58,614 nucleotides of DNA, from positions 1 to 58,614 of the forward strand of contig CADBBH010000013.1 of NCBI GenBank assembly GCA_902792905.1, in the 5' to 3' direction. The notes under the pieces were generated by a model, which saw nothing but the letters and a program-made list of their open reading frames with translations, ran no database searches and was not told the origin of the DNA. The translations under genes and the position numbers were made by a program. Below are positions 1 through 58,614 of the stretch, in pieces; the stretch's first letter is position 1, and the number at the start of each line of letters is the position of its first letter. The stretch is from Oscillospiraceae bacterium (GTDB taxonomy: Bacteria; Bacillota; Clostridia; Oscillospirales; Acutalibacteraceae).

Positions 1-13
1 TTTTCTGAAGTTG

Positions 14-1282
14 TCACCTTTCGGGTGAATAACGGGATTTGGTTTTGTGATTTTGTAAGGATTCAATTCTTCGGCGTTCACGGTATTCATATAACTCTTC
101 GACAAGTTTGTCTTTTCCGCCTCGCATCTCAATTATGTCGGTAAGGCTGGTTCGCAAGGTGCTGTTCTCTTTTTCAAGCGTTTTGATTTTCTCATCCTTT
201 TCGGCAACGGTTTTGTTTTCTTCGGCCAGGCGCGTGTTTTCTTTGGTAAGAGCAATTATTGTTCTGTGCCAGGACCTGGCTTTGTCAACAATTGATTTTA
301 TCGCGTTGATGATTATCGGTATAATTCTCCTTCTGTAATCTGCGGCCGTTTCCTTTTTCTCCGGCTGAGGCAGTATACTTGATACTTTCGGAATCTCTTT
401 TTCGAAATCGCCGCGGATTGTTTTGACAAGATTCGCTGTTTCATCAAGCTCGGCCTGTGCAATGGCTTTGTCGTGAACAAGCTCGGTAATCTCATCTTCA
501 AGCACCGACTTTTCGGATTCAAGCTTATCAACCGCCATGACGCTTTTTCTGATTATGTTTTGCTTTTCTTCCTCAATATCCGATATTTCGGCTCTCAGAT
601 TCTCCGCCTGTTTTTCGAGAATGTATAAGTCTTTTTCAAGATGTTCTTTTCCCGTCTGCGGATGATATACTTCCACACCGTGATTGTTGCATATTGTCTC
701 CAATCTCTCGTTTTCGGAATGTATCCATTTTACCTGAGCGGTTCCTTTGAATGTGTCTGTAACAAAACCCATTTCCTCAAGCGCCTTTGATGAACTGACC
801 TGCTTTTTCATACCTCTCGTATAATTTGTTCCTACGGGTATGTAGTCAATATGAACATGAGGAACTCCCTGTTCGTCGGCGTGGTAGTAACAGCCGAACA
901 TATACATATTCGGATTCTTTTCCTTCCACCCTTCAACAAACTCGGTCAGAATCTCATAACTCAACTCCTCGGGTATTCTCTCTTCCATATTACCTACTGA
1001 CACAATCATTTCATAAGCGGTATGCTTCTGCTTGTCATTTCTGATTTTCTCATAATAATCGGAAATTTTGCGGTCGTTCCGTTTTTGTCTCGAATTGTAT
1101 TCAGCCACTGCGGAATCAAACAGTTTGTGATACGCTTCTTTTTCGGTAAGGTTGCAGTTAAACCAGACCTCGTGTTTGCCGTTCGGATCAATATGCGCTT
1201 CTTTGTCGGTAATACGCTTGTCACGGATATTATGCTGCCTTGCAATTTTTGTTCCGACATGGGTTGCGATTGTATAGGGCAT
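14..1282 (-). CDS. mob: MobV (Pre/Mob) family relaxase
   Basis: Plasmid mobilization/recombination relaxase that would nick oriT and pilot the transferred strand. The N-terminal domain (residues 1-200) carries the MobV motifs: HNIR...HIDP near residues 17-33 and the metal-binding HVHID at 142-146. Residues 205-410 form a long coiled coil, usual for these proteins. At 422 aa the length is normal. It starts one base after the stop of the small HTH gene, so the two are translated from one leftward message. Conjugation genes are absent, so transfer would depend on a helper element. The family call is firm; its activity is inferred. Confidence 0.9.
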   Translation of the reverse strand: MPYTIATHVGTKIARQHNIRDKRITDKEAHIDPNGKHEVWFNCNLTEKEAYHKLFDSAVAEYNSRQKRNDRKISDYYEKIRNDKQKHTAYEMIVSVGNMEERIPEELSYEILTEFVEGWKEKNPNMYMFGCYYHADEQGVPHVHIDYIPVGTNYTRGMKKQVSSSKALEEMGFVTDTFKGTAQVKWIHSENERLETICNNHGVEVYHPQTGKEHLEKDLYILEKQAENLRAEISDIEEEKQNIIRKSVMAVDKLESEKSVLEDEITELVHDKAIAQAELDETANLVKTIRGDFEKEIPKVSSILPQPEKKETAADYRRRIIPIIINAIKSIVDKARSWHRTIIALTKENTRLAEENKTVAEKDEKIKTLEKENSTLRTSLTDIIEMRGGKDKLVEELYEYRERRRIESLQNHKTKSRYSPER

Positions 1283-1283
1283 A

Positions 1284-1496
1284 TTACCTCTTCAGTATCC
1301 TGCAAACCGTCGCTTTGCTCACGCCGTAAAATGAGACAAGCTCGGCGATTGTCAGGCCCGACTCAAAATGATCTTTTCTTAACTCTTCCTCTTCTTCGGG
1401 GGAGAGTTTTCTTTTTCTCCCGCAGCTGTGATGAACAGCGGGAGTGAGCAGATACTGCAGATACCGTTTGTTGCCGTAACCCGAATTCTCCTTCAC
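1284..1496 (-). CDS. Small helix-turn-helix protein upstream of mob
   Basis: The C-terminal half (SPEEEEELRKDHFESGLTIA onward, ending SKATVCRILKR) is a resolvase/Hin-like helix-turn-helix. The GTG start used here lacks a ribosome site, while the reading frame stays open upstream to 1598, immediately behind a strong Shine-Dalgarno sequence (AGAAGGAAGG at about 1602-1611). The real protein therefore probably has about 30 more residues and a non-standard start (ATA at 1596-1598 or ATT at 1584-1586). It lies directly before mob and probably regulates it or helps at oriT. The function is inferred from fold and position only. Confidence 0.6.
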   Translation of the reverse strand: MKENSGYGNKRYLQYLLTPAVHHSCGRKRKLSPEEEEELRKDHFESGLTIAELVSFYGVSKATVCRILKR

Positions 1497-1657
1497 AAAT
1501 TCATAATGATACAGATGTGATATTGTATTTAAGAATTCATCCTTCTTTGTTTCATCGCCGTTTTCAACTTCAATGCTGAGTTTAATACTCGTTGTTATCT
1601 ACCTTCCTTCTTGTTTCAGATTTGTTTCATAATGAACATATTTTGGGCACGTGTTTC

Positions 1658-1730
1658 GTTACTGACTTATGACTGTGTCAAAAGCAGTAACTCAATACCG
1701 GTTATGACGTGCCATCACAACCGGATTGAG
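1658..1730. other. Nested inverted repeats, candidate oriT or leader structure
   Basis: Positions 1691-1730 form a long imperfect hairpin (CTCAAT-a-CCGGTT pairs with AACCGGATTGAG). An outer pair, GTTACTG (1658-1664) and CAGTAAC (1685-1691), abuts it. This sits in the untranslated stretch between the leftward promoter and the mob operon, where MobV elements usually keep oriT. No nick site was identified, so an mRNA leader structure remains possible. Confidence 0.4.
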
Positions 1731-1811
1731 GCCTGCCGGCGGCACTGAACATTTTACTCACTCCCTTCGTGATAGATTAATACTAATCATATATGCTTAG
1801 TATCTGATTAT

Positions 1812-1840
1812 AATATATCATTAAATGTTCAGTATGTCAA
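1812..1840 (-). promoter_or_regulatory. Leftward promoter of the HTH-mob operon
   Basis: On the minus strand TTGACA (1835-1840), a 17-bp spacer and TATATT (1812-1817) form a good sigma-A promoter. An inverted repeat, ATACTAA-N10-TTAGTAT (1780-1803), lies right at or after the expected start of transcription and is a likely repressor operator. Confidence 0.6.
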
Positions 1841-1871
1841 GCAGAAAATTAAACAATAATGATAAATGTGC

Positions 1872-1900
1872 TTGACATAGCAAATCCGATATGCTATGAT
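1872..1900 (+). promoter_or_regulatory. Promoter and operator of the XRE regulator gene
   Basis: TTGACA (1872-1877), 17-bp spacer, TATGAT (1895-1900) with an upstream TG. A palindrome, CATAGCA-N9-TGCTATG (1876-1898), covers the spacer and -10 box. This is the classic position for autorepression by the XRE protein encoded just downstream. Confidence 0.7.
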
Positions 1901-1932
1901 AACCTCACAGAATTAATCGCGGAGGTATTATC

Positions 1933-2328
1933 ATGGCTATATCGGAAAGGATACATTTCTTCAGGACGAAGAATAATATGACTATGAAAGAGCTGGGCAA
2001 CAGACTGGGATTCTCCGAGAAAACCGCCGATGTGAGAATCGCACAATATGAGACAGCGAAAAGATTGCCGAAAGCGGATACAACCGAAAAGCTTGCGGCA
2101 ATATTCAATGTATCACCCGAGGCATTGAATGTTCCCGACATAGACAGTTACACGGGACTTATGCATACCCTGTTTGCTCTTGAAGATATGTACGGTTTAT
2201 ACATAGATGACATAGACGGCGAACTCTGCCTAAGGTTAGACAAAACAAAAGGCACAACCTACGCCACTCTGTTTGAAATGCTTTTTGCTAGACAAAACAA
2301 AAGGCACAACCTACGCCACTCTGTTTGA
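1933..2328 (+). CDS. XRE-family regulator, frameshifted by a 52-bp tandem duplication
   Basis: N-terminal Cro/C1-type helix-turn-helix (residues 1-70, NMTMKELGNRLGFSEKTADV region), preceded by a GGAGG ribosome site. After about 118 residues the frame is thrown off by a perfect tandem duplication of 52 bp (2237-2288 and 2289-2340). The current product is therefore 131 aa with a foreign tail (RQNKRHNLRHSV). Removing one copy restores a 160-aa protein that runs on to 2467. It probably represses the divergent mob promoter and itself. The DNA-binding domain is intact, so the short form may still bind DNA. Confidence 0.8.
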   Translation: MAISERIHFFRTKNNMTMKELGNRLGFSEKTADVRIAQYETAKRLPKADTTEKLAAIFNVSPEALNVPDIDSYTGLMHTLFALEDMYGLYIDDIDGELCLRLDKTKGTTYATLFEMLFARQNKRHNLRHSV

Positions 2329-2340
2329 AATGCTTTTTGC
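2237..2340 (+). repeat. Perfect 52-bp tandem duplication inside the XRE gene
   Basis: The 52 bases at 2237-2288 recur without change at 2289-2340. Since 52 is not a multiple of three, the second copy shifts the reading frame. Confidence 0.97.
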
Positions 2341-2467
2341 CTGGAACCGGAAGAGGAAAGCGATGAGACGGGGCGAGCTGTCAAAGGAAGATTATGATAC
2401 ATTCCGATACAACTTCAAATTGTCTGATACCGATATGATTACGGCGAAGATTCCGATGGAGGAATAA
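2289..2467 (+). pseudogene. Displaced 3' part of the XRE gene
   Basis: This frame repeats LDKTKGTTYATLFEMLFA from the intact part and then continues WNRKRKAMRRGELSKEDYDT to a stop at 2465-2467. It is the natural C-terminus of the upstream regulator, now out of frame. No convincing independent ribosome site precedes it, so it is probably not translated alone. Confidence 0.75.
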
Positions 2468-2530
2468 ACCAACATCATTTCCCCATACCATTTATTTCGC
2501 TACATTTTGAAACAGAATCCAATAATATCA

Positions 2531-2565
2531 AAGGGAACGGAGAATTTGTTGTTCTCCGTTCCCTT
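2531..2565 (+). terminator. Strong hairpin after the XRE gene
   Basis: Stem AAGGGAACGGAGAA with its perfect complement and a 7-nt loop. The following base run is A-rich rather than T-rich on the plus strand, so termination efficiency is uncertain. Confidence 0.45.
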
Positions 2566-2799
2566 AAAAATGTAAGAAATACTATGATGTTTGAACTGCT
2601 TGGTTATTCCTCTTCCTATAGCAGAGTCAAAGGAAATGCCGCAATCTCTTTCAAATTAAGGGGTTGCGGCTTTAATATTAAGAGATATTACCACGATTTG
2701 CTCCGAAAATGAAAAATGCCTCTCATTATAATTATGTCCAAATCTCTATTTCCGCCCACTTTTCAATGACACAGGAAAACTTTTCGATAAGTATAAGCT

Positions 2800-2825
2800 A
2801 AGCCCGTATCTAATGATACGGGCTT
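2800..2825 (-). terminator. Terminator of the leftward surface-protein operon
   Basis: A perfect 11-bp stem (AAGCCCGTATC/GATACGGGCTT) with a TAAT loop, 25-50 bp beyond the stop of the giant surface-protein gene. On the minus strand it is followed by TTAGCTTATACTT, a moderate T-rich tail. Confidence 0.55.
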
Positions 2826-2849
2826 AAAATTGCTAATTGAAATTGTTAC

Positions 2850-5800
2850 TTAATAATTAATGGTAATCTGTTTCCATTTAAAGAGATTGAACAGGAAGTT
2901 ACTAAAGAATGAAATCAGCTTTGCAAAGAATCCGGCATCAACTTTCACGGTAAGTGTTGCAGAGTCAAGAGCCTTGGTTCCCTGTCTGACTTCAATCATA
3001 ATATTCTTTGTAGATGATACCTGACCGATGTCCGCAGAATATGTGTTGCCGTTTATTGTTGCTTCTTTGCCGTCAATATAGACTTTTGCTCCCGAAGGAA
3101 CATTGTTAAGCGTTACATTTACCGTAACAATTGTCTTGTAAGCAGCAGATTGTTCTCTGAAGTTTGCCGGAAGCTTATACTCTGAATCCGAACTGAGTTT
3201 TGTTCCTTCGGCAGTTCTGGTGTTGCCGGTTGCGCCGCAGTGCGAGCAAACTTCGGTTTCCGTGCCGTCTTTTTCGGTTGTAGCATCGTTGTTGTACTTA
3301 TAACTGAACTGATGTCCATCAAACAGACAGTCAAGCGTTTCGTTGGTTACGCTCTCATCAATTTCTTCTGCAGTGAAAACATAGTAGCTGAACGATGTGC
3401 ACTTGACTATGATGTAATCGCCGTCAACAGCATAAGCACATTTCTCGGTTCCTCCGTTTGCAAGGTAATGGATAATATTGATTGCTTTACCTTGGTTCAG
3501 CGAATTCTGACAGTTTGCAGTAAGTGATGAAATCGGAACCCGAATATACAGATACTGGTTCTCATCGAGGTTATGTATCTCCCCGCCGTTTACATCGTTG
3601 TGAAGGTCAAAAGACGCCACAGTGCTGTTGCCGTATCCCCACCGGCCGTAGGAACCTGTGTTTGCAGTCTTAAATGTCAGTATATTATCTTCGCTGTACG
3701 GACACTCCGTGCAGAAAATGTGGGTTATGGTTGCCGAATAGGTTTCATAAACCGTTGTTTCAAGCTTATGCTCACAAGCAGGCAGCGTTTCGGTATAGCT
3801 TTCGCCACAGGAGCAGATATAGGTTATCTTTCTGCTTTCGGTGCAGAGCCCAGTTGAAGAAACTTTCTTGAAATTATGAGTATGCTCACTGAACAGAGCT
3901 GTGTATTCAAGATCGAGGTAACCCATATAAGCTTCTGTGCTCGGTGACCAGCCGGTGAAGACTTTATCTGCAACATTAACCTCGGGAGGAGTAATCATCT
4001 CTCCCGTTGCATAGGTCTGAGTTATGGTTTCGTCACCTATATGCCAGATAACCGTCTTATCCTTTTCACCCAAATCGGCATAATACTTTGCAACTCTGCT
4101 GCTGACTTTTGTGCCCTCGGGAATTGTCCAGGCGGCATAATCACATACGGGAGCAACGATTTCATCACCTATGTTCATTTCGCGGATTTCGTATGTTTCG
4201 TTTCCTGTGATGAACTCAACAATACATTTGTTGCCGTCAATGGTGACTGTGGGTGAAATGAAGGTCGCTACAGTGCATCCGCCGACTATTACACCCGCCT
4301 CATCCGTATTGGTCAGGTAATCGCCCGCATTGATTGCATTTTCATTGGGGGTGACATCAAACGAGACATCTGCCTTCCAGCCCTGCTGAACATTGGTTGA
4401 GTCATAATACGCATAGGGTGTAATGTTCCTGGCCTCGATGTATGTTGTGCCGTCATCGCGTCTGTCAACAGTAATATCACTGTTTGTGATACCGTATTTG
4501 GCAATCATATTTTCACGGAAAGATTTTTCCTGAGGAACAGTCATTGTGAATTCTCTCTTGACTGTATCATAGAGAGTGACCGCGCCGAAGTTCAGCGTCT
4601 TGGCAACGCTTCTGACATAGATATTCTCAAATATCTTCTGAAGGGCGTTTTCGTCTCTTACAGTAAGGAAATATCCGTTGTTGCTGCCTTCATCAAGATG
4701 CCATATGGATGAAGCATACTTGTAGTTTGAGGAAGTCGCATGCAGGAACTTGTTGAAATTGCTTGTGGTATCGGTGGGATTTGCTTTATCGCTGATAGCT
4801 ATTGAATAAACTGTCACGCCTTGCTCTTTGAGATATTTTGAAGATGTTATTGCCTTGTTTGCAACACCTTCATCAAAAATATTCGTGGCAGTGGGTTCAC
4901 CGTCGGTAAGGAAGATTATTACTTTTTTTCTGTCAGACGCATTCTCCGAAAGCACCTTTGCTGCCATATCAAAACCAAGATCAGCTGCTGTTGCGCCTTC
5001 TGCATCGATGTTGTTGATTGCGGCAAGAATATGGCTGTAATTATCCGTTACACTCATAAGAGATTTTTTGTAAGCCGATTCTGCATTAGGATATGAAACC
5101 GGTCTGTCATTAACCGTAGTAAGGACTTCCGAGTTTTCATAATCAATATAATCACCGCTCCATTCTTTTGGCTTTGTACTTGAAGCAAAACCGACTATTG
5201 ATATTCTATGATCGGCACCGGTTTCTTCCGCGTTTTGTTTTACTGAGTTTACAAAGCTAGTAGCAGTATTGACAAGGTAGTCTCTTCTGCGCTGACCTAC
5301 AGCAGCATTTTCATCTTTGCCCATCTTATATGCCATTGAGCCGGACTGGTCAACGACAAGAACGATATCCAGAGGCTCATTTTCACCGTCAATAAGTATG
5401 CTCTTAGCATCCGAAAATGCGTTGAGTGTAATTGTAACGGCTCCGTCGCCGTTAACATCGGCAGTTTTTTCTGTCTCGATGTCGCCGGTATTATCGGTAT
5501 CTGTAATGGTGTAAATCGCCTTGATAATTATGTCCTCTGTGCCTATGGTGTAGTCTTCCCACTCACCAACATATCCATCTTTTTCGGGAACGGCAGGCTC
5601 TGCTATCGTCGTCTGACCTTCTTCGAATACTACATCCTTAACAACCGCGTATGTCCCTGTTTCATCGGTATATGAACCGTCATTATCGGGAACAACGAAT
5701 GTCGCTGTATGCGTAATTGCGTCAAAGGATGCAACAAACACAAGATTTCTTGCAGGCATCGTCGCGGGTATTTCACCGCTCCAGCCCTTGAATACCTTAC

Positions 5801-8800
5801 CTGCGATTGAAGGATCTTCAGGCCTGATTATCTCCGCACCGAAATTGAAGCTGTCAACAGTTGAACTGCCGTTAACTATCCAGGTTACGGTGTAAGAGTT
5901 AACTGTTGATGTTGCATTTGCTGCTACATTACTTGCCGGCATTTTGCCGTCTTCAAGAGCGGGAGTGAAGGCCCAGTCGGAAACTGTATAACCTTCTTTG
6001 ACCGCCTTTTCTCTCACCGTAACGGGTTCGCCGTAAAGGAAGGCGTCGGATGCGCTCTCGGCATTGGGATAATCTTCGCCGTCAAGTTTGTATGTAACTG
6101 TAAATACTCCATTATCCCAAAGCGCGTTTATTGTTCTGTTCTCTGCGGGCATGGTTGCGGGAATCTCGGCATCCCATTCTCTGAAGATGAATCCGCTGAA
6201 TTCGGGATTTGCCGGAGCGTTGATTTCACTGCCGTATTCAGCTTCGATTTCCTTATATACTGCGCCGCTGTTAACATCGCCGTATGTAAAGGTTAATTTG
6301 TAAGAATTTGCTGAAGATGTCGCATTAGCCACCACATCGCCTGCGGGCATCCTGCCGTCAACAAGAGCGGTTGTGAATTCCCAATCGGATACTGTATATC
6401 CCTCTTTGACAGCAACGGGTCTTACTGTTACTTCGCTGCCGTAGGTGAAGGTGTCAACCGCACTTTCATAAGGTGTTGCGAAATATTCTGCACCGTCAAG
6501 CTTGTATGTGACTTTGTATTCGTTGATTGCCCACAGTGCGCTGATGGTCATATCCTTCGCCGGCATTGTTGCGGGAATCTGTGAATCCCAGCCGAGGAAT
6601 GTATAGCCCTCAAATTCGGGATCGGCAACTTTTTCGATTTCAGTACCGAAATCTTCGGTTATTGTTTTGTATACGGCATTGTCTTTTACTTCGCCATACT
6701 TGAATATGATTGAATACTGCTTGACCGACCATACCGCTATATATTCAATATCTCTGTCGGGAACGGTTTCGGCAACATCAATAACCGTTTCGCCGTCTTC
6801 GCTCCAGCCGAGGAACTCATTACCATCTTTCACGGGATCTTCGGGCTTGACTATCTCATCGCCGTAGTAAAGCTCCTCGGTTGTTGTGTTTGTTCCGTCA
6901 TTGAAGGAGATGTTATGCATGTTTCTGTCAATATAAACTTTGAGAACAAGAGAGCCGTCTGCGGCGATAATGCCTTCAAGTTCGCTCTTGTCTGCATTGA
7001 GTGTAAATCCTTCGGGAACGGTATATTCCGCAGTTGCTGTTTCGCCTGTTGTTCCCTCAGAGTTTTTACTCGTCTTATCATATTCGCCGCTGAGATTCAT
7101 TGTATATGTCTCAACATCATACTTTGTATTGGTTGCAGCGGAGAATGAGCCGTTCAGAACGAGGTTTTCGGCAGGCATCTTTTCGGGCTCTTCGTTGTCC
7201 CAGTCGGAGAATATATATCCCTGTCTGGTAGGCTCATCGAGTTTTGTTACATTGGCATTGTATTCATATGTCTTTTCGTCATATTTCTCGCCGTCAACAT
7301 TGTAGGTTATGGTGTAGCTGTTGATGCTGAATACTGCGATATATTCAACATCTCTGTCGGGAACTGTTTCTTCTACATCAACGACCGTTTCGCCGTCTTC
7401 GCTCCAGCCGATAAAGCCATATCCTTCTTTTTCGGGATTTTCGGGCTTGACTATTTCATCACCATAAACAAGGTCGTCTTTTGTCTTTTCTCCGTCAACA
7501 TTCCAGGTTACGGTATGGGCATTGGGTGAGTATTTCACTGTTACCGCGATATCGTCGGCACCCATTGTGCCTTCAACTGCGGCTGCATCGGGTGTGTATC
7601 CGGTGACCTCGGGTGAGGCGACGCTGTAATCCTTGCCGTATTCAACTGCCTGTGAATATGCCTCAGGTGCAAGCTCATCCTTACCGTCGCTCATTTCATA
7701 CGTGACAGTCAGATTGTAACTGTTTTTAGTTGAAGTTGCGTTTGCAACCACATCACTTGCGGGCATCCTGCCGTCAACAAGAGCGGGAGTGAATGCCCAG
7801 CCTGAAACAGCGTAACCTTCTTTGACTGCGGCGGGTCTTACTGTTACTTCGCTGCCGTAAACTATAGTGTCAACCGCACTATCATAAGGTGTTGCGAAAT
7901 ATTCAACACCGTCAAGCTTGTATGTGATTCTGTATTCGTTGACTGACCACAGCGCGTTTATAATCAAATTCTCGGCAGGCATTGTTGTGGGTATTTCACC
8001 GTCCCAGCCGAGGAAGGTATAGCCCTCAAATTCGGGATCTGTGATTTCGTCAAGCGGCGTTCCGAAATCCTGTGTTACGGTCTTGTAAACCGCATTGTCG
8101 TTGACTTCACCATACTTTAATGTGATAGAGTAGCTGTTGACTGACCACAAAGCAGTATATTCAATGTCTCTGTCTGGCATAGTGGTAACAATATCAGCAA
8201 CGTTCTCGCCGTCTTCACTCCAGCCCAGGAATGTATATCCTTCTTTTTGCGGAATGTAATAATTGCCTATTTCAGTGTCAAAAAAATATTCGTCTGTTAA
8301 TCTAACTGTGCCGTCATCATAAGTGATTCTGTGCTTGTTACGGTCAATATATACTTTTAATATCAATGGATTATACGCATCAGCCGTCCCGCTAAGGACA
8401 CTCAATTCTTCGTTAAGATAAAAACCATCTTCAATTGTATATTCTGCGGTTACAACATCCAACCCGTTTGTTTCAAACTGTTCATCTGAAACCAATTCAT
8501 ATTCGCCGCCGGTATCCATAATATAGGTCTCTACATTATAAGAAGCTATACCTACATACCGCCAATATGCAATCAGTGATAAATCGCTGTCTTTACTATA
8601 AGTCGACCCAGGTAAATATTCTCCCGAAGCTATATTACCAAAGAGTGCTTTTTTTTGCCAATATCTGAATTGATATCCGTATCTCGTAGGAATATCGCTT
8701 GAAAGAGTTATTGACTGACCCTCATATTTTATCTGATAATCCGGTCCGCCTGTTCCTCCGTTAGCATCATATGATATGATGTATGTTCCTTCTTCGCGCT

Positions 8801-10013
8801 TGCTCCAAATAGCATAAAGTGTTATTGTTTCCCCCGAGTATTCGTCATACGGCTGATAGTTAACTTCTGTCGAATCTGCGGATACCGCCCATCCCTCGAA
8901 AATATATCCGCTGTAAGTTGGAATCGAACCGCTAAGTTTTACGGTTTCACCCTCGCAAAAGGTTTGAGTAGCCGGAGCATTTGAACCTCCATTTGCATCA
9001 TAATATATAAACTCAGTTCCTTCCCACACAGCATAGAGAGTCAAATTTGAACATCCGCTGTAGATATCACCCGGTTGGTATTTGGGCGTAGCATAAACAG
9101 TAGATAAATCCGATTTATATTCAGGTATTAATATGGATTTTCCACTGGCAAACGCAGCCTTTGGAGCCCAGCCGAGAAACGTATAGCCTTCCCTAACCGG
9201 AATCTGGGAGCTCAATCTGATTTCTGCATCTGCATATTTAACCTGAGAAGCCGGTGCGCCGGTGCCGCCGTTTGCGTCATATGACACTGTATAAGAATTC
9301 GGAGACCACTGCGCATAGAGAGTAGCGGCAGAGTTTGAAGAATAAATTCCTCCGGGAGCATATGATGTTCCGCTACCATCCACTTTTGTATTCCAATTCA
9401 AAAATGTATATCCTGTCCTATTAGGTTTTGTTGAACTAAGAGTTAAGTTAGTATTCTCAGTCTTAGTCTGAGAGTTGGGAGCACCGCTCCCGCCATTTGC
9501 ATTATATGAAACTTTATATTTAGAAGGAACCCAATCCCAATAACTTGTTGTTGCTGAAGTGGCAATTTCTTTTACATTTGTGTAAACATAACCATTGCAA
9601 TAGATGGTTCCACTCCAAATTATTTTGTCCTCTGTGTTGTTATAAACATTTGAAACCGGACCATTATAATTGCCCTCCAGCCAAACACCATTTTGATAAT
9701 ACTTTTTCCCGTAGCCCATATGATAACCGTTTGAAAAGCCACCGACATAATAAATTGCATTATAGGTATTTCCCAGCCAATGCAATTGATAAATATTGGC
9801 ATCATCATTTGCAAAATACAGAGTTCCTTGCCCATCAGGCAAATAACTGCTATTTACATAACCAGTATATGTTCCGTGGTTCCAACGATACGGATTATAT
9901 CCAACAGTTGCATTTGTGACATAAGTATTCGCGCTTGCAGTAATCGGAAATACCGATAACAACATTAACATTGCCAAAAGCAAGGATAGCACTTTACCTA
10001 TTGTTTTTTTCAT
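2850..10013 (-). CDS. Giant secreted InlB-repeat/vWA surface protein
   Basis: A 2387-aa exported protein. It has a signal peptide (MKKTIGKVLSLLLAMLMLLS..., cut near residue 28), a MORN-like N-terminal part (about 35-150, YYVGGFSNGYHMGYGKKYYQ), some 17 InlB B-type repeats (about 170-1480, GYTFLGW pattern), and a von Willebrand A domain with a MIDAS (VDQSGSM near 1549, LTDGEPT later). Two Cys-pair segments resembling the neighbouring Cys-repeat protein follow, then the shared C-terminal module ending in GFFAKLISFFSNFLFNLFKW. The ribosome site GGAGG precedes the ATG. It is last in a three-gene leftward unit. Role inferred: cell-surface adhesin or ligand binder. No LPXTG motif or SLH domain is seen. 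Confidence 0.9.
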   Translation of the reverse strand: MKKTIGKVLSLLLAMLMLLSVFPITASANTYVTNATVGYNPYRWNHGTYTGYVNSSYLPDGQGTLYFANDDANIYQLHWLGNTYNAIYYVGGFSNGYHMGYGKKYYQNGVWLEGNYNGPVSNVYNNTEDKIIWSGTIYCNGYVYTNVKEIATSATTSYWDWVPSKYKVSYNANGGSGAPNSQTKTENTNLTLSSTKPNRTGYTFLNWNTKVDGSGTSYAPGGIYSSNSAATLYAQWSPNSYTVSYDANGGTGAPASQVKYADAEIRLSSQIPVREGYTFLGWAPKAAFASGKSILIPEYKSDLSTVYATPKYQPGDIYSGCSNLTLYAVWEGTEFIYYDANGGSNAPATQTFCEGETVKLSGSIPTYSGYIFEGWAVSADSTEVNYQPYDEYSGETITLYAIWSKREEGTYIISYDANGGTGGPDYQIKYEGQSITLSSDIPTRYGYQFRYWQKKALFGNIASGEYLPGSTYSKDSDLSLIAYWRYVGIASYNVETYIMDTGGEYELVSDEQFETNGLDVVTAEYTIEDGFYLNEELSVLSGTADAYNPLILKVYIDRNKHRITYDDGTVRLTDEYFFDTEIGNYYIPQKEGYTFLGWSEDGENVADIVTTMPDRDIEYTALWSVNSYSITLKYGEVNDNAVYKTVTQDFGTPLDEITDPEFEGYTFLGWDGEIPTTMPAENLIINALWSVNEYRITYKLDGVEYFATPYDSAVDTIVYGSEVTVRPAAVKEGYAVSGWAFTPALVDGRMPASDVVANATSTKNSYNLTVTYEMSDGKDELAPEAYSQAVEYGKDYSVASPEVTGYTPDAAAVEGTMGADDIAVTVKYSPNAHTVTWNVDGEKTKDDLVYGDEIVKPENPEKEGYGFIGWSEDGETVVDVEETVPDRDVEYIAVFSINSYTITYNVDGEKYDEKTYEYNANVTKLDEPTRQGYIFSDWDNEEPEKMPAENLVLNGSFSAATNTKYDVETYTMNLSGEYDKTSKNSEGTTGETATAEYTVPEGFTLNADKSELEGIIAADGSLVLKVYIDRNMHNISFNDGTNTTTEELYYGDEIVKPEDPVKDGNEFLGWSEDGETVIDVAETVPDRDIEYIAVWSVKQYSIIFKYGEVKDNAVYKTITEDFGTEIEKVADPEFEGYTFLGWDSQIPATMPAKDMTISALWAINEYKVTYKLDGAEYFATPYESAVDTFTYGSEVTVRPVAVKEGYTVSDWEFTTALVDGRMPAGDVVANATSSANSYKLTFTYGDVNSGAVYKEIEAEYGSEINAPANPEFSGFIFREWDAEIPATMPAENRTINALWDNGVFTVTYKLDGEDYPNAESASDAFLYGEPVTVREKAVKEGYTVSDWAFTPALEDGKMPASNVAANATSTVNSYTVTWIVNGSSTVDSFNFGAEIIRPEDPSIAGKVFKGWSGEIPATMPARNLVFVASFDAITHTATFVVPDNDGSYTDETGTYAVVKDVVFEEGQTTIAEPAVPEKDGYVGEWEDYTIGTEDIIIKAIYTITDTDNTGDIETEKTADVNGDGAVTITLNAFSDAKSILIDGENEPLDIVLVVDQSGSMAYKMGKDENAAVGQRRRDYLVNTATSFVNSVKQNAEETGADHRISIVGFASSTKPKEWSGDYIDYENSEVLTTVNDRPVSYPNAESAYKKSLMSVTDNYSHILAAINNIDAEGATAADLGFDMAAKVLSENASDRKKVIIFLTDGEPTATNIFDEGVANKAITSSKYLKEQGVTVYSIAISDKANPTDTTSNFNKFLHATSSNYKYASSIWHLDEGSNNGYFLTVRDENALQKIFENIYVRSVAKTLNFGAVTLYDTVKREFTMTVPQEKSFRENMIAKYGITNSDITVDRRDDGTTYIEARNITPYAYYDSTNVQQGWKADVSFDVTPNENAINAGDYLTNTDEAGVIVGGCTVATFISPTVTIDGNKCIVEFITGNETYEIREMNIGDEIVAPVCDYAAWTIPEGTKVSSRVAKYYADLGEKDKTVIWHIGDETITQTYATGEMITPPEVNVADKVFTGWSPSTEAYMGYLDLEYTALFSEHTHNFKKVSSTGLCTESRKITYICSCGESYTETLPACEHKLETTVYETYSATITHIFCTECPYSEDNILTFKTANTGSYGRWGYGNSTVASFDLHNDVNGGEIHNLDENQYLYIRVPISSLTANCQNSLNQGKAINIIHYLANGGTEKCAYAVDGDYIIVKCTSFSYYVFTAEEIDESVTNETLDCLFDGHQFSYKYNNDATTEKDGTETEVCSHCGATGNTRTAEGTKLSSDSEYKLPANFREQSAAYKTIVTVNVTLNNVPSGAKVYIDGKEATINGNTYSADIGQVSSTKNIMIEVRQGTKALDSATLTVKVDAGFFAKLISFFSNFLFNLFKWKQITINY

Positions 10014-10039
10014 AGTTCAACCTCCATATTCTCTTTGTT

Positions 10040-11572
10040 TTAAGGCTTAACTTCCACTGTTGGTAATCTTCTGAACAGTGCCTTAAAGAAAGCTATTATC
10101 TTTGATAAAAGTCCCGATTTTACATTTATCTCGCAATTCTTGCTGAGTTCTGATCCGCAACCATCTTTCTGAACACTGCCGTTTGCATCAATGATTTTTA
10201 CAGTAAATGTTTTGCTTTCTTTCATTTCTCCAACACTTAAAGAAACTGACTTGTTATCGCCCTTTGCAAGCTGAATATTGCCATCATATATTGCAAGAAC
10301 GTATCCATCAGGAACATTATCAGCAGTTGCGATAACGGTTATTCTTGAACGATAGCTGACAGTTTGAGAAAAAGGCACTCTTAAAACAGTTTTTTCAAAC
10401 GAATCACTTGGATTATAGTGCCAGTTTGCGTTTAATATACCAGCTAGCATATCAAATTCTATTTTATTTCTGTCATTAACGGAGCCGTGATAATACACAT
10501 CTTCCAAATTGTTGCAAAGCACAAAACCCTTATACCCAATTCTTTCAATATTCTTACCTAATGTAACATATTTTAAGTTTTGGCAAGAAAAAAACGCTGC
10601 ATCATCAATTACTTTTACGCTATCAGGAATTTCTATTCCCTCAAGTTTGTTACATCCAGAAAATGCACCTGAGGCAACAATAGTTGTTCCGTCGTTTATT
10701 CTATATTCTCCGCTAATTGATTCTTTTGCTTTTATCAAATAGTTGCTTACATAAAACACATCTTTTTGCCAACAAGATTCATTTTCAAAACAACCTGTGC
10801 CGGCAAAGGCGTAATGCCCTATAGAATCAATACTATCAGGTAAATTAATATTATAAAGAGAGGAACAACCAGAGAAAGCGTAGTTTTCAATCACTCTTAA
10901 TGATTTAGGAAATTTAATACTGCTCAAACTAGCACATCCAAAAAACGAATAAGAAGAAATCTTTGATACTCCTTCAGGTATAACAACATCATTTAACTTT
11001 TGACAATTATCAAACGCACCTTCGCATATACTATTTACACTTTTGGGAATACCAATTCTTGTCAAATTGTAACAATCAAAGAAAGCGTTGGCGCAAATAA
11101 CTTTCGTTCCATCTAGTATTACATATTCACCGCTTATATCTTTTTTTACTTCAACAAGATAGTTACCAATGTATAAAGCGCCGTTTTTCCAATTTTGAGA
11201 ATTATTATAGTAACCGGTATTATAAAAAGCATCACTACCAATACTGGTTAAACTATTGGGCAAATTAATAATCGTAAGATTCTCACAGTTTTCGAATGCA
11301 GAAAAAGCGATTTCTGTAATTCCATCTTCAATAATCAGAGTTTTGATACTATTACTGCTTTCAAGCCACGGATACTCCTCGGGCCTTTCTTCCTTTCCAG
11401 TACCATACATTGGCCCGGAGCCGGAAATGGTAAGAGTTCCATTGCTGGATATATTCCACAACAAGTCGTCGTATTTATGCCATTTAATACTATCGGCAAA
11501 TGAAACAAAAGAATAATTGCTTAACAGTAGGCAAACGAATAAAACTACAAGTAATCTCTTTAGTTTAATCAT
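10040..11572 (-). CDS. Secreted BspA-like leucine-rich repeat protein
   Basis: About 510 aa. The ATG at 11572 is chosen over a TTG at 11581 because the GGAGGAG site sits almost on top of the TTG. A signal peptide (to about residue 27) is followed by some ten BspA/Treponema-type LRR units (IxxxAFxxCxxLxxIxIPxSV pattern, residues 55-390) and the shared C-terminal module (VSYRSRITVIATADNVPDGY... KSGLLSKIIAFFKALFRRLP). Its stop lies 26 bp before the giant vWA protein gene and its start 38 bp after the CAP protein gene, so the three form one unit. BspA-type LRR proteins bind host matrix or other cells; that role is inferred here. Confidence 0.88.
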   Translation of the reverse strand: MIKLKRLLVVLFVCLLLSNYSFVSFADSIKWHKYDDLLWNISSNGTLTISGSGPMYGTGKEERPEEYPWLESSNSIKTLIIEDGITEIAFSAFENCENLTIINLPNSLTSIGSDAFYNTGYYNNSQNWKNGALYIGNYLVEVKKDISGEYVILDGTKVICANAFFDCYNLTRIGIPKSVNSICEGAFDNCQKLNDVVIPEGVSKISSYSFFGCASLSSIKFPKSLRVIENYAFSGCSSLYNINLPDSIDSIGHYAFAGTGCFENESCWQKDVFYVSNYLIKAKESISGEYRINDGTTIVASGAFSGCNKLEGIEIPDSVKVIDDAAFFSCQNLKYVTLGKNIERIGYKGFVLCNNLEDVYYHGSVNDRNKIEFDMLAGILNANWHYNPSDSFEKTVLRVPFSQTVSYRSRITVIATADNVPDGYVLAIYDGNIQLAKGDNKSVSLSVGEMKESKTFTVKIIDANGSVQKDGCGSELSKNCEINVKSGLLSKIIAFFKALFRRLPTVEVKP

Positions 11573-11609
11573 TTTAGCCAATCTCCTCCTTCATAGGTAG
11601 ATTGATAAA

Positions 11610-13532
11610 TCAAGGCTTTATTTCCACAGACGGGAGTTTCTTGAACAGAGCCTTGAAAAAAGCAACAAGTTTGTTGAAAAATCCGGATTTAACAATCACA
11701 GCACAGGGTTTACACAGTTCCGCACCGTTACCGTCTTTTTGAACATTTCCGTTTGAATCAATAACCTTTATTGTGAACGTTCTGCTTTCACGCATCTCTC
11801 CGGCATTATATAAAACTGACTTGTTATCGCCTTTTGCAAGTTGAGCGTTACCATCGCAAATAATAAGTGAATAGCCTTCGGGAACATTTTCTGCCGTAGC
11901 TGTGACTGTAATTCTTGAGCGGTAACTCACGGTTGAACCTGATCTGACATTCAGTGTTGCAGCCAATGTAGGATTCTCTATAGGTTCATCAGTATCGGGA
12001 GAATCACACCTCCACACAGCATATAGAGATTTATTTGAAGTAAGATTAAAGCTGCTTCCGGCGCTGTATTGCGCGGATGTTGAGTTTGAATATGTTGACC
12101 ACCCAAGAAAAGTATAGCCGCTTCTTGTGGGCTTGATGCTTGATAGTGTAATATATCCATTACCCGTTTGTGCTGAGGGCGCACCGCTTCCGCCGTTGGC
12201 ATTATATGTTAAACTATATGTGACCGGCACTGAACCGCTCGAGACCGAAACCGCTATAGACACCTTACCGGCGACGCATTCACCAGTCAACACAGCATTT
12301 CCGGTTCCTACGGCTTTAACGTTTCCTGAAGAAACGGTTGCAACCAATGTATTGTTGCTGGACCATGTGCAATTTTGCAATGACGAGAAAGTGTTGTGGG
12401 GAGTAACAGATATTATTAATTGCTGTGAGACAGTTGGTAAAGCAGATGTTTCTCCTTTTTCAAGCGAAAGACTGCTGTAAGATGTTGATAGCGTTCTCGA
12501 TGAAATCATTTTATCAAGGACGGTAACCGAAACCGTTTTAGCACTGTCGTTAGCCGTTGTAACGGTAGTGCTTACTGTGGGTCTTCTGAATTCCTGAACC
12601 CAGTATTTTCTACCATTATACTCAGCGCAACCGATTCCGACAGCCGTATATCCCGAAGAAAGCATATTTCTTCTGTGGCCCTGACCATCATACATCTCAG
12701 TTGCTTCTTCCCACGCAGTCTGCACCTGAGAAGCCGAAGTTTGACCATAGGCAATGTTTTCACCTGCGTATGATGAGGAATAAGCTGTAAAACAACTCTC
12801 GCCGTTGGGGCGCGTATGAGCATAATATACAGCTAATTCTGCCGCTCTCTGCATCGCCGCTTTTTCAAGATTATAATCATATACCAGCGCACTTAGCCCG
12901 CTGCAAGTGATTTTTTTACTATTATCGGCATTCCAATACCAGGCATCGCTCCCCGTTCTCAGGGAATTTATACGACTCAGTATAGAGCGGGCTTCTGTTT
13001 GATGATAAGTCACGGAAAATGTTAATGAGCTTGAATCCAATACGCTTGAATCAATAATATTACCAGTAAAAGAAGTGTATTTTTTATTTATTGCTTTTAC
13101 CATTTCGGTCATACTTGATGAATAATCGGTTGCTTTGTAGATTTCAACTGTTTTATTATCAATAAATAAAACATAAGGAAGAATTCCACCGCTTAAATAC
13201 TCATATAACCAGCCTGGAAGATAATAATTATCGTCTCTGTCACAATTAAGACCAAATACTTTTGTGCCGCAATCCATCCAGAGTTCAAGGCTGTAATTAC
13301 CAACAAAATATGAGTTATAACAAGTATCCGGTCTGTAATAATATACAATAAACTTGTCACCACTATTATACTTCGTGTTCACTTCCGAAACACTTGAATC
13401 TATCCAATTATCATTTTCCTGAAAGTTACTGTCAAATTGTGCGTCAGAAGCATATGATTTAAATGCAAACAAATTGCCTGCTACCAGAAAAATAGTTAAA
13501 GCCATTACAATAGCTCTTTTTATAAATTTCAT
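11610..13532 (-). CDS. Secreted CAP/SCP-domain protein with thioredoxin-like N-terminus
   Basis: 640 aa with a signal peptide (about 1-29). Residues 45-155 resemble a thioredoxin fold (DKFIVYYYRPDTCYNSYF, then LPYVLFIDNKTVEIYKATD), but the usual CxxC is absent. Residues 185-325 are a CAP/SCP-PR1 domain (AAELAVYYAHTRPNG, AGENIAYG, GQGHRRNMLSSGY). Then come a BIG2-like Ig domain (about 375-435), one InlB B-repeat (about 440-515) and the shared C-terminal module (KSGFFNKLVAFFKALFKKLP). The gene has an AGGAG site before its ATG and its own possible promoter upstream. The C-terminal DNA is closely similar to that of the next gene, which suggests module duplication. Confidence 0.88.
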   Translation of the reverse strand: MKFIKRAIVMALTIFLVAGNLFAFKSYASDAQFDSNFQENDNWIDSSVSEVNTKYNSGDKFIVYYYRPDTCYNSYFVGNYSLELWMDCGTKVFGLNCDRDDNYYLPGWLYEYLSGGILPYVLFIDNKTVEIYKATDYSSSMTEMVKAINKKYTSFTGNIIDSSVLDSSSLTFSVTYHQTEARSILSRINSLRTGSDAWYWNADNSKKITCSGLSALVYDYNLEKAAMQRAAELAVYYAHTRPNGESCFTAYSSSYAGENIAYGQTSASQVQTAWEEATEMYDGQGHRRNMLSSGYTAVGIGCAEYNGRKYWVQEFRRPTVSTTVTTANDSAKTVSVTVLDKMISSRTLSTSYSSLSLEKGETSALPTVSQQLIISVTPHNTFSSLQNCTWSSNNTLVATVSSGNVKAVGTGNAVLTGECVAGKVSIAVSVSSGSVPVTYSLTYNANGGSGAPSAQTGNGYITLSSIKPTRSGYTFLGWSTYSNSTSAQYSAGSSFNLTSNKSLYAVWRCDSPDTDEPIENPTLAATLNVRSGSTVSYRSRITVTATAENVPEGYSLIICDGNAQLAKGDNKSVLYNAGEMRESRTFTIKVIDSNGNVQKDGNGAELCKPCAVIVKSGFFNKLVAFFKALFKKLPSVEIKP

Positions 13533-13561
13533 TGTGTTTCTCCTAAAAAGCCATTCTTCAT

Positions 13562-13590
13562 CGTATAATACTATACATTTATAGTATCAA
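13562..13590 (-). promoter_or_regulatory. Possible promoter with internal palindrome before the CAP gene
   Basis: On the minus strand TTGATA (13585-13590), 17-bp spacer, TATACG (13562-13567). The palindrome ATACTATA-N4-TATAGTAT (13568-13587) fills the spacer and would suit an operator. The -10 box is weak. Confidence 0.35.
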
Positions 13591-13599
13591 AGCAAACCC

Positions 13600-13626
13600 G
13601 AGAGCAGATGCTGAGCATCTGCTCTC
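13600..13626 (-). terminator. Hairpin after the Cys-repeat protein gene
   Basis: A perfect 12-bp stem with a 3-nt loop (GAGAGCAGATGC-TGA-complement), located 34 bp beyond the stop of the Cys-repeat gene on the leftward strand. The tail GGGTTTGCTTTG is only modestly T-rich, so read-through into the CAP gene is possible. Confidence 0.55.
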
Positions 13627-13659
13627 ATAGATTTAATATATGCAATAAATATATTTTCT

Positions 13660-16600
13660 TTACGGTTCTAAAACAACCTCTTTTGATCCTCTTCCAAACA
13701 GGATTCTGAAGAAATAAATCAATCTGCTTATAAATCCGGTATTCACCTTTATTTCCTTGGAAGCAGTTATACTATCACCGTTTTTATCTTTGGCAAGATT
13801 GCCGCTCTCATCAACGACCATATAATTTAATCTGACAGTTCCGCTTCTGAGGATACCGATACTTACGGAAGAACCATCTGTATAAACAGACCCGTTGTTT
13901 TCTGCTCTAAGTCTGTAACCTTCCGGCAATCCTTCACATGTTGCTTTAACCGTTACATTTGACGCATAAGGAACCGTATCATCTTTACAGACATTTATAT
14001 TTATATCTTTCACGATACACGAGCATTCTTTACATACGCCTTTTCCGTTATCCGTATGAGCATTCTTGTCTTTCGGTGTTGTTTTTGATTCGCGGCTTAT
14101 TTCTTTGTTGCATTCGTTGCAATAGATGACGGAATCATAAGAGCCTGCTTTAGAGCAAGTAGCAGGAATTATATTTTCTTTTACAGCGGCTTTTGGGGTA
14201 TGTGCTTTCGTATCTGTCGGAATTACCTTTGTCTGTTCTTTGAGTTCCTTGTTATCAAACGCCGCAGTAAATACTTTCTCGCCTTTTTCAGTGCAAGTAG
14301 CATCTTTCGTTATTTTGGCAGAAACCTTGCCGCTGATTTCGTCAGTTTGCGAGCAATTATCATTCTTGCATTTTACGGCAGCGGTGCAGACAGTATTGTC
14401 CCCATTCCATTTATATTCGGCATTTACATAATCCCAATCGTGACCTTTTGCCTGAATGGGCTGCTCGCTTTCAGGTTTAACCTCACTGCATCTGGAACAT
14501 ATAATCCTGTCGTATCCTGCTTCGGTGCAGGTTGCATCTTTATGGTCAGACTTTGTAAAGTCATGACCGAGCGCATTTGTTTCAACAGACTCAGTTTGGG
14601 CTTTAAGCTGCTCGTTTTCAAATGCAGCGGTATATTCGGTTGTTCCTGTTTCGGTGCAGGTTGCCGCCTTTGTGACTTCGGAAGTGACAGTGCCGTTGAT
14701 TTTGTCTTCTTGCGTGCAGTTTTCATTATTGCACTTCACAGCAGCGACACAAGCGGAATAATCGTCATTCCATTTGTATTCGGCATTTTCATAATCCCAG
14801 CTATGGCCGGTTGCCGGGATGGGGATTTCTTTTTCATCGCCTTTTTGGGCCAGCTCTTCCTCGTCAAATGTTGCGGTTATCTTCTTCTTGCCGTCAACCG
14901 TGCAAGTAGGATCGGAAACGATAACTTCTTTTATTTTTGCAATTACGGTTTCAGTGTGATTGCTTTCTCTCTTGCATGTCAGGGTAGCGGTATATGCGCT
15001 GTTATTTTCATTCCATGCGCAGGCAGCATTTTCATAGTCCCAATCATGACCGAGCGCGGGAGTGATTTCGCCCTTCTCTGTTTTCTCACATCTGGTGCAC
15101 TTATACTCTTTATATCCCTCTTTTTCACAAGTCGGTTTATAAGTTGTTTCTTCCCAGTCGTGTCCGAGCTTGCTTATGGTTCTTGTATCAAGAATAGTTT
15201 TGCAGTCCGGGCAGTAGTATTCTTCTTCGCCGTTTTCGGTGCAGGTCGCTTCCTTCTTTACTCTCCAATCGGCATTTGCATGATTGATTTTAGGAAGTGT
15301 CTTAACATTGAATTCCTCTTTGCAGCGATTGCAATAATCATATTCTCTGCCGTCTTCAGTGCAGGTAGCGGGATCAGTTTCGTGTTTTAAGTCGTGCCCT
15401 AAAGCTGCAGTAGTTTCAATATGAACGGATTCATAACCGCAACCCTCAACCTTACAGCGCTGATAAGTGTAGCCTTTCTCTGTGCAGGTTGCACTCCGAT
15501 TCACAGTCTCGAGATCGTGCTCCGATCTTGCAGGAACCTCTATTTCTCTGGTAGCGCCGCATACCGTGCATTTTTTGACGGCTGTGCCTCCACCCTCAAT
15601 ACAGGATCTAGCTTTTTCGAGTTCATAATTATGGCCAGTTGATGCTTTGGGCGTATTCGAAAGCACTTTTCCGCAATCATTACAAACTACTTTTTCATAT
15701 CCGTCTTCGGTGCAGGTTGCTTCTTTAATCTCTGTTTTTTTATGTATATGATTATCGGGATTAATTTGTAAAATCTGTGTTATCTGGTTACCGTCTGCAT
15801 CAACAATCGGCTCCCGGCATTTTTTGCAAATGAGTATTTTGCTTCCTGTTTCAGAGCAGGTAGCCTTGGGATCTGTTTTATATTCGGTTTCATAATATCC
15901 TAAAGTATGAACCGGAATTGCTTCAGACCACTCGATGAATTCGCAGCCCTCTCTGGTGCACTTGTTGTATTTTTCTCCCGCTTTTTCACAGGTCGGAGGA
16001 TTAACACCCTCCTTCATATCGTGTCCGAGTGCAGGAATAGTATTGATTATTTCCTTCTTTGCGCAATATGCGCATTCCTGATAAATCTCACCGCTTTCAG
16101 TGCAGGTAGCTTCGCGGGTCTTTTCTTCGCCGAAGTTATGCTCCGTTGCAGTCACAGTTCTAAGGAGCTTCTCACAATAGGAACACATAACTGTATATTC
16201 CGCGCCCTCTTCGCCGCACTCTTTTTCGGAAGGTATAATTATTTCATACGCCTTGTGAATATCAGGATCGGCCTGCGGCTCGGGGTCGCTGACCCGACCG
16301 CATTTTTTACAGGTTTTAGCCCAATCGCGGGTTTCCTCGGTATGATTCTCGTGTCCTTTGCCCTCGAGCGGCTGAAGTTCACCCCAATCATGAGCTTCGT
16401 CAAGAATCTTTCCCTGCTTGCTCAAAACGCCGCAATTTTTACAATAGCAATCGCCTTCATAGCCGCCATCGCAGTCAGCCTTTTTTGCGTTTTTCGGTGA
16501 GCCGTCTTCGTGCATATGGCCGGAATAAACTCTGATAGTAATTCCGGTATTCATTCCGTCCCAAGCATCTTTTGTGCCGCCGAAATAAATAGCAGTCACG

Positions 16601-17037
16601 CCGATAACAATACCGTTTTCATTAAGATTAAAAGCATTCTTGCTGATTGACTCAACCGATGCCGGGATATAAATCTTGGAAATACCGATTCCCTTGAATG
16701 CGCCATCGGGGATAGCTGTAACACCATCCATGACAGAAACCTGCTTGATTTCGTCAAGATACTCATTCCAGGGCATTTTGCCGTCTTCTGCGACAGCAAA
16801 GTCGTCGGTGATGACAAGCTCTCCGTCAATATAGAGCGCCCAGCCTTCGCCGCAGACGGGGTTTCCGTCTTCATCCTTCATAATGTTCTCGTCAATTTTC
16901 TGCTCAGGAGAAAACGATTCGGCAGCATAAGTATCAACCAACGCGAGCAGGCTGCCTAAGCCCAGCCCGCCGGTAATGCCGACCATCATGATGAGAGTCA
17001 TCACGACGGCAATGAATTTTTTACATGTCTTTTTCAT
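13660..17037 (-). CDS. Secreted LRR protein with long array of cysteine-pair repeats
   Basis: About 1125 aa. The start at 17037 is chosen because AAAAGGAG lies just upstream and the signal peptide (MKKTCKKFIAVVMTLIMMVG) begins there. A short BspA-like LRR part (residues 60-150) is followed by about 14 repeats of roughly 40 residues with the pattern ATCTExGxxxxxCxxCG...ALGHDW, and three longer 80-residue variants (about 650-1000). Each repeat has two or more Cys, many as CxxC, suggesting metal knuckles or disulfides. It ends with the shared module (NTGFISRLIYFFRILFGRG). It lies between two terminator-like hairpins, so it is probably its own transcript. The exact function is unknown. Confidence 0.85.
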   Translation of the reverse strand: MKKTCKKFIAVVMTLIMMVGITGGLGLGSLLALVDTYAAESFSPEQKIDENIMKDEDGNPVCGEGWALYIDGELVITDDFAVAEDGKMPWNEYLDEIKQVSVMDGVTAIPDGAFKGIGISKIYIPASVESISKNAFNLNENGIVIGVTAIYFGGTKDAWDGMNTGITIRVYSGHMHEDGSPKNAKKADCDGGYEGDCYCKNCGVLSKQGKILDEAHDWGELQPLEGKGHENHTEETRDWAKTCKKCGRVSDPEPQADPDIHKAYEIIIPSEKECGEEGAEYTVMCSYCEKLLRTVTATEHNFGEEKTREATCTESGEIYQECAYCAKKEIINTIPALGHDMKEGVNPPTCEKAGEKYNKCTREGCEFIEWSEAIPVHTLGYYETEYKTDPKATCSETGSKILICKKCREPIVDADGNQITQILQINPDNHIHKKTEIKEATCTEDGYEKVVCNDCGKVLSNTPKASTGHNYELEKARSCIEGGGTAVKKCTVCGATREIEVPARSEHDLETVNRSATCTEKGYTYQRCKVEGCGYESVHIETTAALGHDLKHETDPATCTEDGREYDYCNRCKEEFNVKTLPKINHANADWRVKKEATCTENGEEEYYCPDCKTILDTRTISKLGHDWEETTYKPTCEKEGYKEYKCTRCEKTEKGEITPALGHDWDYENAACAWNENNSAYTATLTCKRESNHTETVIAKIKEVIVSDPTCTVDGKKKITATFDEEELAQKGDEKEIPIPATGHSWDYENAEYKWNDDYSACVAAVKCNNENCTQEDKINGTVTSEVTKAATCTETGTTEYTAAFENEQLKAQTESVETNALGHDFTKSDHKDATCTEAGYDRIICSRCSEVKPESEQPIQAKGHDWDYVNAEYKWNGDNTVCTAAVKCKNDNCSQTDEISGKVSAKITKDATCTEKGEKVFTAAFDNKELKEQTKVIPTDTKAHTPKAAVKENIIPATCSKAGSYDSVIYCNECNKEISRESKTTPKDKNAHTDNGKGVCKECSCIVKDININVCKDDTVPYASNVTVKATCEGLPEGYRLRAENNGSVYTDGSSVSIGILRSGTVRLNYMVVDESGNLAKDKNGDSITASKEIKVNTGFISRLIYFFRILFGRGSKEVVLEP

Positions 17038-17188
17038 AAAATAACTCCTTTTCCGGGAGGCGCACTCCACATCGACGCTTCCGAATAATAATATCCCATA
17101 AGAATTGGATACATATAATATGATATATATAATTCTCGTTTTATTCATATTTTTAAAAAAATAAATAAAAGAATCAAATTAAGAAAAA

Positions 17189-17219
17189 CGGCAGCCATGA
17201 CGATGAATCACGGCTGCCG
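17189..17219 (-). terminator. Intrinsic terminator of the sigma/LRR-FIVAR unit
   Basis: Stem CGGCAGCC...GGCTGCCG (extended by TGA/TCA across one mismatch). On the minus strand it is followed by TTTTTCTTAATTT. It lies 26 bp past the stop of the LRR-FIVAR gene. Confidence 0.8.
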
Positions 17220-17244
17220 AAATAAGGCTTATTTGAAAATATAA

Positions 17245-20200
17245 TTATCCTTTTATTTCTTGTTCAGGGAGCATCCTGAACAGTGCTTTGAAAAACGCAA
17301 TAATCCTTACAAAGAAACCGGATTTTACAGATACGGTAAAATCAGATTTTAAGAGCTTTCCGTTTTTGTCCACAATTATTTTACTCGATTTGTCAATTAT
17401 TTTGACCGTAAAGCTCTGTGATTCTTTCATTTCTCCGGCGCTGTACTTAGCCGAGCTTTTACCTCTCGCCAGAGTCTTGCCACCAGATGAAATAACAACA
17501 GAGCAGTCATCAGGCACATTTTCGGCTTCAACATAAATTGTAACAATGGTTCTGTAATTAACTAATGCACCGGAAGGTGCTTTCAAAATAATATCAGCAT
17601 TCTGAGTAATATCCGGATTGACAGAATCGTTTACGGTTATAACCGTAGAAACGGATTTTGTTACACCGTTGAATGTATAGTAAACATTAAGCGGTCTTGT
17701 GCCAATTGTGTTTGTATCAACAGAAATATCATAGTCTTCAACTACCACACTTCTGCCGTCGCTGAAGAAAGCGGTAATAATCATTCCTTTGCGGCTGAAT
17801 GATTCGCCCTGAGTATATACAGTCTTGGATGGCAGAGAAGAAATAACAATGCCTTCAAGAATTGTTTCAATCTCTAAAACAGCAAACTCACTGAAATGAT
17901 CGGTTTCAAACACGATGTAATCGCCGTCAAGTGTAGAGGTGAATTTTACGAGCGGATCAACGGGGTCATCCGTAACATGATAAACCTTGCATTTCTCAGG
18001 TGAAACGCCGTCGGGGATTCTGATTTTAACGGTTACTGCGCCGTCCGGCTGAACTTTTATGCTGTTGCGAATCAGAGAAATATCATAATACAGCGCGGTT
18101 TTCACCTTGCCGCCGACTGCAAAATTGGCGCTCGCGATATTTGATGGGTCAAGCTGTTCCACAGTCAGGGAAGTAGTGGGATAAATCTCCCGTGCCGTCG
18201 CGCCGACTATTATTCCGTGAGTATCGTTGCGAAGAGTGACTGCCGCATATTCAAGCGAATGGATTTTATCCATTATCGTCTGAGCATATGCATTGACCGT
18301 CGCCTGCTGAGTGATATTCAGATTGCGGTCAACCGAGTTTATCGCCTGGTCGAGTATGGCAAGCGAAGCGGCGCTCCACAGAATGCGGTCAATATTTCCG
18401 GCTGCGGCAATCGCGCTATCTACATCGCCATAGTCAGCCGGCAGATACACAAGATTGTCAACGGCATTGTTTATTGCCGCGGCGTAGGTCGCTACAGTCT
18501 GCTGATTTGCATATGTCAGAGAATAATCGACTGCGGCAACGGCTTCATCTATATCCGCAAGGCTCTCGGCAGTAAAGAAATCTCTGTTTATTGAATTTGC
18601 CCTCTGAATTGCCGCTTCTACATCCGAATAATCCGCCGCTTTTGCGATAAGCGCGCTTATTGCGAGGTCAATGCTTGAAGCAAACGCGTTGACTTTGCTC
18701 TGATATGTAATATCAAGCCCGTATTCCACGCTCTGCAGAGCGGAATCGAGATTTGCAAGCGACTGTTCGGTATAATAATTGCGGTTGACGGCAAGCGCTC
18801 TGGAAATTGCAGCGTTTACTGCCGAATAATTTGCTTCTCTGTAAATGAGAGAATCCACAGCGGAATTAATATCCGCGGCAAGAGAATCTACCGCCGCCTG
18901 CTGTGTAATATTTGCGCTGTAGTCGACGCTCAGAACGAGCGCATCAAGCGCAAGCAGTGAATCCGCGGTATAAAGCGAACGGGTTACGGCATTTGCTCTT
19001 GCGAGCGCCTCACTGATTGCAGTGAAATCGGCAGGCAGATACTCGAGAGCGGAGAGAGCGTTATTTATCGCATCCGTCCACTCGTCAACCTGTTCCTGGG
19101 TGAGATCAACTTTGCTCAAATCGACTTGAGACAGTGCATTATCAAGGCGCCTGAGAGATTCGCTTGTATATAAAGTTCTATCAATTATGTCAGCATTATT
19201 GATTGCAGAATTCAGACTATACAGCATCAAATCATTATTGCGCAAATAATCGTAGTTAATATTGTTTGCTTCACAGTATTCCTGAATTGCCGAACTGGGA
19301 TAACATTTCAAAATAAATTTAGAATTCCATGCAGTATTACCGATTGACGTTCCCGTAAATTTCAAAGTCATCGAACGAACGATTACGGTATCAGGATTAC
19401 TTTGATTGAAAGCGTATTTTTCAACTTCGGGTGAAGAATATCCGAAGTCAATGGTTTTGACTCCGCAGCCTTTGAATGCCCAACCTCGGACTTTTTGCAA
19501 GTCATTGGGCAACACTATACTTTCGACGCTTGTAAAAGCTTCTTCAGCAATTATTTTAACACTGTCCGGAACAATGAATGTTGTTGTTTCCGGAACTCTG
19601 ACCAATAGATCTCTTGATTTGCTGTATACTGTCCCGTCCGCATCCGAACAGTAAAACATATTCTCCTGAGAAATAATGAATCGGAAATTAAAAGAACTGC
19701 TGTTTCCTATATAAGCAAAATCTTTGCCGAGATATATTTCTCCGTTCACTTTATAACGACAGTGAAAAGCCCAAGAACCTATGTATTGAATATCAGGTAA
19801 AGAAATATTTGATTGTTGTGATACTTGTTTTGAACAGGCAAATGCATAAACTCCTATATATATGGCTTTTGAGCCCTCTTCAAAAACAATATCTTTCACA
19901 TCGGTGAGATCAAATGCATCCCAACCGATATATTCAACACTTGCAGGTATCGTAACCGAATTGTTTGACACTTTTTGATATGCAGCTCTTTCTGAAATAG
20001 ATACGGTTCCCTCCCGAATGACAAAATCCCAATCATCCAAGCTGAATTCACCTATATATTTGTGAAAACATTTTCCTATATAGAGAGGCCCGTATTCCTG
20101 ATTATCAAGCCAAGGAGTATCCTCAAAAGCATTTCCGCTGACATATTCTATGCTGTCCGGAAAGATTACATTTGTCAGATTAGATTGCCCCTTGAAAGCA

Positions 20201-20781
20201 CTCGGACCGATTCCCAAAGTTCCGGGAGTTATCTTATAATTTGCTCCCTGCGACGCGGATATACTGCCTTTATATCCGACAAGGAACTTTCCAAGATAAA
20301 CTAAACCTCCGCCCTGTGAAGAATACCAACGCGTATTGCACAAAGAACGCTCATAATAATACTCGGTGCTGGAAATAAAGGTTAATACATTATTAGCAGG
20401 TATTGTTATTGATGAAAAAGAATTGCTCAACAACCCCAAAAATCTCAGGGTTGAAGGCAGTTTCAGCGTTTGGGCTTTTTTGCAGTATGAAAGAGTATAT
20501 TCCCCGATTCGGGTAATCCCTTCGCCGACAATGACGGTTTTTATAGCATCATTATAGTTTGCCCATGGAACTTCCGAGGTGAACGAGGAGTTAAAATCAT
20601 ATGTGCTTCCCGTTCCCGAAATAGTCAGAGTATATGTATTTACGTCGTAGTCCCACGTCGCGTTATTTCCGCACTTGAAATCAATCGCCGCATCGGCATT
20701 CAAACTCAGCTCCGGCAGAGCAAAAGAAAGCGCACCGAAGCAAATGAGAATTGCAAGAGTGAGTGATATTATTCTTTTCAT
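17245..20781 (-). CDS. Secreted LRR-FIVAR-Ig surface protein
   Basis: About 1178 aa. I place the start at 20781 (MKRIISLTLAILICFGAL) because AGAGG lies 7 nt upstream; an in-frame ATG at 20796 overlaps the sigma-gene stop as ATGA and would add five residues. Order of parts: signal peptide (1-31), BspA-like LRRs (about 35-515), five FIVAR-type helical repeats of roughly 68 residues (about 530-870, LYTADSLLALDALVLSVDYS type), a beta-rich ZU5-like part ending HFSEFAVLE, a group-3-type bacterial Ig domain (VYTQGESFSRKGMIITAFF), and the shared C-terminal module (KSGFFVRIIAFFKALFRMLP). It is coupled to the sigma-LRR gene. Role inferred: surface adhesin. Confidence 0.87.
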   Translation of the reverse strand: MKRIISLTLAILICFGALSFALPELSLNADAAIDFKCGNNATWDYDVNTYTLTISGTGSTYDFNSSFTSEVPWANYNDAIKTVIVGEGITRIGEYTLSYCKKAQTLKLPSTLRFLGLLSNSFSSITIPANNVLTFISSTEYYYERSLCNTRWYSSQGGGLVYLGKFLVGYKGSISASQGANYKITPGTLGIGPSAFKGQSNLTNVIFPDSIEYVSGNAFEDTPWLDNQEYGPLYIGKCFHKYIGEFSLDDWDFVIREGTVSISERAAYQKVSNNSVTIPASVEYIGWDAFDLTDVKDIVFEEGSKAIYIGVYAFACSKQVSQQSNISLPDIQYIGSWAFHCRYKVNGEIYLGKDFAYIGNSSSFNFRFIISQENMFYCSDADGTVYSKSRDLLVRVPETTTFIVPDSVKIIAEEAFTSVESIVLPNDLQKVRGWAFKGCGVKTIDFGYSSPEVEKYAFNQSNPDTVIVRSMTLKFTGTSIGNTAWNSKFILKCYPSSAIQEYCEANNINYDYLRNNDLMLYSLNSAINNADIIDRTLYTSESLRRLDNALSQVDLSKVDLTQEQVDEWTDAINNALSALEYLPADFTAISEALARANAVTRSLYTADSLLALDALVLSVDYSANITQQAAVDSLAADINSAVDSLIYREANYSAVNAAISRALAVNRNYYTEQSLANLDSALQSVEYGLDITYQSKVNAFASSIDLAISALIAKAADYSDVEAAIQRANSINRDFFTAESLADIDEAVAAVDYSLTYANQQTVATYAAAINNAVDNLVYLPADYGDVDSAIAAAGNIDRILWSAASLAILDQAINSVDRNLNITQQATVNAYAQTIMDKIHSLEYAAVTLRNDTHGIIVGATAREIYPTTSLTVEQLDPSNIASANFAVGGKVKTALYYDISLIRNSIKVQPDGAVTVKIRIPDGVSPEKCKVYHVTDDPVDPLVKFTSTLDGDYIVFETDHFSEFAVLEIETILEGIVISSLPSKTVYTQGESFSRKGMIITAFFSDGRSVVVEDYDISVDTNTIGTRPLNVYYTFNGVTKSVSTVITVNDSVNPDITQNADIILKAPSGALVNYRTIVTIYVEAENVPDDCSVVISSGGKTLARGKSSAKYSAGEMKESQSFTVKIIDKSSKIIVDKNGKLLKSDFTVSVKSGFFVRIIAFFKALFRMLPEQEIKG

Positions 20782-20792
20782 ATCGGCGCCTC

Positions 20793-22535
20793 TCATATCA
20801 ATTCATAATCAACAGAGTTTTCGACTGCATATTCATAAGCTGCCGAGCCCTCAGAACATCTGATTGTAAGATTATCACACCCGTCAAAGGCGTCGTCGCC
20901 TATACTTGTGACGCTGTCGGGAATCGTAATTGAATTCAATGAACTGCATCCGTCAAACGCGCAGTCGCCTATGCCCGTTAGCGTTGACGGCAGGGAAACG
21001 GATGTGAGCTTTTTGCAATCGGAAAATGAAGTTTGCCCTATTTTGGTAACTCCCGAAGGAATGCTCACGGAAGTGATATTCGATCCTTCAAATGCACCGG
21101 CGCCTATTGCCGTGACCGCCTGACCGTTTACGGTTGACGGTATATTCACGTTTCCGCCGCTGCCGCTGTAACCGCTGAGCACACCGCCGGAAACAGTTAA
21201 TCCCGCCTCGGGATTTGCCGTGGTTGACGGCTTGGCGGTTGTCTCGGCAGGCTTCTTTGTTGTGGAAGCAGTTGTCGGAGCGGTTGTGCTTTCGGTTGGT
21301 TTTTCGGTCGAACTCGGAGCAGACGATTCGGTTTGAGACTTATTCTCGCTCCGTCGGGTTCTTGTCTCGCTTTTGCTTTGCGATGCGGTTTTTTTCGCAA
21401 GTGCCTTAGTATCGCTGCTCGTCGTCGATTCCAATGCGGACGTTGCCGAAACAACCTTTGTCGTCGTTTCGGGTCGAATCAGCTCGGCGGTTTCTTCGGA
21501 TTCTTCTGTTATTCTTGTGCTTTGCGTTTCGGCCGGCGAAATCAATTCAGATAAGTCTTCATCGTTTGCGGTTGAAAGAATCTGCTTTGTATTTTCAACC
21601 GTTTCGGTAAAAACGGTTTCGGCGGACACGGTTTGCTTTTCTATAAATTTTTTCGCTGCTGCGCCTCCGCCGACTGCGACTGTGGCTGCTACGGCAACTG
21701 CAGCCGCTTTAACGGCGATTGATGTTCCGACGGTTGCCGCCGCAGTCGCTGTGCCGGAAGCTCCAACAGATGCAACAGTAGCAGTTGTTCCTGCAGCACC
21801 AATTGAACTTGATGTTGCTGCCGATGCTGCAGTTGCAGTTCCTATAGTTCCAATTGATTTGCCTATAACCGCCGAAGAAATATCTGCCTTGACATTGTAA
21901 GAAAGTAAAGCGGCCACCAGCGGTAAGATTGGCAGACTCCATAAAACCGTTCCGCCTTTTTGCAGGTCTTTTACTTTTTTCTCGAGTTCACGCTTAGCAT
22001 GATGCAATCTGCTCATAACGGTTCCGACCGGAATGCCAAGCTTTTCTGATATTTCTGAATAACTGAGATTCTCAAAGTAATAGAGTTTTAATACCTCACT
22101 TTTTTTAGGATTCATTTCATCAATCATTTTGCTGATAGTTTCGATTAAATCACTTTTTTCTATGAGATTATTATCGATTATCTGAGAATTCTCTGCCAAC
22201 ATCAAACGATTTTTTTCTGCAAAAAAAATCTTGCTGTGTTTATTGTGTTCCAATAAGACTTTCTTACACTCATTTATAACTATCGTGTTAAGCCATTTCA
22301 GATAAGCGGCAGGTTCTCTTAATCTGGAAATATTCTTTGAAACATAATAAAAACTGTTTTGCAGTGCATCTTCAATATCTTCGTGGCTTTTCAGAAGGTG
22401 AGACGCCGCGCTGTATGCATAAGGATAGCTCATTGAATAAAGAGTATCAAAAGCCCCGTCGACACCTTCTTGGGTGTCAACTACACATTCTATTATATTG
22501 CTATATTTTTTACTATCCAGAAATAGCACCTTCAA
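20793..22535 (-). CDS. ECF-type sigma factor fused to membrane segments and LRR ectodomain
   Basis: 580 aa in one unbroken frame. Residues 25-95 are sigma region 2 and 128-188 sigma region 4 (LSYSEISEKLGIPVGTVMSR). Hydrophobic stretches follow at about 196-213 (LPILPLVAALLS) and, after a Gly/Ala/Thr-rich run, at about 273-293. Next come a Thr/Ser-rich stalk (300-440) and three or four BspA-like LRR units (about 445-575). A sigma factor whose other end looks extracellular would be a one-protein surface sensor and transcription switch. An odd number of membrane passes is needed for that and is not certain. The TTG start at 22535 has a poor ribosome site. It overlaps or abuts the next LRR gene. 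Confidence 0.85.
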   Translation of the reverse strand: MKVLFLDSKKYSNIIECVVDTQEGVDGAFDTLYSMSYPYAYSAASHLLKSHEDIEDALQNSFYYVSKNISRLREPAAYLKWLNTIVINECKKVLLEHNKHSKIFFAEKNRLMLAENSQIIDNNLIEKSDLIETISKMIDEMNPKKSEVLKLYYFENLSYSEISEKLGIPVGTVMSRLHHAKRELEKKVKDLQKGGTVLWSLPILPLVAALLSYNVKADISSAVIGKSIGTIGTATAASAATSSSIGAAGTTATVASVGASGTATAAATVGTSIAVKAAAVAVAATVAVGGGAAAKKFIEKQTVSAETVFTETVENTKQILSTANDEDLSELISPAETQSTRITEESEETAELIRPETTTKVVSATSALESTTSSDTKALAKKTASQSKSETRTRRSENKSQTESSAPSSTEKPTESTTAPTTASTTKKPAETTAKPSTTANPEAGLTVSGGVLSGYSGSGGNVNIPSTVNGQAVTAIGAGAFEGSNITSVSIPSGVTKIGQTSFSDCKKLTSVSLPSTLTGIGDCAFDGCSSLNSITIPDSVTSIGDDAFDGCDNLTIRCSEGSAAYEYAVENSVDYELI

Positions 22536-22571
22536 ATCAAAGTTATTAATACATTACCTTGTGACTATTTA

Positions 22572-22600
22572 ATTATACATATAATAGAACCCTATTGCAA
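22572..22600 (-). promoter_or_regulatory. Promoter of the sigma-LRR gene
   Basis: On the minus strand TTGCAA (22595-22600), exactly 17 bp, TATAAT (22572-22577). It is an ordinary vegetative promoter, so the locus can be expressed without its own sigma factor. Confidence 0.7.
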
Positions 22601-22737
22601 TTAAAAACAACTAAATAAAATTTTAAACGTAGTGAATATTTTCAAGAGTTTTCGTATCTATATTATATTAAAATAAAAGAACCTCAAAAAAGTGTGAAAT
22701 GACGCATCGTTTGGATGAGGCTGTTTTTACTAAACAG

Positions 22738-22766
22738 TTGACATTTCTGAACGCTTATGATAATAT
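22738..22766 (+). promoter_or_regulatory. Promoter of the serine recombinase gene
   Basis: TTGACA (22738-22743), 17-bp spacer, TAATAT (22761-22766). Copies of CCAAACGA lie downstream (22789-22796, 22803-22810), with one inverted copy upstream (22707-22714). Confidence 0.55.
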
Positions 22767-22831
22767 ATACCTGACAATAAGACTATAACCAAACGAGAAT
22801 TACCAAACGATAGTCGAACGTGGAGGATATT

Positions 22832-24541
22832 ATGAAAAAAGCAGCTATTTATGCAAGATACAGTTCCCATAAGCAAAGGGAAGAAAGCATTGAAGAGCAG
22901 ATTGAAGAATGCAAAAAATATGCCGATGCCAATGATATGACCATTGTGAAAATATATCATGACTCTGCCGTCAGCGGTAAAACCGAAAACAGAGAAGACT
23001 GGCAGAATATGATGGATGACTCTAATAAAGGTATATTTGAAGTGTTGCTTATTTATACTCTTGACCGAATGGGCCGGGACAGAATTGCACTCGCAATGTC
23101 AAAAAAAGAACTGCGTGACAACGGTGTTGAGGTTATTTCTATCAACCAGCCGGCTATTGAAGGCCCCGAAGGTATTATATTTGACGCGATTATGGAAGGT
23201 TTTACCGAGTATTATAATGCCGACCTTGCTAGAAAGGTTAAGCGTGGTATGAGTGACAATGCCCGCAAATGCCTTGCAAACGGCAGCAAAGCCCCTCTCG
23301 GATATAGTGTTGATCCGATTTCAAAAACATATGTCATAGATGAAGACCAGGCGGATATAGTCAGATTCGTATTTGATTCATATAATAATGGAGCCAAGAT
23401 TTCCGAAATTGTAAAAGAATGCGAAAGAAAGCATTATATAAATTCGAACGGAAAACCGATTGACCATAATGTCATTAACCGCATTCTTAAAAATGCGAAA
23501 TATACCGGGCTGTATATATGGCAGGATATTGAAGTCCCCGACGGTATGCCGAGAATTATCAGCGATGAGACATTTCAGCTTGCTCAGATGCGTATTGAGT
23601 CTATGAAGCATAAGAATGCACACGGCAAAGCGAAGAGAGAATATCTGCTTGCCGATAAAGTGTTCTGCGGGAAATGTGGAGAGTTATGGGTTGGTGAATC
23701 CGGCTATTCCAGCACAGGTAAAATGTACAGTTATTACAAATGCAAAAATGCCAGAAAAAAATCCTGCAATATGAAAGCCATATCGCAGGATAAGCTGGAA
23801 GCCGGAGTCTATAATATGGTTATGTTTGAGTTGTTCCCCGATAATGATTCGGTCGAGCGATTTGTTGATTATTACATCAAGAATCACTCCGAACATCTCG
23901 GATATGATAAGGAGATTGAGAGATACCGCACTCAGCTGAATACCGTTAATGGTAAGATTGACAACATAATGCAAGGCGTTATGCAGGGCATAGGTATTGA
24001 CACGGCAAAAACATATCTTAATCCTCTTGAAGAGGAAAAGAAAAAGCTCGAATATCTTATTGAGGATACTTCCAAAAAATCAAAGAAAATAAGCAAAGAT
24101 AAGCTTATAAACATACTTGACTCGTGGTTGGATATAACAAGCCTGATTGCGACTTATCTTCAGGACTTACCGGAAGATGCGAAATATGATGAAAACGATA
24201 AATACATCAGGCTTTGTAAAAGTCATATGAAATCCGTGCTGAGAAGTCCTGTTCTTCAGAAGGTAATAATCGAAGCTGATGAAGACGGTTCACCCGATCC
24301 GAAAGTCAAGCTGGGCTTTGATTTATCAAAACTTATTACAAGTTCTTCAAGCGGCAAAAAGTCAAGCAAGTCAAGGAATGCACGGGCAAATACTGCCCGT
24401 TCGTATTCCAAAGCGGATAGGTCACCAAAGCAAGTAATATCCGAACCATCCCGATTCTGGGGCGGTCCGGATATTTTCGTTTATAAAAATCAAAATTGTA
24501 ATCCATTTAGCATCTTGCATTTACCGGAGAATTCATTATAA
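22832..24541 (+). CDS. Large serine recombinase (integrase/TnpX-like)
   Basis: About 569 aa. The ATG at 22832 follows GGAGG; the GTG twelve bases upstream overlaps that site. The N-terminal resolvase domain has the catalytic motif YARYSS (serine at about residue 11) and LDRMGRDRIA. A recombinase domain (about 150-260), a zinc ribbon (CGKCG then YYKCKN...SCN, near 285-325) and a coiled coil (about 365-430) follow. It would cut and join att sites of the mobile element. The last 25-30 residues contain a promoter for the next gene, which suggests the element end is close. It is shorter than TnpX (about 700 aa). Confidence 0.92.
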   Translation: MKKAAIYARYSSHKQREESIEEQIEECKKYADANDMTIVKIYHDSAVSGKTENREDWQNMMDDSNKGIFEVLLIYTLDRMGRDRIALAMSKKELRDNGVEVISINQPAIEGPEGIIFDAIMEGFTEYYNADLARKVKRGMSDNARKCLANGSKAPLGYSVDPISKTYVIDEDQADIVRFVFDSYNNGAKISEIVKECERKHYINSNGKPIDHNVINRILKNAKYTGLYIWQDIEVPDGMPRIISDETFQLAQMRIESMKHKNAHGKAKREYLLADKVFCGKCGELWVGESGYSSTGKMYSYYKCKNARKKSCNMKAISQDKLEAGVYNMVMFELFPDNDSVERFVDYYIKNHSEHLGYDKEIERYRTQLNTVNGKIDNIMQGVMQGIGIDTAKTYLNPLEEEKKKLEYLIEDTSKKSKKISKDKLINILDSWLDITSLIATYLQDLPEDAKYDENDKYIRLCKSHMKSVLRSPVLQKVIIEADEDGSPDPKVKLGFDLSKLITSSSSGKKSSKSRNARANTARSYSKADRSPKQVISEPSRFWGGPDIFVYKNQNCNPFSILHLPENSL

Positions 24542-24542
24542 T
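24515..24542 (+). promoter_or_regulatory. Promoter for the MFS gene inside the recombinase 3' end
   Basis: TTGCAT (24515-24520), 16-bp spacer, TATAAT (24537-24542), overlapping the last codons of the recombinase gene and 35 bp before the MFS start codon. Confidence 0.5.
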
Positions 24543-24576
24543 AATAAACAGATAATAACACATAACGGAGGCGGAG

Positions 24577-26010
24577 ATGAAAAATATCGAAAAGAAGGCG
24601 GCAAGGGCAAAAAGATTTGAAGAAAAACAGCTTGCGCGTCTGCAGAACCAATCGCAGACGAAGAACTGGCAGGCCTATTTCGCTTTTCTTCTGATTATGA
24701 TTGCGGTTGTGAATATTCTCGATGAGATAACCAGCAATCTTTCCGTATCGGTGCAGTCTTCATTTGTAACTGAATTCTTTGTGAACAGGCCTTTTCTCGG
24801 CAAGACCTATACTTTTGAACAGGGGCTCTCGCTGCATACGACAGTCAGCGTACTCGGCTATGCTTTCGGCGCAGTAACGCCATTCTACAAGGCGCTCGCC
24901 GATAAATGGGGCAGAAAGCCGCTGTTTGTGATATCAACGCTCGGCATGGCGGCGGGCCTTCTGATTATATATCTCTCGCCGAATTATCTTGTCTTCCTGC
25001 TCGGATTCGCGGTAATCAGCTTTTTCATCGGCCACGATATGCAGATTATCTATATTCTCGAGGAAGCGCCCGATAAAAAGAGAGGCTCAATCTACAGCGT
25101 TCTCAAGAGTCTCGGCATTTTCGGGGTCGTGCTGATTCCCGTACTTCGCAGAATACTTATGGGCAATGACGCGACGCTCTGGAGAAGAATTTTCTTCGTG
25201 CCGTCTCTTATCGGCTTCGCCGCCGCGCTTGTGGTTCTGTTCTTTGTCAGGGATACCAAAGTATTCATAAGAGAAAGAACCGCTTATCTCTCAATTCCGT
25301 ATGAGGAACGGCTGGCACAGAAGCAGCTCAAGAAAGAGAACAAGCAGGCGCAGAGAAACCAATCGGGCGTCTTCAACGCGGTAAAATACATCTTTTCAAA
25401 CAATGACACCAAATATCTGATGCTCGCGAACATTATTTTCGACTCGGCAATGCCGGCGATAGCGCTCTATTTCGAATCGGCAATGCATATAGCGGGCATG
25501 AGCACATCGGATATAACCTCGGCGATGTTTGTGCTGCCGATTGTTTACGCTTCACTCACCTTCTTCTCGGGGTTCATCGCCGATACACTCGGCAGGCGCA
25601 GAACAATCCTTTCGGCGAGCATACTGAGCATAGCGGGATTCATCCTTTTTGCCGTCGGAATCAACAAGCTCTGGAACCCGTACCTGATAGGCGGCTTCTG
25701 CGGACTTTATCAGGGCTGCTACTGGATAGGCAGAGACTATATGAATATAATGATGACCGAGAAGGTGCCGACAGATATCAGAGCGTCGGTAATCGGCGCG
25801 GTGGGATTCCTGACCATAGCGGGGCTTGTGGTCGGCTATCTGCTGGTAATAATCGGAATGCTGATTATCCCGGTCTGGCTGACCTGCCTCATAGTCGCGA
25901 TTCCGTTCATCGCCTGCGCGGCCGTGATGCTGAAAATGCGGGTAAAAGAAACCAAGGGCGCCGACCTCGATGCGCTCGGAACGGAAAGTCAGGTACCCGC
26001 GCAGGAATAA
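24577..26010 (+). CDS. Major facilitator superfamily transporter
   Basis: 477 aa with about 12 hydrophobic segments and the MFS loop motif ADKWGRKPLF after the second one; the second half has GFIADTLGRRRT in the matching place. The charged, lysine-rich N-terminus (first 30 residues) and the basic middle loop (KQLKKENKQAQRNQ) should be cytoplasmic. The start follows GGAGG. The substrate cannot be read from the sequence. It is the first gene of the more GC-rich host-like DNA right of the recombinase and ends in its own terminator. Confidence 0.85.
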   Translation: MKNIEKKAARAKRFEEKQLARLQNQSQTKNWQAYFAFLLIMIAVVNILDEITSNLSVSVQSSFVTEFFVNRPFLGKTYTFEQGLSLHTTVSVLGYAFGAVTPFYKALADKWGRKPLFVISTLGMAAGLLIIYLSPNYLVFLLGFAVISFFIGHDMQIIYILEEAPDKKRGSIYSVLKSLGIFGVVLIPVLRRILMGNDATLWRRIFFVPSLIGFAAALVVLFFVRDTKVFIRERTAYLSIPYEERLAQKQLKKENKQAQRNQSGVFNAVKYIFSNNDTKYLMLANIIFDSAMPAIALYFESAMHIAGMSTSDITSAMFVLPIVYASLTFFSGFIADTLGRRRTILSASILSIAGFILFAVGINKLWNPYLIGGFCGLYQGCYWIGRDYMNIMMTEKVPTDIRASVIGAVGFLTIAGLVVGYLLVIIGMLIIPVWLTCLIVAIPFIACAAVMLKMRVKETKGADLDALGTESQVPAQE

Positions 26011-26021
26011 AAATCAATAAA

Positions 26022-26052
26022 AGAGAGCACTGCCGCTGCAGTGCTCTTTCTT
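26022..26052. terminator. Bidirectional terminator between MFS and SH3 genes
   Basis: Stem AGAGCACTGC-CGCT-GCAGTGCTCT (26024-26047), with TTTCTT following on the plus strand and CTTTTATT following on the minus strand. It serves both convergent genes. Confidence 0.85.
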
Positions 26053-26062
26053 ATTTATCGGG

Positions 26063-26998
26063 TCAATCGTCTTCCTCGGTTGCGGTGATTTCGATGGCGT
26101 CATTGAAATACGCGTCCATATAGAAATCCCTGACCCCTTTTGACGGATCGTAATTCTCGATACTGTCGCCTTCGATTCTGACGGATTCGCCGGGGAACTT
26201 ATTTGATACGGCCTTATATGCCATCAGTCCGGTATAGGACTCGCCGGGATTCACTTTTACCGTGATTTCCTTTTCACCGGATTTCCTTCCGTGAATTCTG
26301 ATATGAACCGTCGCGGGCTTCTGATTTCCGGTATAGGCGGTGGTTGACTTAGTTGTATTCTTCACGGTTGAAGTTGATGCGTCTGCCTTTTTGGTTGTTG
26401 TTGCCTTTGAAGTTGCGGCTCCGGTCGATGATGATTTTGCCGTTGTCGGTTTTGCAGACGTCGTTCCGGCGGTTGTATCCTTTGAAGCCGTTGTTTTTGC
26501 GGAGGTGGTTTTTGCTGTTGATTCTTTTGACGTAGCGGTTGACTGAGCTTTTGCTGTTTCGGAACTGCTCTTTTCACCTGATTGTTTCGTGCTTCCCGCT
26601 GATTTAGTGACCTCTGCTATATTATCCGACCGGACCCAACCGGTTTTATCTTCATATTTGACCTTCGCCCAGCCGTCTGATTCCTCTTCGACCTCAACCT
26701 CTGCGCCTTCGGGCAATTCCTGAACCTCATCGGCGCCGGCGGAGGGGCTTTTGCGCATTTTCAGGTTTTTCTGCTTCGAATCGACAACATATACTCTGCT
26801 CTCCTGCGCAACAACCGTCGCCGGCTCTTCCGCCTGAGCGGAATCACCTTCCGAATCTGAAACCACTTCGGTTTCGGATATATCGGCATCGGATGCCGTT
26901 TGCGTTTCCGGTTCTGTATTTTGCTTGCACGAGGCAAAAGAGAGCACAGCCGCCGCAATCAGGAAAACCGCGATGAATACTCTTAAAAATGATTTCAT
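26063..26998 (-). CDS. SH3-domain lipoprotein with Thr-rich linker
   Basis: About 311 aa. The start at 26998 gives a clean lipoprotein signal (FLIAAAVLSFASC) and follows GGGTGA. A bacterial SH3 domain (about residues 65-125, RVYVVDSKQKNLKMRKSPSA, WAKVKYEDKTGWVRSDNIA) is followed by a long Ser/Thr/Lys/Ala linker (130-230) and an unrecognised C-terminal domain of about 80 residues (VHIRIHGRKSGEKEITVKV). Bacterial SH3 domains usually bind peptidoglycan. It is likely anchored in the outer leaflet of the membrane with the C-terminus in the wall. What it binds is unknown. Confidence 0.8.
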   Translation of the reverse strand: MKSFLRVFIAVFLIAAAVLSFASCKQNTEPETQTASDADISETEVVSDSEGDSAQAEEPATVVAQESRVYVVDSKQKNLKMRKSPSAGADEVQELPEGAEVEVEEESDGWAKVKYEDKTGWVRSDNIAEVTKSAGSTKQSGEKSSSETAKAQSTATSKESTAKTTSAKTTASKDTTAGTTSAKPTTAKSSSTGAATSKATTTKKADASTSTVKNTTKSTTAYTGNQKPATVHIRIHGRKSGEKEITVKVNPGESYTGLMAYKAVSNKFPGESVRIEGDSIENYDPSKGVRDFYMDAYFNDAIEITATEEDD

Positions 26999-27015
26999 TA
27001 TTATCACCCGATAAC

Positions 27016-27043
27016 AGTATATCACAAAATAAAAAGTATTCAA
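27016..27043 (-). promoter_or_regulatory. Promoter of the SH3 lipoprotein gene
   Basis: On the minus strand TTGAAT (27038-27043), 16 bp, TATACT (27016-27021). Confidence 0.55.
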
Positions 27044-27078
27044 TAGGGAAATGAAGCCGAGGGAGGATTGAATCTACC

Positions 27079-27252
27079 TTTGAAATATCTCGCTTTGCTC
27101 GATGTGAAATAATTCTGACGAATTGTGAAATTTTGCGGCAGGCCGCAAAGTGAAATGAAATAAATCCCCACGCCCGCAGGCATTTCACGAGCCGAAGGCG
27201 TATTTCACGCCCGAAGGGCATTTCACAAATCCTGTAAGGATTTATTTCGTTG
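27079..27252. repeat. Array of small hairpins separated by ATTTCAC/GTGAAAT
   Basis: About seven short stem-loops (for example TTTGCGGC-AG-GCCGCAAA, GCCCGAAGGGC, AAATCCTGTAAGGATTT) are joined by GTGAAAT on the left and ATTTCAC on the right, so the orientation flips in the middle. No coding capacity is evident. It looks like a composite intergenic repeat of clostridial type. Confidence 0.7.
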
Positions 27253-27284
27253 AAAAAAGGCTTACAGAATTGTAAGCCTTTTTT
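27253..27284 (-). terminator. Terminator with perfect 14-bp stem
   Basis: AAAAAAGGCTTACA-GAAT-TGTAAGCCTTTTTT forms a perfect stem. It can act on both strands. It lies downstream of the tRNA genes on their strand. Confidence 0.85.
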
Positions 27285-27285
27285 C

Positions 27286-27383
27286 TGGTGGGCAGGGGTG
27301 GATTCGCTTTTCTGCGGAAAAGCCGCGGGGCGGCAAACAGTCCACCGGACTGTTTGCTTGGACGCCCCTGTTCGAATCCGTTT
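27286..27383. repeat. Palindrome-rich insert starting with a copy of the tRNA-Tyr 3' end
   Basis: Bases 27286-27306 are identical to the 3' end of the tRNA-Tyr gene (27426-27446). The stretch then holds a hairpin with a 10-bp stem around 27340-27362 (CAAACAGTCC/GGACTGTTTG) and TTCGAATCC near 27371. It lies between two terminators. It could be a tRNA-derived repeat or the scar of an element that used the tRNA end as its attachment site. Confidence 0.6.
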
Positions 27384-27384
27384 C

Positions 27385-27425
27385 AAAAAATTACAGCCCA
27401 TACCCTGACAGGCACGAGCTGTAAT

Positions 27426-27426
<1 letters not shown>
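27385..27426 (-). terminator. Terminator after tRNA-Tyr
   Basis: Stem AATTACAGC (27389-27397) with GCTGTAATT (27418-27426), followed on the minus strand by TTTTTT. It starts directly at the tRNA 3' end. Confidence 0.75.
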
Positions 27427-27510
<84 letters not shown>

Positions 27511-27531
27511 ATATTCGGTTTTGTGATGGTG

Positions 27532-27607
27532 TGGAGCTGGTGGACGGACTCGAACCCCCGACCTGCTGATTACAAATCAGCTGCTCTACCAACTGAGCTA
27601 CACCAGC
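27532..27607 (-). tRNA. tRNA-Thr (TGT anticodon)
   Basis: Minus-strand sequence starting GCTGGTGTAGCTCAGTTGGT, anticodon TGT in TTTGTAA, T arm GGGTTCGAGTCC, acceptor stem GCTGGTG/CACCAGC, encoded CCA. 76 nt. Confidence 0.96.
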
Positions 27608-27622
27608 ACGGAATGCTTATAT

Positions 27623-27651
27623 AATATATCATAAGGAATTGATTTAGTCAA
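27623..27651 (-). promoter_or_regulatory. Promoter of the tRNA-Thr/tRNA-Tyr operon
   Basis: On the minus strand TTGACT (27646-27651), 17 bp, TATATT (27623-27628), about 15 bp before the tRNA-Thr 5' end. Confidence 0.65.
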
Positions 27652-27788
27652 GAGTTTTTTTGAAGAATTTTCAGTACGGAAAATACGCGTAATTCCGAGA
27701 GCGATGTCTTCTGTTTTTATCCTGCGGCGCTCTCCCGGATTGCTCCCGTCTTACTGCATAAGCAAATAACAAAGTTTGAATCGGCGTA

Positions 27789-27817
27789 TTGAATTGAGCG
27801 GCGATTATTGCTATAAT
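27789..27817 (+). promoter_or_regulatory. Promoter of the monooxygenase-like gene
   Basis: TTGAAT (27789-27794), 17 bp, TATAAT (27812-27817), about 60 bp before the next start codon. The rest of 27652-27788 shows nothing I recognise. Confidence 0.65.
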
Positions 27818-27877
27818 TGAATATACAGACCGGCCAATCCGGTTATTCAAGAATCAAAGAAGTATAAGGGTGATAAA

Positions 27878-28201
27878 ATGAGCATCACAATCAATATCTA
27901 TTATTCGGGAGAAAGCGGAAACGCCGCCGCTTTTGCAAATGAAATGGAGAGAAGCGGTGTCGCAGACAGAATCAGGGCCGAGGAAGGCAATCTGCGTTAC
28001 GATTATTTCATCCCTCTCGGCGATAAAGACACGGTGCTGCTTATTGACAGCTGGAAAAATCAGCAGGCGCTTGATATCCACCACGCTTCCGGCATGATGG
28101 CGGAAATCGCCGCGCTGCGTGAGAAGTACGATTTGCACATGCGCGTGGAAAGGTTTATTTCCGATGAATCGACCGGTGACGAAAAGTTTACCCGGAAATA
28201 G
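27878..28201 (+). CDS. Antibiotic biosynthesis monooxygenase (ABM/YgiN-like) protein
   Basis: 107 aa, the typical size of a single ABM-fold domain. The pattern NIYYSGESGNAAAFANEME..RAEEGNLRYDYF.. DTVLLIDSWKNQQALDIHHAS fits the dimeric ferredoxin-like ABM family, which includes quinol and heme-degrading monooxygenases. The conserved HH after LDI is in the usual place. The substrate cannot be assigned. It stands with its own promoter ahead of the EamA-like gene, separated by about 100 bp. Confidence 0.8.
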   Translation: MSITINIYYSGESGNAAAFANEMERSGVADRIRAEEGNLRYDYFIPLGDKDTVLLIDSWKNQQALDIHHASGMMAEIAALREKYDLHMRVERFISDESTGDEKFTRK

Positions 28202-28303
28202 TTTTCGCACAACACTGAAGGCGTTTGCCTGTTATTCATCCTTTTATCAAATCCGGTTGTCCGCAAATTCTGCGGACTGCGGCAAATCTTCGGAGGTATT
28301 ACT

Positions 28304-28729
28304 ATGTGGCCGATGCTTTATCCCGTCCTGATTATCGTTATTTCGAATATTCTTTATAATATCTGCACCAAATCGACACCCGGAGAGGTGAACGCATTCG
28401 CTACCCTTTCCGTCACTTATCTTGTCGCCGCCGCCGTATCATTTATCATTTTCTTCGTGTCGTCAAAAGGGAAAAACATCATTACGGAATTCGGCAAGAC
28501 AAACTGGACTACATTCGTTCTCGGCTTTGTTATAATCGGACTCGAGATCGGATATATCCTCGCTTACCGCAACGGCTGGGCTGTGAACACTTTCTCGGTC
28601 ACGGCCAACATCACTCTTGCCGTAGCGCTAATTTTTGTTGCGATGATATTCTACAAAGAATCAATAACTGTAAAGAAAATCGCCGGCATTATACTCTGCG
28701 GCGGCGGTCTTGTCCTGATGAACATCTGA
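28304..28729 (+). CDS. Small EamA/DMT-type membrane protein
   Basis: 141 aa with four hydrophobic segments (VLIIVISNILYNIC, LVAAAVSFIIFFV, FVLGFVIIGLEIGYILAY, ALIFVAMIFYKE...IILCGGGLVLM). The end motif FYKESITVKKIAGIILCGGG matches one EamA repeat, so it is a half-size drug/metabolite transporter that probably dimerises. GGAGG precedes the start. Substrate unknown. Confidence 0.75.
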   Translation: MWPMLYPVLIIVISNILYNICTKSTPGEVNAFATLSVTYLVAAAVSFIIFFVSSKGKNIITEFGKTNWTTFVLGFVIIGLEIGYILAYRNGWAVNTFSVTANITLAVALIFVAMIFYKESITVKKIAGIILCGGGLVLMNI

Positions 28730-28758
28730 AACGGAAACGAAATGCTTCCGTAAAACAA

Positions 28759-28783
28759 AGAGCCTCCCAATAAGGGAGGTTCT
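28759..28783 (+). terminator. Terminator after the EamA-like gene
   Basis: Stem AGCCTCCC-AATAA-GGGAGGTT followed by CTTG. It lies between convergent genes and may serve both; on the minus strand it is followed by CTTTGTTTTA. Confidence 0.65.
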
Positions 28784-28804
28784 TGTAATTAAAAATGTGT
28801 CAAT

Positions 28805-29965
28805 TCAGTTTTTTTCACCGATAGTTTTAATAACCGCAGCGATGAAATCGAAAAGGAATCCGAAATTGAATGTTGCTTTGGGGAAGAGGCCGTTATAGCC
28901 GAGTTTCTTCGCAATGAGCTTCGCGACTTCGGTGTTCTTGACGGCGGCACCGTCCTTGACAAGCTCGTCACAACCGTAAAGGCGAAGCGGAACATTGGCG
29001 CTTGTATGGCCGCCTGAGGTGTATTCGTATTCCTTTTTCTCTTCATTATAGGTGATTCCGCCGGTTTCATGGTCTGCGGTAACGATTACTATCGTATTGC
29101 CGTCTTCTTTGGCAAAATTGACCGCAGTCTCAACCGCCTTGTCAAATTCAATGAGGGATTTCATCATGCCCTCTTTATTGTTGCTGTGGCTGTTCTTATC
29201 GATATGAGCGCCTTCTACCATAAGGAAAAAGCCCTTGTCGTTATCAAGCTTTTTAAGTGCGAGAGCAGTGAGCGCACTGAGAGGAGCATCGTCTTTTCTG
29301 CCGGTTTCATATTCAATTTTGCCATTGATTGCGGCAAATGAGCGTTTGCCGTATTCAACCTGCTCAAGCTCGCTCATTGAGGTCGAATAGGTCCAGCCTG
29401 CGCTTTCAAACTTCTCGGCAGAAGAGAATCCGCCGTCCGCGGCCCAGATGAGATCCAGATTGGAATTCATCTGCTGAACTGTGATTTCCTCACTGAGATC
29501 GCGCTTGTATGTATGGACGCTGAAGCCCGCCGGAGTCGCGCCGTGATTGGCATCGGATGTGACGATACCCGCTTTCTTGCCGAGTGACTTCGCAGCCTCG
29601 CTGACGTTCATATAGCTGAAAATAATTGCGCCGCTTCCCGGTTTGAACGCAAGGGTGCAGAGATTGCTGTTGAAAACGCGTCTGCCGCAGGAAAGGGCGG
29701 TCGCGCCCGCTGCGGAATCTGTTGTTCCGTCGAGCGAATCGGTCATCGAATAGCCCTGATAAGGCAGAGTATCCATAAAGAGCTCAACTCCGAGCTCCGC
29801 CTTGGTCCATTCGAGCGAATTCGGTCCCATACCGTCGCCGATAAGAAGAATTACATTCTTTACATCCTGCGGAATCACTATCGCAAACGCCGGCGAAACG
29901 CAGGCAAGAAGCATCGCGAACGCAAGTATTACCGCAAGAATCTTTGCTGCCTTTGTCTTTTTCAT
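28805..29965 (-). CDS. Secreted alkaline phosphatase
   Basis: About 386 aa. The start at 29965 follows GGAGG with good spacing and opens a signal peptide (MKKTKAAKILAVILAFAMLL). Alkaline phosphatase motifs: IGDGMG (metal Asp near residue 44), TDSAAGATA (nucleophile Ser near 84), EGAHIDKNSH, TADHETGG and GGHTSANVPL. It releases phosphate from monoesters outside the cell. The C-terminus ends in a hydrophobic Phe-rich helix (NFGFLFDFIAAVIKTIG), reminiscent of the tail of the surface-locus proteins. It follows the kinase-like gene with 15 bp spacing, so the two are cotranscribed. Confidence 0.93.
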   Translation of the reverse strand: MKKTKAAKILAVILAFAMLLACVSPAFAIVIPQDVKNVILLIGDGMGPNSLEWTKAELGVELFMDTLPYQGYSMTDSLDGTTDSAAGATALSCGRRVFNSNLCTLAFKPGSGAIIFSYMNVSEAAKSLGKKAGIVTSDANHGATPAGFSVHTYKRDLSEEITVQQMNSNLDLIWAADGGFSSAEKFESAGWTYSTSMSELEQVEYGKRSFAAINGKIEYETGRKDDAPLSALTALALKKLDNDKGFFLMVEGAHIDKNSHSNNKEGMMKSLIEFDKAVETAVNFAKEDGNTIVIVTADHETGGITYNEEKKEYEYTSGGHTSANVPLRLYGCDELVKDGAAVKNTEVAKLIAKKLGYNGLFPKATFNFGFLFDFIAAVIKTIGEKN

Positions 29966-29980
29966 AATATTATCCTCCAA

Positions 29981-30901
29981 TCAGTTTTTGCCGATGAATT
30001 CATAGAGTAGGGAATCGCCCTCAAGATACGAGCGGTCGATAACCCTGAATTTCTTAATCTTTTCAAGCAGGTTCTGAGCCATAAGATCATAAGGAGTGCC
30101 CCGAACTCCTGCAAGCAGCTCCATCGCCTCGCAGGCGAGGATTCCGACCTCACAGGGATGGAAGGAATCGAGCTTTATATCGGCGTGATTGCGGAACGGA
30201 AAAATATAGTTATCCTCCCCCGCCATTACGCTCTTCCAGCTTGCGAGAGTGCTCTCGGCGTTTGTATCCCTGAAGCGGTTATCCCTGACAAGCCGCCTGA
30301 GAAGGCGCAGATTTCTCTTGCGCAGCATTATCTCGCCGTTCTGCTCGAAAATACGGCTCGATACGCTGACATAAAGGCGCGCCATCGCGTCATTCGGCAA
30401 AAAATCGGTGATAATCGGATTGAGCCCGTGAATTCCCTCGACTATCATTACTCCGTCTTTGCCCAGGCGGATATTGTTCACCTGCTCGGAGCGGGTCTGT
30501 ATGCCGAAATCATATATCGGCAGGTTGCTTTCACCGTCTTCTATGAGCTCGGTGAAGCATTTTTTTATCATCGGAATATCGAGTGCCTCGATGCTCTCGA
30601 AATTATAGCTTCCGTCCTTATTGAGCGGATAGTCCTCGCGGTTCGGGAGATAGAAATCGTCGAGAGAAACAGTATAGACCTCGCAGCCGCTCTTCTCCAT
30701 TGTTTCTTCAAGAATCCGCGCCGTTGTAGTCTTGCCCGATGAGCTCGGCCCTGCGAGCATAATTATCTTTTTGCCCTTGTCGAGGAAGATTGTGGCGGCA
30801 TCCTCAACTGAGGAAATGTAGTTTTCGCTGCACTGCTCAATGAATCCCTTGGGATCGACCTTCGCCGCCGCATTGATTATATCGATATAGTATTTTGTCA
30901 T
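29981..30901 (-). CDS. Uridine kinase-like nucleoside kinase
   Basis: 306 aa. P-loop GPSSSGKTTT at 51-60, then the family motif SLDDFYLPNREDYP and VMIVEGIHGLNP. The family phosphorylates uridine/cytidine or related small molecules with ATP or GTP in the cytoplasm. It lacks the TGS/tRNA-synthetase-like N-terminal region of the longer clostridial relatives, so it is the kinase core plus a short helical lead. It lies 3 bp after the stop of the lipase-like gene and 15 bp before alkaline phosphatase, hence one leftward operon. This pairing suggests nucleotide salvage: phosphatase outside, kinase inside (inference). Confidence 0.85.
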   Translation of the reverse strand: MTKYYIDIINAAAKVDPKGFIEQCSENYISSVEDAATIFLDKGKKIIMLAGPSSSGKTTTARILEETMEKSGCEVYTVSLDDFYLPNREDYPLNKDGSYNFESIEALDIPMIKKCFTELIEDGESNLPIYDFGIQTRSEQVNNIRLGKDGVMIVEGIHGLNPIITDFLPNDAMARLYVSVSSRIFEQNGEIMLRKRNLRLLRRLVRDNRFRDTNAESTLASWKSVMAGEDNYIFPFRNHADIKLDSFHPCEVGILACEAMELLAGVRGTPYDLMAQNLLEKIKKFRVIDRSYLEGDSLLYEFIGKN

Positions 30902-30904
30902 AGG

Positions 30905-32488
30905 TTACCCCTGTTGCTTAATAAGATTGAAAATATTGATTTTATCGAGGAATGAATATATCGCGCTTCTGATTCTATCAAAAAATGCGAGCACTCTGCC
31001 GAGGAAGGATACATCTTTTCCGGTATCGGCATTGACGGGAGTCAGCGTCTTTTCCGAATAATCATATTTCATAAACTGACTCCATTTTGAAGTGAAAACA
31101 GTCTGCTGTTCTTCTGATGATGCGAGGTCGAGAACGAATTCCGCCGCGTCGCCGCCGTAAGGATAATCAACGTGCGCCATATCCCTGATAAACCATGTTT
31201 TATCGGGCAGAATGCAGGTTGAGGCATCAATCTGACCGTCGGGAGAGAGATAATCAATATCGGAATATAATTTCTGCGTATAGCCCTCGCCGAGAGTTTC
31301 ATGCAGCAGTGAGACGGTCGCGCCGCCGCTTGCATAGCGGCAGTCAATCAGGAAATCGTTGTTACTCTTTGTGATTTCTTCTGCAACGGGCACTCCCCGC
31401 ATATTATACTGCGCGGTGATATACACATTTGTATCTCCGAGCGCGGAGTGAAGCGTGTCGGAAAGATTGCCCTGAACCGAATTATGATATTCCTCAATTC
31501 TCGCGAGAAGGTCGGCGTTATTGTTATTCTTCAGTATATAGTCCTTACATTCTTCAAAATCATCATACGGAGTAAGCGCCCAGATACCCGGCATATAGCC
31601 GAATACGGGGATAAGCAGCTCATCGAACACTCTGCCGCCTATTTCGGAGATGAGATTATTCGCGAAATCCGTTACATTGCCGTTGAAACCGTTTTCGGTA
31701 AGCCCTGCGTTCAGATAATCGAAAATCTGCTTGAGCGTATCGTTCCTGACAAGGCTCGCGACCCTGTCAATCAGTGCTTCAATATCGACCTCGAGTTTTC
31801 CTCTGAAAAGCTCGCCGACTATCGAACTGCCTTCAAAAGCCGTGGAGCAGAATTCAACCGTGTCGATTTCTCCGCTGCCGTATTTATGAAGATAGGAGCT
31901 GACTATCGTTCCGCCCATACTGAAGCAGAGAAGTGAAATCCTGTCATAACCGCCGAGCGCTTTTACGTCTTTGATAAACTTATCAAGATTATCCGCGTGG
32001 CAGAGCGGGTCGATGCGCCAGTCATAATTGAAAAAGTAGGTGTTATCAAGACCGAAGCGGTCAATGGCAGCGTGAACGACACCCTCCTCGTCCTTTTCCA
32101 TAGAGGTGAAAAGCTCCGCTCTGTCTCCGAGACGGCCGTCAAAGGTCAGGGTGTGAAGCGGATATTTTGAGTCGCCGTTTTCGGCGCAGGCAATCGGCTC
32201 AAAGACTCTGTATGCGACGGGCAATATTCTGTCCGCGAGCTTCCGGGCGTCCTTCGTAACAAAATATGACATAACATCGGGCAGAATATCCGCGACGAGT
32301 TTTACGATTGTTCCCGTTGACAGCGGCCAAACCCGGTTTTCATTTTCGTCATATAGCGGAAAAGTATTCATACCGCTTACGATTATATATGCCGTCTTTT
32401 CCTCATCGGCAAACCCCGGAAGGCAGAGGGTGACGGCAATTATCAGGCACAGCGCCGCGGCTGTAATTCTCTTCAGGCATTTTCTCAT
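30905..32488 (-). CDS. Secreted alpha/beta hydrolase, lipase/LCAT-like
   Basis: 527 aa with a signal peptide (MRKCLKRITAAALCLIIAVT). The nucleophile elbow is LLCFSMGGTIVSSYL, with CFSMGG where GxSxGG is usual, so the first Gly is replaced. A late His is in MAHVDYPYGG. The overall pattern (YIIVSGMNTFPLYDENENRVWP at the start, NYDWRIDPL before the elbow) resembles lecithin:cholesterol acyltransferase-type lipases and esterases. The C-terminus has Phe-rich amphipathic helices (FLGRVLAFFDRI, IYSFLDKINIF). GGGGAG precedes the ATG. Confidence 0.8.
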   Translation of the reverse strand: MRKCLKRITAAALCLIIAVTLCLPGFADEEKTAYIIVSGMNTFPLYDENENRVWPLSTGTIVKLVADILPDVMSYFVTKDARKLADRILPVAYRVFEPIACAENGDSKYPLHTLTFDGRLGDRAELFTSMEKDEEGVVHAAIDRFGLDNTYFFNYDWRIDPLCHADNLDKFIKDVKALGGYDRISLLCFSMGGTIVSSYLHKYGSGEIDTVEFCSTAFEGSSIVGELFRGKLEVDIEALIDRVASLVRNDTLKQIFDYLNAGLTENGFNGNVTDFANNLISEIGGRVFDELLIPVFGYMPGIWALTPYDDFEECKDYILKNNNNADLLARIEEYHNSVQGNLSDTLHSALGDTNVYITAQYNMRGVPVAEEITKSNNDFLIDCRYASGGATVSLLHETLGEGYTQKLYSDIDYLSPDGQIDASTCILPDKTWFIRDMAHVDYPYGGDAAEFVLDLASSEEQQTVFTSKWSQFMKYDYSEKTLTPVNADTGKDVSFLGRVLAFFDRIRSAIYSFLDKINIFNLIKQQG

Positions 32489-32517
32489 AATTACTCCCCA
32501 ATCGGTTTATTGGATAT

Positions 32518-32546
32518 ATAATAACACTTTTTATATTAAAATTCAA
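32518..32546 (-). promoter_or_regulatory. Promoter of the lipase-kinase-phosphatase operon
   Basis: On the minus strand TTGAAT (32541-32546), 17 bp, TATTAT (32518-32523). Confidence 0.6.
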
Positions 32547-32563
32547 ATTATATTTATACCGGC

Positions 32564-32594
32564 TCAAAAGAAAAGCCCGCAGAAACTGCGGGCA
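32564..32594 (-). terminator. Terminator of the symporter gene
   Basis: Stem GCCCGCAG-AAA-CTGCGGGC (32575-32593), followed on the minus strand by TTTTCTTTTG. Confidence 0.85.
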
Positions 32595-32613
32595 GAGTGT
32601 ATCTTAATTCTTA

Positions 32614-34224
32614 TTATTTGCCCAGGCTGTCGGTGATATCGACGGTCTTGGTTGCGTTGTAGCATTCGAACATTGCGGGGGCGTCGGCGGGGACGGTCTT
32701 CTGCGTAAGAAGGCTGACCACAGGAACTATTACGAGGCCGCCGACCATAGCAATAACACCGGAATAGAGCGAATTCTTGAACACGAACGAGAGGAATGCG
32801 CTGCCGGAAACATCGAGCCAGCCGAGCGAGATGCAGAGCTGAACGATTTCAAGACCGACGCCGAAGATGAACGAGCAGATGACCGACGCCTTTGAGGTCT
32901 TTTTCCAGTAGAGACCGTAGAGGAACGGAGCAAGAAACGCGCCTGCGAGAGCGCCCCAGGAAACGCCCATCATCTGAGCGATGAAGATATTCGCGCTGTT
33001 TGCCTGCTTGATGGCAATAAGCGCTGAGAGAACGATGAAAACGACAATAAAGATTCTCATGATGAGCATCTTTTTCTTTTCCGCGATTTCCTTCTTGCGG
33101 AGGGGCTCGATGAAGTCAAGAGTGATGGTCGAGCCGCTGGTGAGAACTAGCGACGAGAGAGTTGACATCGAAGCGGAAAGAACGAGTACGATAACTATCG
33201 CGATAAGTATCGGGCTGAGTGTGGAAAGCATCGCGGGAATGATTGAATCGAATCCGCCCATGGGCTTGCCTGTTACGGCGTCAATCTCAACACCTTTGCC
33301 GGCATAGAGTCTGCCGAAACCGCCGAGGAAGTAGCATCCGCCGGCAACAACGATTGCGAAGAGGGTTGAAATAACGGTGCCCTTCTTGATGGAGTCCTCA
33401 TTCTTGATGGCGTAGAATTTGCCGACCATCTGGGGAAGGCCCCAGGTACCGAGCGAGGTGAGCATTACGACGAAGAGAAGGAAGAGCGGCTGAGGGCCTA
33501 AAAATGAGGTGAAGCCGCCTTTTTCCCATACGCTTCCGTCTGCGGTGGTGGTGGAAAGGTCAGAGAGGGATTTCATTGCCTCGACGAGACCGTTATTGGC
33601 TCTGAGCACTGCAAGGATAACCGCAACAATACCCACGAGCATTATGATACCCTGAATGAAGTCGTTTGTCGCAGTTGCCATATATCCGCCGACTATTACG
33701 TAAACGGCGGTCAGCACTGCCATCATGATAACGCAGACCGAATAGGGAACATCGGGATATGCCATATGGAAAAGTCTTGAAAGACCGTTATAGAGCGATG
33801 CGGTATAAGGGATGAGGAAAAGGAAGGTTATCATCGAAGCCGCAACCTTGAGACCGCGGGAATTGAATCTCGCGCCGAAGAAATCGGGCATGGTCTTTGA
33901 TGAGAGCGACTGAGTCATGATTCTCGTTCTTCTGCCGAGGATGCTCCAGGCGAGGAGTGAGCCGATGAAAGCGTTTCCGAGACCTATCCATGTGGAAGCC
34001 ACACCGAAGTTCCAGCCGAACTGGCCTGCGTAACCGACGAAAATAACAGCCGAGAAATATGAAGTTCCGAATGCGAAAGCGCTGAGCCACGGACCGACCG
34101 CGCGGGAGCCGAGAACAAAGCCGTTGACATCGGAAGCGTGCTTTCTTGAGCGTATGCCGATGAAAATCATCAGTGCGAAGAAGCAGACTATCATTACGGT
34201 AGTGAGTGCCATTGTAGTGTTCAA
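32614..34224 (-). CDS. Sodium:solute symporter (SSS family)
   Basis: About 536 aa with some 13 membrane helices. I place the start at the TTG at 34224 because GGGGAGG lies 8 nt upstream; an ATG follows at 34212. SSS features include DVNGFVLGSRAVGPWLSAFAFGTSYFSA near the first helices and YVIVGGYMATATNDFIQGIIM, like the proline/pantothenate/sialic-acid symporters. It takes up a solute with Na+. The substrate is not readable from sequence. It has its own promoter and terminator. Confidence 0.87.
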   Translation of the reverse strand: MNTTMALTTVMIVCFFALMIFIGIRSRKHASDVNGFVLGSRAVGPWLSAFAFGTSYFSAVIFVGYAGQFGWNFGVASTWIGLGNAFIGSLLAWSILGRRTRIMTQSLSSKTMPDFFGARFNSRGLKVAASMITFLFLIPYTASLYNGLSRLFHMAYPDVPYSVCVIMMAVLTAVYVIVGGYMATATNDFIQGIIMLVGIVAVILAVLRANNGLVEAMKSLSDLSTTTADGSVWEKGGFTSFLGPQPLFLLFVVMLTSLGTWGLPQMVGKFYAIKNEDSIKKGTVISTLFAIVVAGGCYFLGGFGRLYAGKGVEIDAVTGKPMGGFDSIIPAMLSTLSPILIAIVIVLVLSASMSTLSSLVLTSGSTITLDFIEPLRKKEIAEKKKMLIMRIFIVVFIVLSALIAIKQANSANIFIAQMMGVSWGALAGAFLAPFLYGLYWKKTSKASVICSFIFGVGLEIVQLCISLGWLDVSGSAFLSFVFKNSLYSGVIAMVGGLVIVPVVSLLTQKTVPADAPAMFECYNATKTVDITDSLGK

Positions 34225-34277
34225 TGTGAACACCTCCCCAATAAGTACTGTCTTATTCAAAGACAAAAATTCGATAT

Positions 34278-34306
34278 ATTTTATCATTATTGATATTTCA
34301 TGTCAA
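34278..34306 (-). promoter_or_regulatory. Promoter of the sodium symporter gene
   Basis: On the minus strand TTGACA (34301-34306), 17 bp, TAAAAT (34278-34283). Confidence 0.75.
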
Positions 34307-34368
34307 GAATTTTACTCTGTCAAGAGGTATGATAATACAAATATTATATAAAGTGTAACATATTTCTA

Positions 34369-34397
34369 TTGAAAAACACACCGCTGTTGTGTATAAT
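34369..34397 (+). promoter_or_regulatory. Promoter of the sulfhydrylase-rubredoxin operon
   Basis: TTGAAA (34369-34374), 17 bp, TATAAT (34392-34397). The leader is only about 25 nt, too short for a SAM riboswitch or T-box. Confidence 0.7.
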
Positions 34398-34429
34398 TAT
34401 ACGGATAAAACATTTGCGAGGTGTTTACC

Positions 34430-35710
34430 ATGAGAAAAGAAACAAAATGCATTGAGGGCGGCTATACTCCCAAAAACGGTGAATCGAGAATGATTCCGAT
34501 TATCCAGAGCACCACCTTCAAATATGATACGAGCGCCGATATGGGCAAGCTCTTTGACCTTGAGGCAGCAGGTTACTTCTATACCCGCCTTCAGAATCCG
34601 ACCAATGACCTGGTTGCGGCCAAACTGACGGAGCTCGAGGGCGGAGCGGCCGGTATGCTGACCTCGTCAGGTCAGGCGGCATCCTTCTTTTCGGTATTCA
34701 ATATTGCGACAGCGGGCGATCACGTCATCGCTTCAACTTCAATCTACGGCGGAACATTCAATCTTTTCAATGTGACGATGAAAAAGATGGGTATTGATTT
34801 TACCTTCATTGATCCCGAATGCTCCGATGAGGAACTTGAGGCGGCGTTCAGACCCAATACCAAGGCGGTCTTCGGCGAAACGATAGCAAACCCCGCGCTC
34901 ATCGTATTCGATATTGAGAGATTCGCCAAGGCGGCTCACGCACACGGCGTGCCGCTCATTATCGATAACACATTCGCAACTCCGATTAACTGCAGACCAA
35001 TCGAATGGGGCGCGGATATTGTCATTCACTCCACCACGAAATATCTCGACGGCCACGACGCGACGGTCGGCGGAGCAATTATCGATTCGGGCAACTTTGA
35101 CTGGATGGCGCACGCCGATAAATTCCCGGGTCTCTGCACTCCCGATGATTCATATCACGGCATAACCTACGCCGAGAAATTCGGCAAAGGGGCGTATATC
35201 ACAAAGGCGACAGCACAGCTTATGCGCGATATAGGCGCCATCCCCTCCCCGATGAACTGCTATATTCTCAATCTCGGCATCGAGTCCCTCGCGGTCAGGA
35301 TGAAGAGACACTGCGAAAACGCGCAGAAGGTTGCCGAATTCCTTCAGACAAACGAAAACGTCGCCTATGTAACCTACCCCGGTCTGCCCGGCGACAAATA
35401 CTATGAGCGCGCAAAGAAATATATGCCCGACGGCACCTGCGGAGTAATCTCCTTCGGAGTCAAGGGCGGCAGAAAAGCGGCGGAGGAAATGATGAAGCAT
35501 CTCAAGCTCGCAATCATCGCAACTCACGTTGCCGACGCTCACACCTGCGTGCTTCATCCCGCTTCGAGCACTCACAGGCAGATGACTGATGAAGAGCTTC
35601 TCGCCTGCGGCGTAAAGCCCGATCTTGTCCGCTTCTCGGTAGGCATCGAGAACGCAGACGATATAATTGAAGACCTTGCTCAGGCGCTTGAGGCCAGCAA
35701 AAACGCATAA
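34430..35710 (+). CDS. metY: O-acetylhomoserine sulfhydrylase, PLP-dependent
   Basis: About 426 aa. The ATG at 34430 follows GAGGTG; a GTG at 34421 is part of that ribosome site. Cys/Met metabolism PLP enzyme: cofactor motifs [24 protein letters not shown], and the PLP lysine in [16 protein letters not shown] near residue 204. The insert [13 protein letters not shown] before KFGKGAY is typical of the O-acetylhomoserine branch, which makes homocysteine or methionine precursors from sulfide or thiols. A close alternative is another member of the same family. It is followed after 32 bp by rubredoxin on the same message. Confidence 0.9.
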
Positions 35711-35742
35711 ATAATATTTTACATAACGAAAGGAGAAACACC

Positions 35743-35898
35743 ATGAAATACGAATGCCCCTGCGGCTATATCTATGATCCGGCAGTCGGCGATCCCGACG
35801 GCGGAATCGCTCCCGGTACCGCTTTTGAGGATATCCCCGAGGATTGGGTTTGCCCGATATGCGGACTTGACAAGTCGGCGTTCACACCGGCAGAATAA
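35743..35898 (+). CDS. Rubredoxin with CxC in place of the first CxxC
   Basis: A 51-aa electron carrier with one iron. Visible motifs: [36 protein letters not shown]. The second knuckle is normal (Cys37 and Cys40). The first is Cys5-Pro-Cys7 rather than Cys-x-x-Cys; one residue is missing and no other Cys is present to replace it. An AAAGGAGA site precedes the ATG. It probably accepts electrons in oxygen or peroxide defence or feeds the neighbouring sulfur enzyme, but no partner is identified here. Confidence 0.9.
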
Positions 35899-35910
35899 GC
35901 GAATATGAAG

Positions 35911-35946
35911 AGGCCTCCGTCCATAAGGGCGGAGGCCTTTGTTTTC
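35911..35946 (+). terminator. Terminator after rubredoxin
   Basis: Stem AGGCCTCCG...CGGAGGCCT followed by TTGTTTT. On the minus strand it can also end the convergent gene at 35952. Confidence 0.85.
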
Positions 35947-35951
35947 GGGAA

Positions 35952-37232
35952 CTATTCCGTTTTCAGAACAGCTGTTTTGGTATTATCCTTTGTAAGAATC
36001 GGGTCGGAGGCGGATACTTCCTTTATTACCACCCAGCTTGCCATATCGCAGGTGCGCACCTCGGGAATATATCTCGTAATATAAATCTCGTTGGCGTTGG
36101 AATTGATTTTGACATCCGTGTAGTAATCCGAGCCGCTGCTCTCGTCGGTGAATACGACCACAAGCGCCTTATCCTTAAAGAATTTGTCGTTGTACTTTTT
36201 ATTGAAAAGCTCTTTTGCGTTATTTGAATCATAACTGTCCGCATTCATATCCGCAGAAAGCGACTCATACTGGGCTCTGTTTCTGATAAACACGACCTGC
36301 GGATAATCGGCTGATGAATTCCACGAAATACGGATGAAATGAAACGAGTCATCGGGCGCTTTTGTATGGCGGATCGGTTCGGTTGATTTCATTGTGGGTT
36401 TAACTGTGGGCTGTTCCGATATGCTGTATTTTCTTATCAGCGAATTGATTGCTTCCCTGTCGCTTTTATTCAGCACGATGCTCTTCTCGGCGTTTGTCTT
36501 TTTGACAACGCTGTCCGTAACAATTCCGGATGATGAATCATAATAAAGCACGGAGTTTCCGATCGTTATTTCATAATCCGGGATATTGTCATAAGGGTCT
36601 GTCTTGAACTTATATCTTCCGATTATTTCGTTTACGGTTCCCGCGTCTTTATCATAAGAGAGCTGCGTCTTTTTGGGTATAATGTATTGCTTGCATTCGT
36701 TTGTGCTTTTGAAATAAACCGCGCTGTCTTCAAACATAACGGTCGTTTCTTTTTCCGTTATCCGCTCCGTTGTTTTGCTCTCTTTTTCAACATCAACTAT
36801 TTTTCCGATTTTATTATCCTTTTCTTTTGAATAATCGGGAACATATTCGACCCGGACCGCCTCGCTTGTTTTAAGATTTTCATCTGACGGAATTTCAATA
36901 ATTTCGCCTGGGGAAATTATGCCGTCGCCTTCAACCACCTCAACCGAGGCGCCGTTTTCAGCAGCATCAACGATAACGCCGCTGACCTCGCTGACGGCGG
37001 GATCAATCGCCATACCTTCCCAGATCTCGTCAACGGATTTCAGACTGTGAGGAAACTTATACACTTCCTTTTCGGTAAACATAAGATTCTTATAATAAGG
37101 TCTGTTCCATTTCACTATCTTATACGCTACGGCATTGTAGCTTTTTGTTCCGTCTGCATAGGCCTTCGGAATCGGAACGAATAGCCCGATAATCAGCAGC
37201 GCTATGGCTGAAATAATGATTTTTTTCTTCAT
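35952..37232 (-). CDS. Secreted protein of unknown function
   Basis: 426 aa. A signal peptide (MKKKIIISAIALLIIGLFVP, cut after about residue 26) is followed by a beta-rich, charged region with no domain I can name. A Thr/Pro linker (about 285-300, TVKPTMKSTEPIRHTKAP) leads to a C-terminal part (about 300-426; NRAQYESLSADMN, FFKDKALVVVFTDESSGSDYYTDV) that resembles PrcB-like or protease-complex domains in shape; this is a weak comparison. It lies about 50 bp after the putative anti-sigma gene in the same direction and is probably part of that sigma operon. Confidence 0.75.
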   Translation of the reverse strand: MKKKIIISAIALLIIGLFVPIPKAYADGTKSYNAVAYKIVKWNRPYYKNLMFTEKEVYKFPHSLKSVDEIWEGMAIDPAVSEVSGVIVDAAENGASVEVVEGDGIISPGEIIEIPSDENLKTSEAVRVEYVPDYSKEKDNKIGKIVDVEKESKTTERITEKETTVMFEDSAVYFKSTNECKQYIIPKKTQLSYDKDAGTVNEIIGRYKFKTDPYDNIPDYEITIGNSVLYYDSSSGIVTDSVVKKTNAEKSIVLNKSDREAINSLIRKYSISEQPTVKPTMKSTEPIRHTKAPDDSFHFIRISWNSSADYPQVVFIRNRAQYESLSADMNADSYDSNNAKELFNKKYNDKFFKDKALVVVFTDESSGSDYYTDVKINSNANEIYITRYIPEVRTCDMASWVVIKEVSASDPILTKDNTKTAVLKTE

Positions 37233-37281
37233 TCTGTCCTCCTGTACGGTGTTACGGGTGTAAGCTTAGGGTTTAACAAGC

Positions 37282-38166
37282 TTATTCGTAAACGGCGGAT
37301 GCAGATGTATATGCGACCGTATACTCTTCTCTGTCATAAGGCGCGGAAACAGACGGAGAGGACGCGCCGATAACATACTCTCTGACCGGAGAATAATCGG
37401 CCTTCGGGTTTATTACAACATAATAGTGATTAGTGGTCAGCGCGTCGCCCTTATCATTGAATTTAAGGCAGACCGCCACATCGTCGGAAACGCCTTTGAT
37501 ATAATACACATCTGCCGAGAGGGTTTCTCTCTGTGTCTTGTTCTCGCTGACGGCGCCGAATCCTTCCCAGTATCCGGTAACGGTTACCGACCCGGCTTTT
37601 TCACCGACCTTGCCTTGTTCAATAACCCTGCCGGGACAGTAATCTTTATATTTGCCGCTGTTGATAACGTAGGTATATTTCATTGAAACGACCGTTTCCG
37701 CGAGTACCGTTGTGCTGGCGGCCGGCCTTACCGTTGCCTCGTCCGAATCGACCGCGGTCTCCGCTTTTACACCGCCCGGATTTTTCGTCTTTTCTTCTTT
37801 TGCCCCGATATTGACAGTTGTCTCTTCGCCGGATTCCTTATCAGCTTTTTTGATGCTTTCGCCTGCCGTTTCGGGATGCGAAAGAGTAACGGCATAGGAA
37901 GAGTCATCCTCAATCGTATAGTAGAAAATTTCGCCGTTTTCATCTGTCTGCGAAACTGTTGCGGCAGCTGTTTCCGTATCCTTCCGTTCATTGCTTTGCG
38001 CAACAATGGAATTGCCCTTCGCTTTGACTATGGCGAATACGCTGAACGCGACGCAGGCGAGGGCGAACGAGCCCACTGCCGTATTCTTGATTTTCTCTTT
38101 CCTTCTGCGCATAAAGCTGTCACGCTCGGCCATCACGCGCTCGAAGGTTTCATCATAAGTTTTCAT
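37282..38166 (-). CDS. Single-pass membrane protein, putative anti-sigma partner
   Basis: About 294 aa. The start at 38166 (MKTYDETFERVMAERD) has AAAGGATGG about 10 nt upstream and overlaps the end of the sigma gene by 14 bp, so the two are translationally coupled. A basic cytoplasmic N-terminus of about 30 residues (MRRRKEKIK) is followed by one membrane helix (about 30-47, SFALACVAFSVFAIV), a Thr/Glu/Lys-rich linker and an extracellular domain of about 130 residues. Placement right behind an ECF sigma gene with a short cytoplasmic part fits an anti-sigma regulator, but no ZAS motif is present. The role is inferred from context. Confidence 0.7.
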   Translation of the reverse strand: MKTYDETFERVMAERDSFMRRRKEKIKNTAVGSFALACVAFSVFAIVKAKGNSIVAQSNERKDTETAAATVSQTDENGEIFYYTIEDDSSYAVTLSHPETAGESIKKADKESGEETTVNIGAKEEKTKNPGGVKAETAVDSDEATVRPAASTTVLAETVVSMKYTYVINSGKYKDYCPGRVIEQGKVGEKAGSVTVTGYWEGFGAVSENKTQRETLSADVYYIKGVSDDVAVCLKFNDKGDALTTNHYYVVINPKADYSPVREYVIGASSPSVSAPYDREEYTVAYTSASAVYE

Positions 38167-38707
38167 ATTTAAAACCATCCTTTTCCAGTTGCGTTTTGAG
38201 AGCTTGCCTCGCCTTATATGCCAGATTTTCCGCGGCGTGAGTTTTTATGCCGATAACGGACGACGCGTCTTTCATACTCATTCCTTCAAAATATATGAGC
38301 CAGAGAATCTGCCTGTATTCCGCTTTCAGTTTATTCATTGAGCGGTGGACGGCGATATTGCGCTCATTTCTTATGACAATCTCTTCAAGTTCCTTCTCGT
38401 CTGCGGTGAGTTCGTAATCCTCAAGGGGCAGTGTTCCCCTCTTTGCCGCCCTGCGCAGATAATCTCTCGCGAGATTTCCGCCTATTGTATAGAGCCAGGT
38501 CCTGAACGAGGCTTTGCCGTTGTATCTCGGGCGCTTTGTCACAAGCTTTATGAAGGTATCCTCGGCTAAATCCTCCGCCTCGGTGATATTTGAAACAAAG
38601 GAATTGATATAGAGGATGAGTCCGTCGCGGTATTCTCTTATAATTTCGGCGAATGCATTGTCATCACCTGCAAGGAAACGGCGGTAGCTACCTGCACCGT
38701 TATCCAT
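38153..38707 (-). CDS. ECF-type RNA polymerase sigma factor
   Basis: 184 aa. Region 2 is about residues 15-85 (AEDLAEDTFIKLVTKRPRYN, FRTWLYTIGGNLARDYLRR) and region 4 is about 125-175 (LIYFEGMSMKDASSVIGIKTH). Length and layout are those of a stand-alone ECF sigma factor. It heads a leftward unit with the membrane protein and the secreted protein behind it, and probably controls a surface-stress regulon; the signal is unknown. Confidence 0.92.
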   Translation of the reverse strand: MDNGAGSYRRFLAGDDNAFAEIIREYRDGLILYINSFVSNITEAEDLAEDTFIKLVTKRPRYNGKASFRTWLYTIGGNLARDYLRRAAKRGTLPLEDYELTADEKELEEIVIRNERNIAVHRSMNKLKAEYRQILWLIYFEGMSMKDASSVIGIKTHAAENLAYKARQALKTQLEKDGFKYENL

Positions 38708-38806
38708 AGACCTGCTCCTTTCCGAAACGGGTTTGCATTGAAGCCCCTTTCACTTATTATACGAAATCCGCGGAAAATCCTCACGGATATTTTTCGGCGC
38801 ATTTGA

Positions 38807-38835
38807 TTGACAAGAAATAATAATTGAATTATACT
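38807..38835 (+). promoter_or_regulatory. Promoter of the zinc-ribbon protein gene
   Basis: TTGACA (38807-38812), 17 bp, TATACT (38830-38835). Confidence 0.75.
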
Positions 38836-38886
38836 TATAATGTTATTGAAATTTATTTCCTTATATCACAAAGTGAGGTATGTATT

Positions 38887-39303
38887 ATGTTCTGTTCAAA
38901 ATGCGGTTCACAGATTCCCGAAGGCGCCGCCTTCTGCGTAAACTGCGGCCAGTCAGTCGCACCCGCGCCCGAGCGCTCTCAGCCCGAAGCGCAGCAGCCG
39001 CAATATCAGTATTCACAGCCGCAATATACTCAGCAGCCGCAGCCGCAATACAATCAGCCGCAGTATAATCAATACGGTTATCAGAATATGCCCGAGCAGG
39101 ATGCGCCGAACACGGGATTCGCGATTATCTCATTCTTTGTGCCGATAGTCGGTATCATTCTCTATTGCATCTGGAGAGATCAGCTGCCGCAGAAAGCAAA
39201 GAGCTGCCTTCACGGCGCTCTGGCTCAGATTATTATCTGTGCCGTTCTCACAATTTTCAGCATTGTATTCGCATTTCTTATTCCCGTATTAGGAATGATG
39301 TAA
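38887..39303 (+). CDS. Zinc-ribbon membrane protein with Gln/Tyr-rich linker
   Basis: 138 aa; the ATG at 38887 follows GAGGT. It opens with a zinc ribbon (MFCSKCGSQIPEGAAFCVNC, two CxxC pairs), then a low-complexity linker of PQY/QPQYN repeats (about 30-75), then two hydrophobic segments (FAIISFFVPIVGIILYCIW; AQIIICAVLTIFSIVFAFLI). Such zinc-ribbon/DUF4190-like membrane proteins are common in Firmicutes and have no settled function. It is followed after 19 bp by the COG1915 gene. Confidence 0.8.
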   Translation: MFCSKCGSQIPEGAAFCVNCGQSVAPAPERSQPEAQQPQYQYSQPQYTQQPQPQYNQPQYNQYGYQNMPEQDAPNTGFAIISFFVPIVGIILYCIWRDQLPQKAKSCLHGALAQIIICAVLTIFSIVFAFLIPVLGMM

Positions 39304-39322
39304 TATATCAAAGGTGAAGAAA

Positions 39323-40411
39323 ATGTCATTTCAGCTTGATAAATATACTGCGCCCGATTTTACGAAAGAAAAATTCGTAAACGCTCCCGAAGCAAAGCTT
39401 GTGCCTGTGCCGAAGGACGGAGTCGCTCCCGATAATTTCCACGCGATGAGCATTTTCCCCGAATACTTCAAAATAGACGGAAAATGGCTTCTCGCCGAGG
39501 AGAGCAGAATGGACTGCGTGCCCGTATTTGAGGACGGCAAAATCAAAGTCATCGAATTCCGACTGCTCAGAAAAGACCAGCGCGTAATCTGCGGCAGAAC
39601 CGAAAACTGCGAAGAGGGAATATTCGTCTGGACAGAGGGATTCGTAAGAGAAGACGAGAAAAGCGACGCTTTCGCGTTCCGTCAGGGGCATTCGAGAGAA
39701 AGCTCGTTTTCGCGCGATTACGATGAGCTATATGAAATCCTGAAGTACGACCGCGACCACGGCAAGATAGTCTGGGTAATGGGTCCGGCCTTCTCATTTG
39801 ACCACGATGCGCGCGACGCTTTTTCAAAGGTTGTCGCCGCCGGATATGTTCACACTGTGCTCGCAGGCAACGCCCTGGCAACGCACGACCTTGAGGGCGC
39901 TTATCTCAACACCGCGCTAGGCCAAAATATCTATACCCAGAAGAACCAGCCGAACGGCCATTACAATCATCTCGATACGATTAACAAGGTCCGTTGGCAC
40001 GGCTCGGTTGAAGAATTCATAAAAGCCGAGAATATAGACAACGGCATCATTTATAACTGCGAAAAATACGGAGTTCCCTATGTGCTCGCGGGTTCAATCC
40101 GCGATGACGGGCCGCTTCCGGGAGTTTACGGAAACGCTTACGAAGCGCAGGACGCGATGCGAAACTGCATCAGAGACGCAACCACGGTTATCTGTATGGC
40201 GACGATGCTCCATACGATTGCGGTCGGCAATATGACGCCTTCCTACAGAGTTCTGGCCGACGGCACGGTCAGAAAGGTTTATTTCTACTGCGTCGATATT
40301 TCCGAATTCATGGTGAATAAACTCACAGACCGCGGTTCGCTCTCATCAAAAGGAATCGTAACAAACGCGCAGGATTTCATAGTGAATATCGCAAACGGAC
40401 TGAAACTTTGA
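39323..40411 (+). CDS. COG1915/TIGR00300 protein, archaeal-type ornithine cyclodeaminase homologue
   Basis: About 362 aa; the ATG at 39323 has AAAGGTGA upstream. Matches to the family include KDGVAPDNFHAMSIFPEYFKI, GPAFSFDHDARDAF, HTVLAGNALATHDLEGAYLN, GVPYVLAGSIRDDGPLPG, EAQDAMRNCIRDA and ATMLHTIAVGNMTPSYRV. Some archaeal relatives convert ornithine to proline with NAD. The N-terminal LOR/SDH subdomain of about 100 residues found in archaeal members seems to be missing, as the protein begins close to the DGV motif. Activity is therefore uncertain. It sits behind the zinc-ribbon gene and ends at a terminator. Confidence 0.8.
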   Translation: MSFQLDKYTAPDFTKEKFVNAPEAKLVPVPKDGVAPDNFHAMSIFPEYFKIDGKWLLAEESRMDCVPVFEDGKIKVIEFRLLRKDQRVICGRTENCEEGIFVWTEGFVREDEKSDAFAFRQGHSRESSFSRDYDELYEILKYDRDHGKIVWVMGPAFSFDHDARDAFSKVVAAGYVHTVLAGNALATHDLEGAYLNTALGQNIYTQKNQPNGHYNHLDTINKVRWHGSVEEFIKAENIDNGIIYNCEKYGVPYVLAGSIRDDGPLPGVYGNAYEAQDAMRNCIRDATTVICMATMLHTIAVGNMTPSYRVLADGTVRKVYFYCVDISEFMVNKLTDRGSLSSKGIVTNAQDFIVNIANGLKL

Positions 40412-40424
40412 TAACAAAAGTCAA

Positions 40425-40466
40425 ACCCGCAGGGTCGAGCAGGACCTTGCGGGTATTTTTATTTTT
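40425..40466. terminator. Bidirectional terminator between convergent operons
   Basis: Stem ACCCGCAGGGTC-GAGCAG-GACCTTGCGGGT followed by ATTTTTATTTTT on the plus strand. It ends the COG1915 gene and probably, from the other side, the long phoH-to-phosphatase operon. Confidence 0.85.
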
Positions 40467-42090
40467 ACGGCTGAACGGGAACCGGCTGGCTCTCGTCAAA
40501 GGTTTCAATTGTAATATAGTTATTGCGCTTTGCGTATGCCCACTTCATATCGAATATCCCGCAGGCGGAATCTAGCGGAACATAAAGCTGACCTTCGTTC
40601 CCTCTGTAAACCTCCGCTTCAAGCTTAACATCGCCTTTATCGGTCTGAGCGATGTCGCTGCCTTCGGTGAAAACGGCGCTTTTGCCGTAAACGGAAACGG
40701 AAACTCTGCCCTTCTCCCTGCTGACTTCTCCGCCGATGAAGCCGACAAGCGTCGCGAACGGAACAAACCATATATCGTTCCTGCATTCGGGCGGAAGACG
40801 GAAGGCGCACAGCCCGAGATCGACACCCTTGTAGAACATCCTTGTTCTGCCGGGTCCGAATACGGGGGCGATTCTCAGCGGCTCTATCAAATCTCTGTCC
40901 TTGTCAATGACGCATTCGTCAACTATCCTGCCGTCATTGAGGGCGCTCGTGAATCTCGCAACATTCCCGTCAATTTCTATGATTGCATAGGCGGCAACCT
41001 TTTCCTCCTGCGGATAGAAAGCCGCGTGCCAGACCTTATCGCAGGTCTTGGTGCCAGGCGGATTGTAGTTGCTGTTGCCGAGCTGATAATGAACCGTTCC
41101 CTCGCTCGGGCGGTCAAAAAGCTGCTCATCCTTTATCGGATAAGTGCGCGAGAAATTATGCTCGTGGCCGCTGAAAAGCACATCCATTTTTTCGATGGCT
41201 TCTCTCATCATCGGGAAGCCGTCGTCGTTCGACAGATTCGGGCCCGCGTAATACATCGGGAAATGATAGGCGCCGAATTTCCAGGTCTTATCGGAAGCGT
41301 CGATGTCCCTGCTCGCCCATTCATTGACAAGCTCGGGTTCATTGACACCGAAAACATTGAAATGGGCGTTGCCGTAATCAAACGAATAATTCTCGGTCTG
41401 CCAGCCCTCGGGACCGTTTTTCGGATATGAGTATTCGAGCTGGGTGTTAAAAAACTCCGCGGGCTCTGCGTAATATCTGTTTACCTCCTCGGGGAAGTAA
41501 ATTTCAAAACCGCGGTTATCGTGATTGCCGCAGGTCATCATATAGGGCAGATGCTCAATTATACCGCGCATTCCCTCAAACATCGCGTTCCACTGAATTT
41601 CATGCTGGCCGTTATTGGTATTGTCGCCGGCGGTCAGGATGAATTTCACATCGGGATGCTCCGCGAGCACCTTCTTGAGAAATTCATTGAGCATAGAATA
41701 ATCGGGATTATAGTGATCGTCATCCTTCTGATGATCCGCAATCGCGAGGAATTTGAAATGGGTAAGGTTCTCTTCCTGAGTGTCAAAATAAAACTCTTCG
41801 CTGCGAATATCATCATTGCCGCAGGTGTAGTAATATCTCGTTCCGCTTTTGAGATTCTCTGCCTTCGCGAAATGAATATTTGAGGTGTTTATGTCACTTT
41901 TGAACACCTTTGTAACCGCGTCGGCCCTGAATTTTTCGCCACCGCGCTCATAGAATTCAAGATAACCGTTTTCAACATCGGCGCTTGTGCGCCAGGTGAC
42001 TGTCATCGTGTATCTCGGGTCTCCGTTTATGCTGAGCATAATATGATCGGGCTCAGGCTTTGCCAGTCTGTAATTCGGCACTCTCTCCAT
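40465..42090 (-). CDS. Purple-acid-phosphatase-like metallophosphoesterase
   Basis: 541 aa. A fibronectin-like N-terminal domain (about 1-105) precedes the calcineurin-type phosphoesterase (about 110-360) with metal motifs ADHQ, AGDNTN, GNHDNRG, AYHFPMY and SGHEHN. The last 100 residues look like a copper-amine-oxidase N-type domain (FVPFATLVGFIGGEV, QLYVPLDSACGIFDM), normally found outside cells. Yet there is no signal peptide, since the protein starts MERVPNYRLAKPEPDHIMLS. It follows the GH27 gene by one base. Substrate unknown. Confidence 0.85.
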   Translation of the reverse strand: MERVPNYRLAKPEPDHIMLSINGDPRYTMTVTWRTSADVENGYLEFYERGGEKFRADAVTKVFKSDINTSNIHFAKAENLKSGTRYYYTCGNDDIRSEEFYFDTQEENLTHFKFLAIADHQKDDDHYNPDYSMLNEFLKKVLAEHPDVKFILTAGDNTNNGQHEIQWNAMFEGMRGIIEHLPYMMTCGNHDNRGFEIYFPEEVNRYYAEPAEFFNTQLEYSYPKNGPEGWQTENYSFDYGNAHFNVFGVNEPELVNEWASRDIDASDKTWKFGAYHFPMYYAGPNLSNDDGFPMMREAIEKMDVLFSGHEHNFSRTYPIKDEQLFDRPSEGTVHYQLGNSNYNPPGTKTCDKVWHAAFYPQEEKVAAYAIIEIDGNVARFTSALNDGRIVDECVIDKDRDLIEPLRIAPVFGPGRTRMFYKGVDLGLCAFRLPPECRNDIWFVPFATLVGFIGGEVSREKGRVSVSVYGKSAVFTEGSDIAQTDKGDVKLEAEVYRGNEGQLYVPLDSACGIFDMKWAYAKRNNYITIETFDESQPVPVQP

Positions 42091-42091
42091 T

Positions 42092-43369
42092 TTATTTCTC
42101 CAATCTGAAAAGTCTCACGCCGTGGACTCCCGCAACGGCGAAGCCGTCATAATCAATATATTCTCTCTGCCAGATGTCATAAACCTTCGCGCCGCCGGCG
42201 TCGAATTCGATTTTGCGCTCTTCGTCCGACGTATTGAAAAGCGCGGCATAGCGGCAGTTTTCGCCCTGCGATTCCCAGATAATTTCTCCCTTGCCTCCGG
42301 TTTCGTCTCTGCGTGTCTGACGGGCGCCGGATGACGTTTTGAGCATTGTTATAAGGTCGGGATTCGTAAGAAGCGAAAGGGTGAACTCATCGTTATCGCG
42401 CATTTCCGCGCCTATCATAAGGGGAGAGCGGAAAATGCACCATAAGCTCAGCATTGTCTGCTGCTCGTTATGAGTGAAATTCGTCCATCTTCCCTCTTTG
42501 AGGTCCGCCGCCGTGATACAGATATGGCCTATCGGGAGCATATCGCAGTCAGGCCACGCGCCGGGCTCAACATAATCCTGCCAGGCAAGGCAGCGGTCAA
42601 ACATATCGTGAAGGCGCTCCCACTTATCCCAGAAATCGCCTGTTATGCGCCACATGTTCGCGTTCGCCGCGAGATGCGCGTGCTTATCAAGAACAGCCGG
42701 ACCGGGCGAGAGGGAGAGCACCATATCCCTGCCGCAGTTGTCGATTGCTTTGCGGAGCATCTCGATTTCCTTCTCGGCAGAATAGAGATTATCGGGTCTT
42801 CCCTCGGTGATGCAGATATCGTCGCATTTTATGTAGTCCACGCCCCATGAGGCATAGAGCTCAAATATCGAATCATAGTATTCCTGCGCACCCTTCGCGT
42901 CGGGAATAACGCCGTACATATCCGGATTCCATGAGCAGACAGACCATCCGTGCGCGATATCCCTCGCGGTGACACCTTCGCATTTTATCGGGCAGTTTGC
43001 GTGAACCGCCTGACGCGGAATTCCGCGCATGATATGAATGCCGAATTTAAGACCGAGCGAATGGACATAATCGGCTATCGGTCCGAAACCTTTGCCGCCC
43101 GCTGATGAGGGAAAGCGGTTTTCGGCGGGGATTAACCGGGAATACTCATCCATACAGAGAGGATAATAGTAATGGTAACCAAAACCGTCGGCGGTGGGCT
43201 CGGACCACTGAATGTCGCAGACAACATATTCCCAACCGTATTCCTTCAGGTATTTCGCCATATATTCCGCATTGCCGCGCAGCTGCTCTTCATTGACGGA
43301 ATCGCCGTAGCAGTCCCAGCTGTTCCAGCCCATCGGAGGAGTAGTGGCAAATCTTTTGTGATCTTTCAT
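42092..43369 (-). CDS. GH27 alpha-galactosidase-like glycoside hydrolase
   Basis: 425 aa, TIM barrel from the start (TPPMGWNSWDCYGDSVNEEQ), with GLKFGIHIMRG, WGVDYIKCDD (catalytic nucleophile Asp), and GAWPDCDMLPIG. It ends in the usual beta-sandwich of about 80 residues. It would remove terminal alpha-galactose or related sugars. Without a signal peptide it acts inside, on imported oligosaccharides. It lies 9 bp after rlmA-like and 1 bp before the phosphoesterase. Confidence 0.88.
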   Translation of the reverse strand: MKDHKRFATTPPMGWNSWDCYGDSVNEEQLRGNAEYMAKYLKEYGWEYVVCDIQWSEPTADGFGYHYYYPLCMDEYSRLIPAENRFPSSAGGKGFGPIADYVHSLGLKFGIHIMRGIPRQAVHANCPIKCEGVTARDIAHGWSVCSWNPDMYGVIPDAKGAQEYYDSIFELYASWGVDYIKCDDICITEGRPDNLYSAEKEIEMLRKAIDNCGRDMVLSLSPGPAVLDKHAHLAANANMWRITGDFWDKWERLHDMFDRCLAWQDYVEPGAWPDCDMLPIGHICITAADLKEGRWTNFTHNEQQTMLSLWCIFRSPLMIGAEMRDNDEFTLSLLTNPDLITMLKTSSGARQTRRDETGGKGEIIWESQGENCRYAALFNTSDEERKIEFDAGGAKVYDIWQREYIDYDGFAVAGVHGVRLFRLEK

Positions 43370-43378
43370 TTCTTCACC

Positions 43379-44185
43379 TCATTTTTTGAAAATCGCTATA
43401 CCGAAAGCGGCGCAGGTTGTAAGCTTTTCAAGTTTTTCCGCCTTCTGCTGATCGTCTCTGCCGGTCTTGTAATAATACGGTGTCATACGGAAAAGATTCA
43501 TTATATCTTCGCTGTTATCAAGCGTTATTTCCCGCCTGATTTCACGGTATTCCGTCAGTTCAAAACCATCCTGCTCCGTATCGGGGCGCTCGTTGGGATA
43601 GGGATTCTCATAGATTGCTTCCTTGAGCGAAAATAGATGCTCCTCAAGAGGCATAACCTTAATAAGAATGCCGCCGGGCTTCAGGATTCTTTTGAATTCC
43701 GCCGGAGAATCGGGAGCAAAACAGCTGAGAATTATATCCGCTTTTCCGTCTTCAAACGGCAGGGCGGAAACACTCGCGGCGCAGAGCGGGAATCTTACGC
43801 CTCTCTTATAAGCGAATTCAAGTGCGTCCTTTGAAATATCCGCGCCGGCAGCCGAATATGACGGGAATACTCCGAGTATTGAGGATGAATAGTAGCATTC
43901 GCCGCAGCCCGCGTCAATCAGCAGGGCGTTCGCGGGAGCATATTCTGCGCATATGTCGCAGAGACCGTCGAGCAGGAATGAATAATAACCCTTCGAGAGA
44001 AAATCGCGCCTCGCCCTTATCATCAGGCGGTCGTCTCCGTGCCGCTTCGCCGATGAGGAATTCGAGCGCAGGAGATTGACATAGCCGTATTTAGATTTAT
44101 CAAAGCAATGATTGTTATCACATCTGTAAACCCCGTCATAAAGCTCAAGCGGCAGAGCGCATACCGGACAAATAAAATCAGCCAT
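43379..44185 (-). CDS. rlmA: RlmA-like 23S rRNA (guanine-N1) methyltransferase
   Basis: 268 aa. A zinc knuckle is at the N-terminus (Cys6, Cys9, Cys22, His26), followed by the family stretch KYGYVNLLRSNSSSAKRHGDD and a class I SAM-binding fold (LIDAGCGECYYSS, ADIILSCFAP). It methylates G745 or G748 of 23S rRNA depending on subgroup; which one cannot be told here. The start overlaps the previous gene by 8 bp. Confidence 0.85.
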   Translation of the reverse strand: MADFICPVCALPLELYDGVYRCDNNHCFDKSKYGYVNLLRSNSSSAKRHGDDRLMIRARRDFLSKGYYSFLLDGLCDICAEYAPANALLIDAGCGECYYSSSILGVFPSYSAAGADISKDALEFAYKRGVRFPLCAASVSALPFEDGKADIILSCFAPDSPAEFKRILKPGGILIKVMPLEEHLFSLKEAIYENPYPNERPDTEQDGFELTEYREIRREITLDNSEDIMNLFRMTPYYYKTGRDDQQKAEKLEKLTTCAAFGIAIFKK

Positions 44186-45056
44186 TTTCAGCCTTCATTT
44201 CTTCAATTCTTTTAATCATGGCTCTGCCCGTTGACGCCATGAATTTCATCGCTGCCGGCAGCAGTTCCTCGGGCATACCCGCAAAAAATCTGTCCGCCTC
44301 GAGCGTGAAATTCCCCGCGTAACCGATATCGGCGATTGCTTTCAGGACCGCTTCCCAGTCAAGCTTCGCGGTATAAGGCAGAGTGTGCAAATCGGATTTA
44401 TTGTCATTATCGTGAATATGGAAGCAGCCAATTTTCTTTCCCATTTCCCTTATCATTTCCTCAGGCTTTTCGCCGACAAGCCCGCAGTGGCCGACATCGA
44501 CACAGGCAGTGAAATATCTGCAGTCAAGCGAACCGAGGAGAGCTTTCAGCGTATCGGAACGCGCGCCCGTAATATTCGGGACGGGATTTCCGCGCCTGTC
44601 TGTTCCCCAGACGTTTTCAATTGCGATTTTTATACCGTTATCACTCGCGAGATGCTCAATTCTATTGAAAAAATCGATATTCTTCTCAAGCGGACGGCGC
44701 TTATAAAACACCGGGTGAACAACCATCAGTTTTATCCCGAGCATAGCCGAGATTTCAGCGCATCTCGCAAGTATATCAAGCATTTTCGAATTATAGATAA
44801 TATCCTTCTCTCTCCGGGAAGGGAACGGAGCGTGTGACTGCTCAAAGGTGACGCCGTATGAATCGGCGATGCTCTTCACCTTTTTTATATGCTCTTTGTA
44901 ATCGGGAGAATTGAGCCTGCAGTCGTCACCGTTTCTGCCGTTCATATGAAACATGGAATAATCTATTCCGTCAAAGCCGCTTTCGCAGATAAGACGGATT
45001 CCGTTAAACTCGCCGAGGCGGGCGTGTATTGTTTCCGTAGGAGTAACAAGCTTCAA
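44178..45056 (-). CDS. Xylose isomerase-like TIM-barrel protein
   Basis: About 292 aa. I prefer a TTG start at 45056 (LKLVTPTETIHARLGEFNGI), because GGCGGTGA lies just upstream and this start avoids a long overlap with recO. AP-endonuclease-2/sugar-isomerase fold with GFDGIDYSMFHMNG, KLMVVHPVFY, IAIENVWG, ACVDVGHCGL, GCFHIHDNDNKSD and FTLEADRF carrying the metal ligands. It is likely a sugar epimerase or isomerase rather than an endonuclease. It sits between recO and rlmA in a housekeeping operon. Confidence 0.8.
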   Translation of the reverse strand: MKLVTPTETIHARLGEFNGIRLICESGFDGIDYSMFHMNGRNGDDCRLNSPDYKEHIKKVKSIADSYGVTFEQSHAPFPSRREKDIIYNSKMLDILARCAEISAMLGIKLMVVHPVFYKRRPLEKNIDFFNRIEHLASDNGIKIAIENVWGTDRRGNPVPNITGARSDTLKALLGSLDCRYFTACVDVGHCGLVGEKPEEMIREMGKKIGCFHIHDNDNKSDLHTLPYTAKLDWEAVLKAIADIGYAGNFTLEADRFFAGMPEELLPAAMKFMASTGRAMIKRIEEMKAENG

Positions 45057-45069
45057 ATAATCACCGCCG

Positions 45070-45798
45070 TTACATAGATTTATAGAATTCAAGCGCCTTG
45101 TAGGTTTTTCCCGTGCGCGCAAGAAGATATTCCTCGCTTACCGCTTCAAGCATTCTCTCATCATCGGGAGAGAGCGTGAAAGAATATATTCGGTCAACGG
45201 GCGACATCGTTATATGTTTCAGCGCGGTAAGGACTCCCGGAGTGATAAGTTTGCCGTATTTTGAACATCCGCGGCAGGTGAATCTGCCCTGACTGACCGA
45301 GAAAAGTACATCGCCGGCAGGATTTGCTCCGCATACCGAACAGCCGGATAAATCGGGAGAATAACCTGCAAGGGAAATGAGTTTGAGCTCCGTCACCGCT
45401 TTGAGAAAAGCGGGGCTTCTCCTTCCGCTCTGGAGAAATGAGAGCGAGTTGAGAATCACCCTCAATGATTCGGGGGCAGGCTCGCCCTCGGGAATCAGTT
45501 CATATGCGAGCGAACAGAAATACTGGCCGAGCGACAGGAGCTTCAAATCCTGTCTCAGGCCGAAGAAAACCTCTTTCGCAACAGCAGAATTGACCGTATA
45601 TGACTCCTTGCCTGAATATATGGTGAATTCTCCGTAGCAGAGCGACTGCGACGCCGCCTGCATATTGCTCTTTGATTTGCTCGCCCTGTTGGCGAAGGCT
45701 CTTATCACGCCGTAATCGGCGGTCAGCAGCCAGAGCAGTCTGTCGCTCTCGCCCGTATCGGAAACCTTCAGTACGAGGGCATCGGTTACTATTGACAT
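45070..45798 (-). CDS. recO: DNA repair protein RecO
   Basis: About 242 aa; the ATG at 45798 follows GAGGTGTAAG, and the preceding TTG overlaps the era stop. OB fold at the N-terminus (VTDALVLKVSDTGESDRLLW, LLTADYGVIRAFANRASKSK), helical middle, and a zinc site (CSVCG...CRGC). It loads RecA onto SSB-coated DNA in the RecFOR pathway. It follows era, as in many Firmicutes. Confidence 0.93.
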   Translation of the reverse strand: MSIVTDALVLKVSDTGESDRLLWLLTADYGVIRAFANRASKSKSNMQAASQSLCYGEFTIYSGKESYTVNSAVAKEVFFGLRQDLKLLSLGQYFCSLAYELIPEGEPAPESLRVILNSLSFLQSGRRSPAFLKAVTELKLISLAGYSPDLSGCSVCGANPAGDVLFSVSQGRFTCRGCSKYGKLITPGVLTALKHITMSPVDRIYSFTLSPDDERMLEAVSEEYLLARTGKTYKALEFYKSM

Positions 45799-45806
45799 CT
45801 TACACC

Positions 45807-46694
45807 TCAATCAAGGCCGAAATTATGAATAAGCCCTTCGCGGTTTCGCCAGTCCTCTTTCACCTTGACCCAGCACTGAAGATTGACTCTGCAGCCGAAG
45901 AACGCTTCCATATCCTGCCTTGCCCTTGTGGAAATCTTTTTAAGCATCTCGCCCTTTTTGCCGATAATAATGCCCTTGTGAGTTTCCTTTTCGCAGTAGA
46001 TTGTCGCCTCAACATCCATTAAATCAGTCTGCGGTCTGTCACGCATTTTTTCTATCGAGACAGCGACTCCGTGGGGCACCTCCTTATCGAGCAGAAGCAG
46101 CATCTTTTCTCGGATAAGCTCCGCCGCGATAACCCTCTCGGGCTGGTCGGTCAGAGTGTCGTCGGGGAAGAAATGCGGAGATTCAAGCGCAAGTTTTTCA
46201 AGCTCTTCGATAATTATATCGACATTCTCGCCTGTCTTCGCGCTCACGGGCACCACCGCCTCAAAATCATAAGCGGAGGTGAGCCTGATGATTTTCTTCA
46301 TCAGCTCCTCTTTATCCTTTACGGTATCCGTCTTGTTGATTGCGAGCACAACAGGCGCCTTCTCTTTTTTGAGGCGGGCGAGGAGCTCTGTCTCCGCCTC
46401 TCTTATATCGCCCTCGGGCTCGGTAACAAAAAGGCAGGCATCCATTCCGCTGATGCCTTCGCCTATCTGCCTTATCATCTTCTGACCGAGCACATTCTTG
46501 GGCCTGTGATAACCGGGAGTATCGGTAAAGACAAACTGCGTCTCTCCCTTTGTGAGCACTCCCGTAATCTTGGTCCTCGTAGTCTGCGGTTTCTTTGTGA
46601 CGATGGCGACCTTGCTGCCGAGAATTCTGTTGAGCAGCGAGGATTTGCCCACATTCGGGCAGCCCACTATCGCCGTAAATACAGTCTTAGTCAT
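45807..46694 (-). CDS. era: GTPase Era
   Basis: 295 aa. GTPase motifs GCPNVGKSS (11-19), FTDTPGYHRP and NKTDTV, and a C-terminal KH domain (IIIGKKGEMLKKISTRAR). It binds the 3' end of 16S rRNA during 30S assembly. It starts 1 bp after dgkA ends and is coupled to recO. Confidence 0.97.
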   Translation of the reverse strand: MTKTVFTAIVGCPNVGKSSLLNRILGSKVAIVTKKPQTTRTKITGVLTKGETQFVFTDTPGYHRPKNVLGQKMIRQIGEGISGMDACLFVTEPEGDIREAETELLARLKKEKAPVVLAINKTDTVKDKEELMKKIIRLTSAYDFEAVVPVSAKTGENVDIIIEELEKLALESPHFFPDDTLTDQPERVIAAELIREKMLLLLDKEVPHGVAVSIEKMRDRPQTDLMDVEATIYCEKETHKGIIIGKKGEMLKKISTRARQDMEAFFGCRVNLQCWVKVKEDWRNREGLIHNFGLD

Positions 46695-46695
46695 C

Positions 46696-47199
46696 CTACT
46701 TATTCTCCGTTTTCATTTCCTGCTCATTGCCCTGCCTCTTTTTACCGTGAAAGATGAAGAAAAGAGACAGGATAATGCTTAAAATCAAAATTGCAAAAAC
46801 CCATAAATGAGATTTGTAGTATTCAAACATTGCCCTGAATGCTTCGGGCTGCCACATGATTATTATTCCGCACACAACCGACGCGATTGCGGCAATCAGC
46901 ACCGCGCCCGCTGCCGTATCCTTTGCAACCCGCGCGAGCTCCGTTATCTCCTTGGAGGTCTGGTCTACTGCCCTCTCTATTGCGGTATTGACCGCCTCGA
47001 GCGACATCACAAGAGCGCACAGAGCAATCAGCACTGCAAACTCCGTTTTGTTTATTTCAAAGAAATCAAAAACAGTCAGGAAGCCGAACATATAGACCGT
47101 AAAAGTCAGATGAATGCGCATATTGCGCTCTTTTGCGAGGCAGTAGGCAATTCCTCTGCCGGCATATACAAATCCTTTGAGAAAGCTTTTCACTGTCAA
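46696..47199 (-). CDS. dgkA: Diacylglycerol/undecaprenol kinase
   Basis: 167 aa, longer than the usual 120-130. N-terminal family motifs FVYAGRGIAYCLAKERNMRIH and LEAVNTAIERAVDQTS, KDTAAGAVLI, with three membrane helices. A fourth helix and a basic tail (about 130-167) are extra. It phosphorylates a lipid alcohol, undecaprenol in Gram-positives, to recycle the cell-wall carrier. It overlaps the ybeY stop by 4 bp. Confidence 0.92.
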   Translation of the reverse strand: MTVKSFLKGFVYAGRGIAYCLAKERNMRIHLTFTVYMFGFLTVFDFFEINKTEFAVLIALCALVMSLEAVNTAIERAVDQTSKEITELARVAKDTAAGAVLIAAIASVVCGIIIMWQPEAFRAMFEYYKSHLWVFAILILSIILSLFFIFHGKKRQGNEQEMKTENK

Positions 47200-47696
47200 T
47201 TCCCCATATAGTAAGTTTCGTTTCTTTTGAGGCCGAGCTTAGTCAGCACGGTCTCTTCCTTTTCTCTCATCCTGACCTCCTCAAGCCCGCCGTTGACATG
47301 GTCATAGCCGAGCAGATGAAGCATTGAGTGGACTGTGAGAAAACCGATTTCGCGCTGCAGAGTATGCCCGTATTCCTCCGCCTGCGCCTCGGCGTGGTCT
47401 ATCGAAATGACTATATCGCCGAGAATTTTCGCGCCCGTATCGTGATTGATATCGTATTCGCCGTTTTCGCCGAGCGGGAAAGAGAGAACATCGGTCGATT
47501 TATCAATGTTCCTGTATTGTTTGTTGAGTTCGCGGATACGCACGTCATCGGTAAATGTGACGCTGACCTCGGCCGGTCCGTCGAAAAGCTCGTTGACAAG
47601 AACTGCGGTGCAGCAGCGTCTGACAAGCATTCTCACACCCGTAGGAACGATGACATTGTCATCCTTTGAGATTATGACTCTGACTCCGGAATTCAT
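47196..47696 (-). CDS. ybeY: Endoribonuclease YbeY
   Basis: 166 aa. The zinc motif HSMLHLLGYDH (His123, His127, His133) and LNKQYRNIDKSTDVLSFP identify it. It functions in 16S rRNA 3' end maturation and ribosome quality control. It overlaps phoH by 4 bp. Confidence 0.96.
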   Translation of the reverse strand: MNSGVRVIISKDDNVIVPTGVRMLVRRCCTAVLVNELFDGPAEVSVTFTDDVRIRELNKQYRNIDKSTDVLSFPLGENGEYDINHDTGAKILGDIVISIDHAEAQAEEYGHTLQREIGFLTVHSMLHLLGYDHVNGGLEEVRMREKEETVLTKLGLKRNETYYMGN

Positions 47697-48658
47697 TTTT
47701 TCCTCTTCTTCTCCTCTACTTTATCATATGCCTTGATGATATCCTGAACAAGGCGGTGGCGGACTACGTCTTTTTCGCTGAATCTGGTAATGCCTATGCC
47801 CTCGATATTCTTAAGAATCGCGAGCGCCTCCTTGAGGCCGGATTTCTTGCCGTCCGGCAAGTCAATCTGAGTAATATCGCCCGTGACGACCATCTTGGAA
47901 TTGAAACCGAGACGGGTAAGGAACATCTTCATCTGTTCGCTGGTGGTATTCTGAGCTTCATCTAGGATTATGAAGCTGTCATCAAGGGTTCTGCCTCTCA
48001 TATAGGCGAGCGGGGCAACCTCGATATCGCCTCTCTCCTGATGCTTCTGGAAGCTTTCGGCGCCGAGCATATCAAAAAGGGCATCATAGAGCGGGCGCAG
48101 ATAAGGATCAACCTTCTGCTGCAGATCTCCGGGAAGGAAGCCGAGCTTTTCGCCGGCCTCGACAGCGGGGCGCGTGAGGATGATTCTGTTTACCTCCTTC
48201 GCCCTGAAAGCGGTGACCGCCATGGCAACCGCGAGATAGGTCTTGCCCGTGCCCGCAGGCCCTACGCCGAGAGTTACGGTATTGCTGCGGATATTCTCAA
48301 TATATCTTTTCTGCCCGAGTGTCTTCTGCTTAATCGGCTTGCCTTTCGCGGAAATGCAGACGCAGTCGGCCGTCATCTTATCCAGCTTGTCATCATTACC
48401 CTCTTTTACGAGCGCTATGACGTAGCGGACATTTTGATCGCTCAGCGATTCGCCGCGGTTGATGAGAGTCAGCAGACCATTTATAGCCCTGATGCCGAGC
48501 CCGACATTCTCCGCCTCGCCGGTGACCTTGAGCTCCGAGCCGCGGCTGATTACATTCACCGAGAATTCCTTCTCGATAAGCTTTATATTCTCATCGAACG
48601 AGCCGAAGAGCGAAACCGCCTGCTCCATTCTGTCAACATTTATAATCTGCTCAAACAT
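47693..48658 (-). CDS. phoH: PhoH-like ATPase
   Basis: 321 aa. Short N-terminal KH-like part, then a P-loop ATPase core: GPAGTGKT (133-140), LTRPAVEAGEKLGFLPGD, FIILDEAQNTTSEQMKMF. It is usually encoded with ybeY and thought to act as an RNA helicase or RNase partner. It is the first gene of the nine-gene leftward operon. Confidence 0.94.
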   Translation of the reverse strand: MFEQIINVDRMEQAVSLFGSFDENIKLIEKEFSVNVISRGSELKVTGEAENVGLGIRAINGLLTLINRGESLSDQNVRYVIALVKEGNDDKLDKMTADCVCISAKGKPIKQKTLGQKRYIENIRSNTVTLGVGPAGTGKTYLAVAMAVTAFRAKEVNRIILTRPAVEAGEKLGFLPGDLQQKVDPYLRPLYDALFDMLGAESFQKHQERGDIEVAPLAYMRGRTLDDSFIILDEAQNTTSEQMKMFLTRLGFNSKMVVTGDITQIDLPDGKKSGLKEALAILKNIEGIGITRFSEKDVVRHRLVQDIIKAYDKVEEKKRKK

Positions 48659-48690
48659 ACCTTTCCCCCGATTATAATTATTCAGTATGT

Positions 48691-48719
48691 ATTATAACTC
48701 AAATGCGCCGTAATGTCTA
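48691..48719 (-). promoter_or_regulatory. Promoter of the phoH operon
   Basis: On the minus strand TAGACA (48714-48719), 17 bp, TATAAT (48691-48696). Confidence 0.6.
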
Positions 48720-48747
48720 TATTCTTATAAAGTTTATTTTATTTATA

Positions 48748-48776
48748 TTGACATTTACTTCTATAAACAGTAAAAT
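48748..48776 (+). promoter_or_regulatory. Promoter of the FHA-mutS2 operon
   Basis: TTGACA (48748-48753), 17 bp, TAAAAT (48771-48776). It is divergent from the phoH promoter. Confidence 0.65.
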
Positions 48777-48812
48777 TATAATGAGTAAATTTGTGCTTGC
48801 GAGGACAATGAT

Positions 48813-49202
48813 ATGAACGAAAATCTGACCGATATTATGCGGTATTCGCTGCCGATACTCGCGATAATAATTCTCGCGCTCTGCGTTATGGCCCTGCTTC
48901 GGCGCAGAAGCCCCTCGCTCGGGAATGTGCAGCTGATAAACACCGTCAATGCGGATAACTATATGATTACGAGCAGGGAGACTTCCATAGGCAGTTTCAA
49001 GGACTGCGATATTATTCTCAATTACCCGACCGTTTCAAGGCATCACGCCGTCATTTCCTGCGGCAGGGACGCCTGGTATATAAAGCCTATCACAAAGGAT
49101 GACATCGTTTTTGTGAACGGCGGACGGATTGAAAAGCAGACAATAATCACTGCGGGCGATAAGATAACTCTCGGCAAAATCGATTTGCTGTTTGTAAGAT
49201 AA
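48813..49202 (+). CDS. Membrane-anchored FHA-domain protein
   Basis: 129 aa. One N-terminal membrane helix (about 11-28, LPILAIIILALCVMALL) and an FHA domain (about 48-125: TSIGSFKDCDIILN, TVSRHHAVI, VFVNGGRIEK). FHA domains bind phosphothreonine, so this is probably a membrane reader of Ser/Thr kinase signalling. It is followed after 11 bp by another membrane protein gene and then mutS2. Confidence 0.85.
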   Translation: MNENLTDIMRYSLPILAIIILALCVMALLRRRSPSLGNVQLINTVNADNYMITSRETSIGSFKDCDIILNYPTVSRHHAVISCGRDAWYIKPITKDDIVFVNGGRIEKQTIITAGDKITLGKIDLLFVR

Positions 49203-49213
49203 CGGAGGCAGCT

Positions 49214-50128
49214 ATGGCTAAAAGAAGAAAGAAAAACAGAGCGGCTCTGCCGGTCGGAATAATCGTAATTATTTTTGCGCTGATAGGGCTTATCGCCGTA
49301 ATCGGCGCGACTGTGAGATTCATAAAAGCAAAGGCGGATGACACTGCCGCTAAGGCAAGATACGAAGAGATGCTCAAGCCCGTTGTCATGTTTGACCCCG
49401 ACCCGTTTGACGACCTGACTCAGGCGAATAAATCGCAACTTCTCTACAGCGCGATATGGTCGCTTCTCAGCGATGAGGCGGGAATGAGCAAATATCCGTA
49501 TTCACAGGGCGAAACTATAGGTATCCTCGTGCCTCAGGCGGATATCGAGAAGGCGTTCACCGGCCTTTACGGAAATGAAATCGACCTTGCCTCCCTGCAT
49601 TCATCAATAGACATGAGCGGATACGATATCACCTATGATGCGGCGCAGAAGAGCTATATTCTCCCGATTACAGGCGTTGAGGCGATTTATACTCCTCAGG
49701 TTATCGGCATAGACAAACAGGGTACAAGCGTAATTCTCAATGTCGGATATATAGCAAACAAGGCGTGGGCGGATATAAACGGCGGCGAATTCACCGCACC
49801 CGAGCCCGATAAATATATGAAAATCACGCTCAGAGAGAGAAACGGCGATATATATGTTTCTTCCATCCAGGCGGCCGACAATCAGGAAATAGCAAAGCAG
49901 CTCAAATCCACGACTCAGGTTGTGACCGAGCCGCCGGCAACCACGGAGAATACGACCGTTCCCGAAGAAATGACGGATGAAATCACCGATGAATCCGTGA
50001 GCGAAACAGAGCTTCAGACCGATGAATACGGTAACCCCGTAACAGAAGAGAATACCGAAAACGCGACGGATATCACCGGCGAAAGCTTACCGGATACCGA
50101 AAGCACAACTTCTTATTACGGTTTTTAA
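49214..50128 (+). CDS. Single-pass membrane protein of unknown function
   Basis: 304 aa. A Lys/Arg-rich start (MAKRRKKNRAALPVG) and one membrane helix (about 14-37) are followed by an extracellular domain of about 190 residues that I do not recognise, then an acidic Thr/Glu-rich tail (about 235-304). GGAGG precedes the ATG. The position between the FHA and mutS2 genes suggests co-expression with the FHA protein. Confidence 0.75.
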   Translation: MAKRRKKNRAALPVGIIVIIFALIGLIAVIGATVRFIKAKADDTAAKARYEEMLKPVVMFDPDPFDDLTQANKSQLLYSAIWSLLSDEAGMSKYPYSQGETIGILVPQADIEKAFTGLYGNEIDLASLHSSIDMSGYDITYDAAQKSYILPITGVEAIYTPQVIGIDKQGTSVILNVGYIANKAWADINGGEFTAPEPDKYMKITLRERNGDIYVSSIQAADNQEIAKQLKSTTQVVTEPPATTENTTVPEEMTDEITDESVSETELQTDEYGNPVTEENTENATDITGESLPDTESTTSYYGF

Positions 50129-50147
50129 CTGACCGGAAGGAAACACA

Positions 50148-52538
50148 ATGGAATTATTTGAAAGAAATTCAAAGGCGCTGGAATTTGACAAGGTGCTTGA
50201 AAAGCTCGCTGAATTCACGGGATGCGAGGACGCGAGATATGAGGCTCTTCATCTGAAGCCCGAAACGGATATCAATCTCGCGAAGGCGCTTCTCGCCTCT
50301 ACCCTCGACGCGCATACCCTGCTTGCGAGATTCGGCGGTCCTTCATTCGGCGGACTGAAAAACGTAAATAACGCCCTTGCCAGAGCTGCCGCGGGAAGCG
50401 TTCTCAACACACGTGAACTGCTCGACATAGGCGAGGTTCTGCGCGTTATCCGTTCCCTCTCGCAGTGGAGAGCATCGAATTCGGGAGTAGCAAGTTCCCT
50501 CGATACGCTTTTCAACGCGCTGACTCCTAATAAATTCCTCGAAAGCGCCATTTTCACGGCGATTACCGCGGAGGACGAAATTGCCGACAAGGCCTCACCT
50601 CTGCTTGCGGATATAAGAAGAAAAATCAGAATTCAGGAAGCGGGAGTGCGCGAAAAGCTCGATAAGCTTACCCGCTCCTCAGCAATGTCCAAATATCTGC
50701 AGGAAAACATCGTCACGCAGAGAAACGGCAGATATGTGGTGCCGGTTAAAAATGAATACAGAAGCGAGGTGCCCGGCCTCGTTCACGATACGTCATCGAG
50801 CGGCGCGACGGTTTTCGTTGAGCCGATGGCGGTAGTTGAAGCAAATAACGAAATCAAGGTTCTCAAATCCAAGGAGCGCGAGGAAATAGACAGAATTCTC
50901 GCCGACCTCTCATCCCAGGCGGGAGATTTCGCGCAGGGCATCAAGGACAGCTATGAATGCGCGGTCGAAATCAATCTTATTTTCGCGAAGGCGCAGTATG
51001 CTTATTCTCTCAAGGCGAGCCCCGCAATCATAAATGATAAGGGCATAATTAACCTCAGGGGCGCAAGGCACCCGCTGCTCGACGCGAAGAAGGCAGTTCC
51101 TGTCGATATTTCGCTCGGCAAAGACTTCGACACTCTCGTCATAACAGGTCCGAACACCGGCGGCAAAACGGTATCCATCAAAACTCTCGGACTGCTCACG
51201 ATGATGACAATGTGCGGGCTTATGATACCCGCGGCCGACAGAAGCGAGATTTCGGTATTTGACGAAATACTCGTGGATATAGGCGACGAGCAGAGCATTG
51301 AGCAGTCGCTCTCAACCTTCTCCGCACATATGAAAACAATAGTCGAGATACTCGGCGCGGCGGATGAAAAATCACTGGTGCTTATAGATGAGCTCGGCGC
51401 AGGCACCGATCCCGTAGAGGGCGCGGCGCTCGCCATGGCTGTTCTCGAGCAGCTCCACGCTCAGGGCGCGAAAGTCGCAGCAACAACGCATTATGCGGAG
51501 CTTAAAGCTTATGCTCTCGACACACCGAGAGTTGAGAACGGCTGCTGCGAATTCGATATAAAAACTCTGCGACCGACCTATCGCCTGCTGATAGGCGTGC
51601 CCGGCAAATCAAATGCTCTCGCGATAAGCAAGCGCCTGGGTCTCGGAGAAAGCGTGATAGCAAGAGCAAACGAGCTCGTCTCCGCGGAAAACAGGGAGTT
51701 TGAGAATGTAGTTGACCGCCTTGAGGAAACCCGCCGCAAAATGGAGGGCGAATACGAGAGCGCGAAAGAGCTTTCGGAAAAGGCAAAGCGCGACAGCGAA
51801 GACGCCGAGAAGAAGAAGCGGGAAATCGCCGAACTGCGCGAAAAAGAACTGGAAAAAGCGCGCGGACAGGCGCTCAGGATAGTTGAGCAGGCAAAGCGCG
51901 AGGCGCAGGCGCTGCTTATGGAGCTTGACAAGCTCAGAAAAGAGCAGGCAAAGACAAAGGACTACACAGAACTTGCCAAAAAGGCAAAATCCACGATAAG
52001 AAGAGGACTCGGGGCGATTGATTCCGCGACCGATCCGGTAATTGAGCAGGATGACGATGAGGATTATGTTCTTCCGCGTCACGTAATCGCGGGCGACAAT
52101 GTAATCATCCGCTCGCTCGGCAAGAGCGCAAAAGTAATCTCCCCCGCCGATAAAAGCGGAAATGTGGAGGTGCTGGCCGGCTCCGCGAAAATGAGGGTCA
52201 AAGAATCCGACCTCAAACTCACCGAAGCCGCCCCACAGAAGAAACCGGTATCGTCAACTCCGAAGATTCAGGGCGAGAGCCGATTGAATATGGCTCCCGA
52301 AACACGGCTCGATCTGCGCGGGATGAGCGTTGATGACTGCCTGATTGAGCTTGACAGATTCATCGACCATTCTCTGAGAACCGGTCTTTCCGAGTTCACG
52401 ATAGTTCACGGCAAGGGCACGGGCGCTCTCAGAAGCGCTGTAACAAGGTATCTCAAATCCTCTCCCTACGTAAAATCCAGCCGGCTCGGCGTTTACGGCG
52501 AGGGAGAAGACGGCGTGACCATCGTAATTCTGAAATAA
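50148..52538 (+). CDS. mutS2: Endonuclease MutS2
   Basis: 796 aa. MutS-like ATPase with Walker A GPNTGGKTVS (near 332), signature STFSAHMKTIVEIL, Walker B LVLIDELGAGTDPVEGAALA, a long coiled coil (about 510-620), and a C-terminal Smr nuclease domain (LDLRGMSVDDCLIELDRFID, IVHGKGTGALR). MutS2 limits recombination and rescues collided ribosomes in Firmicutes. The length is normal. It is the last gene of the FHA unit. Confidence 0.96.
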   Translation: MELFERNSKALEFDKVLEKLAEFTGCEDARYEALHLKPETDINLAKALLASTLDAHTLLARFGGPSFGGLKNVNNALARAAAGSVLNTRELLDIGEVLRVIRSLSQWRASNSGVASSLDTLFNALTPNKFLESAIFTAITAEDEIADKASPLLADIRRKIRIQEAGVREKLDKLTRSSAMSKYLQENIVTQRNGRYVVPVKNEYRSEVPGLVHDTSSSGATVFVEPMAVVEANNEIKVLKSKEREEIDRILADLSSQAGDFAQGIKDSYECAVEINLIFAKAQYAYSLKASPAIINDKGIINLRGARHPLLDAKKAVPVDISLGKDFDTLVITGPNTGGKTVSIKTLGLLTMMTMCGLMIPAADRSEISVFDEILVDIGDEQSIEQSLSTFSAHMKTIVEILGAADEKSLVLIDELGAGTDPVEGAALAMAVLEQLHAQGAKVAATTHYAELKAYALDTPRVENGCCEFDIKTLRPTYRLLIGVPGKSNALAISKRLGLGESVIARANELVSAENREFENVVDRLEETRRKMEGEYESAKELSEKAKRDSEDAEKKKREIAELREKELEKARGQALRIVEQAKREAQALLMELDKLRKEQAKTKDYTELAKKAKSTIRRGLGAIDSATDPVIEQDDDEDYVLPRHVIAGDNVIIRSLGKSAKVISPADKSGNVEVLAGSAKMRVKESDLKLTEAAPQKKPVSSTPKIQGESRLNMAPETRLDLRGMSVDDCLIELDRFIDHSLRTGLSEFTIVHGKGTGALRSAVTRYLKSSPYVKSSRLGVYGEGEDGVTIVILK

Positions 52539-52739
52539 GCAATGCCTGTAAAGTGTCATTCCTTTACATATTGCCGATTTCACGCCGGAAAAATAATTTT
52601 CACACTGCTGAAGTGAATTGCGGGATATATATTGCGGTCGGTATCCGTTCCGAACACAATTTGTAGTGAATTCACGTTGATTCACAGTGTTTACCACATT
52701 CTTAAGTGAAAAACACGCTGAAGATTACAAAATTTTTTC
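52539..52739. repeat. Intergenic stretch with seven GTGAA/TTCAC motifs
   Basis: TTCAC occurs at 52579, 52599, 52671 and 52681, and GTGAA at 52613, 52666 and 52706; two copies join as the palindrome GTGAATTCAC (52666-52675). A small hairpin, TGTAAAG...CTTTACA, lies just after mutS2. No gene or known RNA is recognised here. Confidence 0.55.
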
Positions 52740-52768
52740 TTGACAAGCCAATTCTTTTATTGTATAAT
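52740..52768 (+). promoter_or_regulatory. Consensus promoter of the ylxM-ffh operon
   Basis: A perfect TTGACA (52740-52745), 17 bp, TATAAT (52763-52768). Confidence 0.85.
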
Positions 52769-52772
52769 TCAC

Positions 52773-52810
52773 ACCTGTAAAGTCCCTGTGCTTTACAGGT
52801 GGCTTTTTTT
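52773..52810 (+). terminator. Terminator-like hairpin at the very start of the transcript
   Basis: Stem ACCTGTAAAG-N8-CTTTACAGGT followed by GGC and seven T. It begins where transcription from the consensus promoter should start, so it is either an attenuator or a 5' protective hairpin. Confidence 0.65.
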
Positions 52811-52841
52811 CTGCGCTCATTTTTCGGAAAGGAGGGTTTTC

Positions 52842-53207
52842 GTGGCTAAAAATTACGAAATGGCTACGCTGCTTGATTTCTACGGCGAAATGCTTACCGA
52901 GAAACAGCGTTCTTTTCTTGAATACTATTATTACGATGACCTCTCGCTTTCTGAGATAGCGGAGAACGAGGGCATCACCCGTCAGGGTGTGCGCGACGCA
53001 ATCAAGCGCGCCGAGGGTCAGATGCTCGAGATGGAGGCGCGTCTCGGAGTCGCCAAGAGATTCCGTGATATGCGCGAGAGCCTCAATCAGATTATAGAGT
53101 ATTCCGATAAAATCACCGAATACAATCTGCACCACGGACTCTCAAAAGAAATAAATGATTACAGCGTATATATCAAATCGGCGGCAATGACGATGCTTGA
53201 AAGCTGA
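52842..53207 (+). CDS. ylxM: YlxM family helix-turn-helix protein
   Basis: About 121 aa; the GTG start at 52842 has AAAGGAGGG upstream. A sigma-4-like helix-turn-helix (LTEKQRSFLEYYYYDDLSLS, EIAENEGITRQGVRDAIKRA) is followed by a helical tail. It is always beside ffh and is thought to tune the signal recognition particle. First gene of the operon. Confidence 0.93.
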   Translation: MAKNYEMATLLDFYGEMLTEKQRSFLEYYYYDDLSLSEIAENEGITRQGVRDAIKRAEGQMLEMEARLGVAKRFRDMRESLNQIIEYSDKITEYNLHHGLSKEINDYSVYIKSAAMTMLES

Positions 53208-53243
53208 TTGATATTTCAATAATAATTCAGCGAGGTGAGATAA

Positions 53244-54605
53244 TTGGCATTTGACGGACTTTCCGAGAGACTTGAAGCGACTTTCAAGAATCTGAGAAGC
53301 AAGGGCAGTCTTAACGAAGCGGATGTGCGCTCGGCAATGAGAGAGGTCCGTATGGCTCTGCTTGAAGCAGACGTCAACTACAAGGTTGCCAAGGATTTCA
53401 CCACAACGGTAACCGAAAAGGCCATCGGCGAGAAAGTTATGGAAAGCCTTACTCCCTCCCAAATGGTTATCAAGATAGTTCACGAAGAGCTTGTAGCTCT
53501 AATGGGCGGCACCAACGCCCGCCTCGCCTACGCCTCGCACCCGCCGACAATAGTTCTCATGTGCGGTCTGCAGGGTTCAGGTAAAACCACTCACTGCGCA
53601 AAGCTCGCGTTAAAACTCAAAAAGGACAATCACCGTCCCCTGCTGGTCGCCTGCGATGTTTACAGACCCGCGGCAATCAAACAGCTTCAGGTTGTCGGCG
53701 AGCAGGCCGGAGTACCCGTTTTCGAAATGGGTCAGGGAAACCCGGTCGAGATTTCAAAAGCCGCGGTTGAGGAAGCAAAACTTCACGGATACGATTACGT
53801 TATCATAGATACGGCAGGCCGTCTCCACGTTGACGAAGAGCTCATGAACGAGCTCAAGAATATCAAAGCGGAAGTCAAGCCGCACGAAATTCTCCTTGTT
53901 GTTGACGCGATGACCGGTCAGGACGCGGTCAATGTTGCGACTTCATTTGATGAGGCGCTCGGCATTGACGGTCTTATCCTCACAAAGCTTGACGGCGATA
54001 CCAGAGGCGGCGCCGCGCTCTCGGCGAGAGCGGTCACGGGCAAGCCGATAAAATTCGTCGGTACAGGCGAAAAACTCGACAATCTCGATGTTTTCCATCC
54101 GGACAGAATGGCAAACAGAATTCTCGGTATGGGCGATGTGCTCACTCTTATAGAAAAAGCCGAGCAGATGATTGACGAGAAGGAAGCCGCGGAGCTTGAA
54201 AAGAAGCTGATGCAGAATAAGTTCGACCTAAACGACCTTCTCGACCAGTTCCGTCAGATACGCAAAATGGGCTCCATCAAGGAAATGCTCATGATGCTCC
54301 CCGGAATCGGTAACAAAGCCAAGGATATCGAGGTTGACGAGAGCAAATTCGACCGAATGCAGGCGATTATTCTCTCAATGACGGCGAAGGAGAGATCCAA
54401 CCCGGCGATTATAAATCCCTCGCGCAAGAAGAGAATCGCGGACGGCTGCGGTCAGACGGTCGAGGATGTCAACAGGCTTCTCTCTCAGTATAAGCAGATG
54501 TCCAAGATGTTCAGGCAGATCAACGGCAAAAAAGGCGGCAAGCGTCGCAAAATGAAGGGTATGCGCCTGCCCGCAGGCTTTGACCCTTCGCAATTCGGGA
54601 TGTAA
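53244..54605 (+). CDS. ffh: Signal recognition particle protein Ffh
   Basis: 453 aa, TTG start at 53244 after GAGGTGAG. NG domain with GLQGSGKTTHCAKLA, DTAGRLHVDEELM, TKLDGDTRGGAALS, and a Met-rich M domain (about 300-440) ending in a Lys/Arg/Gly tail. The GTPase binds 4.5S/6S RNA and signal peptides. Given the many exported proteins in this window it serves a heavy secretory load. Length and motifs are normal. Confidence 0.97.
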   Translation: MAFDGLSERLEATFKNLRSKGSLNEADVRSAMREVRMALLEADVNYKVAKDFTTTVTEKAIGEKVMESLTPSQMVIKIVHEELVALMGGTNARLAYASHPPTIVLMCGLQGSGKTTHCAKLALKLKKDNHRPLLVACDVYRPAAIKQLQVVGEQAGVPVFEMGQGNPVEISKAAVEEAKLHGYDYVIIDTAGRLHVDEELMNELKNIKAEVKPHEILLVVDAMTGQDAVNVATSFDEALGIDGLILTKLDGDTRGGAALSARAVTGKPIKFVGTGEKLDNLDVFHPDRMANRILGMGDVLTLIEKAEQMIDEKEAAELEKKLMQNKFDLNDLLDQFRQIRKMGSIKEMLMMLPGIGNKAKDIEVDESKFDRMQAIILSMTAKERSNPAIINPSRKKRIADGCGQTVEDVNRLLSQYKQMSKMFRQINGKKGGKRRKMKGMRLPAGFDPSQFGM

Positions 54606-54660
54606 TACGGAAAACCGTAGCATTATATAATTCATTACTTGTTATTTGGAGGAAACAATC

Positions 54661-54903
54661 ATGGCAGTTAAAATCAGACTTCGTCGCATGGGCGCAAAGA
54701 AAAATCCCTACTATCGTATAGTAGTCGCTGATTCAAGATATCCCCGTGACGGCAGATTCATCGAGGAAATCGGCACCTACAATCCCCTCACTTCCCCCTC
54801 GGAAGTAAAGGTTGACGCCGAAAAGGCAAAGCAGTGGCTCGGCAACGGCGCACAGCCCACCGATACCGTCAAGGCTCTTCTCAAGAAGGAAGGTATCCTT
54901 TAA
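54661..54903 (+). CDS. rpsP: 30S ribosomal protein S16
   Basis: 80 aa; the ATG at 54661 follows GGAGG. Typical [20 protein letters not shown] start. The stop shares a base with the next start codon. Confidence 0.98.
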
Positions 54904-55133
54904 TGGAAGAATTACTCGTCAGCATCGCGCAGGGTCTTGTTGAAGACCCCTCGCAGGTTACCGTTACCAGAGAGGACGGCGAAAACGAAAGCATCGTTTA
55001 CCATCTCCACGTCGCTGAAAACGATATGGGCAGAGTTATCGGTAAGCAGGGCAGAATCGCAAAAGCCATCCGCACGGTAATGCGCGCAGCTGCGACCCGC
55101 AACAATGAGAAGGTCGTAGTGGAAATTGATTAA
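54903..55133 (+). CDS. khpA: KH-domain RNA-binding protein KhpA
   Basis: 76 aa beginning at the ATG that overlaps the rpsP stop by one base (TAATG). KH motif MGRVIGKQGRIAKAIRTVMR. It partners with KhpB in small-RNA and cell-division control in Firmicutes. It overlaps the start of rimM by 8 bp. Confidence 0.96.
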   Translation: MEELLVSIAQGLVEDPSQVTVTREDGENESIVYHLHVAENDMGRVIGKQGRIAKAIRTVMRAAATRNNEKVVVEID

Positions 55134-55641
55134 GCAATTTCTTGAAATCGGCGAAATCACGGGCACTCACGGAGTGCGCGGAGAGGTCAGGGTCAACCCC
55201 TGGTGCGATTCGCCGGATTTCATCAAAAAATTCAAGACCCTCTATTTTGACTCCGAGGGCAGGGAGAGTGTTAAAATCACCTCGCGCCCCCACGGCAACA
55301 TCGCTCTGGTCAAAATGGAAGGCATTGACACCGTAGAAGAAGCACGCAAGCTCAGAGGCAGGATCCTCTGGATGAAACGAAGCGACGCTCATCTGCCCGA
55401 GGGCAGGTATTTCATAGCGGAGCTTACAGGGTGCGCGGTATTTGATGCGGATAATCCCTCAAAATGTTACGGCGAGCTTACAGATGTAAGCGAGACCGGT
55501 GCCAACGATGTGTGGCATATCACGAAGGATTCAAAGGAGTATCTCATACCCGCAATTCCCGATGTTGTCATCAGCACGGATGTTGCCGAAGGCAGGATAC
55601 TTATCAGACCCCTGAAAGGTATATTTGACGATGAGGATTGA
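55126..55641 (+). CDS. rimM: Ribosome maturation factor RimM
   Basis: 171 aa, TTG start at 55126 overlapping khpA. N-terminal beta barrel (IGEITGTHGVRGEVRVNPWC) and PRC-barrel C-terminus (LIPAIPDVV, GRILIRPLKGIFD). It aids 30S head assembly with S19. Confidence 0.95.
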   Translation: MIKQFLEIGEITGTHGVRGEVRVNPWCDSPDFIKKFKTLYFDSEGRESVKITSRPHGNIALVKMEGIDTVEEARKLRGRILWMKRSDAHLPEGRYFIAELTGCAVFDADNPSKCYGELTDVSETGANDVWHITKDSKEYLIPAIPDVVISTDVAEGRILIRPLKGIFDDED

Positions 55642-56368
55642 TATACTGACCTTATTCCCCGAAATGTGCCTGAGTGTTCTGAATGAAAGCATTATCGGCA
55701 GAGCCCGCGAGAGCGGGAATGTCACGATCGAATGCAGAAATATCAGAGATTACACACTCGACAAGCATAACCGGGTGGATGACGCCCCCTACGGCGGCGG
55801 AACGGGTATGATAATGCAGGCTCAGCCCATTTATGATTGTTTTGAGTCCCTCTGCTCTCAGCTCGGCGCAAGGCCTCACCTTGTGTATATGAGCCCGAAG
55901 GGCAAGGTGCTCACTCAGGCAAAGGCAAAGGAACTCAGTCAGCTTGAAAACATTGCAATACTCTGCGGTCACTATGAAGGCGTTGATGAGAGAGTCATCG
56001 AGGAGATAGTTGATGAAGAAATCTCGCTCGGCGATTATGTTATCACGGGCGGCGAACTGCCCGCTCTGATACTCGCCGACTGCATTTCGAGAATGCTCCC
56101 CGGAGTTCTCCCCAACGAAGACGCCTACACTCTTGAAAGCCATTATTCGGGCTTGCTTGAATACCCGCAATATACCAGACCGTTTGAGTGGCACGGAAAG
56201 ACGGTGCCCGAGGTGCTGATTTCGGGACATCACGCAAACATACAGAAATGGCAGCGTGAAAAATCGCTCGAGGTCACTCTCGCGAAGAGACCCGATCTGC
56301 TCCGTGACGCGGAGCTTTCAAAGCAGGACAAGGCCTACCTTGCTTCGCTTGAAACAGATAACAAATAA
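55631..56368 (+). CDS. trmD: tRNA (guanine-37-N1) methyltransferase TrmD
   Basis: About 245 aa. The ATG at 55631 (MRIDILTLFPEMCLSVL) lies inside the end of rimM. SPOUT knot motifs LCGHYEGVDERV and GDYVITGGELPAL. It methylates G37 of tRNAs to keep the reading frame. Normally rplS follows trmD; here it does not, and rpmE with its own promoter comes next. Confidence 0.97.
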   Translation: MRIDILTLFPEMCLSVLNESIIGRARESGNVTIECRNIRDYTLDKHNRVDDAPYGGGTGMIMQAQPIYDCFESLCSQLGARPHLVYMSPKGKVLTQAKAKELSQLENIAILCGHYEGVDERVIEEIVDEEISLGDYVITGGELPALILADCISRMLPGVLPNEDAYTLESHYSGLLEYPQYTRPFEWHGKTVPEVLISGHHANIQKWQREKSLEVTLAKRPDLLRDAELSKQDKAYLASLETDNK

Positions 56369-56381
56369 AATAAAAAAATTC

Positions 56382-56410
56382 TTGCAATTTTACTTATTAT
56401 ATGATAAAAT
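56382..56410 (+). promoter_or_regulatory. Promoter of rpmE
   Basis: TTGCAA (56382-56387), 17 bp, TAAAAT (56405-56410). Confidence 0.7.
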
Positions 56411-56450
56411 GCAATTCGTTATGTAACGTATTCCGAAAGAGGTGAACACA

Positions 56451-56660
56451 ATGAAGGAAGGAATCCATCCCAACTACCACCAGACAGAGGTTCGCTGCGC
56501 TTGCGGCGCCGTCTATCAGACAGGTTCGACCAAAGACGGTCTCAAGGTAGATATCTGCTCAAAATGCCATCCGTTTTTCACCGGCAAGCAGAAGCTGGTT
56601 GATACCGGCGGACGCGTTGACCGTTTCAACAAGCGTTTCGGTCTCGGCGAAAACAAATAA
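56451..56660 (+). CDS. rpmE: 50S ribosomal protein L31, zinc form
   Basis: 69 aa; the ATG at 56451 follows AAAGAGGTG. Zinc ligands are Cys16, Cys18, Cys36 and Cys39 (CAC, CSKC). KEGIHPNYH start and [11 protein letters not shown] end are standard. Confidence 0.98.
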
Positions 56661-56664
56661 GCAA

Positions 56665-56702
56665 GCAAAAATGCGGCGCATATTCTGCGCCGCTTTGCTT
56701 TT
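56665..56702 (+). terminator. Terminator of rpmE
   Basis: Stem GCGGCGCA-TATTC-TGCGCCGC, followed by TTTGCTTTT. It lies just ahead of yigZ. Confidence 0.85.
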
Positions 56703-56717
56703 AATCAGGGAATATTT

Positions 56718-57341
56718 ATGGACAGTTACAAGACGGTCAAAAACGAATCGAGCGAGGAATACATCGTCAAAAAATCCCGCTTCATCGGTTACATAAAGCC
56801 CGTAACCTCAAAGCAGGAGGCGCTCGATTTCATAGCGGAAATATCAAAGAAACACTGGGACGCGACTCACAATGTCTATGCCTATATCCTGCGCGAAGAA
56901 GGCATAAAAAAGTTCTCCGATGACGGAGAACCTCAGGGCACTGCGGGCATGCCCGCTCTCGATGTACTCGAGAAGAACGGGCTGACCGACGTCTGCGTTG
57001 TTGTTACAAGATATTTCGGGGGAATCATGCTCGGAGCCGGAGGGCTCGTCAGGGCCTATTCCCACTCGGCCTCAATCGCCGTGAATGCGGCGGGAATCGT
57101 CACAAGAGCGATGTGCGCGAGAATGAAAATCTGCTGTGATTATACCTTCTACGGTCGCCTTGCGTCGCTGATTCCCGAATGCGGAGGAATAATTGAGGAC
57201 ACTCTCTATGAGGATAATGTGACCGTCATTTTCCGCCTTCCGCTCGCGGACTGCGATTCGTTTGCAGCAAAGCTCACCGAAGCTTCAAACGGCAGATACG
57301 CGGCAGAGAAAACAGACGAATTTTACGCAGATGTAGATTGA
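56718..57341 (+). CDS. yigZ: YigZ/IMPACT family protein
   Basis: 207 aa. Family motifs: KKSRFIGYIKPV near the start, FSDDGEPQGTAGMPALDVLE, TRYFGGIMLGAGGLVRAYS. It has a two-domain EF-G-like fold. The role is unclear; relatives affect translation stress in eukaryotes. It ends 1 bp before the convergent methyltransferase gene. Confidence 0.92.
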   Translation: MDSYKTVKNESSEEYIVKKSRFIGYIKPVTSKQEALDFIAEISKKHWDATHNVYAYILREEGIKKFSDDGEPQGTAGMPALDVLEKNGLTDVCVVVTRYFGGIMLGAGGLVRAYSHSASIAVNAAGIVTRAMCARMKICCDYTFYGRLASLIPECGGIIEDTLYEDNVTVIFRLPLADCDSFAAKLTEASNGRYAAEKTDEFYADVD

Positions 57342-57342
57342 A

Positions 57343-58104
57343 CTACAAAGTAAAATATGAAATATAAACCTTATGCCCGACACTGAAGCTGCCGGGATAT
57401 TTTTTCAGCATCTCCCGATGCGCCGATTCCCATTTTTCAAAGGTTGCGGCGTCCATGGAGGCGAGGGTTCCGCGGCAGGCAATCATCCTGCCGTGCCAAC
57501 TTTCAGCAGTGAAAGGAATATCCGCATAGAATTCTTCTGTAACTCTGCCCGGGAAAAGGTCGTCATATAAATCTTCATGTGCGTTCCTTCCGCTGTGCCA
57601 ACCAGAGTTAAATCTTTTAACGAGCGCAATGCTCTCAGCCGCGATTCTGTCATCAAAATCCCAGTTCATGAAAATCTTGATAAATCTGCCGCCGGGCTTC
57701 AGCATGCGCGATATTTCGCCCTGCATCCTTTCGCGATCGAAATACCAGAAACACTGCGCGGCCGTGATTGTGTCAAAAGCCTTATCAGGAAGACCTGTAT
57801 TCTCGGCGGGTGCGGTGATATAAGTGATCCTTCTGCCGCTCTCCTGCGCATCTTTGCGGGCGAGTTCAATCTGACCGGCGGAGATGTCGGCGCCGGTTAT
57901 ATCGCTTTTTTCATTATAGAGATTCTTGGGCAAGATTCCCGTGCCCGTGCCTAAATCAAGCCAGGCTGTGCCGTCGTCGGAAACTCCGAGAGCGCGCAGA
58001 CGGTCATATAATTTTGCGGGATAAATATCCCTGTATTCGGCGTATGCAGAAGCTGTTCTGCCGAAATCGAAAGAGGTTCCCCCGTCAATACCGTTGATTT
58101 TCAT
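57343..58104 (-). CDS. Class I SAM-dependent methyltransferase
   Basis: 253 aa. SAM motif I LDLGTGTGILPKNL, then GADISAGQIELARKDA, and AFDTITAAQCFWYFDRERM for the later motifs. The N-terminal YAEYRDIYPAKLYDRLRAL is typical of small-molecule or ubiquinone-type methyltransferases. Substrate unknown. It has its own promoter. Confidence 0.87.
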   Translation of the reverse strand: MKINGIDGGTSFDFGRTASAYAEYRDIYPAKLYDRLRALGVSDDGTAWLDLGTGTGILPKNLYNEKSDITGADISAGQIELARKDAQESGRRITYITAPAENTGLPDKAFDTITAAQCFWYFDRERMQGEISRMLKPGGRFIKIFMNWDFDDRIAAESIALVKRFNSGWHSGRNAHEDLYDDLFPGRVTEEFYADIPFTAESWHGRMIACRGTLASMDAATFEKWESAHREMLKKYPGSFSVGHKVYISYFTL

Positions 58105-58124
58105 ACTCTCCCCTCCTATTTGTT

Positions 58125-58152
58125 ATTATAACATAAAGAAAGAGATTTGCAA
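58125..58152 (-). promoter_or_regulatory. Promoter of the methyltransferase gene
   Basis: On the minus strand TTGCAA (58147-58152), 16 bp, TATAAT (58125-58130). Confidence 0.65.
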
Positions 58153-58158
58153 ATCACA

Positions 58159-58437
58159 TTATGCTTCGGCGAATCTGACATTGAGTTTATACGCCGAATC
58201 GGAGCAGATGAAATCATCGAGGCCGCCGTCGATTATCTCCCTCGCGGCTCTCTTCATCGCGCCGACCAGAACGGGCGACTCATCGAGAGGCATAGAGAGC
58301 AGAACTGTTTCGATATAAACACTCTTTTCCTCATCGGTCAGGTCTTCTTCCCATTCAAAGATATCGCTCATCTCGCCGTTTTCAAATGTCATATAGTATT
58401 CAAGCGGAAGAATGTTGAAATTTCTTGTGATTTTCAT
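58159..58437 (-). CDS. Small acidic protein of unknown function
   Basis: 92 aa with a strong ribosome site (AAAGGGGG). No membrane helix, signal peptide or motif that I recognise; the sequence is rich in acidic residues (EWEEDLTDEEKS). It is the only gene between the methyltransferase and the divergent promoter region at the window end. Confidence 0.6.
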   Translation of the reverse strand: MKITRNFNILPLEYYMTFENGEMSDIFEWEEDLTDEEKSVYIETVLLSMPLDESPVLVGAMKRAAREIIDGGLDDFICSDSAYKLNVRFAEA

Positions 58438-58550
58438 GGTTCATACCCCCTTTTCAGCTTTCATTATAAACTGTCACGAGGGTAATATAACGGACTTTGA
58501 TTTGTGAGCTTTACGCCTTAAATGAAAAAGTAAATGCAAGGAAAACTGAA

Positions 58551-58595
58551 CATTTAGTTTTGCAAACGTGCATTTAGTTTTGCAAATGGTATAAT
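58551..58595 (+). promoter_or_regulatory. Rightward promoter with two direct repeats
   Basis: CATTTAGTTTTGCAAA occurs at 58551-58566 and again at 58571-58586, exactly 20 bp apart, just ahead of an extended -10 box (TGGTATAAT, 58587-58595). No good -35 box is present, which suits an activator-dependent promoter. The gene it drives lies outside the window. Confidence 0.6.
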
Positions 58596-58614
58596 AGAGT
58601 CGCTGTCAGGCAGA

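Follow-up and report, generated by a model that had tools for sequence, protein, structure and literature searches.

The window analysed here, a stretch of 58,614 nucleotides from an Oscillospiraceae bacterium (contig CADBBH010000013.1), carries on its minus strand, at 2850-20796, five genes for secreted proteins that share a C-terminal module, namely an Ig-like domain followed by an 18-residue Phe-rich amphipathic helix. An ORF for an ECF sigma factor adjoins the last of them. The features are given below; each sequence for which a profile E-value is quoted is itself a row of the respective profile.

2850..10013, minus: vWA/List_Bact protein, 2387 aa, secreted; List_Bact repeats, vWA and tail (ORF and Pfam)
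2880..2933, minus: amphipathic helix of the vWA/List_Bact protein; sub-type GFF...NLF with a longer hydrophobic end; helix profile E = 9.9e-10
2934..3161, minus: Ig-like part of the vWA/List_Bact protein, the most diverged copy; profile match 2859-3161, E = 7.2e-27; single-query E = 1.4e-3
10040..11581, minus: LRR protein, 513 aa, secreted; LRR_5 and tail (ORF and Pfam)
10061..10114, minus: amphipathic helix of the LRR protein; helix profile E = 1.9e-14
10115..10393, minus: Ig-like part of the LRR protein (single-query and profile matches)
11610..13532, minus: CAP protein, 640 aa, secreted; CAP domain, List_Bact repeat and tail (ORF and Pfam)
11631..11684, minus: amphipathic helix of the CAP protein (helix profile); the modelled helix covers residues 101-112 of the 123-residue module
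11685..11981, minus: Ig-like part of the CAP protein; structure modelled, mean pLDDT 96.7
13660..17148, minus: Cys-repeat protein, 1162 aa; the ORF begins upstream of the likely start
13684..13737, minus: amphipathic helix of the Cys-repeat protein, diverged; helix profile E = 1.8e-11
13738..14010, minus: Ig-like part of the Cys-repeat protein (single-query and profile matches)
17245..20796, minus: LRR/Big_3 protein, 1183 aa, secreted; LRR_5, Big_3 and tail (ORF and Pfam)
17266..17319, minus: amphipathic helix of the LRR/Big_3 protein; helix profile E = 1.5e-14
17320..17598, minus: Ig-like part of the LRR/Big_3 protein (single-query and profile matches)
20793..22535, minus: ECF sigma factor fused to a hydrophobic segment, an S/T/P-rich linker and LRR (ORF and Pfam)

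All five secreted ORFs that the first-pass annotation had placed here with a shared tail were found, the signal peptide of the Cys-repeat protein apparently beginning at MKKTCKKF, as read by eye. Their tails are related, since a single tail used as query retrieved the other four from the same genome (E = 9.8e-47, 1.1e-26, 1.5e-12 and 1.4e-3); the giant vWA protein, matched at 1.4e-3, and next to it the Cys-repeat protein are the most diverged copies, as had been noticed by eye. Recent gene conversion among the tails of the window was considered and ruled out, their DNA being only 60-69% identical. The fronts, previously described as completely different, do differ for the most part, with the exception of LRR_5, found in three of the five proteins (in one below the curated cut-off), and of a List_Bact repeat found in two. 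Pfam upheld the labels vWA, CAP and LRR, but no FIVAR match was obtained up to E = 0.1, and nothing in Pfam matches the Cys repeats. The tail end VEIKP characterizes a single sub-type.

The tail also occurs well beyond this paralogous cluster. Twenty-four proteins of the same genome end in it, one of them without the Ig-like part, and all 24 copies are C-terminal; a search covering 37 of the 45 genomes of the genus detected the module in 36 of them, with up to 41 copies per genome and very few outside the genus. Among 67 database loci, the tail match ends at most 28 residues from the stop codon in 66, the single internal copy being L082. A profile of the helix marks 25 places in the genome of the window, one of them in a 30-residue frame; the profile E-values for these copies are partly circular because the copies themselves are included in the profiles. 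At E ≤ 0.001, the 24 proteins match 24 Pfam families; CAP, vWA, subtilase, DUF4838, pectate-lyase-like, SH3 and ubiquitin are each represented once. When the Cys-motif/helix variant was used as query against 147 genomes of the order, the same genome and one weak match containing a stop were recovered. Phage records searched with a short tail peptide yielded no match, none of 222 pattern matches in viral contigs was confirmed, and the best hit of the tail sequence in the PDB was a phage decoration protein at E = 0.029.

Structure modelling indicates that the approximately 80-100 residues in front of the helix adopt an Ig-like beta-sandwich, which is a fold rather than a family. The proviso that the tail might belong to a known anchor or Ig family did not come true, although its beta part has an Ig-like fold: Pfam and NCBIfam gave no confident match on the tails, a Pfam search up to E = 0.1 detected none of the known Ig families (Big_*, fn3, PKD) in the tails of the five proteins of the window, and a Pfam search with 56 modules produced, among the best 25 of 64 families, a best E of 0.0016 (fn3, two members). 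Compared with bacterial Ig-like domains, the module carries, in addition, the helix and a strand that follows it. In the model of the CAP tail, both the helix and this short strand are placed at pLDDT 96-97, and the hydrophobic face of the helix may hence be partly buried on the Ig domain. Hydrophobic residues I74, V80 and L89 are conserved outside the usual Ig core pattern and would fit docking of the helix. These features speak for an alternative in which the helix belongs structurally to the Ig-like domain, serving as a cap or dimerization surface, and the module is a stalk or assembly domain that acts off the membrane. Such a role for the helix is nevertheless unlikely, given that its sequence has diverged far less than that of the domain to be capped: across 20 modules of the same genome, mean pairwise identity is 54% for the helix versus 28% for the Ig part, and the helix is the more similar of the two in 180 of 190 pairs.

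The orthologues of the CAP protein bear on the same question. The genus contains 16 CAP genes, 12 with a readable end, and, as judged by eye, all 12 ends form an F/W-rich helix, eight after an Ig-like part and four without it, so that an amphipathic C-terminal helix is retained where there is no domain to be capped. In the model of one such Ig-less protein, from the genome of the window, the CAP domain is folded and is followed, after a linker at pLDDT 30-36, consistent with disorder, by a stand-alone helix of 23 residues (pLDDT about 60), and this likewise argues against the structural role. By a fixed helix rule, 10 of the 12 ends in the genus qualified, compared with 1 of 24 CAP relatives from other genera (p = 2.7e-6), the latter lying farther from the query than do the CAP genes of the genus; of 29 such relatives, 24 were scored, one was cut by a contig end and four had no frame found, and 11 further rows had no locus. 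Two of the relatives carry a dockerin or SLH domain at the same end. The moment of the CAP ends L281 and L282 is only 0.39. Among the four Ig-less ends, only L266 scores at noise level against the helix profile (70 of 200 shuffles as good), whereas L277 (1 of 200) and L273/L274 (6 of 200 for L273) still bear a weak trace of the main sequence. Because of these traces, there are few cases in support of the helix being freely exchanged for unrelated ones.

The module is tied to export. By a strict signal-peptide rule, 22 of the 24 tail proteins qualify versus 31 of 145 other ORFs on the same stretches (Fisher 3.7e-11), the latter being mechanical ORFs, some possibly not genes, and both signal-peptide and lipoprotein calls being rule-based; the strict rule was adopted in place of a looser one that had let through 63 of 123 control ORFs. 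The absence of a known anchor, remarked upon from the outset, was supported: Pfam detected no SLH, choline/cell-wall-binding or dockerin domain in the tails (cut-off E = 0.1 for the five proteins of the window, 0.001 for all 24), no LPXTG lies in the last 45 residues of the 24 proteins, and the one LPATG within their last 60 residues sits in a Cys repeat. A lipobox was found in 3 of 53 database tail proteins and, by the usual pattern, in none of the 24. Under equal rules, a lipobox or terminal LPXTG is present in none of the 24 tail proteins compared with 4 of the 31 other strict-signal-peptide proteins (p = 0.12), and with a looser lipobox in 2 versus 11 (p = 0.026). Other anchors are rarer on tail proteins than on other strict-signal-peptide proteins, albeit as a tendency only. 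A rule by which exported proteins of this genome generally end in such a helix was also considered and dropped, because the frequency among the other strict-signal-peptide proteins (5 of 31) was no higher than among the other ORFs (15 of 114).

The helix itself is amphipathic. Using the Fauchere-Pliska, Wimley-White and Kyte-Doolittle scales, the hydrophobic moments of the 24 terminal helices range from 0.46 to 0.72, with a mean moment of 0.62 and a mean hydrophobicity of 0.77. When the letters of a helix were shuffled 5000 times, its moment was reached 2 to 4 times for the main type, 8 and 12 times for two other sub-types, and 185 times for a fourth with a weak moment (GFMDKLKWFF..., four copies in the genome, outside the window). 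Position 10 of the main type is Phe in 20 of 20 copies and positions 2 and 14 are Phe in 19 of 20, a conservation that appears stricter than amphipathicity alone would require. It was measured on the copies of this genome, because the database loci had been picked by a pattern inside the helix. A Phe-rich amphipathic helix, cationic in many copies, could also be a membrane-active (antimicrobial or lytic) peptide, released or displayed, rather than an anchor, and 23 of the 56 modules weakly resemble the NCBIfam model of epsilon phenol-soluble modulins, although not significantly (best E = 0.018). This is highly improbable, considering that a single genome carries the tail on 24 diverse large proteins, likely enzymes included, and that the net charge of several variants is zero or negative; nor did a processing site or immunity gene come to notice in passing.

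A closer parallel is offered by the in-plane anchor of Escherichia coli PBP5 (DacA), an exported protein whose C-terminal helix is alike in form, its moment (0.62) and hydrophobicity (0.77) equalling the means of the 24 tails. The PBP5 anchor, however, belongs to one enzyme family, whereas the tail follows many fronts and an Ig-like domain in a Clostridia-type lineage, and the PBP5 C-terminal domain family is absent from the 24 Pfam families (E ≤ 0.001) of the tail proteins. The DacA of the same genome, examined as a twin of the PBP5 anchor, has a transmembrane-like tail instead. A search of 397 other genomes of the phylum with the helix profile returned 18 weak matches, six of which, including the top four, are the very C-termini of FtsA proteins from four families (FtsA identity at E ≤ 2.6e-100); across the order, there were four weak matches outside the family, none readable as FtsA and one being, by eye, an internal stretch of an FtsK-like protein. 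The membrane targeting sequence of FtsA is likewise a C-terminal F/W/K-rich amphipathic helix, but lacks an Ig domain, and, unlike the exported tail proteins, FtsA acts on the cytosolic side of the membrane. Homology with either protein was rejected: PBP5 scores only 2.0 bits against the helix profile, a value exceeded by 1 of 43 shuffles, and the 99% point of shuffles is surpassed by 7 of 26 FtsA ends. The likeness is one of form and not of descent, and convergent. Binding of FtsA to lipid has been reported to include a hydrophobic contribution (PMC3384640).

We consider it probable, with some reservation, that the tail is a C-terminal membrane anchor of exported proteins, putatively inserted in the plane of the outer leaflet of the cytoplasmic membrane. 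An N-terminal signal peptide, as supported by the sequence rules, would direct export, and the 80-100 residues before the helix would fold as the modelled Ig-like domain. The final 18 or so residues would then lie flat in the outer leaflet, the Phe/Ile/Leu face in lipid and Lys/Arg at the surface, as in the C-terminal helix of PBP5, so that fronts as varied as LRR, CAP, vWA, List_Bact repeats, subtilase and pectate-lyase-like domains, among others, could stay attached to the cell with no need for lipidation, sortase or a wall-binding domain. The helix would be the working element and the Ig domain an adaptor, missing in some orthologues. As an attachment element swappable on different fronts, the tail would resemble the SLH, dockerin, LPXTG and lipobox anchors, but the tails contain none of these domains or motifs.

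The first-pass annotation had read the tail as a sorting or anchoring signal. Its character as a common C-terminal element tied to export, with varied fronts and a genus-wide occurrence, stood up, and the anchoring part of the idea gains support, membrane binding being a prediction. A dedicated processing or anchoring partner was not evident in the 14 largest neighbour clusters (84 loci, labelled by eye), where a partner encoded elsewhere in the genome would escape. In a signal system of the LPXTG/sortase or PEP-CTERM kind, the tail would be recognized by machinery of its own, through which the proteins are retained, processed or attached. The strict conservation of particular Phe residues, the very C-terminal position in 66 of the 67 loci, the occurrence almost wholly within one genus, as would be expected of a machine specific to the lineage, and the weak trace of the main helix in two tested Ig-less ends are all compatible with this alternative; the lack of a candidate enzyme among the neighbours, the replacement helix of L266 without trace of the motif and the single internal copy make it improbable, as does the sortase itself, which 42 of 45 genomes of the genus encode and which, at one locus of the genome of the window, accompanies ordinary LPXTG pilins (by eye). 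Whether the helix would act physically or as a recognized signal is less clear, since it is kept without the Ig part but with a weak sequence trace in some Ig-less ends.

A literature search for such an anchor returned nothing fitting by title or opening of the abstract, although two of the papers may bear on it, one on palindromic amphipathic repeats in Mollicutes (PMC2996958) and one on the corynebacterial surface (PMC12021427). A 2018 review of surface display in monoderms covers integral proteins, lipoproteins, LPXTG proteins and wall-binding proteins, and the words ‘amphipathic’, ‘monotopic’ and ‘in-plane’ do not appear in its main text (PMC5817068).

Of the recurrent neighbours of tail genes, the one of most interest is a regulator, the ECF sigma factor with a hydrophobic segment. 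In the window, the end of its ORF overlaps the start of ORF 17245-20796 by 4 bases. Distances between sigma factor and tail were taken for 20 of 75 sigma matches (all those in 11 genomes), on stop-to-stop frames and among the tail matches listed. It is possible, though rather doubtful, that amphipathic C-terminal helices, mostly placed on a lineage-specific Ig-like adaptor, constitute the main enzyme- and lipid-free anchor of the genus for large exported proteins, in the role that SLH, dockerin, lipobox and LPXTG have elsewhere, and that, in several operons, a membrane-spanning ECF sigma factor is paired with a tail protein as a sensor partner adjoining its extracellular part.

If the anchor reading is true, an uncultured gut lineage of Clostridia would display dozens of adhesin-like and enzyme proteins by an unflagged route, these being proteins that would be filed as ‘secreted, no anchor’ because the family models tried miss the tail. 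In-plane anchoring, known from single enzymes such as PBP5, would then be usable as a general, swappable display module, and the Ig domain with its helix would offer a compact tag for testing.

The five secreted proteins encoded side by side in the window do share one C-terminal tail, as the first-pass annotation had maintained: all five align, and the tail of the CAP protein, used as a single query, retrieved the other four (E = 9.8e-47, 1.1e-26, 1.5e-12 and 1.4e-3). The same query returned 24 matches in all at E <= 1 from the 2.07 Mb own genome (assembly judged 84% complete), every one of them at a C-terminus. Read individually, these tails form one family with sub-types, in which an Ig-like beta part is followed by GFFxKIIAFFKxLFxxLP and a short end (main sub-type), by a longer GFFAKLISFFSNFLFNLFKWK end (second) or by GFMDKLKWFFSDFWNNIFKAVIDAIIK (third); one own protein lacks the Ig part and has its helix directly behind a Cys motif.

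Features of the window
14-1282, minus strand: Mob/Pre plasmid recombination enzyme, on one flank of the tail-gene cluster
2850-20796, minus strand: five adjoining genes for secreted proteins (vWA, LRR, CAP, Cys-repeat, LRR/Big_3) whose final ~100 residues align
20793-22535, minus strand: ECF sigma factor with an S/T/P-rich linker and LRRs at its end, extracellular-looking
22820-24541, plus strand: large serine recombinase, on the other flank of the cluster
28805-29980, minus strand: secreted alkaline phosphatase with a C-terminal amphipathic stretch of its own
30905-32488, minus strand: secreted, weakly hydrolase-like protein, also with its own C-terminal amphipathic stretch

The cluster may be a mobile element or the neighbour of one; serine recombinases lie near tail genes also at two other loci (L083 and L091).

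The tail goes together with export: a strict signal-peptide rule was passed by 22 of the 24 own tail proteins versus 31 of 145 other mechanical ORFs of the same stretches (p = 3.7e-11). Their fronts comprise List_Bact repeats (12/24), LRR_5 (9/24) and DUF6273 (3/24), with CAP, vWA, subtilase, DUF4838, ubiquitin, SH3, pectate-lyase-like and other domains seen once each. Under equal rules, a lipobox or terminal LPXTG was present in none of the 24 tail proteins versus four of the 31 other proteins with a strict signal peptide (p = 0.12), and a looser lipobox in two versus 11 (p = 0.026), counts that show a tendency and fall short of proving that these anchors and the tail exclude each other. Pfam and NCBIfam searches gave no confident match over the module, in line with the earlier impression that no known anchor is visible. 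The ubiquitin front belongs to a secreted protein with the longer tail sub-type at its end (L038:6050-7927, own-genome contig C9); its likely mature N-terminus is identical to PDB ubiquitin chains at 63 of 74 residues, and the gene looks like an acquisition from a eukaryote.

Far from being confined to one paralogous cluster, a reservation attached to the original claim, the module (profile built from 20 own copies) was present in 36 of the 37 genomes examined among the 45 of the genus, own included, at 1 to 41 copies per genome. One of 23 other genomes was matched, at a borderline E = 0.0095, and three of 295 genomes of the order: the own genome, G253, which belongs to a different genus of the family and carries an unambiguous C-terminal copy, and a weak match that stops short of the helix. 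A scan of an 84,980-species collection, which used a pattern inside the helix and thus cannot measure helix conservation, yielded 67 loci; their titles all denote uncultured Clostridia-type assemblies, and many name goat, sheep, buffalo, roe-deer or horse. The match ended within 28 residues of the stop in 66 of them; the exception (L082, also L288; contig C5 of genome G030) is the sole internal copy seen, where Ig part and helix lie mid-protein in a 1671-aa frame, with a List_Bact-like repeat (by eye) and one more domain behind them.

Within the tail, the helix is the better conserved element, with a mean identity of 54% over 20 own copies versus 28% for the Ig part, and ahead in 180 of 190 pairs. 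On a hand-drawn helical wheel of the main type, nine bulky hydrophobic positions share one face, with Lys/Arg opposite. The best 18 residues of own tails have a mean moment of 0.62 and a mean hydrophobicity of 0.77; the moment was equalled by 2 to 12 of 5000 letter shuffles for three sub-types, but in the GFMDKL type 185 of 5000 reached it.

The CAP proteins of the genus allowed the two parts to be considered separately. A search with the first 430 residues of the window protein retrieved 16 CAP genes, its own included, from 13 of 45 genomes, four of them cut by contig ends. All 12 readable proteins end in an F/W-rich helix (by eye), preceded by an Ig-like part in eight and by none in L266, L273, L274 and L277/L287, the last being the second CAP gene of the own genome. 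Against the helix profile, the L266 end is at noise level (70/200 shuffles as good), while L277 (1/200) and L273 (6/200), from which L274 differs by one residue, still show faint similarity to the main helix; judged from sequence, these three ends may therefore represent that helix stripped of its Ig part. Few replacement helices are thus truly unrelated, which weakens the anchor reading. A fixed numerical helix rule was passed by 10 of the 12 ends (L281 and L282 being weaker in moment) versus one of 24 distant CAP relatives from other genera of the order, at the CAP-domain end itself (p = 2.7e-6; the end could be read in 24 of the 29 loci fetched). In two of these relatives, a dockerin and SLH repeats, respectively, occupy the C-terminus instead. 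What the CAP ends of the genus keep, with or without the Ig domain, is the amphipathic C-terminal helix. In the model of the own genome's Ig-less CAP protein, the CAP domain is folded, the linker has pLDDT 30-36, and a 23-residue helix stands apart with pLDDT about 60. The helix may, however, dock on the Ig domain where one is present, which also counts against the anchor reading. So does the failure to see a wider helix rule when the remaining exported proteins are considered: 5 of 31 in the own genome have a terminal amphipathic helix versus 15 of 114 other ORFs. Two own-genome secreted proteins (L175:6613-9981, minus strand; L287:2183-3100, plus strand) end in other F/L-rich helices lacking the tail's Ig part.

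Similar helices occur in well-known proteins. With a profile of the helix alone (30 positions), 25 sites were matched in the own genome, one within a 30-residue frame; across 397 other genomes of the phylum, the matches numbered 18 and were weak (E 7e-4 to 1e-2). Six of these, including the top four and representing four families, are the final residues of FtsA (identity confirmed at E <= 2.6e-100), which is where its membrane targeting sequence lies. Passages of PMC3384640 describe lipid binding by FtsA. The order-wide search gave four weak matches outside the family, none seen to be FtsA and one an internal FtsK-like stretch (by eye). Seven of 26 FtsA ends scored above the 99% point of shuffles. 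The tail of Escherichia coli PBP5 (MG1655) equals the average own tail in moment (0.62) and hydrophobicity (0.77), and its profile score is near noise. On sequence grounds, we regard both resemblances as likeness of form; the tail is proposed to work like the PBP5 anchor, with no claim of kinship. The own genome (G000) has no match above the FtsA cut-off and two weak actin-family matches: either FtsA is absent from the incomplete assembly or another Z-ring tether serves instead.

The predicted co-occurring processing or anchoring gene did not materialize: among 544 ORFs from 84 loci, no such enzyme was apparent in the 14 largest neighbour clusters (labelled by eye), which include surface proteins (14 loci), an ECF sigma factor (7), transporter-like proteins (7) and smaller groups. 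Sortase was found in 42 of 45 genus genomes, and one own-genome sortase locus holds ordinary LPXTG pilins (by eye). The sigma factor is part of a fusion protein that also comprises a hydrophobic segment, a Thr-rich linker and a small end domain; the window copy has relatives at L095, L099, L101, L102 and L121, and relatives at E <= 1e-25 in 30 of 45 genus genomes. In the 11 genomes where both lists were comparable, 13 of 20 such sigma genes lie within 250 bases of a tail gene on the same strand, and in 12 cases the tail gene is downstream. The fusion resembles in build the actinobacterial family ECF52, for which excerpts of PMC5826349 describe a sigma factor, zinc finger, transmembrane part and carbohydrate-binding domain, with proteolytic release proposed. 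This neighbourhood suggests regulation of some tail proteins rather than anchoring chemistry.

No description of such a tail anchor was found in the literature searched, and a review from 2018 on surface display in monoderms (PMC5817068) uses none of the terms for an in-plane anchor class. The original idea of a sorting or anchoring signal thus survives without the expected enzyme among the neighbours and with its working part narrowed: the tail is best read as a predicted membrane anchor, in which the candidate working part is the helix, and the predicted mechanism, by analogy, would be insertion in the plane of the membrane.
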